Assembly: GCA_020283715.1 (NCBI GenBank)
Contig: JAIQCW010000306.1
Location: 1 to 53,760, forward strand
Reading direction: 5' to 3'
DNA: 53,760 nucleotides
Source: Cytauxzoon felis
Lineage: Eukaryota > Apicomplexa > Aconoidasida > Piroplasmida > Theileriidae
The notes below the pieces were generated by a model. That model did no database searches and was not told the DNA's origin. It saw nothing but the letters and a program-made list of their open reading frames with translations. Shown here piece after piece: positions 1 to 53,760 of this stretch; the stretch's first letter is position 1; each line of letters starts with the position of its first letter. Made by a program: the position numbers and the translations under genes.

Positions 1-180
1 CTCTATTTACCTCACCTCGACTCCCATTGATCGTCTCGGATTCTTCGCCACGATCTCCGGGAGTGGCTATACTCTTTAGAGATAGGTAATTGGAAGAGCT
101 GACGGCAGGACGACGAGAGGTTGGACCGTTGGTAGAGGTAACCTCAGGTGGAACAGAGTTGGATTGGACTTCAGGTGGAT
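1..180 (-). repeat. Palindromic mosaic repeat, copy 1 (in frame in XRN1)
   Basis: Contains the core module as GCCACGATCTCCGGGAGTGG, the CTCTTTAGAG stem, the CTGACGGCAGGAC module and two ACCTCAGGT-type modules. It is read in frame at the distal part of the XRN1 reading frame ([17 protein letters not shown] motifs). Bases 1-67 are identical to 4170-4236, the second copy in the same gene; identity may extend beyond the window edge. Confidence 0.85.
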
Positions 181-3100
181 AACCTTCAATATATCCATTA
201 ATATTGAGTACGAGTTTGAGTATATGATATATTTCATCTTCAAAGAGGCATTGGTAGTTACCGTATGTGAGTTTGAGTAGTTTGAATGGTTGTGTTTGGC
301 AGTAGTTGTTAATTTGGTTGATTTTGAATTTTAATTGTGTATCATTGAGGTTATTGTAGATGAGTTGTGGATTGATGGTATCATTGATTGGGTTATTTGT
401 TTCTAGGAAATTGAAAATTTCAGGGAATTGATTTTGATAATTTTCAATTAGTTTGATACAATTTGTTGAGTAGAGTACACATCTTAATGGATCTATATGT
501 TGAAGTTTACCGTCACCTCCACCATCAGCATACTTTGTATATCCAGGTAGGCATAATATTGAATTTGTATTATTGATATAATCAATAGTGATAAGATTCA
601 TACCGATATCGTTTTTATTATTGGAAAGGAATAATTTTTTAAAGATTACTTCAGCAACATTGATATTAATATTAGCGAGTATACAAATTTTATCAAATGT
701 AACCCATTCATGTAGATTAATATTAATAATATTATGATAGATATAAAGGAATTTTTTAAAATCTAATAGAGAATTATAAGATAATGTATATTTATAATTG
801 GGTAATTTAAATAGAGCAGATATATTATTAAATGTATTATTATTAATATCTATATAACCAATTTTACCATACATACTACCAGGTAATATAGATATAACTT
901 GTAATTTATAATTATTATATTTACCATATAATAATTTATAATTATTTATAATATTAAATTTATATATTTGTATTATATTTGTATTATAATTATAATTACA
1001 ATATTCCCCATAATTATTATTTAATAAATTGAAATTATTATTAATAAATATTACAAATGGTAAATATATATGTTTTATATTAACATCATTTATATTTGTA
1101 TATGTTATTATTACATTTTCACATTTATATTCTAAATTTAATAATTTACATTGTTTTACTGTATTTAAATTATCTGTTATTTTACAACCTGGTATATTTT
1201 TAAATAAATTTAATAATATTTTTATATTTTTATCTTGTAATTTTTTATTATTATGGGGTTTTTTATTTATTATTATACCATTTTTTTCTAAATTTTCATC
1301 TAATTTTCTTACTATATCTCTATATTCATTTAAATTTGTCATTTGTAATTTACCATTTATATATTTTACATATGGTGTTGTTATAGATTTTAATATACCA
1401 AATTGTTTATATGGATATCCTACCATTATATAATTACTTTTTAATGCATATTTTATATTATTTATTACATCATTACTTAATGATTGATTGATACGTAGAT
1501 AAATACTTGGAAATCTTGATTTACTATTAAATACATCTACACCATACTTTGTTGAGGTTAGATATGGTAAAGAGGATAATGTCGGGAACCATATATTCCT
1601 AGGGGTTTTATAACGAAGGTCACCGAACGGAGTGAGGTTAGCGAACGAAGTGAGCGGACCGAAGTTTCTAGAGGGACCGGAAGGAACGAACGGAGTGAGG
1701 TGACGGGAGGGACTGTAGTTTCCAGAGGGACCGTAGGGACTGGAGGAATTGAGGTGACTAAAGTTTCTGGATGTATTTGATATATTGAGGTGACTAAAGT
1801 TTCTGGATGTATTTGATATATTGAGGTGACTAAAGTTTCTGGATGTATTTGATATATTGAGGTGACTAAAGTTTCTGGATGTATTTGATATATTGAGGTG
1901 ACTAAAGTTTCTGGATGTATTTGATATATTGAGGTGACTAAAGTTTCTGGATGTATTTGATATATTGAGGTGACTGAAGTTTCTGGTACCAATGGCATTT
2001 CCAGTACCAAAAAATTTCCCCTCACTACGTTCGGTGAAATTTCCTCCTTCACTACGTTCAATTATTCTCTCCTCCGTCGGAAATACCTTCCTCACTTCGT
2101 TCGGAACTTCACTTTGTGCGATGAATTTTCCTCGTTTATCGAAGAAATTTCTTCCCTCACTTCGTTCGGAATTTTCTTCATCGCTATGCTCTTTAGAATC
2201 TTCCTCACTACGTTCGGATAAGCTACCTTCACTACGTTCGGTACCCACCCCCGCCCCCTCCCATCGCTACGCTCTGTATATCCACCAAGTGGTACCCAGA
2301 GTTGATTCGGGAAACACCTCCCATCCTTCATCCTAGGATTAAAAAATGGTTGATAATCTACATGACACTTCACCAAGTTATTAAATAATCCAAATGGTGC
2401 TTCAACATTCCTTTCCACCTCTTCATTATAATAATAAATACGTGCTATACCAAATTTATTACGTTCCTTCTCTTCTTCAGTTAATTTAGGTGATTCCATA
2501 TAATATAAAATATCATCTTCTATATTCTTATCTAATAATACACTATTCATAACATCAATTAGCAACTTTTGTGGTATAATAGGTAATAATGTTACACCAC
2601 CCCAACTTACATTACAATTATCCATATCTACATCAAATTTTATAGGATAATAACGATATAAAGCTGATGTATCCTCATTCATCAATCTAGATAATACATC
2701 AGGTAATAAATATGATGCTTGTGGGGGTAACACCATCATTAATTGTTCATATGGGGTCATTGGATTTGATAAAATAAAATTAAAATTTAATACATTATAT
2801 AATGTAACATCTTTATCATTCTTCATCTTCCTAAGACTTTTAAGAAATAATAATATATCATGTATAAATGGTGGATATTTATAAGGTAAATACCAAGACC
2901 ATGATATAATACCTTTATAATAATAATATAATACCCATTGTATACCAATAAGATATTGACGTACAATATTATTAACATCTGATACAACCCCATCTTCTAT
3001 AATATTAATTTGATTACATATACCCATTTTAGCATAATAATAACGATTTTTTAAATCATTTATACTAATAGGATTATCAGGAAATTTACTATTATAATCT

Positions 3101-4797
3101 AAACCATCATAATCTATCCTACAATTTTTTACATCAATTACTGTAATCTTATATTTATTCTCATTAATATCATCCCTATCACCATATATACCACCATCAT
3201 TTGTTTTATTACCAGATATAATCTCATTTAATGAATCAATCTCTATCTTACTCCATCTATTAAAAAATTTTAATAAATTATCATAATTTACATCACCACA
3301 ATTACATGTCAACCATGGATCTATATTAGGATTATTATTTAAACTATTTGATATATACTCTCTATAAATCTTTAATAATATATTAAAATTACCATCCACT
3401 ATTTTAGAATATAATAAATGGGGTAAAAAATCATTACCTATAAATAATGATAATAATACAAAATCATCAATTACACGATCTATAATCCTACCATCATTAC
3501 GTAATCTATAATCCTCAATTAAATCATTTACAATATATTCACGTAATATACCTATATGTAATAATACATAATTATTCATATTTATCATCAATCTTATCTT
3601 TGTTGAATTCTTTAATTGTGTAAATACCATCTGCTCACGTAATAAACATATATAAGGCTCATGACTAACCAATGATAATATTATCAAATCAGCATCTAAA
3701 CCATATATACAATGAGATATATACTTAAATTTCTTATCCATATTCATTTCATTCATAACCTCATCATACCTCCTAGCCTTATCATTACGTATATACTCCA
3801 TTATCTTATGCTCACCCTCACCAGGTACATCCGAACCTGATACCACCACCTTCAAATTACGCCAATTCTCATCCTCATTTATCATCTTCATCACAAAATA
3901 CTTCATAGCCTCAGTCAATCGCTCCATAAATACAGTACCAGGAGTTATCTGAACCGGATCAAATCTATATGAAGATTCCTTAGTTTCTATACCTTCCTTT
4001 CCACTAGGCGTTCCATCTGAGGTCGTCCTACCGTCAGCTTCTACACTTGATGTCTTTCCACTCGCCGTGGAGGCCTTCTTATTTACTTCCCCCTTCGCTT
4101 CCCGTAGATCAGCTGCGGGTTCCACCTGAGGTCCAGTACTACTCTTCATTCCACTCGCCGTGGTGGCCTCTCTATTTACCTCACCTCGACTCCCATTGAT
4201 CGTCTCGGATTCTTCGCCACGATCTCCGGGAGTGGCATTACAGTTTACGGGGAGTGAATTAGAGGAGCTGTCTGCAGGACGAAGATAGTTGGATTGGACC
4301 TCGGTGGAAGAGCTATCAGTGGGAGTAAGATTTGAGGTAAGTTGAGATGTATTTTCATGTAATTCTTTAATAGATTCTGCGATAATGAGGCTTTCGGAGA
4401 AGTCTGCGGCGGCTCTGAATCGTCGTTCTCTTTGTTGTAGTATTTTAGCTTTTGGAGCGACGCCATCGATGGCAATATATAATAATTTTTTTGGCCGTAC
4501 GATATTTACGATATTAATGATAAATTGAAATATAGATACAAAGATATCATCTTCAGATTTTACATTTTGACACAATTCAACAACAGAGTGTGAACAATTA
4601 TGTATAATACCATTGGCATCCAGATATAAATTATCAAACCCTTCCGGTGCATCTGATGAACCAAATAATGTATTTCCATTATCAATTGATTTCCAGAATT
4701 CTATTGAATCAGATTTATCTAATACTGTACCCAATTGAGCTTCACATATCAATGGATAACGCTCTGCAAGCCACCGGAAAAATGTAGGAATGCCCAT
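1..4797 (-). CDS. XRN1: XRN1-type 5'-3' exoribonuclease (3' end beyond window)
   Basis: Processive 5'-to-3' exonuclease of the XRN family, acting on decapped or processed RNA. The start at 4797 gives the family N terminus MGIPTFFRWLAERYP. Catalytic-domain acidic motifs are visible: LYLDANGIIH (about residue 57), GEGEHKIMEYI (about 326), GLDADLIILS (about 366) and LFIGNDFLPH (about 451). The stretch NPRMKDGRCFPN near 2330 closes the conserved N-terminal region. The first frame stops at 2092-2094, but another minus-strand frame is open from about 2266 to the left edge. It carries WFPTLSSLPYL and VGYPYKQFGIL, which resemble the XRN1 sequence around the PAZ/D1 domain, so this is one gene with a frame switch (short intron, or a one-base error in the C-run at 2240-2262). 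Two copies of the dispersed palindromic repeat are in frame (residues about 158-275, and 1-180 of the window), and a 36-bp tandem repeat lies between the domains. The XRN1 rather than XRN2 assignment rests on the second part. Confidence 0.85.
1751..1984 (-). repeat. 36-bp tandem repeat (about 6.5 units) in XRN1
   Basis: The string GAGGTGACT recurs every 36 bp at 1751, 1787, 1823, 1859, 1895, 1931 and 1967; the units are near identical. In the frame continuous with the downstream XRN1 domain it encodes the 12-residue unit RNFSHLNISNTS. The unit length is a multiple of three and is open in more than one minus-strand frame, so copy-number change would not break the protein. Confidence 0.9.
1990..2266 (-). 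repeat. Low-complexity CGAACGNAGTGAG repeat in XRN1
   Basis: Degenerate units around CGAACGTAGTGAGG / CGAACGAAGTGAGG occur repeatedly here, with a smaller cluster at 1620-1700. In the open frame they encode ERSEG-type units (Ser/Glu-rich). The same ERSDG motif occurs in the upstream frame just before the C-run at 2240-2262, which suggests the two frames belong together. Confidence 0.7.
4001..4312 (-). repeat. Palindromic mosaic repeat, copy 2 (in frame in XRN1)
   Basis: A long copy with two CCAC..GTGG modules, the CTGAT/ATCAG-type module, the ATCTCCGGGAGTGGC core and a CTGTCTGCAGGAC module. It is translated in frame as roughly residues 158-275 of the exonuclease and lies just before the conserved ITPGT..FM segment of the catalytic domain. 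Bases 4170-4236 match copy 1 exactly. Confidence 0.85.
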
Positions 4798-4901
4798 TTA
4801 ATACAGATTAAATATTACAAACAATTTACATTACACATATATAAAAAATTATAATTTATATTTGGAATTTTATCGTGCTTCTATTCATGAACACTTCATT
4901 T

Positions 4902-7550
4902 CTAGGGATACTTTATATTCTTTAACTTTTTCAAGGCGTTATTTATTACAACTTCCATATGTTTTTTAGGCAAATTTATATCTCTTAATGTGGGCATATT
5001 CATGGAAATTGTCAATAAACATTGTCTAATGACACCTCCAAACTTACTCAACGATTCCTTCAAGTTATAATAAGCATCTGTATATTTCGACTTTAATAAG
5101 ACCTTCAACTCCAAATCTGTTGTCTTTGTTGATATCTTCATCATCCATCTCCTCAGTGATAATAACGAGTCAATTGTATCATAACTATTGTCCTCATTAC
5201 CATAAAGGATTGATTTAATACTTTCATCCAAGTATAAATCATACGGCTCTATAGGCTTATTGATCAATAGCCTCAATTCTGTACTCTTCCATGCATTAAC
5301 TTTACTTGTTGATTCTTTAGGATTATAAAAACATCTATTTATATACAATTCCTCTATGGTCTTGTCAAGTTTACAAATAATCTGACATATATTCTCAGTA
5401 ATGGAATCCAAATCGATCTCAACACCTCTTTTATTCCCACTTAATACAACATTACAGTGGGAAAAATAAAATTCAATCAGCTGCGATAACCTATTTATCC
5501 TCTTGTTATCATAAAGTTCATAAACATGTGAAATGATTTTATGATCAATAGGTAGTTTAAAAATCGAATCAATGTTTATAAAATTTATAAAATCCCCAAG
5601 AATCAACATCAGATTATCAACCATAACATCAATTTTCTCGGAATTGTACCCAACTTTTGAAGAGAATGATAAAATCTTAATGAAATTATCTATAGCTTCA
5701 ACGTTATCCATAGTAGTAAATTTGTCATACATTGATGATATAAATGAATATAACAGATCATTCTCAGGCAATTCATACGTATCTACACCAACATACGATA
5801 AGTTTACATCATCTCTTCTACTAGGCGTTCCACCCGAGGGCGTCCTTCCGTCAGCTTCTACACTTGAGGTCTTTCCACTAGGCGTGGTGGCCTCTCTATT
5901 TAGTTCTCCCTCCGCTTCCCTGAGATCAGCTGCGGGTAATCCACTTGAGGTCCAATCATTACCTTCACTTCCGCCACGATCTCCGGGAGTGGCTATACTC
6001 TTTAGAGATAGGTAATTGGAAGAGCTGTCTGCAAGACGAAGTGAGTCGGATTGGACCTCAGGTGGAGAGCTCTCTGTAAGACCAACGGTGTTTGTAACCT
6101 CAGGTGGACGATCTTCGGTTTTCATTCGTATATTATACTTCGGTATGAATTTGAGGTATTTTATGGTTTTGATTCCGGTATTTAGATTGAAAAATTGTGC
6201 CTTTGTGGCTATTAAAGGTGCTAAAGAGTTCATTACAGTGTGATGGAATGTGAAGTTTAGAAATTTATCCCAATTGAATGAATTTGATAATTCCATATGA
6301 TTTTTTATGGAGTTTAACAATTCTTTAGCATTTTTATAGTCAAATGACTGTAATTTTACTGAAAATTTCAGCAATTCTGCGATAATTTCTGGGTCATTTG
6401 AACTTGAACATTTTAAATTTAACAATTGCGATGAAATTATTTTATAGTCATTTTCTGTACATTTATGATTACTTTTATTCAGAAATTTAACAAAGTTTAA
6501 AAGATTCTCAGATGTTAGTGATGATGGAGGTGATGCATTAAAGAGTTTTCTGATGAAAGATTCTATTAAACCCTTTTCAATTTGGCCACATGTTTCAAGA
6601 CTCTTCATTAATCGACTTTCAGGCAAACTTGCAAGTGTAAATGAAATATCACTGGGGTCGTTTAAATTATCATCCAAGAGTTTGAGATAAGTTGAAATTG
6701 GCTTTGGATCAGTGTTTTCGAGTAAAAGGAGATCATTTAAGAAAATTTCAAAATTCTCTACACATTTAAAGAGTTTCTTGACGTTATATGAGGAATGATG
6801 AAGGAAACCATTGATGAACTCTTTGTTTGAAATCTTTAAGGACTTGAAGAGATTGGGTATCTTAATGAGATCTTTGACATCCAGAGTATCCAATTTGTTC
6901 TGAATAATGAAAACAAAGGTATAAATGACATTTGGTTGTAAAATGTAGCACAACTTATCAATAAAATAGACAAGCATACCATTTTTAATGAAGTATGTGA
7001 CATTTTTACAGAATTCAGCGTTTAAATGTTTTATTAATTCATCATTCCCATGATTTATCCTTGATATACAGGTGATTATTGATTCGTAAAGGTCAAATCC
7101 AACATCATCATTGATCAATTCTCTATTACACAAGACAGTCGAGATCTCATTAAGTACCAATTTATTATTCTCATTGACGTTAATATGTAAAGACTGTGTA
7201 ATTACATCAAATAATAAGACCAAGACATATAAATCTTGAGATTCTATGAATAATTTAAACTCTGTTTTATAAGTGTTCAATTTTATATTGTATTCCAGTA
7301 TGAAATCCATACAATTCTTAAATTTTAAGTTGTCTTCATCATCTTTGGTCAAAATTTTATTCAATTTATCTATAAAGTTTACAAAAACTACATCTTTATC
7401 ATATAAATTAACAGCTACTGGTACTATTAACTCGTTAATCTTCTTTTTCCTTTTAAATATACTAGGGATGTATATACACCTCCAATACCCTTTAATGCTC
7501 CATGGGTATCTAGGGATTAACAATGTCATTGATGAAAAAAATTGTAGCAT
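4902..7550 (-). CDS. Hypothetical 882-aa protein, possibly organellar
   Basis: I do not recognise a domain. It is a single uninterrupted frame rich in Leu, Asn and Lys with predicted helical character. The N terminus is basic and hydrophobic (MLQFFSSMTLLIPRYPW, then IFKRKKK), compatible with a mitochondrial presequence; a large helical protein with such a leader would fit the helical-repeat organellar RNA-binding families common in Apicomplexa, but no terminal RAP domain is evident, so this is only a suggestion. Residues about 480-577 are an in-frame copy of the dispersed repeat. An internal ATG at residue 8 is an alternative start. It lies 104 bp upstream of XRN1 on the same strand. Confidence 0.7.
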   Translation of the reverse strand: MLQFFSSMTLLIPRYPWSIKGYWRCIYIPSIFKRKKKINELIVPVAVNLYDKDVVFVNFIDKLNKILTKDDEDNLKFKNCMDFILEYNIKLNTYKTEFKLFIESQDLYVLVLLFDVITQSLHINVNENNKLVLNEISTVLCNRELINDDVGFDLYESIITCISRINHGNDELIKHLNAEFCKNVTYFIKNGMLVYFIDKLCYILQPNVIYTFVFIIQNKLDTLDVKDLIKIPNLFKSLKISNKEFINGFLHHSSYNVKKLFKCVENFEIFLNDLLLLENTDPKPISTYLKLLDDNLNDPSDISFTLASLPESRLMKSLETCGQIEKGLIESFIRKLFNASPPSSLTSENLLNFVKFLNKSNHKCTENDYKIISSQLLNLKCSSSNDPEIIAELLKFSVKLQSFDYKNAKELLNSIKNHMELSNSFNWDKFLNFTFHHTVMNSLAPLIATKAQFFNLNTGIKTIKYLKFIPKYNIRMKTEDRPPEVTNTVGLTESSPPEVQSDSLRLADSSSNYLSLKSIATPGDRGGSEGNDWTSSGLPAADLREAEGELNREATTPSGKTSSVEADGRTPSGGTPSRRDDVNLSYVGVDTYELPENDLLYSFISSMYDKFTTMDNVEAIDNFIKILSFSSKVGYNSEKIDVMVDNLMLILGDFINFINIDSIFKLPIDHKIISHVYELYDNKRINRLSQLIEFYFSHCNVVLSGNKRGVEIDLDSITENICQIICKLDKTIEELYINRCFYNPKESTSKVNAWKSTELRLLINKPIEPYDLYLDESIKSILYGNEDNSYDTIDSLLSLRRWMMKISTKTTDLELKVLLKSKYTDAYYNLKESLSKFGGVIRQCLLTISMNMPTLRDINLPKKHMEVVINNALKKLKNIKYP
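5818..6108 (-). repeat. Palindromic mosaic repeat, copy 3 (in frame in 882-aa gene)
   Basis: Full module order is present: CCACTAGGCGTGG-type, CTGAGATCAGCTGCGGGT, GCCACGATCTCCGGGAGTGG, CTCTTTAGAG, CTGTCTGCAAGACGA and two terminal ACCTCAGGTGGA modules. It is read without a stop as about 97 residues with the motifs [26 protein letters not shown] and LNREA. Confidence 0.85.
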
Positions 7551-8075
7551 TTTATGAAATAGACAATATAGATTCCATTATATACATTAATGTCTAATCC
7601 TCTTTTTCAATAAAGAGAGGATTCTTGAAACAACTTGGAGTATATATATATTCATGAGATTATGATAGGGTATTTATAGTGTATGTGTAAGAGATACAAG
7701 TATGTTTTGATAAAATTTGAAACATTAAAAGCCCATTTGAATTGTTTATTGAAATATAAAAATTGGTATACAATTCTTTAGTGTTTAGTGTGTTATGGGA
7801 CAACAAAATTTTAAATTACTTCATTGTTTGTCATTTTATGTGAATTATGACAATTTTTCATATTAAAGGCTATTTACCTCTAGTTTTTATTGAATCGAAA
7901 TTCCAAAAGTTTTGTATATTTTAGATTTAACCGAGCTCCATGTAAGCTTACCTTTAACGTTGCGAGACCCAATGATACGACACTATAACTTTCATGTATT
8001 TGGTCCTAGAGATTCAGTTAAAGCGTCAATTTCCTTCATTATCTGCGCCTCACTTTAGTCATTGAATTTCCAGCT
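7551..8075. other. Intergenic, nothing distinct seen
   Basis: This 525-bp AT-rich gap lies between two minus-strand genes and must hold the promoter of the 882-aa gene and the 3' region of the ApiAP2 gene. I see no repeat copy, RNA gene or convincing small coding frame. Confidence 0.6.
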
Positions 8076-10409
8076 TCACATGTAGTACTTTACATCATTG
8101 AATTTGTTATTTTCGAAATCGTAATTGATCTTGTCATTCTTGTAGAGATGCATTACATCTTTGTTATTGTTGTTATTATTATAAATTGGTGCATTGATAT
8201 TTTTTTGTTCTTCATTAACTTCACCCAATTCATTATTGATGTAGTTATAATGTTCATTGGAGTAAATTCCTGTAGAGATCGAGTGGTTATGATCATTGAC
8301 ATCGATGGGATTACCATTGGCATCTAATGGTTTACTTAAGATATTTGGGTAATTGGCTAGTGTCATTGGTACAACTTTGCATATATCATCTTTATTATCT
8401 TCATTATCATCTTTAGTAATAATATTATTCATACCTTGTTGCATAGATTCATTCCATTGTGTCATTGGTGGTGAACTTATACTATCCATCCTCATTGTAT
8501 TAGAATAATCATAATATGGTGTCATTAAATTCATTTGTTCTTGTGATATATTATCATAAAATCCCTGCTCCGCAGGATAATATCCATAATATTGATTAGA
8601 TAATCTACTAGTATCATTACTATTAATATCATCTTTAGATGTTGATAAATCATGTTGCATATACATATAATTTGGTGCTATCCATTCATTTGATGATGTT
8701 ATTGTATTCTGTGATGGTATACCATTACCACCATGTGATGATTGTGTAAAATATTGAAAATCTATAGGATTATTACAATAATCCCATTCTGTATTATAAC
8801 CTGGCATCTTTGTAATTGTATTATTATTCCAATCTAACCAATTCTGTTGTATCATAGATTGATTACGATAATTTTGATTGGATGGATCATTACAATCTTC
8901 AGTATACATTGGATAATATGGATTATTATATGATCCATCATGACATATATTCATATATGGATAATTTCTAGATGTTACCATATATCTTGTATCATTTAAT
9001 GTATTTTGATGTTGACCATTATTAGTATTATTTATTATACCCATACTAACCATATTATTATTATTACTATTAGATGTTGTATTATTATTATTATTTGATT
9101 TTCTTTTTCTAGTTGTCTTCTTTTCATTACCATCTTTATTTGTATTACGTCTTCTTGTAGTACGTTTTTGTGTACCCTCTACACATTGCCAATTATTTTC
9201 TGCTACATTATTAATCTGTTGACCATCATTAACTATCATTGATTGTAATGATGATGAATCAACACCATTAACAACAGCATTATATTTCATATCATTTTTA
9301 GATAATCTTGTACCAGTAGCTTTATGTAATAATCTTGGATTAAATGTACCTTGCATCATACTATATGCAAATGCTTCAGCCCTCTTTCTAGCCTCTTCAT
9401 TACCTACCTTTTTACATGACCATCTAGCACGCATCTTTGATCCATTAGAATTCAACCAATCTACACGCCATTCTCTCATTGTACGATCTCTAGTTAATGA
9501 TACCATATATTTACCAGCATTCTCAAAAATTGTTAATATAGGTGGACCCTTTTCTGGATATAATTGATCAAATGTAGATCCAGCCATCAATTTACTAATC
9601 AAACCCTCAGCTCTCTGCTGAGCTTTAGCATTACCATACTTCTTATAGGATATTCTCTGCTCTCTCTTTACAGAATTCTCATACCATTGAACAATTAAAG
9701 AACGCTCAACCTTATCAACCAAAATCACCGGATTTACCGCAACCACCTTGTTTTTTGGTGGTATTAAACCATCTGGACAATATATAGGCTTATTATAATC
9801 TACATCAGTAGGTAAAACTCCAGGCGATTGTTGAGATGTTGGAAGTACACCAGGTGATTGCTGAGGAGTCGGTAAAACACCAGGAGATTGTAAAGGTGTA
9901 GGTAATGCAGTAGTAGTTGATGAATCAGGTACTAAAGTTTTATCATCAACTTGATCATTTTGGTTAACATTACAAGATGAATCCTTATCAACTGCATTTT
10001 TTACATCGCAATCAACTACTGTAGTAGTACCTTTTTGATCAGATGAACTACTAGTAGATTCATCCTTAACAGTACCATCAGGTACTCTTGTATTAGTATA
10101 TTGTTCAGCACTCTCAAAACTATAGACACCATTAAAAAGTGGATTATAAGTAGGAGCAATTTTATCCAAATCATATGAATACTCTATAGATTGTGAATGA
10201 GTTAAGTTAGAATTATAATGGAGAGTTGGTTGAGTCTCCAATGATGCCAAACTTGTTAAACTACCATCATTTACTTTATTATGATGATAAATTGTATTTT
10301 TTTCTAATTGTATATCTACATTAGGTAATATATTACTCGTTAGACCCTTGCTAACAACATCATCTTGTGACACATTATTACCCACAATGGGGGCTATTTG
10401 ATTGTTCAT
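8076..10409 (-). CDS. ApiAP2 transcription factor with two AP2-like domains
   Basis: DNA-binding regulator of the apicomplexan AP2 family, expected in the nucleus. Two AP2-like segments are visible. The first is at residues about 230-276 (Trp-Tyr pair, then ISYKKYGNAKAQQRAE). The second is at about 300-357 (MREWRVDWLN, then WSCKKVGNEEARKRAEAF). Both keep the family pattern of an aromatic strand followed by a KK-G-x-x-x-A-x-x-x-A helix. Residues 170-200 hold three near-identical PT[PS]xQSPGVL units. A basic patch (about 410-440) follows the domains. The rest is Asn-, Ser- and Tyr-rich low complexity with poly-Asn tracts, usual for ApiAP2 proteins. The gene is 777 aa in one exon. Its upstream region (10410-11897) is the longest gene-free stretch here. 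Which ApiAP2 orthologue it is cannot be decided from sequence alone. Confidence 0.88.
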   Translation of the reverse strand: MNNQIAPIVGNNVSQDDVVSKGLTSNILPNVDIQLEKNTIYHHNKVNDGSLTSLASLETQPTLHYNSNLTHSQSIEYSYDLDKIAPTYNPLFNGVYSFESAEQYTNTRVPDGTVKDESTSSSSDQKGTTTVVDCDVKNAVDKDSSCNVNQNDQVDDKTLVPDSSTTTALPTPLQSPGVLPTPQQSPGVLPTSQQSPGVLPTDVDYNKPIYCPDGLIPPKNKVVAVNPVILVDKVERSLIVQWYENSVKREQRISYKKYGNAKAQQRAEGLISKLMAGSTFDQLYPEKGPPILTIFENAGKYMVSLTRDRTMREWRVDWLNSNGSKMRARWSCKKVGNEEARKRAEAFAYSMMQGTFNPRLLHKATGTRLSKNDMKYNAVVNGVDSSSLQSMIVNDGQQINNVAENNWQCVEGTQKRTTRRRNTNKDGNEKKTTRKRKSNNNNNTTSNSNNNNMVSMGIINNTNNGQHQNTLNDTRYMVTSRNYPYMNICHDGSYNNPYYPMYTEDCNDPSNQNYRNQSMIQQNWLDWNNNTITKMPGYNTEWDYCNNPIDFQYFTQSSHGGNGIPSQNTITSSNEWIAPNYMYMQHDLSTSKDDINSNDTSRLSNQYYGYYPAEQGFYDNISQEQMNLMTPYYDYSNTMRMDSISSPPMTQWNESMQQGMNNIITKDDNEDNKDDICKVVPMTLANYPNILSKPLDANGNPIDVNDHNHSISTGIYSNEHYNYINNELGEVNEEQKNINAPIYNNNNNNKDVMHLYKNDKINYDFENNKFNDVKYYM

Positions 10410-11897
10410 ATTATTAATCTATTTTTTAAATCCAAAATATTAATCCTTAATCTCAATACATTATTTGATGGAATTTTTTATTTTCTCCATTAATTTCAAA
10501 TCGAAATTCCATCAATTTCTTAAATATCCAAAAAATTTTGCCTCGCTAATATCATTAATCCCTATCTAATTCAAATTTACCAAGCATTTATTCAACCTTT
10601 TAAAATTTACTATACTCTATATATCCAATGGATTTCATATACATTGAATTTTTATGGATGAATAAAAGATGATAATCTATAGGTACCTTAGCCCTCTATA
10701 AATTGATAGATAGGATATGATTAAAGCCTTAGTGATAATAATACTATGATGTGATTCAATAATGTATATAAACTTTAATGGATATGACTATATGTCTATA
10801 TTATAATTTGAGAATAATAAAAAAAACAAGGATATTTTATACAAATCTATAATTATACAATATAGAAATGATGATTATTAACATAAATGTATAATTTATT
10901 CACACATCCAACTATAAATTACTCTTTAGGACCTATGAACAGATAGAACTTGTTCTTTATTCTATTCTTATGCACCTTGGGTGCAGTGTATGTTGATTTA
11001 ATACATTAAATGATAATATACAGTCTTGTCTTTATCTAGATTACAATGTAATGATTTTATTCTCCATTATGAATTCCATATCAAATTGGATATCCACTCT
11101 ACTATTAATACAATTTTAATTAACATTTCATTATATAAATTACAAAATTATACATTTATATATAATTTCATTTCTAATTCAATTATTATTCTAAAAATTC
11201 CTTAAATGTGTATTTAATTTCTATAAAAAAATTAGACATGCTCTACATCATCTCGCATGCATGTCTAATCATTCATATCCAGAACTTGCATGTCGATGTG
11301 TAGACTAAAATGATATCTAGACGTTGCATTTTGTGCAATGTGTAGAATAATATTATAGAAATTCCATCCATTTCAACATCATTTAGCAATTTTACGGCTA
11401 GTAAAATGCCATTCCAGGATTTTGGATGGAATTTCCAATACAGCTCACACATTTGGAATTTTATACTAAAAATACTACATTTTAATTTTTAAAACTCATT
11501 TGTATTCAATTCTGTCGATTTTTTTCTACATTTTTTTCCATTACACGTGGGTCAGTATCAAACCCACTAATATTAAGCTCTATCGTATGGGTTAGGTCTA
11601 ATCCTATTATTTATAGCCATCTACTTATATGCATCTATATACATTTATATAACATCTATACAACAAAAATAATATAATAGAATGCTATTTTGTGAAATCA
11701 GTTATGTCTTAGGTTTATATGTACCGTGTCAATGGACGACGGAATTATGAGTAAGACAAGCATTTCCACCCTCATTCAATCTTCAAATTAATTACTATTA
11801 TTCCTAATATTTCATTGAGATCCATAATTTCGGTATTTTTTGGAGGTATTATACCTCATATATTTGTTCTTTCATTAAGGATCAATACATCGCATAA
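10410..11897. promoter_or_regulatory. Divergent promoter region of ApiAP2 and mL41, with hairpins
   Basis: A 1.5-kb AT-rich gap with no convincing gene. It contains a perfect 11-bp inverted repeat ATTAGACATGC (11231-11241) / GCATGTCTAAT (11259-11269), an overlapping GCATGCATG (11255-11263), a TTGCA/TGCAA hairpin near 11325-11340, two copies of ATGTGTAGA (about 11296 and 11338) and a GTGGGT/ACCCAC hairpin (11547-11552/11562-11567). GCATGC-type palindromes are known targets of some ApiAP2 domains, so autoregulation is possible. That is inference. Confidence 0.45.
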
Positions 11898-13823
11898 ATG
11901 TTGAGTTTGACTCTTGTAAAATTTGCAAAATATGGCCCAAGTAAAGGAAGAGGTCCACTGTTAGCGAAATACGCTCCAATTGGATTTAAAAAAGGCTTTG
12001 GAGCTGTGGGATTAGGACGTCATACAAAAAAGGGTACGTAAATTATTACAATATTCATTATCTTGTAGGATTCTTCCTCATTAATAAAATGCTCGTACCA
12101 ATGCTACACGTTCCCGAAAATATCAATCCCGATGTAAGTATATACACATCATTTGATTCATTTTCTATATTCTATAATCTCATTCCCATTTGACGTTCCA
12201 CCCGGGGTCAATCCTGCCGTCAGCTCTTCTATTTATTTCCCCCTCCGCTTCCCTGAGATCAGCTACAGGATTAGGAATGATCTTGAAAAACTTGAACAAG
12301 CACTTGAAGGTCTCAAAGATAAATATGAAGTTAAGCTTGAAAAAACTAATGATGATGGTCAATACAAAGCAACACCTGATGGTACTGGTAATATTACTCC
12401 TACAGTAGTAACTGGTACAGGATATAAAGGTTTTAAACATCCTATTCCTGGTTCTAATGGTGGAACAATAAATTACATTTCAATATACAATGAAATTATA
12501 AGGGGTGTTAGAGAAGTTGAGAATGGTGAGGGATTTACAACTCAGGACGGAGGAGGCTTGTTCGTATATTATGAAAGTGATATAAGCAAGCCTCTGTTGA
12601 TATGTTTGTCTAAGGAAGGTAAAGCAGCTAATAGTCCTGATAATAAATGGTATAAACGTACGGGAAGTCCTCCTAGTTATACATGGGAAGAAGACAACAC
12701 ATTTAATAATACTCATGATCCAACTAATATTAACACGCTTAAAACTGAACTCGAAAGAATTAAAAGTGGGCTTTCTACTGGTAGTAATACTGATACAGGT
12801 TATCCTAAATTAGACTCTGTTGAAATTGATATAAGTCAAGCGCCTAATGATACATCTGGTGAAGATGGAGGTTTCTATAGATCTGGAGGAAAAGAAATTA
12901 AAGTGGAGAAGGTACAAGTCAATCAAAATGCTACTGGTGGTCAAGAGAGTACTACATGGAAATGCTATAAACATTTCAAGTCAGATAACACCCAATTTAC
13001 ACTTAAAAGGATAACGCATAGTGATGTTACTATGAAGAGTTCAAGCGGAACTCCTCAATTGAGTGAAAATATGAATATAGAAATTAAATCTGGAGGGGCG
13101 ATATATGTTTATTATCAAAGTACTACTGAAATAGATAAGCCTAGAGTTATATGTATATCTACTACCGGTGGTACTACGGGTAATACGTGGTACAAGGCAG
13201 GTACTACCGCCACTACTTGGGCTGAAGTAGAAACTAGTGCTAGTATTAAAAATAAAGATCCAAATGATACTTCTGGAGCAAATCGAGTCACTGAAACAGA
13301 CCTTAATGGAGCTGATGCTCGAGAATTTACTCCTCCTGGAGATTCCACTTATATAATTAAATTAGATAAGAGACCTAATGAGGAGGGTCCTAATAAAAAG
13401 ATTAAATATAGAACTGGTAATAAGGAGTTTACAGTTGAAAGGAAGGATGGTGATGGTCAAACTACTAATCCTGTACCAAATGGTTATGTTAGATATAAGC
13501 ATACTGGAAGTAACTTCAAGTTATATCTACATAGTTATAATGATATCAACTTGTATTCTATACCTAAATACCCACGTTTACACAACAATTCATACCCGTA
13601 GCTGATCTAAGGGAAGCGAAGGGGGAAGTAATTAGAAGAGGCTCCACGCCTAGTGGAAGGACCTCAGGTAGAACGGATATGGAAGAGATAGTGATTATAC
13701 CTATCGCTGTACACCGTTTCAACTACTTTATTATTAATACTAATTTTCATTTAGTTGAAGCCTTATGTATCACCTCATACTCCTCGTATATATGAGTATA
13801 GACACAAGAATAAAAGAGATTAG
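11898..13823 (+). CDS. MRPL41: Mitochondrial ribosomal protein mL41 (MRP-L27/L41 family)
   Basis: Small structural protein of the mitochondrial large ribosomal subunit. Three exons join in frame: 11898-12033, 12069-12133 and 13755-13823, giving 89 aa. Introns have GTACGT..TAG and GTAAGT..TTAG boundaries. The protein has the family layout: basic N terminus, a Gly-rich segment (GFGAVGLGRHTKKGFF) and the conserved VP..(L)KPYV ending, here NPD joined to LKPYVSP across intron 2. Intron 1 is 35 nt; intron 2 is 1621 nt and holds a FAINT-like gene fragment flanked by inverted half-copies of the dispersed repeat. The exons flank the insert cleanly, so the host gene should still be expressed if the long intron is spliced. 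The stop (13821-13823) overlaps the stop of the convergent coatomer alpha gene. Confidence 0.85.
12153..13601 (+). pseudogene. FAINT/DUF529-like family fragment nested in mL41 intron 2
   Basis: An open frame of 482 codons with about two and a half diverged repeats of the type expanded in Theileria: a [YR].KH segment, a hydrophobic VYY core and a W-rich end. Repeat A is near residues 90-180 (FVYYESDISKPLLI, then WYKRTG..YTW). Repeat B is near 270-360 (IYVYYQST..DKPRVICI, then TWYKAGTTATTW). A third begins at about 445 and is cut off. There is no signal peptide: residues about 14-40 are translated from the left half-repeat and the C terminus ends at the right half-repeat. I read it as a captured, doubly truncated gene piece rather than a working secreted protein. 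Base composition looks less AT-rich than the flanks. Family assignment is by pattern only. If it has its own promoter it could still be expressed. Confidence 0.6.
12192..12270 (+). repeat. Half-copy 4L of the palindromic repeat, left of FAINT fragment
   Basis: Carries CCACCCGGGGT, CTGCCGTCAGCTCTTCTATT and CTTCCCTGAGATCAGCT in the orientation opposite to the right half-copy. Together the two halves form inverted arms around the FAINT-like fragment. Confidence 0.8.
13595..13675 (+). repeat. Half-copy 4R of the palindromic repeat, right of FAINT fragment
   Basis: Carries CCCGTAGCTGATCTAAGGG, a TTAGAAGAGG tip, CCACGCCTAGTGG and ACCTCAGGT. The GTAGCTGATCT segment is the reverse complement of AGATCAGCTAC at the left arm, apart from scattered changes. 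Confidence 0.8.
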
Positions 13824-16800
13824 ATTAGATTGCATAATTGGCATATGTTGCAAGACTTTCCATGATTATTGGCGAGAGCGATTGATTGGCAGAAGGGGCA
13901 TTTAACGAAATTTTGATTATTGATTTTGGTGAATGAGATGGTGCATAATTTGATATTGCAATCGTCATTGGTATTGAAATCAATTTCGTATGCATCAGTA
14001 CCTTTTTGTTCACATAAAGTATAAATCCTTTTAGCTTTATCCATTTCTTCTTGAGCACCTTCGATATTTAAATTTAATAATCTTGTTACAAGTAATGCTG
14101 CTGTATTATAATTTTGTGCTTTCCATAATATACCAACAGCTCTACGTAAAGCTAAATAACGATGTTGTACCTTCATATCACAACATGTAAAATATGATGC
14201 AAGTTCCAAACTACGTTTAATATCAATATCCGCACATCTACTACGTTCAGATTCTAATAATACCGCCAATATATAAACACGACATATATCAATATAATCC
14301 ACCAACTCATCCGGATACTTTTGTATATATGCCATACAATATGTCAATGTTGTACGAAACTCCAACTTTGCCAAATCAAAATTACCATCTATATAAAAGA
14401 ATATAACAAATTATACAAAGGAAACATCGTGTTATATACAACCTGAGGTCCAATCCTCAGCACCTTCTCTTCCACTCGCCGTGGAGGCCTCTTCTATTTA
14501 CCTATCTCTAAAGAGCAGAGCCACTCCCAGAGATCGTGGCAGTGGTGGAGGTGGAATGAAGTGTAGTACAGGACCTCATGTGGAACCTGGAAGCGATCTA
14601 CGGGAGCTGGAAGGGGAAGTAAATAGAAGAGCTGTCTGCAAGACGAAGTTGAGGTGGAACAGCGAGTGGAAGATAAGGTTGTAACCTCAGGTGGAATATT
14701 GTATAAACATACTTGTGACATGATTATATCCTTGTTCGAGATGTTGTGTGATGACATCGATACCATTGATTGTTTCATTTGATTGTTGTATTTTTGTGAA
14801 TGTATCTTGTAATATATTTCCATCGACATTTCCATAAATTTGTTTGAGTTGTGATAATGCATCGATAAAATTGCCTTCTTTAATAGAATCGAGTATACTT
14901 TGTGTTGTTTTATTATTTAATCCTAATTCATCTTCACAAATTTGGTCCCAATCATCTAATTGTTTATCATTTAATACTCCAAATTGTTCTAAATCTGGTC
15001 CTATAGTTAAATCTTCTAATTCATCTGCCATTTTATCATAATTGACATTATCATGTCGATCTATTAATAATACCTCCAATGGCCAATTTAATTCATCACC
15101 TTCCAATCTAAATCATAGATGATATAATTTTTTTAATTCAGTCTTACCTATTGATTGGATATGGAGGTACCATGAATTTTGATTTTTCATTATCACTTTT
15201 AACTTCACCAATGCCATAAGTTGATTTACACACCTCCGATAGGTCATTATGACCACTCTCGCTTAATAAATTCGCCAGCTCTTCCATATCTCCAAGATAT
15301 AATGCTAAAGGAATTAAAAATGAGTGTTGAAATGTGAATTGGTATATTTCTTTAGGCGAACGGGATGATTTTAAGGGTATTATAGCTAGCCATGATAATT
15401 GCCAAGGCCAAGAATTTGGACGTGTCCAAGATCTACCACTAGGGCCAACACCTTTATCCTCATTTTGATTATTCCCATAAATTTCTTCTGCAATGTCCAG
15501 CATTGCCACACCAAAATTCGGTATTGGAGGGGGATGAAAGATATACAGTCTATAATGTGGAAGACAACATTCCTATAGGAGACCAGTCGTAAACATGGCT
15601 AACTAAATTAGGATTATCTTTCTTAGGTTTATTATCACTAGTAACAGGATCAGTGTATGTGCCTTTCGCATAAGGACTAAATAATTTTATAATACCCTTA
15701 TTATCATCTTCATTCTCATTACCTTGTTGTGTACCATAACCACGGTCAAAATTATCACTTTGTGCAGTACTAACAATATCCCATAACCTCATTTCAATTT
15801 AAAACGACTAATAGAAATAAAATCCTTCCAACTAACCATGTTTAATTGTAGACTGATAATCATTACGGAATTTGGATATACTTAACATTTTCTTAAGTTT
15901 ATTTACATTACCTAAAAGTTCAAGATATAAAATTAAACCAACATACCAGTAATCAAGTATAAAAATGATAACTTATCATACTCTTTACCCTTTTGATATG
16001 ATAATTCAGCAATCGTACAATTACCCTGCTCTAACGCCACATCACCCAATCTCCTCCATACAACCTAAATATATTAATAATGAAGATATAATAGATATAT
16101 TGCACACAGAACATGTAAATCAAGTAATGTCTTTCATCATCTTCCCACTCGGCGTTCCACCTGAGGTTATATCCTTATCTTCCACTCGCCGTGGTGGCTT
16201 CTTCTATTTACCTCCCCTTCCAGCTCCCGTGGATCGCTTACAGGTATTCCACCTGAGGTCCAATCCCTACCTCCACCATTGCCACGATCTCCGGGAGTGG
16301 CTTTACTCTTTAGAGATATGTAATTAAAAGAGCTGACGGCAGGACCTCGAGTGGACGGCAAGTGGAAGATAAGGTGGATTGGACTTCAGGTGGAGCGGCA
16401 AATGGAATATTTATAAACGTACGGTATCATCGATATTGATGGCATCTTCGAGTGCGAGATTGAGTAGTTTGAATTGTAATGAGATTTCGAATTTATGTTT
16501 ATGATCATGTAGTATTTTTCTGGCTAGATTGGGTTGTTGGATATTGATGAGGTGTGCGACTATAGATTTGGAGTATATTTTGTTATTATTAACGAGTGTA
16601 TTGGCTGTATTGATATCATTGATATATAGTGCGAGTTTGAATGAGTAATCGTAGGAGTTGATGGGTAATTTGAAGCAACGATGATATCTATTGATAAGAT
16701 ATAATATTTTATTATTGATTGTGAGTATATATATAGGATTTTGTATAGATTTGATAATACCATATGATCCAGATATGAGTAGATAATAGATATGTGTACT

Positions 16801-19239
16801 GGTGGTATATATAATAGAAAAATTTTCATCCCAAGCAGCACTTTTAATTTTAGAATTAGATTGATGTAATGTTAATTTATTCATATATCTATCAAATATA
16901 ATAATATATTTATCAAATATAACAGCAATTAATTGTTTAGATTTAGATGTATATACACCAATAATTTTACCAAATGGTACATGTACTTCATTTAATATAT
17001 TATTATCATATGTATTAAATAATATAATTTTATTATCTTTTTGTGACCATAAAAGTATAATATTTAAACATATAGGATAAACTTTTGTAATATGTAATGT
17101 TAAATTTAATGTATTAATTTGTTCACCTAATAAATTATATAAATAACATTTACCATCTAAATCAATAGAAATAAATGAATTTTTTGATATAAAACAACAT
17201 GATAATGATTGTATAGTTTTAAATATAATTTTATAATCCATTGTACCTTTAATAGGAATTTTATTAATAATATCAACATAAAATTGCGATTTATTATTAT
17301 ATAATATTAATATAGATAAATTATCATTATATGTATTACAATATAATGTTATTGGTATAATTGGTAATTTCATATTATTATTATCTGGTATATCTAATAT
17401 TTTATTAATAAAATTTTGTGCAAATTTATCAACATCTATAAATGAATTAATACAAGATACTACTTTTCTAGTTTTACAATAATTACCTGATGGTGATGGA
17501 AATATAAGATCATTATTTGTTATTATATAATCATCACAATCATTAATTATTCTATTATCATTTGTTGATGATGATAAATAATATTTATATTTTATATCTG
17601 GATTTTTTAATTCATTTTCATAATCATTACATTCTTTTTCTAAATTTTGCATATATATAGTATCATTCCAAGCATAATATAATATACCATCATGTATACA
17701 TGTAATTGGACGTTCTTTAAATAATTTAAATACAATAAGACCAGAATCATGTCCAGCTGCAATATAATTCGAATTTCTAGATTTTGAAATTATCCAAAAT
17801 CTATCATCATCCATCATAAATGTATGACTAATACACCATTTATTTGTATCCCATACTTTAATTGAATGATCTTCAGAAACAGATAATAAATATGATACAT
17901 TATTTGGATGAAATATCAAACTACAAATATTATTCTGATGACCACGTAATATATTCGTTTGCCAAACTGTATCATTATTATATCTCCAAGCACGTACAGT
18001 CTTATCATCTGATGCTGTAATTACAATAGGAGCATCATTATGAAATATAGCCCAATTTACACCCTTAGTATGACCAGTCAATGTATGCTTACATATGACA
18101 TCAGTAAAATTCATTACGTCCATCTGTAATGGAAATTCAGATTTACGATGACCATCATTAAATATCTGAACAGAAGCTAATACATTATCAACACCTGTTT
18201 AAGTAATATGAAGATAAACAAAAGTAATGAAAGCTCCACCTGAGGTTACAATCAACTCTTCTTTCCATTAGGCGTTAAATTTGAGGTCCAATCCACCTTA
18301 ACTTCGTCTTGCAGACAGCACTATACCTGAGGTCATGCCACTAGGCGTGGTGCCTCTTCTATTTACCTATCCCTGAAGGGTGTTGTCACTCCCAGAGATT
18401 TTTGCTAGTGGTCCTCCCGGAGATCGGACCGTTAACTACTAAGTGAGACCTCAAGCGGAGAACCCGTAGCTGATCTCAGGGAAGCGGAGGGAGAGGTAAA
18501 TAGAAGAGGCACCACGCCTAGTGGAAAGGAGAATAGGATTGTAACCTCAAGCGGAACCTGGAAGCGATCTACGGGAGCTGGAAGGGGAAGTAAATAGAAG
18601 AAGCTGACGGCAGGACGATGTTGAGGTGGTGAAGAATAATACTGGACATCAGGTGGAATATAGATATTGTTAGGATAATACGGTATATATGTTTTTTAAC
18701 AAACCTGAAATTCCCTTGAGTGAGCAAGTTTTTTCACAGAGGCATGAAATGTCCCATATCCTAGCGGTATGGTCTAGACTAGCGGAAACAACGAGGTCCT
18801 TATCATGATGGAAAAATGCGCTCATAACATAGTGACTATGACCAGATAATACACTTATGCAGCTACGAGATTGCCAATTCCATATTCTAATAGTTTGATC
18901 ATCAGACGATGAAATAATCCAAGGATATTTTTCATGAAATTGTACTGTACGAATATAATCCAAATGACCAGATAATTTGAACAACTTTTTCTTCTGCCTG
19001 AAATCCCATACGATTAATTTAGTATCATCACCACCAGATACAAATAATGGCTGAACCATATGGAAATCTACGCCACGTACCGGACCATCATGACCATTAA
19101 ATACATCAACCATTGCAGAATTCATATAATCCCATAACTGTATTTCACCAGAATGCATCGACGCCAATAAAAAGTTTAAACGTGGATGGAAGGATAAACC
19201 CTTCACTCTAGTACTCTTTGTCCTACACTTTATCAACAT
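13820..19239 (-). CDS. COPA: Coatomer subunit alpha (COPI)
   Basis: Scaffold subunit of the COPI coat for Golgi-to-ER retrograde vesicles. Seven exons close in frame (1206 aa, near the usual length): 18705-19239, 16423-18194, 15947-16064, 15837-15911, 15148-15304, 14713-15107 and 13820-14388. The N terminus ([19 protein letters not shown]) and WD40 repeats with [11 protein letters not shown] and [15 protein letters not shown] match alpha-COP closely. The middle has TFLYL-like and ALYLGD motifs of the alpha-solenoid. The C-terminal domain has [16 protein letters not shown] and a Cys pair motif KCPFCQ. Introns 1, 2 and 6 (510, 358 and 324 nt) each hold a copy of the dispersed repeat. Intron 4 (532 nt) holds an unexplained in-frame open sequence. 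The stop overlaps that of mL41 on the other strand. Confidence 0.92.
14440..14697 (+). repeat. Palindromic mosaic repeat, copy 5 (COPA intron 6)
   Basis: Module order: ACCTGAGGT, CCACTCGCCGTGGAGGCCTC, TCTATTTACC tip, CTCTAAAGAG stem, CCACTCCCAGAGATCGTGGC core, GCGATCTACGGGAGCT module, GTAAATAGAAGAG tip, CTGTCTGCAAGACGA, ACCTCAGGTGGAA. The two tips are inverted relative to each other. Confidence 0.85.
15305..15792 (-). other. Unexplained open reading sequence inside COPA intron 4
   Basis: The splice of exon 4 to exon 5 across this stretch restores the coatomer sequence exactly (..TIKH joined to ALYLGD..), so it is intronic for COPA. Yet an ATG at 15792 opens a frame beginning [15 protein letters not shown], interrupted once near 15555. 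If a 19-nt GTTGTC..ATAG segment (about 15551-15569) is removed, the frame continues through a Trp/Pro-rich stretch ([13 protein letters not shown]) to the exon 5 acceptor, in the coatomer frame. It could be a nested gene, an alternative first exon producing a C-terminal coatomer isoform, or a degenerate insertion. I do not recognise the sequence. Confidence 0.4.
16144..16409 (-). repeat. Palindromic mosaic repeat, copy 6 (COPA intron 2)
   Basis: Core in the GCCACGATCTCCGGGAGTGG orientation, followed by CTCTTTAGAG and CTGACGGCAGGAC; CCACTCGCCGTGGTGG and CTCCCGTGGATCGCTT modules precede it. It fills most of the 358-nt intron. Confidence 0.85.
18233..18658 (+). repeat. Palindromic mosaic repeat, copy 7, long and rearranged (COPA intron 1)
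   Basis: The longest copy. It carries two successive internal arms (GCTGATCTCAGGGAAGCGG and GCGATCTACGGGAGCTGG), several ACCT-x-AGGT modules, two CCAC..GTGG modules and a degenerate core (CACTCCCAGAGATTTTTGC). It looks like two nested or recombined units. Confidence 0.8.
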
Positions 19240-20323
19240 TATGTTATACTCTCACATAATCCTCAATCTCAGTAACCGAAAATCAATAATACCAATACTC
19301 CATTCAAATTCAAAACATTTCAATAACTAGTGTAATTTAACATTGTGGATTGATGAATTTTTATAGTCTATCATTCCTCTCCACTCGGTTCCAATGTAGT
19401 GTTAGCAGGTAGACACCTAGTCGTACATCAACTACCATCTCTCACTCAAATACACCCAGAATCTGATGAAATAGATTTTTATATTTTGTTTCACTTCTTA
19501 TCGGAGGTGTATCAACTAGCTCCTTCGATTGCTCAAAATTACATCTGGAATTGACACTTAAAGGAATGATATTAAACTAAACTTCCGTATATCACTCGAT
19601 AATTTATAGATAACACATATTATTATAAATTAATTTGCTGGTTCTTTCTAAATTATAGATAATTAGCATACGCCATCTGGCATCGACAACTCTCACTCTT
19701 GTAATCCTCCCCTTCCATCTATTTAAATACACTATTTAATATAAAACTGATAAATAAATTAGCTAATTATTTTTTCAAGGAGTTATTATATCATACAAGC
19801 ATTTCGTTGCCATGAAGGAAGGAGTTGTCACCCAGTATTAACTTGTAAATTAGACACAAGAAAGAACTGATGATCACATACATATAAGGAATACAGCGTA
19901 CAATTCCAAGTCTAAATGAAATTCGGAAATACACCATAGGAAATCGTGAAAATTATAGTATAAAGACAGCAATGGAAATTTGATGATAATAAATCAGTAA
20001 TTAAAGCATGACTATAGATAATGATACCCAAAAACTAAATAAAATATTTTATTGATATAAAAAATATCAATAATTAGAAAATATTGCTAGCATCTTCGAG
20101 TGAAGTTATGTGTTGTTATCATAATTTATAGGGATGAGTATGTTATGCTTATGGATATGAACGTGCACATTTAAAGGTGGAAAAATTCAACTTCAATAAA
20201 TTAAATGCTGTTAGAGATAGCTTAAATGTCACAAAATTTAACTTAGGCTTGCTAAAGTCTAGTAGCTTTATAGCTTATGATTTTTCGAATATCGTATTAT
20301 GCTTTTAATTCAATGGCTGAATC
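19240..20323. other. Divergent intergenic region, COPA / E2
   Basis: About 1.1 kb of AT-rich sequence between divergent genes, expected to contain both promoters. I found no repeat copy, tRNA-like B box or convincing reading frame. Confidence 0.55.
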
Positions 20324-21186
20324 ATGACATTAGCAAAGACCAGATTATTGAAGGAATTGAAGGAGATTAGCAAGTCTAATGATTCAGATATTAAACTCAT
20401 TGTTTCGTAAGTTTTAAAAAACTTCAATGAAGACTTTACACCTTTCCCTCTCAGTGATTTAAATATTTTCAACTGGACTGCATATATCAAAGGACCAGAT
20501 AACACACCTTATGAGGTTAGTAGAAAATAAAACTTTATATTCATACCTATACAGAAGGGAATTTTCAAACTCTCCATCGTATGTCCAATTTCATACCCTA
20601 TACAACCTCCAATGGTAAACTTTGTCACCAAATGCTTCCATCCAAACATTAATTTCCAAACTGGTATGTTTAACTGTAAATTAGCTTATGAGTGATGTTT
20701 TATATACATAAATTTCATTAAATACAACTGTTTTCGTCTTGCAGATAGCTTCCACATGAGGTATATCTTTTCCATTACATGGAGATTTTCTATATACTTC
20801 ACTCTGATTCCCGTAGATCATCCTCGGTATATTGTCTACTGGGAAGAACAGGCCTCATGTGAAGGCTATATGCATGTCAATAAAATTACAAAAAAGCACA
20901 ATATGGTAGACAACATGTTTATTCAATAATTTTGACCAGTATTACCATCCAATTATATATAATTTCTATAGGTGAGGTATGTATGGACATATTAAAGTGT
21001 AATTGGAGTCCAGCATGGACATTACAGTATTTGTGCCGCGGTATAATTTATATTCTCAGTGAACCTAATGCAGATAGTCCTTTGAATTGTGATGCTGGTA
21101 ATTTGATAAGATCTGGTGATATGGTTGGCTATCGTTCAATGGCTAAGATGTATACATATGAGTATGCTTTGAAGATTAGGGAATGA
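20324..21186 (+). CDS. Ubiquitin-conjugating enzyme E2
   Basis: Carries activated ubiquitin (or a ubiquitin-like protein) on its active-site Cys. Four exons, 20324-20406, 20455-20515, 20555-20663 and 20972-21186, join in frame to 155 aa with consensus GT..AG boundaries. UBC-fold landmarks: WTAYIKGPDNTPYE, the CFHPNI segment with the HPN triad, and the active-site stretch EVCMDILKCNWSPAWTL with Cys three residues after the exon 4 junction. The C-terminal part (LSEPNADSPLN) is typical. No N-terminal targeting sequence is seen, so cytosolic or nuclear. An upstream ATG at about 20313 ends after four codons. Intron 3 (308 nt) contains a degenerate copy of the dispersed repeat. The E2 subclass is not determined; the active-site region is somewhat PEX4/UBC-like. 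Confidence 0.88.
20735..20866 (+). repeat. Degenerate palindromic repeat, copy 8 (E2 intron 3)
   Basis: Recognisable GTCTTGCAGATAGCT, CCACATGAGGT, TTCCCGTAGATCATC and CCTCATGTGAA modules, but no intact core. It appears to be an older, decayed copy. Confidence 0.55.
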
Positions 21187-21259
21187 GATTAATTTCTTTT
21201 TAATTTTGTAATCCAATGGGGGAATTTATACATTATTTATTTATGTTTATATATTTTAA

Positions 21260-22536
21260 ATGGCTGCTAGATTACCGTTTAATAATTCTAATAATATTTA
21301 TATTAGGAATTTAGCTCCTGATATCACAGAAGATATTGTACGTGAGACTTTTAAGCATTGTGATGAGATCCTTTCTATACAATTTAGGAGGTAAGATAAT
21401 TATATATCAATTGATTTATTAATTTTAAATCTAGTTATCATGGGAGTACTAGGAAATATTGTATAGTGGAGTTTAAAAGTTACACCGGCATAGCTAATGG
21501 CACCTTAATGAATGGTACACCTATGTTAGGGTTACCACTTGAAATTACAGTAACAGATCCTGTATCACATAGTTATGATAGTAGTATGTTTGACATTTAA
21601 CATAATTAATTTAACATTTAGATCTACAAAATGAGGTAAATAGAGCTTCTATACAATGGCAATACGGTAATGTAGCGAATGATCAAAGTGAAGATCCAAA
21701 CAATAGAGATCGCTTAGATCGTACTATTTATATTCAAAATATACCAAATGGAGTAAGTTTATTGATCTATTTTCTAATATAATCCTTTAGTATGATAAAT
21801 CTGATATCCAAACACTATTCAGTAATATCGGTACAATCATTGGTTGTTGCTTGGAAACAAGCGCTATCAATCCAACAATATCGGCAATTGTAGAATTTTA
21901 CAACTCCGATGAAGCTAAAGAGGCACTAAGATTGGATGGTATTGCCATCAACAATAATTACCTGAAGTATGTTGAGGAATGCTGTATGTTTTTTATAACC
22001 TCGTCACATATAGAATTGAGAAATCCAAATTATTAGTAGTTGAAGAGCCCCCTGCTTATATTATCGGCTCTGGTGTTATAGATCCATCTCTATTACCCAT
22101 TGCTGATGACTTGCCGGTACGTTCAACGACTATAAACGCAAAGTTGGCAAAAGTACTGGAAATGAGAGAGCGACTGACTAGGAAGCTATCTCACCAACAA
22201 TCTGAAGCCGATCGCAATGATAAAGATGATGAAAAACAATGGTGGCATGATCCATTACGACGTGGAGGCAGGCGTAGATCATACAGTAGAAGTGAGAGTA
22301 GAAGTAGAAGACGGCATAGTTCAAGTAGAAGAAGGAGTAGCAGAAGACATAGGAGTAGAAGTGGCAGAGGAAGAAGAAGTACTTCTCATTCTAGACATTA
22401 TCACAAGAGTAGAGACTCATATACTTCTAGGCATAGGAGGAGTAGAAGACATTCACCATCATATTCTACTAGTAGATCATATTCTAGAAGACGTAGTAGA
22501 TCTAGAAGTCGTCACAGACATTATAGACGATCATGA
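21260..22536 (+). CDS. SR-type splicing factor, two RRMs and RS tail (SREK1/SR12-like)
   Basis: RNA-binding protein of the splicing machinery. Five exons (21260-21390, 21435-21583, 21622-21752, 21791-21966, 22014-22536) close in frame at 369 aa. RRM1 has IYIRNLAPDITEDIV and RKYCIVEF as RNP2 and RNP1. RRM2 has TIYIQNIPNGYDKSDIQTLF and AIVEFYNSDEAKEAL. A linker with PSLLPIADDLP leads to an Arg/Ser tail from about residue 280 to the end. The order RRM-RRM-linker-RS resembles SREK1 (SFRS12). Introns are 38-47 nt. The exon 2 donor has two in-frame choices, GTAGTA or GTATGT three bases later. Whether it is the orthologue of a named Plasmodium SR protein is not shown. Confidence 0.85.
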
Positions 22537-22624
22537 TGAAATTATTTGCTCTAGATGTTAATATGAAAAATATTTAATTTATATGATATTATTAAGACTC
22601 TTCCATCTTCAACACATTTCAACT

Positions 22625-25600
22625 TCACAATGTTACAGTTTTAATTCTTGATCCTTCAATTGTCTTTTCGATGGAAAAATATTTGTCACATGAGCATAGT
22701 GTAGCCATTTTTTTGGCGAAATATTCATCATGAGTGATTACAATTAGTTGGAAATTGAAATTCGAGTCATTTACAAGTTTGGCAAGTGATGTTTCCAAAC
22801 TTTCTATATTGTCAGAATCTAAATTAGTAGTTGGTTCATCTAATGCTAAAAAATTGCAATTTGTATTGAATGATTCAATTAATGCTATCCTTATTACTAA
22901 TGATGTCAATATTCTTTCTCCCGCAGAACAATGACCTTTCATGTCAATTTCTACGCCACTATACGTTACCATTATTATCCTATTGAATTGATGAAGGATA
23001 TTAATACATCAACAACTTACTTGTAATTATATGATTTAGATGTTGTAGATGTAGGAATTGAATTCTCATCAACATTAGATTGTACTGTAAATATGTGTAT
23101 TCCAAATAGAACCAAAACCAACCAGCAATATAATCGATATAATTCCCTGTATATACCTCTCTCCATATCCTTTTAAGATTATTATTAATACAATTGATCT
23201 AAATATTATTGATCTTCCATTCATAATCTCATCTAACCTTATCAAGATGATATTCGTGAAGTCCTGCCTCCATATATTTAATATACTTTTCAAGATCCTA
23301 TACAGGAAATAAAATTCCATCATTACAAATACTTTCAACATACATCTTTAGTCATGATATGCGTTTTAAGTTCAATAAATGTGTTCATATACGTTGTATG
23401 TATATCCTGTACTTCCTTGGAATTCAATGAATTCTTGAGTTCCTTAATATAACCCTCTCTAGTCTGTGCTACACCATTCAACGTGGCTCTATAATGATTA
23501 TATTGAATACTTGAGGATATATGTTTTCATACATTTTCATATTTGATTCTGTAATTCTTTTATTCAAATCATCCAATTCCATCTTTACTTCATTAATATT
23601 ACGGCCATCTGTAATAAATCATAAATTAACCCCAAAACAAACTAATTTTCTGCATAATCTCCGTGATCTTCCCATGAATCTCCGTCAACAAATTCAATTT
23701 CATCTTATAATTTATATTCTTCTCGAGTAACTCCAATAAATTTTTGTGATCCATAATGTTCCTACCAAGTCTAATCTGATCATTCTTCTTCAAAGTCAAC
23801 TCAGAATTCTATATACTTAATGACAAATTATATTTCAATATTACCAAGCGATCAATGTTCAATGTCTCTTTTGGTACCTATAATATTATTATATACCGGA
23901 GGTTTTTACAACTTGAGCGTTGTAGTCTACAATCTCTTTTACATTACAATTGAGGTCGTCTTGCAGACAGCACTATACCTAGGTCATGCCACTAGGCGTG
24001 GTGCCTCTTCTATTTACCTATCTCAAAGGAGTAGAGCCACTCCCAGAGATCGTGGCGAATATAATGATTGGACCTCAAGTGGAATACCTGGAAGCGATCT
24101 ACGGGAGCTGCAAGGGGAACTAATTAGAAGAGGCACCACGCCTAGTGGAAGGGTAGTTGTAACCTCAGGTGGAGAGGTGACGGTATGATGGAAAGAAATA
24201 CTTAATTGCAAGAAGTAGAAAAATACCTCGTCAACATCAAAGAGATCGATATTCATTAATTCCTTTTTGGTTTCATTTAATTGTTCCATAAGCCTAATAT
24301 TATAGTCTAGAGTTATTCTATTAATATGACATACAGTTTGATTTTAGATAATTTGATACTACGATTATGCTCTAATTTATTCAATTCTTCTTTATATTTA
24401 TCATGTTCTTCCTTTGTTTGCTTTAACTCGAGCTCAAGGCTGAATATTAATTTATAAAACATCAATTCTAGCTATAATCGTACCATTTAATTATATCCTC
24501 CAGTGTATTAATTTCATTTAACTGATCGTTATACTTTGAATTTAAGTCAAACAATTTCTTAGATAAAATTTTCATATCCTCTAATTGGCGTGATAATAAC
24601 TCCTCTTCAATTTTGTATTGTTCCAGCGATTCACTGAGGTATTAATTTCTATATTTAAATTCAATGTACCGTTTAGTAGATAAAAAAGTCTTTAAAGCTG
24701 AAATCTCATTGTTGATATTTGAAATATCGTTATTTGATGCTTCCTCTTCATCCATTAACGAAGAATAGTATGTGATGTAATTCTTAATCCTTTGATTTGT
24801 AATTATTTTAACAATGGCATTGAATGAGACATCAGAGTGCGGGATCTCATCAAGTTCAACTTTAATTCCGCAGTTTGTACATATTATATCTCTGGGTGAT
24901 AATAATTGTTCCATAGTTTCCATACAATCTTTATATAATGCATCATCAATAACCGCAAATTCTTCGACAATTCTGAAAGATTTAACAAATAAATTATAAT
25001 AAATACCTCTTGACAATTTCAATCAATGACTCCTGGTCTAAATGATGAAATAAACTATAAATCTTGACTCACTTATATTTAATTTGGAAATTGTAGAAAG
25101 ATACGTCGCAATACTTTCTTGGTCATGTTCAATTATAGAATCCAGGACTTTTGTCACGATGGAAATGTCGTTCTTAGTAATCTTCATGTTTGGTAATTTA
25201 ATATCAAGCCCATCATTCAATAATTCAGATCTCTTATTAATCAAATCTAAAACAAATACATGATTAAATAAGACAAGCATCAACTAACCATTCAATTTAG
25301 ATTCATTATTATTAATCTCATCCTGACAAATTTGATATTCAGACCTTAAAGAGTTGTATAAAGACTTTATATCCTCTTCCTAAAGGTTAATAAACAATTT
25401 GTCAACATTAGAAGTAGATACTCTACCATCAGTTTCTACTTGAGGTTCAATCTACTACACTTCAGCCACTCCCGGAGATCGTGGCTTTACCGTTTACGGG
25501 AATGTAATTGGAATAGCTGATGGCAAGGACAACGGTTGAATGAGGAGTTGAAGAAATATATATCAAATTATATAACATACGTTAGCAATGGATTGCTCTA

Positions 25601-27614
25601 AAGACTTTATATCGTCATTGGTAGACTCCATCATTTTAAGGGACATCTTTAACTCAGCTAAGGGAATTAATATATGATTAATGTAAACGCACCTGATTTG
25701 TCCAAAAGTTTATCTTCAATTTCTTTACATTTATTAAATGAATTATGAATTAAAGGCCTCAAATTTTCGTCATTCAATTTATTTTTTAACGAATCAATAG
25801 CATTTCTATGGCGTTTATGTATGTAAAACTATCAAAATTACTGTATCATTTCTTCGTCGTACGATTTTATTCCCTTGATATTCAACTCGGCTATGATATC
25901 ATTCTGCAAATTGGCGACTCTATCCTCCAACGATTTCTTATTTTCTCTCATGAACATTGCATTATTATTCTGGAGTTTGGAAGTTTTTTGCATACTATTG
26001 CATACCTTTGAATAATCTTGTAATTTATGATATAGACCATTTAGGGTATCTTGGATACTGTTGATCTCCGATAGTAATAAAGAATTTTTTTCTTCCGACA
26101 CCTATGATTTAATGTGAACAAATCATCTAGTTAGGACGTCATATGACTAAATATACTAACATTAAGTTCATTGGAGAGTATTTTATGATATTTTTCAATG
26201 ACATCGAGTGGTTCTTCATATATTTCTGTCAATGTATTGTGAATTGTATCACATTCAATTTTTAATCTGAAGTGTTTTAGATTAAATATTTGAAAACTTC
26301 TTACTTATCTCTCAAATCTTCAGATGTAATTCGTTCATGAGACATTATACACAATTCATCGTATTCTTGTTTTAAATTGGATGCCTTAATACCCATGGAA
26401 TTTACATCCTCCTCTAATTCCCTAAATATTGTAAACAGATTGTGGGAAATTTTATACATACTTAATTTCCGTACGAGTCTTTAACAAATCATTTTCATTA
26501 TTCTCAATCTGTTTCTTGATATCTGCAATCTGTGGAATGTATATGTGAATGTGGATAAGTCTGAGTTAATTTAGATTTGGCCTAGATATATGGAGGAAAG
26601 TTTTACAGAAGAGGGTATATATTCACTTCACTTCTCCACGGAGTTTGTATCACAATTCCTAGGATTATAACATACCTGCAAAATCTGCGATTTATATGAA
26701 TCCAAACAAGCTTTTTTAGATTTTATGCAATCGTCCTGCTCTTTTCTGTTAAATTTTTAAATAAGATACGCTTTTGTATTAATCTCTTACTTTAATTTAT
26801 TCAACACTACTAAAGCCTTGGTATACCTGGATTTTGTCATTTAAATATCAATATAAATACCTAGATGTCTCCAATAGATCATCAAATCTGGATTTAACCT
26901 TGGAAACATCATCCAATGCCCAATTGTTCTCATCTTGGTGGCAGAAAATTACTAAAAATGATAATATATAAATATGTTTATTCAATACCATTGTCTATCA
27001 TAGCGCGTGTCAATCCCATTGTTGTAGATACAGCATTATCCATTTCAGTACACTTCATGGAAATCGATCGTTTCTATGAGAAGAAATATAGAGCGATTAA
27101 AATCAACAATGCATACATTACCGTCGGTAGTAATATCCATTAAATTATCACAGGCCTAATATAATATATTTCAAACACATTTCCATCTACTCACCTTAAA
27201 GACAGTCTTCTTAGTTGTGTATCGGTCGTTACTCAATGAGTATGTTCTCGTGGCAGAAATCTAAAATTCAACATATTGGCACACATTACAATAATCATAC
27301 ATGATCATCGTTAAATGTAGTATATTCCAGCTTAATATGAGCATGCACTTCGGTTGATTTAGTCAATTTATTACTATGTATGAAACACTTTCCCTTATCT
27401 GAGTTCGGTGGTAATATACCACTTGTAATCATCTTTAAGCATTCAACGATAGTCTGGATAGAATATTTAATGGTCAAATGATGAAACGTACCGTTTTACC
27501 GGCGCCATTATGACCTACAATTAGTGTCAAAGGTTTTTCAAAGTATATTGTTTCCGGACTACTTGGCGAAAATGATCTTATCCCTTGGATCTCCAACGAA
27601 TTTAGCGTCGTCAT
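22625..27614 (-). CDS. RAD50: RAD50 ATPase of the MRN complex
   Basis: SMC-like ATPase that tethers DNA ends with MRE11 in double-strand-break repair. The ATG at 27614 gives [15 protein letters not shown] and the Walker A motif GHNGAGKT at the first splice junction. The next exon has [16 protein letters not shown]. The long middle part is coiled coil broken by many short introns, and a zinc-hook CTNC lies near 24875. The C-terminal exon (22972-22625) has the ABC signature [17 protein letters not shown] and Walker [13 protein letters not shown], with the D-loop. Overall order and spacing fit RAD50. I did not resolve every exon in the coil. Two introns (about 23940-24190 and 25425-25560) are enlarged by copies of the dispersed repeat. 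Confidence 0.9.
23950..24175 (+). repeat. Palindromic mosaic repeat, copy 9 (RAD50 intron)
   Basis: Modules in order: GTCTTGCAGACAGC, CCACTAGGCGTGGTGCCTC, TCTATTTACC tip, CCACTCCCAGAGATCGTGGC core, GCGATCTACGGGAGCT, ACTAATTAGAAGAGG tip, CCACGCCTAGTGG, ACCTCAGGTGGA. The CCAC..GTGG modules at the two ends are inverted copies of each other. Confidence 0.85.
25428..25535 (+). repeat. Palindromic mosaic repeat, copy 10, short (RAD50 intron)
   Basis: Core CCACTCCCGGAGATCGTGGC followed by the CCGTTTACGG form of the stem module and a CTGATGGCAAGGAC module. The outer arms are largely missing. Here the stem lies on the opposite side of the core from its place in most copies. Confidence 0.75.
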
Positions 27615-28000
27615 TTAGACATAGATCAACAGAATAATATGCGATAACTCTGTCAAATACATCAATAGAATATGAATTAACTTCAAAATAAAAGGTTAAA
27701 TCCATCAATATATATAATTGGATATAGTCTTCTACAGGAAAAAATTAAAATTTAAAAACAATACTTCTACGTATCATTTAATGGAGTTTAATGTATCGAA
27801 TTATTCCTATTTTAAATTATTAAATGTAAAACAATAAATGTATATTAGGAAGTGTGTGGAGGGGAAAATATTATTCAGATATGTTAACGTTGATTTACAT
27901 GATAAGAAGCATAATAAGCAGAATTATAATATTAAATAAAGTATATCAAAGTATATTAAAATATTAATTCAAAAATGTGTATGGATTCAGTGGCTAAATT
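27615..28000. other. Intergenic, nothing distinct seen
   Basis: AT-rich 386-bp gap between the RAD50 start and the end of the next minus-strand frame. It should hold the RAD50 promoter; no repeat or RNA structure was noticed. Confidence 0.5.
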
Positions 28001-28225
28001 TTAAGTCCCTTTATTGGTCCTGGCAGATCTCTTGATGGAGTTCAACCTATATTCTATTATACGATCATTACTAGTTTTATTCGAATCAATTTTACGCAAT
28101 TTACTTCTATTGGTTTCTGGTGTCTTGATTTCATCTTCAAATAGAATATCCAACCATGCCTGGTTTCCCAACTCCTGATTTGCCGCCACTAGCAATGATA
28201 ATATCCTCTCTAATATAAATATCAT
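28001..28225 (-). CDS. Hypothetical 74-aa protein
   Basis: Single frame starting at an ATG with a hydrophobic N terminus (MIFILERILSLLVAANQ) and a polar, basic C-terminal half (RSKLRK, RLNSIKRSAR). It might be a small signal-anchored protein or the last exon of a longer gene. I do not recognise it. The frame is short enough that chance cannot be excluded. Confidence 0.35.
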   Translation of the reverse strand: MIFILERILSLLVAANQELGNQAWLDILFEDEIKTPETNRSKLRKIDSNKTSNDRIIEYRLNSIKRSARTNKGT

Positions 28226-28380
28226 TAAAGCAGGAAGGAAAATTAATAATTTTTTTGCGATGTGAAGAGGCTTAGTTGTTAAATTAATACATTTTAAATA
28301 ACAAATAATTACATCGGATAGTACCTGGTGTTACTGTTCTTAAGTGTGGAATTGACAAGGGCTTTACGTATTAAATCAGA

Positions 28381-29023
28381 ATGGACATTGAAAAAAGACG
28401 TGTTCGATTTTCGAGTTTACCTGTTTTGCAAAATGAGAACTCCAATGATGATACACCGATTCCACGTTATCGTAAAACAATTGCTGAAAATCGGCAAGAA
28501 TCTGATGCGCCTATACATTTAAAGGATACAGAATTTCAAAATGATGAATTGTATAAGAAATTTGTTGTACTGGAAGATATCCTCTCGGAACTGCCAGAAA
28601 TTGAAGATAATATAATTAATTCAATGTCTAGTATGCAAAAGAAAACGAGTACATATACATCAAGTATGTTTATTGATCATAGAAGCATGTGTTTGGATAT
28701 CCCTATCAAAATATTCCTTGTCTGCAACATTGCCTAACCATATGATATGCTCCAGTTGAGCCTCAACCTGCTATCTATGTCACTTATACATAGGGTTTCT
28801 AGATTTTCCTCAACTGGATGTGATATGTGATGGATAACACATCAGCTCAGGTACTAAGAAAACTAGTGGTGGTGATGAAGTTGATTTTAATGAAGATATA
28901 GCTGCATTCAATGTGTTATTCATCTTAGTTGTGATAGTTTATGGTCATTATATCTGTATTCCTTCTTTTGTCGCACACGTCCTTATAAATTCACTTCATA
29001 TTCATTCTCAGCGCATGTTTTGA
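28381..29023 (+). CDS. Hypothetical two-exon protein ending in a DFNEDIAAF motif
   Basis: Exon 1 is 28381-28663 (MDIEKRRVRFSSLPVLQ..) and exon 2 is 28851-29023, joined GTATGT..CTCAG in frame to 151 aa. Exon 1 is acidic with helical segments (VVLEDILSELPEIED). Exon 2 opens with TKK-SGG and DFNEDIAAF. As written the rest is hydrophobic (LFILVVIVYGHYICI), suggesting a tail anchor. Alternatively a third intron (GTGTTA..CTCAG, about 28933-29010) removes the hydrophobic part, leaving a short end. The second exon resembles the last exon of the gene at 44145-44768 on the other strand. Its stop is only 5 bp before the next ATG. Function unknown. Confidence 0.5.
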
Positions 29024-29028
29024 GTATA

Positions 29029-29934
29029 ATGGGATCGTGGTTATTTTTATTGATAATCTACGGAAGCGTATTTACAATGGGATTGGTAGTGTCATCATAC
29101 ATAACATGTGGTTTACCAATTATAGATTCTTTAGTAAAGCAATATCATGATGAAGATATACCATTAGATGTGCAAAAGATAACAGTGACTACATCTAATG
29201 ACAATGATTATATATACATCAAAGGATTATTTATGATCAGTTATTATGCGTACAATATAACACCGTATTCTGGTGCATTGACTGTAAATATGGTTTCATC
29301 ATATTTACCAAAGACTTGTGCTGTTAATAATGAAATATGCTTCGATAATAATTATAATAGAAACATGGCACAAAGAATAGGTGAAGTACATGTTGAGAAT
29401 TTAAAGGGTAACAATTTAGACGTTATTGGGTCAAATCATGAGGATAAAATTGTAGAATCGTCTCATTCACACGAGGGTAATATAATAACATTTAAAGGTG
29501 TTGTAATACCAGAAGAATTGAATGAGATAAAAATAAACTCTATAGATACAACACTATATGATGTATTCAAATCATTAAAGTTAATATCAAATGAAATACA
29601 ATTGATTTTATATAAAGGCCTAAATGAGATTTTACTATTAGTCACCTTAAATGATAAATTACCCCTAAAAGATAATTATTTTACACAACAATTATTAAGA
29701 GATTGTAATAATGGATCAATTACTTTGAAATTTACATCGATTAAGCAGAGATTTGATACTATGCTTTATAATAGTCAGCTTTTACCAAACACATTTCTAC
29801 CCATAAATATACCGTGTCAGACGAATATCAATCCACAGGATGAAGAAAGGATTAATGAGATTATAAATAATCAAAAGGTACTATTTGAGAGGCATACACA
29901 GCTATTAAAGAAGCTCGATCAAACATATAATTGA
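29029..29934 (+). CDS. Hypothetical protein with N-terminal membrane segment
   Basis: I chose the ATG at 29029 (MGSWLFLLIIYGSVFTMGLV); the open frame begins slightly earlier at a TTG codon that is not a normal eukaryotic start. The first 30 residues form a signal peptide or signal anchor. The rest, about 270 residues, is polar with predicted alternating strand and helix and several Cys, and ends in a helical segment. I see no known domain. It may be a lumenal or secreted protein specific to piroplasms. Single exon. Confidence 0.6.
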   Translation: MGSWLFLLIIYGSVFTMGLVVSSYITCGLPIIDSLVKQYHDEDIPLDVQKITVTTSNDNDYIYIKGLFMISYYAYNITPYSGALTVNMVSSYLPKTCAVNNEICFDNNYNRNMAQRIGEVHVENLKGNNLDVIGSNHEDKIVESSHSHEGNIITFKGVVIPEELNEIKINSIDTTLYDVFKSLKLISNEIQLILYKGLNEILLLVTLNDKLPLKDNYFTQQLLRDCNNGSITLKFTSIKQRFDTMLYNSQLLPNTFLPINIPCQTNINPQDEERINEIINNQKVLFERHTQLLKKLDQTYN

Positions 29935-30164
29935 AGTTGTGTGATACTCCGTACCTTTTAAACATCGAAATTTCCGTATCAATTTGTAATTCTTCGGGTT
30001 GAACGAGAATTAAAAAAGAGGATATATTACTATCGCCTATAATTAAAATAATCTTCACTATAAATTATTGTCTATAGTTATGGGTTTATAATTGGCCCAA
30101 TCATGATAAATTAGTAATTTCTTTTATATATTTAGATTAAAATGTGTATCAATTAGTCTGTATA

Positions 30165-33100
30165 ATGGTAGGTACCATAAAAGTAGAACCTATTTTAGAT
30201 GGTACTGTCAAGTCAACCTTGATAACATTAGCTATATCTCCCAATGAAGAGATAAGAATTCTATTGAACTGCGGATGGTCTTTAGATTTCAGTAATGAAA
30301 TTTTAAATAAATATAAACAGTACGTTTCTTATTAAAATTCATTATCTGCGCGTTCTTGTGACAAGAATTGCTAATATATTATCGTAGCAATTCACACCAA
30401 CCTTCGTTTCATTAGCAGTTGCAGAAGGAATAATAAATATGATAACGTTTTAGATTATACAACAATTCCATTATTTATTTTCATTCTATAGGATCAAGGA
30501 TAGTGTTGATATAATACTAATAACTGATGGAGATTTCGAACATGCTGGTTGCTTGCTTTGGTTTTTATCGAATGTATCTGGAACTTTACCAAAGATTTAT
30601 TGTACAGAGGGGTCTTATAAATATGCTCGTGCATCATTGATTGATGTGTTGGACAATGTGACTTTTAGTGACAGATTTGACTTATATGGCGTCAAAGATT
30701 TAGATTTGTTTAATGAAAATGTGGTTAAACTTAGATATAGAGAGACATGTTATTATGAAAACTCAGGAATTAAAATTTCATTATCTCCAATTAACAATGG
30801 CTTCTCTATCGGCGGTTCTCTTTGGCACATTACATTTGGCTTTAAGAATATAATTTGTGGTAAAAATTTCAAAATTAAACCGTCTATGTTTCTTAATTCA
30901 TTGGATATTACCTATATTAATCGTCCTGATTTATTTATAATTTCACCTGAAGATGATATTTATGGATTTGTGGCTACTATTGATTCATCACTTGCTGATT
31001 TTGAAGATAATAACAAAAGAAATATTAGCGAATCGGAAAGAGTATTAAATAAGGGGCCAACCAGAAAAGCCAAGGGAACCAAGAAAAATAGTTCTATTGA
31101 TAAAAACGAAGGAAATATCATAAGTGCTAAAGGTAACATGTCCAAAGTTCAAAATAAAGACAGTGATAAATTAGATCTTAATAATAAACCTATACCTCAA
31201 CAAATACATTTACCAAATGTTGATAATTATCAAGAGTTAATGGATATAATATTAAGTGTTTTAATGAGTGACGGTAATGTATTGATACCTATTGATGTGG
31301 ATTCTACATTGATAAGTATAATAATTTACCTCAATAGCGTATGGGCATGTAATGATATGAGCCGTTTTAAAATTGTATTAGCATCACCAGTATCTGATAA
31401 GCTATTGTTATTAATGGGCACATGTTTAGAGTATATGAAGTATAACATTTGGCATAATTTTATTAAGACATTATGGAATCCTTTGCTTAATTTAGATTAT
31501 ATAGAAGTATTGGTATCATTAGAACAACTAAATAAATATAAACTTACTCCCACGGTATTCATATCTACTACATCCTCCATTAATTTCGGCTTTACAAATT
31601 TCTTATTTGCAGCTACAACCACGTTCCCTAAGAATTTGATATTATTGGTCAAAGAGAATCTAGATATACACAAATATATCGGGAATACCAATGAATTTGT
31701 ACTCAAGATCAATAATCAAATTGAAGAATCATCCGATGACCTTGACCAAGTTGTTGAAATTGACCAGGAAATTGAAAAATCCAACGATAAAGATAATAGC
31801 GATAAATTTACATCAAGGCACTTTATTAACCTTAATGGAAAACCCATTTTTGCAAAGGTAATTTTTAAATTTAACATACAATTCCTATGTTTCTTCCATA
31901 TATATCGTTACATCGTCTTGCAGACAGCTCTCCACTTGAGGTCTAATCCTGCCGTCAGCTTCTCTATTTAGTTGTCCCTCCGCTTCCCTGAGATCAGCTG
32001 CGGGTAGTCCACTTGAGGTTATATCCAACACATCCTTAGAACCATCTTCCATCATTCCCATGATGGATGATCCATCACTAACCTCACCACGATCTCCGGG
32101 AGTGGCTATACCGTTTACGGGGAAGTAAATAAAGAAGATGATGTTAACTCATACATATTCTTTCCCGGTCATATGTATTTATAGGATAAGGTATTTGAAG
32201 CGCCTATGGAGGATAGAGTGTATATGGAGGATTACGGTTTGCCTCATTATGGTGACGTAGATATCATGGATATGAATCAGATGAATATGGATATGGAGGA
32301 GGATTTTATTGAGGTTCAAGATGAAATTTATCAAGAGAAAAACTTAAATGAAGAATATTACAAGAAGTATTTGGATACTACACCTCAAGATACAAATACT
32401 TTTAATGAAAAGATCAAGAAAACTGATGATCTAGTAGTTAAGAAAATATTACTTACAATCAAATGTAAAGTTTATACTACAAATTGCTTTAAAAATAAAT
32501 CACATCTATATGACCTTTCATCACTATTACAATACACACTGCCGAGGTGAGTTTATTTGTAACTATTGATCAACCTTTTTTCTATGATGCCATTAATAAA
32601 CTATGTCTCATTAACTCTTTAAATATTTCTTTAGATCTGTGGTATTATTACCGACTCGTATAAATTCACTGGGCTTGGAAAATTATATATCGCAGTTTGA
32701 AAATTATCGCTTGTATACATTTAATACTCCGAAAGGACGATTATCGCACTTGACGGTAGATTTAGACGTATATAATTACCCTTTAAGGTTGGACGATGGT
32801 ATAATTTCGAATTTAAGATTGGCTTATACTATGGCTGATCCAGGGGTTATGAAAAGATTACCTTCTAAAGGGGAGAATTATATATATAGTGTGCTTAAAT
32901 CTATAGATTTATGGCGCACAAATAATAATAAACAAAAAATATTTCAAGTTGTATCCAGACTTGAATATAATGAAGACTATAGCCAACCATACCATAAAAA
33001 CTCACTCAGATGTTCTACATTTTGGTCCGATAAATTCTATTCTCCACCTTTCAAATTCATATCCATTTCCAAGAACATTTCCTCACATGTAGATAATCTC

Positions 33101-33544
33101 AGGGAAGTGGATGGACAAATGAATACTGAGGCCACAGCGGTGAGTGGCGACACTATAGATTCCGGTCCTGTCTCTACAGATAACTCTTCCAATTATCTAT
33201 CCGTAAACGGTATAGTCACTCCCAGAGATCATGGCGAAGGTAACTCCGGTATAGATGAATGCATGTCACATATGGACGACCATGTTGTAAAGGTGAAAAA
33301 CGGCATTAGTGACAGTATGTATATAGGCAGTGTTAATATGTCGAATTATATACAATATGTGAATGAATGTACTGGTAATTCAATAATTGTTGAAGAAGAT
33401 GGCGCAGTAAATATAGATGATAAAGTGTTGGTTAAGAAGGAATGTAATAACCAATGGGTAATTGAAGGTACATTAGATCCATCATATTACCTGGCAAGAA
33501 AGATATTAAGTAAATTACATTATAAGATAGAGCCCATATATTAA
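30165..33544 (+). CDS. CPSF2: Cleavage and polyadenylation specificity factor 100-kDa subunit (CPSF2/Cft2-like)
   Basis: Catalytically inactive metallo-beta-lactamase/beta-CASP partner of CPSF73 in mRNA 3'-end processing. Exons 30165-30319, 30492-31857, 32185-32546 and 32635-33544 give 930 aa in frame. The start aligns with the family N terminus; RILLNCGWSLDFS corresponds to LLDCGWD in other CPSF2 proteins, and ITDGDFEHAGCL replaces the zinc-binding HxHxDH motif. GGSLWHI, DGNVLIPIDVD and the acidic MEDRVYMEDYG region follow in family order. The insert around residues 230-270 is Lys/Asn-rich. Intron 2 (31858-32184) holds one copy of the dispersed repeat, and exon 4 (33090-33238) holds another in frame. 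An earlier in-frame ATG at 30144 is possible. Confidence 0.85.
31913..32138 (-). repeat. Palindromic mosaic repeat, copy 11 (CPSF2 intron 2)
   Basis: GTCTTGCAGACAGCT, CTGCCGTCAGCTTCTCTATT, CCCTGAGATCAGCTGCGGG, ACGATCTCCGGGAGTGGC core and the CCGTTTACGG stem form, ending in a GGAAGTAAAT tip. It occupies most of the 327-nt intron. Confidence 0.85.
33090..33238 (+). repeat. Palindromic mosaic repeat, copy 12 (in frame in CPSF2 exon 4)
   Basis: Diverged but clear: AGATAATCTCAGGGAAG, CCACAGCGGTGAGTGG, CCGTAAACGG stem and CACTCCCAGAGATCATGG core. It is translated as DNLREVDGQ, then NYLSVNGIVTPRDHGE, corresponding residue for residue to the [15 protein letters not shown] motif in XRN1 and the 882-aa protein. 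Confidence 0.75.
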
Positions 33545-33632
33545 TTTAATATAATGTATTTAATCTGTCTTATTGGCACCACACATGTATATTTAATTAT
33601 GATTAGATTTATGTTTTTTTCAATATTATATA

Positions 33633-35856
33633 ATGAGTACTAAAAAAAAGAAAAAGTCAGATGTGTTATTAGCAGAAGGTGAAGATTTACCACTCAATGT
33701 ATGTTTGAATCTATTATATTTATTAACTAAACATGCAGAATATCGAATTATATAAAAAAAATAATCACCTATTACACGAAACAATTCAAGAATATCGTAA
33801 AAATAATGATAATTTTAGCAAATTAAATCATATTTTAACAAGAAAAAATGATTACTTAAATCTTATCATCACTTCAATGTCTACAGTACTTGACTCACTA
33901 ATCGATGAATTAAATGTAAATTATACAAACAATCCAGACATTAAAAACCAATTTTTAAAGAAATTATTCGATATTAAACTACCATACACCACCAACATTG
34001 ATGGAGATTTATCTTTCCTGTTAGATCATCACGACTTACTTCTACACGACGACGTCCCGCTAGATGATCATGAATGGAACAAAGTAAAAAATGAAATTCA
34101 CGATAAATATATTAAGCTATTCAACCAAAAAAAGAACCAACTTATCGCAATTATTAACGATATATGCAATAACACCCGAAGTATAAATCACTCTCGTTCG
34201 GTCGACGTAGTTACTTCCTCCAATTACCTCCATGTAAACGGTACGGGTGCTTCTGGAGAGTGTGACATTTTACAAGGAGGTAATCTTGTGGAGGAAGAAG
34301 GGGTTGTTGGTAAGTTGACTTCATATGGAACGATTACTGGAAAAGAAAGTACATCTGAAACAAATGATACATCTTCAATTGATACTGTAGCTTTACCTAG
34401 TGACCAGAAGAAATACAAAGGTAAACGAAAAAGGACACCGATGGATGATTCCATCGCTGAAGATGTATTGAATGAGAATAGTACTGATATTGGCAATGAT
34501 TCTAGTATCATTAGTGTATATCGTCTTAATTATATGAATTCTACAAGTTTGATATCGTTAATACATGAAAAGTATAAATCATTAAAGGTCATCGCAAATA
34601 ATTATAAGATTGAGTCATCAAGATTGAGTAAACAGAATGCATTTTTAAAGTTTGAACTAAAGAATTATGCAAATCAACAACAAATAGAAATCGATAAACC
34701 TAAGGATGAAACATCAGATGGTTCAGGATCAGTTGAATCAAAGGTTGTAAAATTTGAGGATATAACGGAAGATATGATTATAGGATCTAGTTTATATTCG
34801 AAATTATTTGATTATTCAAAACACTTAGAAGCTAAAATTACATTATTGGAACAGGAAAATATTGAACTTAAGACGAAATTAGTCAATACAACTAGTGGAT
34901 TAGATGTAAAATATTATGAATTTGTAGAGGGTAGTAATAAAATTACCGATGAATTGATTAATCGTGTTGATGGTATACAGAAAAAATTCATAGATTCTCA
35001 AGAACAATTAATTGCATTAAAGGAGAAGAATGAATATTTAACATCAGAATACGATAAATTGAAATTAGAGCATGAGGATTTGCTTGTAAAATTACAGGAT
35101 CGTGATGAACGTTTAATAAAATTGACAAGTCAAAATTCGGCTATTCGTAGAGAATTTATAGAGTCTAATGATAACAATGAGCAGATTAAAGCATATAAAG
35201 ATCAGATTCTAAATATCTCAGAGGAATTGGAAGATATAAGTCGTGCATTTGAGGAAAAACAGATTCTCTGTGATAGTTTGATGAGGAAATTGAACGAATC
35301 TAGTGTAAATAAAGACAAATTAAATACAATACAACATGCATATACTAATTTGCAAGAGAAGGTTAATAAGATATCGTCATTATGTGAGAATAAAATCGCA
35401 AGTTATCAGGCAAAGAATGAAGCATTGATCAAACATCTAGATTCATATAAAGATGGTTGGTTATATTCATACAAAAGATCATGTCAGTTGGAGCAGCAAC
35501 GGGATATTGCATATTCTGCGCTATGTGAATTACAATCACAGTATAGGAGATCATGTAAATCACAAAAGGCACTACAACATCAAGTTTCTATACTAAAGAC
35601 AAACTCTATTGAATCATCTCTTTCACTTGACAATGCAAATGGTCAAGTCAGCGTACTTAAAGAGAATGATATATTACGTAGGAAATTAACATGCAACGTC
35701 TGTTCCGAGGAATTCGTCAGTCATTGTATCACAAAATGTGGACATTTATACTGCAATAAATGTATAGACAGCAACATCAAATCTAGGAACCGTAAATGTC
35801 CGCAATGCAAAATCACGTTTGATAAAGTCGATGTAAAGCGGATATTTCTAGACTAA
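33633..35856 (+). CDS. Bre1/RNF20-like RING E3 ligase
   Basis: Coiled-coil RING protein, probably the E3 that monoubiquitinates histone H2B with a Rad6-type E2. Exon 1 (33633-33698) starts MSTKKKKKSDVLLAEGE; exon 2 (33739-35856) follows a 40-nt intron, total 727 aa. Nearly the whole length is predicted coiled coil. The C-terminal RING has CNVCSEEF, CITKCGHLYCNKC and CPQCKITF, with spacing of a C3HC4 finger, followed directly by the chain end, as in Bre1. Residues about 160-190 may be a decayed in-frame copy of the dispersed repeat. Other coiled-coil RING proteins cannot be excluded, but a C-terminal RING after a long coil is the Bre1 layout. Confidence 0.8.
34208..34262 (+). repeat. Faint trace of palindromic repeat, copy 13 (in frame in Bre1-like gene)
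   Basis: CTTCCTCCAATTACCTCCATG followed by GTAAACGG matches the tip and stem of copy 12 and is read SSNYLHVNG in the same frame as NYLSVNG there. The core is no longer recognisable, so this is tentative. Confidence 0.4.
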
Positions 35857-35958
35857 ATTACAAAACTCATACCACGATACTATAATTAATATAATACTCC
35901 TTCATATTGTGTCCGTGATATTTTACTACAGCACACTATCTTAAATTACAACATTGCA

Positions 35959-36150
35959 TTCTCTGGCAGAGAGCTCATCTTTTAGTTCCCCCTCCATTCC
36001 CTGAGATCAGCTACGGGTATTCCACTTGAGGTTACATCACTATTTCCGCCACGATCTCTGGGAGTGGCTCTACTCTTTAGAGATAGGTAATTGGAAGAGG
36101 CCACCACGGCGAGCGGAAGGGAAAGTATATATGTAACCTCGGTCGGAAAG
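35959..36150 (-). repeat. Palindromic mosaic repeat, copy 14 (intergenic)
   Basis: Lies between the convergent Bre1-like and HSP70 genes. Modules: CTCTGGCAGAGAG, CCCTGAGATCAGCTACGGG, CCACTTGAGGT, CCACGATCTCTGGGAGTGG core, CTCTTTAGAG stem, AATTGGAAGAGG tip, CCACCACGGCGAGCGG. Confidence 0.85.
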
Positions 36151-36242
36151 TTGTTTGTAAGACTACTTCATATGTAACAGAGCTGAATAATGTAATAATA
36201 TATATAGATGTATAATAATTTACAAATAAATTAAATCTGCAT

Positions 36243-38195
36243 TTAGTCAACTTCTTCAACAGTGGGACCGCTGCTAGAACCTGGCGCAGCTCCAGTTGGC
36301 ATGAAATCTGGTGGAACACCGCCGCCTGGAACACCACCTGCAGCTCCTGCACCTGCTTGATAGATTTTGGTGACGAGCGGATTACATACAGCTTCGACTT
36401 CCTTTAATTTATCTTCGAATTCTGAAACATCGGCGGTCTGATTACCTTCTACCCATTTCAACGCATTATTTAAGCTGTCTAGGGCAGATGATACTTCAGA
36501 TTCCGACAATTTTTGTTTAACTTGGTCTTCACCCAATGTATTTCTCATACTATAACAGTAATTTTCCAATTTATGCTTAGATTCAATGCATTGTCTGCGT
36601 TTTTCATCATCATCCTTATATTTCTCAGCTTCCTGGACCATTCTATCAATCTCTTCCTGACTTAATCTACCCTTGTCATTTGTAATTGTGACATGTTCAG
36701 ATTTACCAGTAGATTTATCCATAGCTGTTACATTCAAAATACCATTAGCATCAATATCAAATGTAACCTCAATTTGTGGTACACCTCTTGGTGCAGGCGC
36801 TATACCAGTCAAGTGGAATTTACCTAATAAATTATTATCCTTAGTCATAGCCCTTTCACCCTCGAAAACTTGAATCAAGACACCTTCTTGTCTATCCTCA
36901 TTAGTGGTAAATATTTGATTCTTCTTTGTTGGAATTGTTGTATTCCTCTTAATTAATACAGTCATTACACCACCAGCAGTCTCCAAACCTAATGATAATG
37001 GAGCGACATCTAATAATAATAATTCTTGAATCTTTTCTGATTGATTACCAGATAATATAGCAGCTTGTACTGCAGCACCATATGCAACAGCTTCATCAGG
37101 ATTAATTGAACGGCATGGCTCCTTGCCATTGAAAAATGACTTAATTAATTGTTGAATCTTTGGTATCCTAGTAGAACCACCAACTAGGACAACTTCATGG
37201 ATCTTTCTCTTGTCTAAACCACTGGATTCTAAAGCCTTTTCTACTGGAACTAATGTACTTCTAAATTTCTCGTTACATAATTCCTCAAATCTTGCTCTAG
37301 ATATAGTGGTATTATAATCAATACCCTCATATAAAGAGTCCAATTCAATGGTAGCCTGTGTTGATGAGGATAATATACGCTTAGCCCTCTCACAATGAGT
37401 CCTCAAACGACGTAAAGCACGCTTATTAGTCGACATGTTCTTACCATTGTTCAATCTCATAAAATCTCTAACACAGTGCTCAACCAATAAATTATCAAAA
37501 TCTTCACCACCCAAATGTGTATCACCGGCAGTTGCCTTGACTTCAAAAATACCGTCTTCAATAGTCAATATAGATACATCAAATGTACCACCACCTAGAT
37601 CAAAAATCAATACATTCTTCTCAGTACCAGATTTCTTATCCAAACCATAAGCAATAGCAGCAGCTGTTGGTTCATTAATAATACGCATAACATTTAAACC
37701 AGCAATTGTACCTGCATCCTTTGTAGCCTGTCTTTGTGAATCATTGAAGTAAGCCGGTACAGTAATAACAGCGTCTTTAATAGTTTTACCCAAATAAGCT
37801 TCAGCAATCTCCTTCATCTTTGTCAATACCATAGATGATATCTCCTCTGCATGGAATGTCTTTTTCTCACCTTGAAATGTGACCTCAATATTTGGCTTAC
37901 CATTTGGACCATTGGTTACCTTAAATGGCCAGTGCTTCATATCGTCTTGAACAGTTCTATCATCATATTTGCGTCCAATCAACCTTTTAGCGTCAAATAT
38001 AGTATTCTCTGGATTACGAGCTTCTTGATTCTTAGCAGCATCACCAATCAAACGTTCAGTGTCAGTAAAGGCAACATATGAGGGTGTAGTTCTATTACCC
38101 TGATCATTAGGAATAATTTCAACATTATTATCCTTGTATACAGCAACACAGGAGTATGTAGTACCCAAATCGATACCAATCGCAGGACTAGACAT
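36243..38195 (-). CDS. HSP70: Cytosolic HSP70 chaperone
   Basis: ATP-dependent chaperone of the cytosol and nucleus. The open frame starts upstream, but the family start [19 protein letters not shown] is at 38195, so 23 upstream codons are left out. Signature motifs are present: [20 protein letters not shown] and [15 protein letters not shown]. The substrate-binding domain and lid follow, then a Gly/Pro-rich tail ending in EEVD, the TPR-cochaperone binding motif of cytosolic forms. It is 650 aa, a normal length, without introns. Conservation is very high, so the call is secure. Confidence 0.98.
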
Positions 38196-38484
38196 CTTTA
38201 TTACTAAGCTAAATAAAAATATAATGTGTATAGAAAATATGATATCTATATATATGTTTTTCACTATAGATCTTACAAATTATAAGAATTCTATAGATTC
38301 CATAGAATTTATATCAATTCACAAACTTACAATCTATAAATATTTCACTTCTAATGTATTTATTCAAATTTTTTATAGTGGTCGATACTATAGCACTTAA
38401 TAAACATACAATTACTTTTAATTCCAATTATTTTTATATGATCTTAGTTATAATTATCATCGCCGCAACAACCTAACTGGGGTG

Positions 38485-38591
38485 GTGACAGATAATAATC
38501 TAACCTCCCCATTGATATGCCTTTATTGCCGCCACGGAGGTGATACATTTGCTATTTGACACCCCGCCAGGTGTCAGTTCGTATCTGTCAC
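38485..38591. ncRNA. Candidate structured RNA, three-way junction
   Basis: A GC-richer island in AT-rich intergenic DNA upstream of HSP70. A perfect 10-bp closing stem, GTGACAGATA (38485-38494) with TATCTGTCAC (38582-38591), encloses two further perfect stems: ACCTCC/GGAGGT (38503-38508/38536-38541) and TGACACC/GGTGTCA (38557-38563/38570-38576, six-base loop). On the + strand a short T run follows at about 38599. It does not resemble a tRNA, and I could not match it to U1, U2, U4, U5 or U6. Strand is unknown. A regulatory DNA palindrome is the alternative. Confidence 0.45.
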
Positions 38592-39010
38592 TAAAAAATC
38601 TTTTATTTAATAATCATTAGGTTAACTGTATCTGTACTTAATATATTAGTTTAAGTGCAAAATTCAGGTTTAAAGCCTATGAAACGACCTTCCGCTTTAA
38701 CTTAAGGTAGAACTAGCCACATTCATTTATAACTTTTACCTTCTAATTCTAAGATTTACATTGTTTTTCTATTTCACACCTTCATTTATTTTGTGATAAA
38801 TTTGGTTTTATATGACATCGATGTTTTCTTTTTGAGTATAGACGTCTATCTCACTCTGAGTCAATGTTCAGTAGTGCCCACATTAGATTATATTATATCG
38901 TGTAAATTATGATTTTGTACTTAAAATTTATAAAATATTATTTGTATTGGAGCTTAAATTGTTATATCTACCATGACTACGACGTCTATTGATTTCTTAT
39001 TCGTTTCTAG

Positions 39011-39060
39011 GCTCCGTCCGTGGTGTAGCGTGACACTTGCGAGTATCCATCGGATACATT
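39011..39060. other. Second hairpin-rich patch upstream of HSP70 / downstream of 162-aa gene
   Basis: GC-richer patch with GTGT/ACAC (39023-39026/39033-39036) and GTATCC-ATC-GGATAC (39043-39057). The phrase GACGTCTAT occurs at about 38842 and again at about 38983. It may be part of a second RNA gene, or the 3' processing region of the gene ending at 39089. Confidence 0.25.
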
Positions 39061-39088
39061 TCTTCCATTGAAATATAATTTATAAATA

Positions 39089-39577
39089 TTAGAATCTACT
39101 AGGAATCGACATTTTTGTGGCCATTGGACCTTTTGGTCTCATTGAAATCGAGTTTAGTCTATATACTGGCTTTAACCTTGTGCTAGTCATTTTGCTAGCG
39201 TTATTTAAAACTTTCTGATGAACCATGATATTTTGAGGCCTAATTGATGTATTATTTACTTTTATTCCCCTGGATTCCTTGATCTTTAATAACTTTTGAA
39301 CGTTATACTCCTGGGCTTGATTGGCCTTCAGAATATCTGACATATAACTCCCCAACGAATTCTCATATATCACTTGTTCGGTAAAGTTTTTGAACAATTC
39401 ATTTACATCTGCGAAAGAATCACAGATATTCTTGACGATTTGTTGGATCTCTGTGTCATGCTTGCAGTTTGAAAGTTCTAGCAAACCATCTATGCGATTA
39501 ATCTTAGATTTAACTTGAAATTCTAACTCCTCTAAGATGCCATATCTCTTATTGGTGATATTGTTTGGTAATGACAT
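39089..39577 (-). CDS. Hypothetical 162-aa coiled-coil protein
   Basis: Single exon from an ATG at 39577. Residues 10-100 are amphipathic helix with heptad-like spacing (ILEELEFQVKSKINRIDGLLEL). The C-terminal third is basic and Ser/Met-rich (RPKGPMATKMSIPSRF). No known domain is recognised. The layout would fit a small structural or SNARE-adaptor-like protein, but nothing in the sequence decides this. Confidence 0.6.
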   Translation of the reverse strand: MSLPNNITNKRYGILEELEFQVKSKINRIDGLLELSNCKHDTEIQQIVKNICDSFADVNELFKNFTEQVIYENSLGSYMSDILKANQAQEYNVQKLLKIKESRGIKVNNTSIRPQNIMVHQKVLNNASKMTSTRLKPVYRLNSISMRPKGPMATKMSIPSRF

Positions 39578-39663
39578 TATATGCGTGAATGATATTTTTA
39601 TATATGTAAAAGTGATTATATATAGTATGATTATTGATTATCATAAAAATATATATTATTTAT

Positions 39664-39849
39664 ATGTTGTTGTATATTTGTAACATTTTCGGGGTCTATA
39701 TCATAATTATTGCTGCTCTTCGACTACTTGGGGCCATGGTTAGTGGTGTGTTACATTTATTTATGACTGTATAGTTTATTGCTATGATTTTGAATCTTTT
39801 TTATTTTTTGTATTTATTAATGACTGATGGTGTTTATATCGCATTTTAA
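39664..39849 (+). CDS. Possible 49-aa two-helix membrane protein
   Basis: Two 75-nt exons, 39664-39738 and 39775-39849, flank a 36-nt GTTAGT..TATAG intron of the size usual here. Both encode strongly hydrophobic stretches (IIIIAALRLLGAM and MILNLFYFLYLLM) and the join stays in frame to a stop. AT-rich DNA yields hydrophobic frames by chance, so this needs transcript support. It sits in the divergent region between the 162-aa gene and ELP3. Confidence 0.35.
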
Positions 39850-39941
39850 TTATTAATCCTTTCCTACTTAATTTTGATCTACGATTGGATTCCATCTCCA
39901 AAGGCACATGTATTATTATATTCCTGGGCATTTATTGAAAT

Positions 39942-42900
39942 ATGTTCCTCTTTAGACGAAAGAATAAAAAAGAAAATTCAGGTGTGTTGATTTTAAAGTT
40001 TATTGATCTTAAAATTTCATTTCCATTTTAGGTGGTAAACCTACTGCTGATGTACCAAATGGAACAAAGTCTACATCTGATGATTCATATGGTGATGGTG
40101 TGAAATTACCTTCTCTCTCCAATGATTCATCTACAAGGTCTTCAGATACTCTAAACTCTGTTGATTTTCCATACTCTAGTCACAAATCGAGTTTTGATGT
40201 TAATGGTACTGAAACTGTTACTCATGTACACACACCTCTTGGGAATGATTCGAAAAATGACATTAAATGTTCACATGAGACGGTTTCTACGCAACCTTTA
40301 TTACTACCACCGAGTACTCCATTACGGAAACCCTCTGCACCGCCTGAAGTTGTGGAACCTATGTCACTACTTCAATCACCATCGAATTATAAATCAATTG
40401 GAACGGTTATATATCCAGAAAGTCTTACAGATTCTCTTCCTTCGGCAAGAAACAGTGCCACTACTCTCAATGGTATGATCTTTGTATCCCACAATATTAT
40501 TTAATACATAGGCATATGTGATGCAGATATAAAATATCCGAATGAACACGACATGATGTTGAATGTACAAATTGACGCTCAGTCATTCTCCTCTTTACAA
40601 TTACTTTCTGATGAAAAGAATGATACAGATGTCATTGAATCTGATGATGGTATATTATACGAATTGACAGATGATGAGGAAGATGAAGAGATGAGGAATT
40701 TCTTTCCAGCAACTCGTGCATCATTCACTGAGCTTGCAGGCGAAGTTAAACGCGTTACAAAATTGGATTTCCAAGATGATAACAGACGACGTCATTTGGA
40801 GTGTTTTGCCAAATCTATGGACCATTGGAAGGCATTTGATCAGAAAGATTCTATAAGTTATCAGAACTTTTCATTTTCGAAGATTAATTTTGAACGTTAT
40901 AATGAGTTCTTCCTTAATGTTGATACAAAGAACTTTACTCCATTGCAGAAATTCATATGTGAACTTGTCAAGTCATATAATAAAGACATGAAGGACAAGG
41001 AATTTAATATATTGATGTCCAAGTTACGCAGAAGGTATCGTATTGCTCCATCTAAACGCGAGTTATTTGAGGGATTGGAGACATTACAAGCTACAGCACA
41101 TCATACGTCAGATGATGTCAATGTGGTTAAAGTAGAAAGTCAGATGAAGTATTTGTTAAGGAACAAGGCTACTCGCAGTAATTCTGGTGTTGTTGTAATT
41201 ACAGTAATGACTAGTCCAGGCTCATTTAGTTGTTCGGAGAATTGTCATTATTGCCCTAATGAACCAGGTCAACCTAGGAGTTATTTATCCACAGAGCCAG
41301 CTGTATTAAGGGCTAATCAAAATTCTTTTGACTCTATAAAACAATTTTATGATAGAGCTACAACTTTATACAAAAATGGACATATTATTGATAAAATTGA
41401 AATTATAGTATTAGGTGGTACATGGAGTGGTTATCCAAGACAATATCAGCAAGATTTTATAAGAGACTTATTTTATGCTGCAAACATCTTCCCAGAGCCT
41501 ATAGAAGGTGCCAGGGCTAAAGAATCTCTAGAAGAAGAGCATAGAATTAATGAAACAGCTAAAAGTAGAATTGTAGGTTTAACATTAGAAACACGTCCAG
41601 ATCGTATAACACCTTACGAGATTGAATTATTGAGGAAATTTGGTTGTACACGAGTTCAATTGGGTATACAACACACAGATAATGATATACTCAGGCATGT
41701 AAATAGAGGCCACACAATAGAAGATTCTATAAAGGCAATCTATTTGTTAAAGGAAAATTGTTTTAAAGTTGATATACATATAATGCCTGATCTACCATCA
41801 TCTACTCCAGCCAAAGATTATGAAATGTTTGATAGAATATTAACCTCGGAAGATTTACAGGTGGATCAATGGAAGATATATCCTTGTGAGGTTACACCAT
41901 TTACAGAAATTGAGAAATGGCACAAGAAAGGATTATATGTACCATATTTCGATGTAGATAAAGAATTGATGTTAAACTTATTAATGTCCGTTAAAAGAGC
42001 TGTACATCCATGGATTAGGCTCAATAGAGTCATTAGAGATATACCCGATCCATCAATTATTGCCGGGACGAAAATTACAAACATGAGGCAATTAATATTA
42101 GAACAAATGGCCAAGAGAAAGATCAAATGTAAATGTATCAGATGTAGAGAGGTTAAAGACGCTACCATTGTAGATGCCAAGTTAATAGTCAGGCAATATC
42201 GCACCAAAGGTGGCACAGAATACTTTTTATCCTACGAAAATCACAATCAAACAATCATTTACGGATTTCTAAGACTTAGAATTCGAGATGATTCATCATT
42301 CAATCCAAAAGTTTCAACATTCAAGGCACTAGAAGACTGTGCACTTATTAGAGAATTACATGTCTATGGTTTGTTGAATTTCTATACAATCCACTATCTC
42401 TTTGACCTATTGACCATCACTTTCCTTGTTATATGTTATGAGAACTTAATTTCGATGATTGAAAGTTTAAGAGATTACATTTCAACTCATTAATATAACA
42501 ATATATTTATAGGTATTGTTGTAGCACATGGTAAAACTTCTGATGAGAAAATACCTTCGCAACATCGTGGCATTGGATCTTCTCTATTATTAGCAGCTGA
42601 AATAATCTCAATATATAGAGGTTTGTATTTCACTTGAAGTTATCCTGCATTTTCTATTGTCCTTACACTGGCTATAATTCAAATATTGATCCAATACAGC
42701 TAATTCACAAACTCAATCAGTATATAATAATATGTATAGGGTTATGGAAGGTGGCGATAATAGCTGGCGTTGGTACACGTGAGTATTATAGTAAATTTGG
42801 ATACGTACTGATGGATACATTTATGATAAAGGAATTGAATTCTAATGATGTGATGAATTCATATAGGAATAACATCCATTCCAATCGTTTGATAAAATTG

Positions 42901-43293
42901 CCACAATTTATTGAGATTTCTGAAGTGAATTTAATGAATTCATCATTGCATTTATATTCCAAACTACCCGATGTTGATCATAATAACTCTATTCTAATGA
43001 ACAACGATGAATTGGCCTTCATATTACCAAATCATAACCGCTATATCATTAATGTAAAGCGTTTACTCAATTATACCAATTGGAGAAATGATAAAACTGG
43101 TGATTATTCGAAGGATACGAAAATAATGGATGTTATTTATAATTTTATAGACGAATTCAGCCCTATAAACTTTGTAAACTCAATCGCTAAATTATCAATA
43201 GACTTGACTACCACACTCATCAATCACCCATACACATGCGCTTCAGTCGCCTTTTTCGCATACACTGGATATAAAAATCTATCTATCGCATAA
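39942..43293 (+). CDS. ELP3: Elongator catalytic subunit Elp3 with hydrophobic C-terminal tail
   Basis: Radical-SAM acetyltransferase that modifies wobble uridines of tRNA. Exons 39942-39981, 40032-40472, 40512-42368, 42513-42620 and 42740-43293 give 999 aa in frame. The first about 200 residues are a Ser/Pro/Asp-rich extension. The radical-SAM cluster motif CSENCHYCPNEPGQPRSYL (CX3CX2C), LGGTWSGYP and LTLETRPD follow. The acetyltransferase domain has LHVYG, the acetyl-CoA loop QHRGIGSSLLL and AGVGTREYYSKFGY. After the usual family end there are about 150 extra residues, finishing with a hydrophobic segment (ASVAFFAYTGY) near the C terminus. Tail-anchoring of Elp3 to the mitochondrial outer membrane is described in Toxoplasma, and this tail would suit the same. 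The N-terminal extension could be a separate gene if exon 2 were spliced otherwise. Confidence 0.9.
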
Positions 43294-43309
43294 AGTCACT
43301 ACGACCAAT

Positions 43310-43556
43310 GTTCCACCTCCTTCACCGAGCTCCAATCCACATATGTTCCACTCGCCGTGGAGGCCTCTCCACCTGAGGTTACAACCTTATATTCCACTAG
43401 GCGTGGAGCCTCCTCCAATTACACATCTCTTAAGAGTAGAGCCACTCCCAGAGATCGTGGCGAGGGTAGTGATTGGACCTCAAGTGGAATACCCGCAGCT
43501 GATCTCAGGGAAGCGGAGGGGGAGATAAATATAGAAGCTGACGGCAGGACCTCGGA
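43310..43556 (+). repeat. Palindromic mosaic repeat, copy 15 (intergenic, after ELP3)
   Basis: CCACTCGCCGTGGAGGCCTC, CCACCTGAGGT, CCACTAGGCGTGG, CTCTTAAGAG stem variant, CCACTCCCAGAGATCGTGGC core, ACCTCAAGTGG, GCAGCTGATCTCAGGGAAGC, CTGACGGCAGGAC. It lies 17 bp beyond the ELP3 stop. Confidence 0.85.
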
Positions 43557-43688
43557 TGAGATGGAGACTTGGCGTTAGGGCTAGGAAGGTTTAAAAGTTT
43601 GTTATTTAATATTCAAGTCTTGTATAGTCTAGATTATTATCATGTAGATAATATATTAATATCATTGTACAAGTGACATATTTGTTTA

Positions 43689-43965
43689 TTATTTACCAGT
43701 GATTTTGTTGTAATTCAAATGCCGCTCTAGAGTTGAAATATTATATTGCATTATCTTAACTAAAAACTTGAATTTCTCCTTGTTGATTTTATTTTCTAAA
43801 ATGAACTTCTCCAATTGACTAGTGGTGACTAAGTGATTATATAAGATTGTCCAATTGAATATCTAACTAACCTTTCCGTAATTGAAATTGTTTATATACA
43901 AAACTATAAAAGTATAATCCAACTCCACAGCCCTGATGAATAACTTGATAGCAAAATTTATTCAT
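43689..43965 (-). CDS. Hypothetical 77-aa protein, two exons
   Basis: Exons 43872-43965 and 43689-43828 join (GTTAGT..CTTAG) to MNKFCYQVIHQGCGVGLYF.. ending NYNKITGK. The first exon has a hydrophobic/aromatic helix; the second is a basic amphipathic helix. A competing start lies upstream (ATG at 44072, strongly hydrophobic) with a different intron choice, giving a 68-aa membrane protein instead. I cannot tell which is used, and recognise neither. Confidence 0.4.
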
Positions 43966-44144
43966 ACCAGTAGAAATATTGGATGTAATGATATTGACAA
44001 TGAACCAAAAATACAAATTAATGATACACCTACGATCCCATTCTTATAATTATTGTCCTTTGTAATCTTCATATTCCTAGCCTATATAATTTTATGGAGG
44101 AGGGAGGTGTTGTAGAGGCTATAGGTTAGGATACTTGACTTATA

Positions 44145-44768
44145 TCATTGGTACCGTGGTGGACGATATCTAAATGCAGCAATATCGTCATTAAAATCAA
44201 GTTTATTAGTACCAGATTCATTCTTAGTACCTTAGTTGTTAGAGTGTCGTTAAACATCTTTATCCATTACAGGAATCAAAAGGAATAACGTCATCTACAT
44301 ATTGGAACACTTCGTTCAATGAACCGATGGTCGATAGGAGATATACATAGCAAATGCGAATTCAAAAAACGCTAAAAGTAATAATCAACATACTCTATTG
44401 TATCGATATCTATTGTCTAAAATATTAAGCGCTAATAAATGTAAATCACTTGTATTTCTATTTATACGCGATAATGCATCAACAATAGCAGGTGTAGAAT
44501 CCCTTAAATTCAAGGATAATTTTTGACAAGACTGTAGTATATGTTATGAAAATTGCAATAGACAAACGGATTTTATATTAGAAGTGGCTATAAATGTAAT
44601 TTCGTCATGTAACGAGTTCAAATTATTCTTGATATCGACCAAATCATGATTTATGGACTCAGTAACTGATCCAAAGTATAGAAGATTACCATGTAATCTC
44701 CTTTTTACCATACAAATCAAATTGACATCATTTATAAAGAGCAACCTTGACATTCTTAAGATAGACAC
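44145..44768 (-). CDS. Hypothetical four-exon protein ending in DFNDDIAAF..
   Basis: Exons 44568-44768, 44394-44531, 44299-44371 and 44145-44230 close in frame at 165 aa with GT..AG introns of 36, 22 and 68 nt. The N-terminal part is helical (INHDLVDIKNNLNSLHDEI), as is the second exon (AIVDALSRINRNTSDLHLL). The last exon has TKNESG and DFNDDIAAFRYRPPRY, resembling exon 2 of the gene at 28381. A coiled-coil nuclear-pore or trafficking protein is conceivable but not shown. The true start may be the internal Met at residue 20 or an unseen upstream exon. Confidence 0.5.
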
Positions 44769-45027
44769 ATATCACAGGCACTCTACTGCAATAAAATATT
44801 CATAACACATTTAAAAAGTACATTTAATTTACATATTATATCACCTTTAAATTTTATTTACAATAATTATTATACACTACAGTACAATTATACAACTTGT
44901 ATCATAAGATTTCGGATATAACAATATAAGCCATAATTTATACACATCATTATCAAAGGGATGTTGGATGTGCCATAGCGATAATACTGATGAAACATGT
45001 GATGATACCTGAAAATAATGAATAAAA

Positions 45028-48000
45028 TCACTTGAGGTTAGAGAAGAATTTCTTGAAGAATGGATGTTGTTCATTAGAATTCTTTGGTTTCTTTCGAGGT
45101 TTATTATTAGAAGAAGGTAGCAAGTGCTTATATTGTAGCTGTTTCTTTAATGATCCCGATAGACCGGCAAGACCAGTAGCTTTTTTTGATATGACTACTT
45201 GATCATCATTATTAGGTATACTCATATCAGTTTGATTAATCTCTTCATCATTATCTACATCATCACTAGCTGAGATGATCTCTTGTAATAATTCATCTTG
45301 TATGCTTGGCCTCATATATATCAAATTAGATGAGTCCTTAACCACATCGGCCGAGCTCGATACATTATAAGCATAGCCCTTAGTGATGTTAAGATAATGA
45401 TTTGAACATTATACTTACCTGATCAATAATAAATTGTTGTCTTTTATCAGCAAATATCATTTCTTGTGTATCTTTACTAACAAGACTATAGAAAAATGCA
45501 TTGAATCCATGTTCATCAGTCTTATTCTTAGGTCTGAGAATACGTCCTAAACGTTGAGCCTCTTGGCGCCTAAAAATGAATATGGAGATTCCACCAAGTA
45601 TAAAAACCTTGAAGCAAAGTTGAATGATATCTGAATAACGACATTTGCGCACGGTATATCCAAAGCATTATCACCGACTTTGGATAAAAATATACTGTTG
45701 AATGTATTCTCGTTCTACAATTAAAATATTAACTTTAAGAAAATATCACCCGTAGCTGATCTCAGGGAAGCGGAAGGGGAAGCAAATAGAAGAGCTGTCT
45801 GCAAGACGAAGGAAGGTAGGATTGGACATCAGGTGGAATAGGTATCACTTAGATAACAGTTAATAATAGGCTTATTGTAGGATAAACATACTTTGAATTT
45901 ATTTAAAATGATGATTCTTTCAGTTGAGCTGACTTTTCCATAGATGAATGGTCGATTTAACATTTTAGCGACGTGTAATAGTGCGAAGAGATTATCGGAG
46001 AAGACGATAACTTTATCACCTCTGGCTTCATGGAATTTTAATAGATATTCGCATGTCGCTAATTTAATTGGATTACAACTCCATAAGCGTCTTTTCTTAG
46101 CGCTTGTACTCCTAAGGTATTCTCTATAAAAGGGTGCTGTCATTGGACACCAGATTTCTTGACATATAACTTTGGCTAAGAATCCTTTTTCTTGTAATTC
46201 TAACCAATTTGCTTCATATAATTTTGGACCAATAAGCCATTGTAGATCTCTAATAAGATCATCTTCCCTGACAAGTGTGGCTGTTAAACCGAGTTTACAG
46301 TGTGATCTAATAATTTCATTGATTCTACGGAACGCTGGTGCAGGAACAAATTGCACTTCATCAAATATTAATAATCCCCATTCTCTCTCTTTAATTTGGT
46401 TCAATATTCTATCGGTAGTCTCTCTATGTTTCCTGGAGTAAGCCATCATAGTATAAGTGGATACCAATACACCAGCCTCATTAGAGTCCCATAAATCAGA
46501 TTTATTTTCTGATGTTAGAGATAATAAATGTGTACTTGATATATTTGTAAAGTCTGTAAACTGTTTTATCCATTGTTCTACAGCCACAGCGGATGTTGTG
46601 AGGATGAAAATTGGTTTCCTTACAGTACATGCAGCTACAATACCCGTTAAGGTTTTACCAGCACCGCAAGGTAATACAATTATACCAGACCGTGCACGAC
46701 CATTACTAAACATTCTCCTCAATGCTCTCTCTTGATAGTAACGGATTTTTATATTAGATCTTATACAACATGTTAGTGATGGCGTCTTATTATCCTTACG
46801 GAAATCATATTCCATGACCAGTGGTCTACGCATAGATTGAAGTGCTTCACGTTTCAAATCCTCAATTTTCTCCTGATGTACTTCAAAAGAATAAACCTCG
46901 GTGCTAGGGTTGTCATTCTTCTCATTAATATCGGCATTGGTACTAAACACTAAAAAAGTGTTATAATCGGAGTGCTAAAACATAAACGTACCAAATGAAG
47001 ATAAATCTACAGTAGGAACAATACTTGTCAGATAGTCTGAGCTCTCTGCATTTTTACTTGAGGTTTCCCAAGGATTAGATTGGATTCTGGAGTTCTTAAT
47101 CTCTTTGTTCGTCAATAATAAATCCAATTCCTTACGGTCATACGACTCGATCCAATAACCATTGTCTTTAAGAACCAATTTAATCTTACCAAAAGCCTAG
47201 AAAATATAAAGATATATAATATCAAAGTAAACATTCTAGTTTGTATAGATCCGAGGTTTTCAGTCAGAGATTAAGTCTGGATTGGACATTACAGTTGGAG
47301 TCATGACCATATCTTCCAATCGCCATCCCACCATAGGTCCTGTCGTCAGCTTCTCCACCTTAGGTCGTCTTGCAGACAACTCTTCTAATTACCTATCTAT
47401 AAAGAGTAAAGCCACTCCCAGAGATCGTGGCGGAAGTGTAGTGATTGGACCTCAAGTGGAACCCGTAGCTGATCTCAGGGAAGTGGAGGGGGAACTAAAT
47501 AGAAGAGCTGACGGCAGGACTTATTGTAGAGTAGAGTGGAATAGTTGTGGCGACTTGATCAGTGTTTGTAACCTCAGGTGGAGATTTATCTTAAGAACCA
47601 ACTTCAGGTGAATATAACGATGTAATATAGAAATTGGTTGATATCATCAAATAGTTATATTTCTGAATATATACATACCGAAGCGGTGGTTATAATTGAA
47701 TCTTTTAACTTCTTGGGTAATATATTTTTGGAGAATTTATCAAGGTTGTTTAGTAATTCATCAATGGTGAGTCCTACTGAGATGGCCGTATATAACGAGA
47801 ATACAGTGACCTAAAGGGTGAAATGAATAATTATTAAAACTAATAATAATTACCTGATATTCGTGAATTAATTCAGGTCTACATACTGGTTCTGCGATAG
47901 TTACCAAGAAATCAAGAGCTTGTTTACTTACAGGTGTAAACAGTTCTAAATATAAATAGCCATCTGGACATACCCATACTGGCCTTGTATCATGTGTATC

Positions 48001-48114
48001 CTTTAATTCCAAGTCTGAATAATCCCTAAACGAACGTATCCATTGCTCACTTCCATCTACTGTATATGGCAAAGTCCCCCAATTACCATCACTTAAAATT
48101 GGCTTCTTTGACAT
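45028..48114 (-). CDS. XPB: TFIIH helicase/translocase XPB (ERCC3/Ssl2)
   Basis: DNA translocase of TFIIH, opening promoters and acting in nucleotide excision repair. I start at the ATG at 48114 ([17 protein letters not shown]), not the upstream in-frame ATG. The N-terminal domain has [22 protein letters not shown] and [14 protein letters not shown]. The helicase core has [11 protein letters not shown] (Walker A), [16 protein letters not shown] (Walker B), [26 protein letters not shown] and later [15 protein letters not shown] (motif VI). The C terminus ends [12 protein letters not shown], like the family. Walker B reads DEVQ where XPB normally has DEVH. Introns at 45719-45891 and around 47200-47690 hold copies 16 and 17 of the dispersed repeat. 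Confidence 0.93.
45748..45840 (+). repeat. Partial palindromic repeat, copy 16 (XPB intron)
   Basis: One arm only: CCCGTAGCTGATCTCAGGG, GCAAATAGAAGAG tip, CTGTCTGCAAGACGA and a terminal CATCAGGTGGAA module. The core is absent. The single-arm form resembles the half-copies that flank the FAINT fragment. Confidence 0.8.
47281..47610 (+). repeat. Palindromic mosaic repeat, copy 17 (XPB intron)
   Basis: The inverted ends are clear: GTCTTGCAGACAACTCTTCT on the left corresponds, with a few changes, to the reverse complement of AGAAGAGCTGACGGCAGGAC on the right. Between them are the CCACTCCCAGAGATCGTGGC core, ACCTCAAGTGG and TAGCTGATCTCAGGGAAG. Confidence 0.85.
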
Positions 48115-48301
48115 TAAAATACAATTTAATAAAATTATAAATTTTATAATGTACAAAAAATTAAAAAGTTTTTTTAATTAATCTAAATTAAATGTGTGGT
48201 TTTTTTAATCTGTTAATTTATAATCTGACAAATCTGCTATATCAGACAAGGCTTCTTTTAGACACCTAACATATTTCATATTAACACATATACCACAAAA
48301 C

Positions 48302-51288
48302 TTACTTTACAACGTGAATACATTTCTCACGTTTCTCTGTAACTTGTTTAGACTCCGCCATTAACTCGTCATACAATTCGCTCTTGTACAACTTTGAAAT
48401 CAATTCCTGTTGTACTGATTCCGTTGCCTTGTTTACCATGAAATGCATTATACACTTTGGAACAGCGTCTGCTACATTTTTCCTAAATGAAAGTAATGAG
48501 GAGATTGAAGAGGAGAATAGCTAGTGTATATTATAGGTCGGGGGTATGCATCACTAATTAAGGTATAAAAACTCACCTAACAATAGAAAAGTAACTACTG
48601 ATTAATGTCTTGATGAGTTCAGTTTCCACAAGCTCACGTTCAGTAGGGTCATTACTTAACATGACAACCTTTGGTATATTTGGGAGCCAAATTGCATTAC
48701 TAGAGTTTTCTTTACTCTGAAAATGATATGAAATCATCAACAAATCGTTGACGAACCTTATCAAATATTATTTTATTCGATTGTAAAATGGTTTTGGGTG
48801 AGGTCTCATTCTTCAAAACTGTCTTTGGTGAAGTTCCCGGATCAAATTTGGGACCACTTGCAACTAAATCAACAGGAATCTGGAGGGATTTTATGAAGAT
48901 AGAGAGCAAATGCTATTATTAAACTTACACTCGGCTTTGGTAATGGTGATGTGTTAATTGGACTTGTTGTTGTATGATGTTCTACATCTGAGATTGATTA
49001 TTAAAACAATTCAATCATTCAACATGCCTGTTGTATTATAAACTTCAGCTAATGCTGAGTTACGTAGGAAGTCCGGATGGTTTGTGTTGATGTATGCCAA
49101 CTCAATCTGTATATTAATAATCGATCCCAGCAATATTACTAACCTTTATAATGTTACGAATAATATCCTTTGTTGGTTCTAAGCATTGCCTTAATAAATC
49201 TTTGATGACTGATAAGATCTTATTCCTCATGTTCATATATCGATTGATCTCCGGTACATCACAATTCTCCAGGATATTTTGCAGCTCCTCATATACCTGA
49301 AGAATTACAAGTGGAATCAAAATTAATCAAATAGACTATAGACGTTGGGTCAGTGTTGTTTTATAGAATCCTTAGATCCCAAATAGTTAAATACATTTAA
49401 CTTACTTGATCAACACATTGTAGCGATGGATATTCTAGTAGTTTGATTTGTTTCTTAACTAAATTCTCAAAGGCAATTTCAGGTACAAAAAGTGCAGAGT
49501 ATGGACCAGTAGAGTTTCTAATAGCAGTTCTAATTTCAATATCAGATAACCCAGAGAGTGGACTGAAAGCATTTAAAGCTCTGAGATAACTATCATTAAA
49601 GATGAAATAAATCCTAGCGCCACCATATAATCTTGAAGTATGATGTTTTGGAACAATTTTACCATCGATTGTATCTTTAAATCTTTGAGAGAATTTAGTG
49701 AAAAAATGAAGCAAACATGCGCCAGGAGAGCTCGTTAGATAAGCTGCACCATGAACTGTTGAATAGATGTAATGAAGATTGGATATCACATACTATTTAA
49801 TTCATTCTCATAATCATGTAACAACGTTACAATCTTAGACTTTACATATGGCAACATATCTTTTATATGGCTAGTCAACATCTATAAGAAGATGAATGAT
49901 GAGTAGTTTAAGTTTAAAATTAAATGAACTTTATTTAAATACGGCTAAGATCCATGAAATTGTCTTGATACTCCACCTGAAGTTGTCTTGCAGACAGCTT
50001 CTCTATTTAGCTCTGCCTCCGCTTCCCTGAGATCAGCTACGGGTACCACTTGAGGTCCAGTACTACTCTTCATTCCACTCGAGGTTACATCCTTAACTCT
50101 ACTTTCATCACTACCTTCATCATCGCCACGATCTCCGGGAGTGGCTCTACTCTTTAGAGATAGGTAATGGAAGAGGCCTCCACGGCGAGTGAAAGACAAT
50201 GTTGTAACCTCAAGTGGAGAGCTGACGGCAGGACTGACCTCAGGTGGAGTTGTCTATAAGACCAACAGTGATATTAGTGGAGGGAAGGGTTGATGTATAA
50301 TATTTCAACGTACTTCATTTAGTAATGTGGTAAGATATTTTATTCCACATTTATTTGCTATAGTACGATAAATAGGATGATTTTTAAAAAAGTTTTCTTC
50401 ATCGACGTGATTATGCGGTACATTTGAGTTCAATCCACGTTCCCTGCATACAACACCAACGTAACTATAGGAGGATGAAATGTATTATAACAAGATTAGA
50501 TGGTCTTTATGAATATGTATCCAGTTTTGCATCAACTTACCCCTTTCTGAGTTTATAAATCTTCCCCTGTAGGAGATCGAGTGCATCTACACCTTCATCT
50601 ATAACATCACATTTGGTAATTACACCAATGGTCCTTAAACCGGTAGGATCGACTTCTCTAGCCATTTTAAGACTATCAGATGTAGCAATATCGGTGTTTG
50701 CAGCAGAAAGTGCAAGGATGATACATGTAGGTTTAGTAATGTACTCTAGGATCATTTGACGAATTTGAAGCTCAATATCATTTGTCTGATCACCAACAGG
50801 TACTTTGGTGATACCAGGAAGGTCTATTAGTGTTAAATCTATCACTTTTGGAGATGTGATTTTCAAGAAAATTGGTACAGATGACACATTCTTCGTTGAA
50901 CCTGTTATACGTTCCGTCTCGGATCTTATCTCCTCCCTTATCTTTTGAAAATCATCGAAGATGACTCCACGTTTATGAGCGAATTCTCCATGGTCAATAG
51001 AATTCGAATCATGACATAACTATAGGAATATGATTAAAATAATATAAATGGCAGTTAATGTGTGGATATATACAAGTCATAACAACGTACTCTTAGTATT
51101 AATGGCCTTTGTGTAACTATTCCAGATCCTTTAGGCAAGAATGAAAACCCTACTATAGCCTCTAACACAGATGATTTACCAACTGATTGTGCTCCAATTA
51201 CAGCTATTGCTGGTAAATCTATATTAGTATCACCCGTCCATGCAAGTACATTATGTAATCTACTAACTAATGGTATTAACTTCTCCAT
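48302..51288 (-). CDS. Dynamin-related GTPase
   Basis: Membrane-fission GTPase. The start at 51288 ([17 protein letters not shown]) leads directly into the P-loop GAQSVGKSS. Exon near 50887-50537 has [13 protein letters not shown] (switch 2) and TKCDVIDEG (G4-type). Later exons give the stalk ([23 protein letters not shown]). The last exon carries a GED-like helix ([16 protein letters not shown]) and ends at 48302. A Pro/Lys/Thr-rich variable insert sits near 48800. No PH or Pro-rich tail is seen, as in other apicomplexan dynamins, which serve apicoplast or mitochondrial division and secretory organelles; which class this is was not determined. One intron contains copy 18 of the dispersed repeat. 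Confidence 0.88.
49971..50263 (-). repeat. Palindromic mosaic repeat, copy 18 (dynamin intron)
   Basis: CCACCTGAAGT, GTCTTGCAGACAGCT, CCCTGAGATCAGCTACGGGT, CCACGATCTCCGGGAGTGG core, CTCTTTAGAG stem, CCTCCACGGCGAGTG, two ACCTCA[AG]GTGGA modules and CTGACGGCAGGAC. The copy is complete. Confidence 0.85.
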
Positions 51289-51446
51289 AATTATACTATA
51301 GCGTTCTCAGTGTGCAATAATATGAACGCCATTAGAATGAAATAATAAAATCCTCATTATAATACAAAATTATGTTATTAATTATTATAATTTAAATTAT
51401 AAAATACTATTATCAATGTGTTTGTTATTTATGGACCTTTAATATT

Positions 51447-52192
51447 TTATACATCACCCTCCACTCCACCTCTCAATCTTAACACCAAATGGATTTTTGA
51501 ATTATTCTATAGACATATACCAATTTATTATTTCATAATTACATACCTTTATATTATATTCTGCTAGTGTTTTATTGTCTTGAAGCAATTTACCCTCATA
51601 TATAATTCTTTGTTGATCAACTGGTATATCCTGCTTCTCCTTTAATTTCTTCTTCAAATCCAACACCGTCTCATTCTCTGTAACTTCCATTTCTATTGTT
51701 TTACCTATTTAATTCATATTGATTGTATAAGATTTGTTCTGTCATCTCCATGAGATCATAAACTTTATAGGACCACGGATCAATTTAACAAACCATGCAT
51801 AGTCTCTACACGTATATTCATACCACCCCTAATTGTAGACATTGCACTCAAATCTTTATGCGTTTCCTAATTTAAATTTTAACAGTACAATTACTGGATT
51901 CCATACCTCGCAGTAGACAACATCATCAGATAACCTCTTACCCTTGCTATAAACCTCTATATGATGCACTTCATATTCATTTCTGATATAATTCTTCATA
52001 TTTCCGATAGTTTTAAGACTTTTAGGCACATGTAACGGTCCTTTAATAATGATGAGTATCAAGAAGCTCTAAACGAACCTTTAAGAGATAGAATCTTAAC
52101 GAGTTTGCCATCGCGATTATAATTGATGGAATTAACAACAGAGTATAATAAACAGATTGAAATTATCAATAGATTCATTGGTCATTGACATT
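51447..52192 (-). CDS. Signal-peptide-bearing tandem ubiquitin-like protein (apicoplast PUBL candidate)
   Basis: Five exons close in frame at 164 aa: 52101-52192, 51907-52018, 51794-51866, 51547-51704 and 51447-51506. The first exon encodes a signal sequence (core LFIILLLLIPSIIIAMA). A degenerate ubiquitin-like segment ends STIRGG. A second, clear ubiquitin fold follows: GKTIEMEVTENETVLDLKKK, DQQRIIYEGKLLQDNKTLAEY and IHLVLRLRGG, then VEGDV. The five residues after the Gly-Gly would have to be removed before conjugation. Apicomplexa have a plastid ubiquitin-like protein (PUBL) used in the apicoplast import system, and this is a candidate. The join of exon 1 to exon 2 is tentative; an alternative acceptor at 52040 would extend exon 2 but breaks the frame. 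NEDD8 is the alternative identity for the second domain. Confidence 0.65.
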
Positions 52193-52779
52193 TGACAGAG
52201 AATAACAACCAAGGATTATGATCCTACTCAACAGAGAGTTACTTTACAAACGAAATATATAATGGCGATTAAATAATCATTATAGTCTAATTTTCATATT
52301 TGTATAAATTTTATCTATGTGTCATTAAATTATAAGGTGATTCTGTGGTTGAAGTTGGTCGGAGAGATGAAGGTTCAAGAAAGATAAGAAGAGAAATATT
52401 ATGCAAATTACAAAATATCATTTAAATTTAAATAAAAGATATTTAAGAATATTACAATTCACTCGAACATGATCCAATTTTGGGAGTAATATGTAGAACT
52501 TCGTTTAAAGTGTTATATAAGGCAAAAAACTAATAAATAGTGTTGAATATAATAGATATATGTTGTATTATCACGTAGACAATAGAATATATCAAGAAAA
52601 ATCGTACGTGATACCGATATTATGACATTAATATAGTGCTGATAGTTATGACGTGGTATATAGTGCACGGGAATCGACTCCACTATATGGGATAACATCG
52701 AGTTCGGATTTAAAGGCAATTATTTAGCTGATCTTGGGAATCTAATTATATTGATTATTTGTGCGTATAATTTGATAAG
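52193..52779. other. Divergent intergenic region, Ubl / ADP-ATP translocase
   Basis: AT-rich region expected to hold two promoters. A minus-strand frame at 52513-52719 has no coding signature, and I see no repeat copy. Confidence 0.5.
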
Positions 52780-53691
52780 ATGGATTTGTTTAAGAGTTCT
52801 TTTGTGTTTGATTTTTTGATGGGTGGTGTATCCGCCGCCGTGTCGAAGACAGCAGTGGCACCAATCGAAAGAGTGAAGATGTTAATACAGACTCAAGATA
52901 CAATACCAGATATAAAGAGCGGTAAAGTACCAAGGTATTCTGGTATAGTTAATTGTTTCGCTAGGGTGTCTAAAGAACAGGGAATCTTATCATTATGGCG
53001 CGGTAATCTTGCAAATGTCATAAGATATTTTCCGACTCAAGCATTTAATTTTGCGTTTAAGGATTATTTTAAATCATTATTCCCAAAATATAACCAGAAG
53101 ACAGAATTTTGGAAATTCTTTGGTGCAAATATGGCTAGCGGTGGTTTAGCCGGTGCTAGCTCATTATTAATTGTATATCCATTAGATTTTGCAAGAACAA
53201 GATTAGCGAGTGATGTGGGTAAAGGATCAAAGAGGGAATTTACCGGTTTATTAGATTGTCTTTGTAAGATCCAGCGTACTACAGGAACATTATCATTATA
53301 TAAAGGATTTAGTGTATCAGTACAAGGAATTATTGTATATAGAGGAGCATATTTTGGTATGTATGATAGCGCTAAAGCTGTATTTTTCGGTGATAATGAA
53401 AAGAATGCCAACATTTTATACAAATGGGCCATTGCTCAACATGTTACTATATTAGCTGGGTTAACATCATATCCATTTGATACTGTCAGAAGGAGAATGA
53501 TGATGATGTCTGGTAAAACCGCTGGTAGTGAAATTATGTATACTGGTAGTCTAGATTGTTTTTTTAAAATATTGCGCAATGAAGGTGTTGGTGGTTTCTA
53601 TAAAGGTGCTTTCGCTAATATCCTACGTGGTATGGGCGGAGCTCTCGTCCTTGTCTTCTACGATGAATTAAAGAAAATATTCAATAAATAA
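52780..53691 (+). CDS. ADP/ATP translocase, mitochondrial carrier
   Basis: Exchanges cytosolic ADP for matrix ATP across the inner mitochondrial membrane. The 303-aa single-exon protein has three mitochondrial-carrier repeats, with Px[DE]xx[KR] signatures [15 protein letters not shown] and PFDTVRRR. The translocase-specific RRRMMM motif is present, read here as RRRMMMM. No cleavable presequence, as usual. Length and motifs are standard, so the call is secure. Confidence 0.97.
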
Positions 53692-53722
53692 ACCCATTTA
53701 ATATTCTATTGTAGACTGATTA

Positions 53723-53724
<2 letters not shown>

Positions 53725-53760
<36 letters not shown>
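53725..53760. repeat. (AT)n microsatellite at window end
   Basis: Uninterrupted alternating A and T to the last base, 34 bp after the translocase stop; it may continue beyond the window. Confidence 0.95.

What the first reader, a model, noticed from the sequence alone, without database searches (positions are those of the whole stretch)
1..50263. A dispersed family of modular palindromic elements, about 18 copies in 54 kb
Copies share a vocabulary of short modules: ACCT-x-AGGT, CCAC-x5-GTGG, CTGA-GA-TCAG, GTCT-TGC-AGAC, CTCT-TT-AGAG and a core with GCCAC..GTGGC ends (CCACTCCCGGAGATCGTGGC). Most modules are themselves palindromes, and complete copies end in inverted tips (TCTATTTACC / GGTAAATAGA). 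Module order, orientation and number vary between copies, which looks like mosaic growth by palindrome shuffling rather than simple decay of one master copy. I know of no such family in piroplasms, but could not search.
Basis: partly seen in the sequence, partly recalled or inferred. Interest (0 to 1): 0.9.

Follow-up and report, generated by a model that had tools for sequence, protein, structure and literature searches.

The report
Palindromic repeats inside a parasite's proteins
A blood parasite of cats appears to carry thousands of copies of a short mix-and-match DNA repeat, some of which sit readable and in frame inside its proteins, among them essential enzymes and a vaccine-candidate antigen.

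Summary
Observation confirmed, and larger than reported. The window belongs to Cytauxzoon felis or a very close relative (its cf76 is 93-95% identical to the database antigen). It holds 18 element clusters; a 222,668-base sample has 126, covering 10.3% of it, against 1 in a reversed-sequence control, scaling to about 4,900 per genome.

Examples: about 110 extra aa in the XRN exonuclease, absent from nine aligned relatives, and about 135 in RNA polymerase III RPC1. cf76 carries two copies; it was the only match to the element peptide in one protein search.

Alternative modules at five slots assort almost independently (9 of 10 pairs): combinatorial rather than decay of one master. It works like Rickettsia palindromic elements, without detected sequence kinship. 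No convincing target-site duplication; five transposase or integrase families absent with working controls. A 2022 survey reports no transposable elements in C. felis (PMC9141347). How it spreads is unknown.

The parts
47..179 (-). Partial copy (G-F-d-A-A) in frame in the long open frame 2-2266 (-), near the contig start
   Evidence: too near the edge to be classified
4012..4280 (-). Composite copy in frame in the XRN 5'-3' exonuclease ORF 2092-4797 (-); absent from nine aligned relatives
   Evidence: pLDDT below 50 over residues 156-274
5829..6108 (-). Complete copy in frame in ORF 4905-7577 (-)
12197..12264 (-). Left B-half arm (A-d-E-B) of a divergent arm pair around a gene
12265..13599 (+). 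Interior between the arms: open frame of about 440 aa, no Pfam family, no homolog among the candidates scored
13600..13672 (+). Right B-half arm (B-E-C-A)
14438..14695 (+). Copy antisense between coding blocks of one strand; probably intronic
16156..16394 (-). Complete copy beside the WD40 ORF 16411-18123 (-)
18235..18657 (+). Long composite copy, antisense between coding blocks of one strand
20736..20799 (+). Degenerate remnant (D, A, weak E)
23958..24173 (+). Complete copy
25435..25509 (+). Partial copy (A-G-f)
31915..32130 (-). Copy antisense inside an apparent intron of a beta-CASP/CPSF2-like gene (GT at 31858, AG ending at 32184, read by eye)
33091..33235 (+). Rearranged copy (B then G), in frame in ORF 32615-33541 (+), which has a sub-threshold CPSF100_C match
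35995..36118 (-). Partial copy
43346..43550 (+). Copy just downstream of ORF 42634-43293 (+)
45754..45837 (+). B-half copy
47337..47612 (+). Complete copy, used as the orientation reference; part of it was the profile seed
49972..50248 (-). Complete copy

Best explanation
A lineage-specific, non-autonomous repeat family of Cytauxzoon. SHOWN: a density of 126 clusters in 222,668 bases, in spacers, an intron and exons; copies in exons keep one orientation and one frame; discrete module variants are nearly independent of each other among copies. INFERRED: new copies land more or less at random. In exons only insertions that keep the frame survive, because the element has one commonly stop-free frame of six and encodes a hydrophilic, disordered loop that proteins tolerate. 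Copies then keep exchanging short stretches, by gene conversion or template switching between hairpin-forming copies, so modules mix instead of decaying together. In effect it is a eukaryotic nuclear counterpart of the Rickettsia palindromic elements. The enzyme or process that makes new copies is not identified; my guess is copying during repair or replication through hairpins, or a transposase not recognised here.
For: Abundance: 126 clusters in 222,668 bases, control 1; 3,165 first-look candidates genome-wide, 40 scored. Frame: of 39 ORF-embedded clusters, module G lies in one orientation and phase in 31 of 32 hits, B in 25 of 26, F in 23 of 23, E in 25 of 27; 36 of 52 clusters flanked by same-strand coding DNA are sense and in frame on both sides. 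Frame filter: in 60 cores outside such ORFs the coding frame is open in 30, the other five frames in 0, 0, 0, 8 and 3. Insertion: XRN against nine relatives; RPC1 against solved structures only. Tolerance: XRN residues 156-274 have pLDDT below 50 while 579 of 901 residues have 70 or more. In published work the cf76 ORF, which holds two copies, was amplified from cDNA and its transcripts were seen by in situ hybridisation (PMC3748084, passages). Weak peptide constraint: synonymous share in coding copies 0.30 and 0.31 against 0.31 and 0.27 expected. Shuffling: 9 of 10 slot pairs not associated; mean r2 between halves 0.012, about 1/n = 0.013. Allelic change: this genome's cf76 differs from the database allele only in a stretch around its first element; residues 1-118 and about the last 420 are identical.
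Against: No transposition event was seen: no convincing target-site duplication, and no empty site compared beyond XRN and RPC1. No mobilising enzyme was found, but the Helitron and hAT searches had silent controls and other transposase families were not searched. Of the 52 gene-internal clusters 16 are not in frame on both sides: 5 antisense, 9 sense without a frame match on at least one side (one of them not scorable), 2 unorientable; I take these as intronic but read splice sites for only one. Coding copies have a higher synonymous share than copies without coding flanks (0.30 against 0.16, 0.31 against 0.23), so some peptide constraint is not excluded. Copies without coding flanks keep the frame-compatible loop length more often than chance (17 of 30, P = 0.007), which plain random insertion does not predict. 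A star phylogeny with recurrent mutation could also lower r2, and even within halves the Mantel test is weak (p 0.06 and 0.12), so the argument rests on the discrete module types. One slot pair is associated (L-G, p = 0.016). I examined no transcript or peptide data myself.
Confidence: 0.65

Rival explanations
1. An ordinary MITE family: short terminal-inverted-repeat transposons moved by a DNA transposase since lost or too diverged to recognise.
For: Outer A modules form inverted ends (67 clusters begin with A- and end with A+); a longer version has inverted arms around a conserved 250-bp core, 10 homologous copies in the sample and 395 first-look candidates genome-wide, 40 scored.
Against: No convincing target-site duplication at offsets -6 to 12 and lengths 2 to 10; the two outer A arms of a copy do not match each other better than arms of other copies; rve, DDE_3, MULE, phage-integrase and Y1 families give 0 hits with controls ringing; PMC9141347 found no trace of DNA-transposon genes in the apicomplexan genomes it analysed (passages).
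Confidence: 0.2
2. A selected peptide module: the encoded peptides are used, for instance as shared decoy epitopes or as a source of antigen variation.
For: cf76, a seroreactive surface antigen, has two copies, one in its C-terminal part, which PMC3748084 reports as highly immunogenic (passages); the cf76 alleles differ around an element; among 98 other matches in the genome, 82 lie in stop-free frames of 300 aa or more, 43 distinct by contig and length; coding copies have a higher synonymous share than copies without coding flanks.
Against: The synonymous share of coding copies is about that expected without selection; copies lie in internal enzymes such as XRN and RPC1; most sample copies are not in frame in exons (18 of 116 classified are); a later vaccine study found cf76 not highly immunogenic (PMC10058880, passages).
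Confidence: 0.1
3. Introners: elements that create introns and are removed by splicing.
For: At least one copy lies in an apparent intron (31915-32130).
Against: That copy sits about 55 bases inside both apparent splice sites; exon copies keep the frame and have no stops in the scored core segments, which a spliced element would not need; the published cf76 is a single exon and the database protein contains both copies.
Confidence: 0.03
4. Local growth: each copy arose where it stands by hairpin-primed or template-switch copying, with no movement of a unit.
For: Repeated outer modules (window 5829-6108, L031 4188-4713) and a d-A duplication in cf76.
Against: 58 sample clusters carry both the same G and B halves, and 310 of 323 A modules lie in a cluster with a core; independent growth would not repeat that.
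Confidence: 0.07

Closest known systems
Rickettsia palindromic elements (RPE)
   Same: Short repeats inserted in unrelated genes, nearly half of the first reported ones in frame in genomic ORFs, encoding a conserved peptide (PMC10969869, passages).
   Different: Nuclear eukaryotic genome; about 4,900 clusters if scaled, rather than dozens; alternative modules mixed at slots; no sequence match detected.
PARCEL (palindromic amphipathic repeat coding elements)
   Same: Coding DNA with dyad symmetry, reported also from eukaryotic microbes (PMC2996958, abstract).
   Different: PARCELs are tandem 25-residue amphipathic repeats; here dispersed hydrophilic inserts in otherwise ordinary genes.
Coding palindromes of Nematomorpha mitochondria
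   Same: Inverted repeats inside protein-coding genes of a eukaryote (PMC6649704, passages).
   Different: Mitochondrial, perfect inverted repeats; here nuclear, a dispersed family, imperfect.
MITEs
   Same: Short repeats with inverted ends at high copy number.
   Different: No convincing target-site duplication, no arm correspondence, no transposase found in the families searched.
Palindromic elements of Magnusiomyces mitochondria (translational bypassing)
   Same: Palindromes interrupting protein genes (named in PMC6649704).
   Different: Those are transcribed but skipped by the ribosome; here the frame is kept, so skipping is not needed.

Membership tests
Rickettsia palindromic elements | In-frame insertion in protein genes | tested here: met
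Rickettsia palindromic elements | Also present outside genes | tested here: met
   91 clusters with no coding flank
Rickettsia palindromic elements | Sequence homology to a known RPE | tested here: inconclusive
   Only cf76 matched in one protein search, which scored 339 candidates of similar length sharing 5-residue words; RPE sequences were not compared directly
MITE | Terminal inverted repeats | tested here: inconclusive
   Inverted A ends exist but arms do not correspond within a copy
MITE | Target-site duplication | tested here: not met
   67 clusters; best z 2.5 among all offsets and lengths, at length 2
MITE | A transposase that could move it | tested here: inconclusive
   5 families absent with working controls, 2 with silent controls; reverse transcriptase only in the ORF with the telomerase RNA-binding domain; other families not searched
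Introner | Splice sites at the element ends, removal from mRNA | tested here: inconclusive
   Frame kept in exons and the one intronic copy read lies inside a larger intron, both against it; no RNA data examined
PARCEL | Tandem 25-residue amphipathic repeats | tested here: not met
   Peptides are not tandem 25-residue repeats (by inspection); none of 18 element-bearing ORFs matched a Pfam repeat family at 0.01
Known structured RNA | Rfam match | tested here: not met
   0 gathering-level matches in the window and in 6 loci

The most novel reading that the evidence does not exclude
A eukaryotic nuclear genome in which a palindromic repeat without a transposase or reverse transcriptase of its own has filled about a tenth of the DNA, recombines its modules almost freely, and writes a shared, combinatorial peptide vocabulary into hundreds of proteins, still turning over between isolates at a surface-antigen locus.
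Probability: 0.4. Interest if true: 0.92.

Novelty: new variant of a known kind. Interest (0 to 1): 0.85.

Why it matters
Few stable palindromes inside protein genes are on record, Rickettsia being the cited example (PMC6649704, passages); a nuclear eukaryotic case at this density would make the origin of new protein segments from repeats testable at scale. Apicomplexa are reported to lack DNA transposons and C. felis to lack transposable elements (PMC9141347, passages), so either the methods missed about 10% of this DNA or the family spreads in an unusual way. Practically, cf76, studied as a vaccine antigen, contains two copies, and by eye two of the published cf76 primers start inside element modules (PMC3748084), so PCR and serology based on those stretches could cross-react with other genes and proteins. 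Gene prediction in Cytauxzoon is affected too.

Tried and rejected
Target-site duplication at offsets -6 to 12 and lengths 2 to 10: nothing convincing (best z 2.5 among all tests). Arm-to-arm covariation of outer A modules: none (p 0.25; slot types identical on both sides 23 of 91, fewer than the 30.7 expected). Peptide-level selection: not clearly supported, not excluded. A conserved RNA structure in the 250-bp core: weak, 2 of 35 pairs with changes on both sides; one whole long element folds strongly (z -8.13), another core does not (z -1.67). A protein encoded by that core: stops in all six frames of the consensus. The gene between outward arms as a transposase: no Pfam match even at E 10, none of 7,996 scored candidates at E 0.001. 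Other dispersed families: outside elements no 12-mer that passed my complexity and G+C filters occurs in more than 5 loci. Pfam scan of 18 ORFs carrying elements: 9 have a match at 0.01 and 9 have none; RPC1 domains, AP2, TFIIS, ubiquitin and CW zinc finger pass their cut-offs, while DEAD, PI3Ka, HBM and CPSF100_C are below theirs. Dropped rows: L001 (part of the window), L013 (overlaps L042) and the L012/L027 overlap; L013 is still in the 204 clusters, and the L012/L027 overlap was removed only and in the loop-length part, so carry a few duplicates outside the sample of 126. 16 clusters at locus ends were not classified (10 of 126 in the sample). One search gave one cluster (L032 3888-4167) an antisense ORF; one search scores it sense and in frame.
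Full report
WHAT IS THERE. In a sample made of the window plus 20 stretches from base 10,001 of contigs C1-C20 (up to 10,000 bases each, shorter where the contig ended; 222,668 bases in all) there are 126 clusters covering 10.3% of the bases; the same sequence read backwards gives 1. Scaled to 8.62 Mb this is about 4,900. The sample is positional, not random, and includes the flagged window; without the window it is 108 clusters in 168,908 bases (subtraction). A profile search gives 8.5% coverage, and a DNA search of the genome reports 3,165 first-look candidates, of which only 40 were scored.

WHICH ORGANISM. The XRN protein is 40-53% identical to Theileria relatives. The element peptide, searched against 5.8 billion proteins (339 candidates scored), hits one entry, the C. 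felis surface antigen cf76 (E 4e-27). cf76 itself lies in this genome at C114:6540-8708 with 93-95% identity. The source is C. felis or a very close relative.

ANATOMY. Oriented copies mostly read: outer A, a slot filled by C, D or d, then F (or f) and G, a loop, A, B (or b), E, a second slot with C, D or d, and A (by inspection). Of 126 sample clusters 58 have both halves, 43 only B, 17 only G, 8 neither; median length 185 bases. Of 323 A modules in the sample 310 lie in a cluster with a core, so modules are parts of one family, not separate mobile units. A second architecture has two B halves pointing outward. Thirteen such pairs were found in the sample; eleven have spacers of 244-319 bases, and ten of those spacers are homologous (68-92% identity), one is not. 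The spacer has 395 first-look candidates genome-wide, 40 scored, and its consensus is non-coding. The other two pairs have spacers of 922 bases (L040) and 1,336 bases (window 12,265-13,599). The window's interior is an open frame of about 440 aa with no Pfam family and no homolog found.

IN-FRAME COPIES. Of 39 clusters spanned by an open frame with coding-like flanks, almost all modules fall in one orientation and phase (G 31 of 32, B 25 of 26, F 23 of 23, E 25 of 27). A second method, a coding-state model trained on the same loci, finds 52 clusters with coding DNA on both sides of the same strand: 36 are sense and in frame on both sides, 9 sense without a frame match on at least one side (one not scorable), 5 antisense, 2 unorientable. 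In the sample, 18 of 116 classified clusters are in frame, about 700 per genome if scaled. In the genome search with cf76, 82 of 98 other matches lie in stop-free frames of 300 aa or more, 43 distinct by contig and length; 10 contain stops and 6 lie in shorter frames. That query favours coding matches.

CASES CHECKED. XRN: an insertion of about 110 aa between conserved blocks, missing from all nine relatives aligned (seven piroplasm species, T. orientalis three times). In a model built from 21 sequences it is a low-confidence loop (residues 156-274 below pLDDT 50) while 579 of 901 residues have 70 or more. RPC1 of RNA polymerase III: residues 1-337 match chain 7a6h_A (RPC1, recalled as human) at 289-626 and residues 477-721 match it at 631-878, so about 135 extra residues carry both element halves; Pfam finds Rpb1 domain 3 in two stretches. 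No piroplasm RPC1 was compared. cf76: two copies. Between this genome and the database entry the first 118 residues and about the last 420 are identical, while the stretch around the first element differs by modules and length (736 residues in the open frame here against 706). Tarigo et al. (PMC3748084; abstract, passages and section 14 seen) report cf76 as a single exon amplified from cDNA, transcripts in schizonts by in situ hybridisation, isolate length differences, and a 30-bp tandem repeat that varies in the C-terminal part. A cDNA product of a single-exon gene cannot by itself exclude genomic DNA.

WHY ONE FRAME. In 60 cores outside such ORFs the coding frame is open in 30 and the other five frames in 0, 0, 0, 8 and 3. 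A frame filter after random insertion therefore explains most of the pattern. Coding copies show little peptide constraint: synonymous share 0.30 and 0.31 against 0.31 and 0.27 expected, no stops; copies without coding flanks have 0.16 and 0.23 and 10 stops, so weak constraint is not excluded. Unexplained: copies without coding flanks keep the frame-compatible loop length in 17 of 30 cases (P 0.007). They may descend from coding copies, or some may be unrecognised exons.

SHUFFLING. At five positions with discrete alternatives, 9 of 10 pairs show no association (L-G has p 0.016). Linkage falls from mean r2 0.40 within 3 bases to 0.028 beyond 10 and 0.012 between halves, about 1/n. Halves of a copy do not share history (Mantel r 0.061, p 0.23), but within halves the test is weak too (p 0.06 and 0.12). 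A star phylogeny would also lower r2, so I rest on the module types. Copies differ from each other by 11-12% in the core, and the median best partner is 85% identical (two 100% values are probably overlapping loci).

MOVEMENT. No convincing target-site duplication, no arm-to-arm correspondence. Searches of the whole genome: reverse transcriptase only in the ORF that also carries the telomerase RNA-binding domain; rve, DDE_3, MULE, phage integrase and Y1 transposase absent with controls ringing; Helitron and hAT absent but their controls were silent, so in effect untested. At least one copy sits in an apparent intron: 31915-32130 lies about 55 bases inside both splice sites of a beta-CASP/CPSF2-like gene.

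KNOWN KINDS. It works like Rickettsia palindromic elements (features from PMC10969869 and PMC6649704, passages) but no shared sequence was detected. Rodriguez and Makalowski (PMC9141347, outline and passages) state that no transposable elements were found in C. felis and that MITE candidates in Apicomplexa were discarded. My ten paper searches listed no title or abstract reporting this family; they cover open-licence PMC papers only.

Noticed in passing
window 1712-2035: Tandem 36-base repeat, inside the open frame 2-2266 (-) next to the XRN ORF.
   Followed up: no
window 2000-2270: Local short repeat (CACTACGTTCGG-like) coding ERSEG-type peptides; not among the dispersed 12-mers.
   Followed up: partly
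window 12265-13599: Gene without detected homologs lying between two outward-facing element arms.
   Followed up: partly
L032, L034, L035, L036, L041, L042, L043, L044: Conserved 250-bp AT-rich core between outward B arms, 10 homologous copies in the sample, about 390 per genome if scaled; non-coding, function unknown.
   Followed up: partly
L031 4188-4713, L044 4512-4794, L046 1337-1616, L017 535-823, L028 123-504: A recurring loop peptide (GSSIMGMMEDGAK-like) between G and B, near-palindromic at the DNA level by eye.
   Followed up: no
window 13820-19251: Coding blocks on one strand, two of them WD40-like, which I recall as alpha-COP-like, with three element clusters in or between them.
   Followed up: no
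G000:C114:6540-8708 (L051): cf76 here lies in an open frame of 736 residues, against 706 in the database entry and 723 published for the sequenced isolate.
   Followed up: partly
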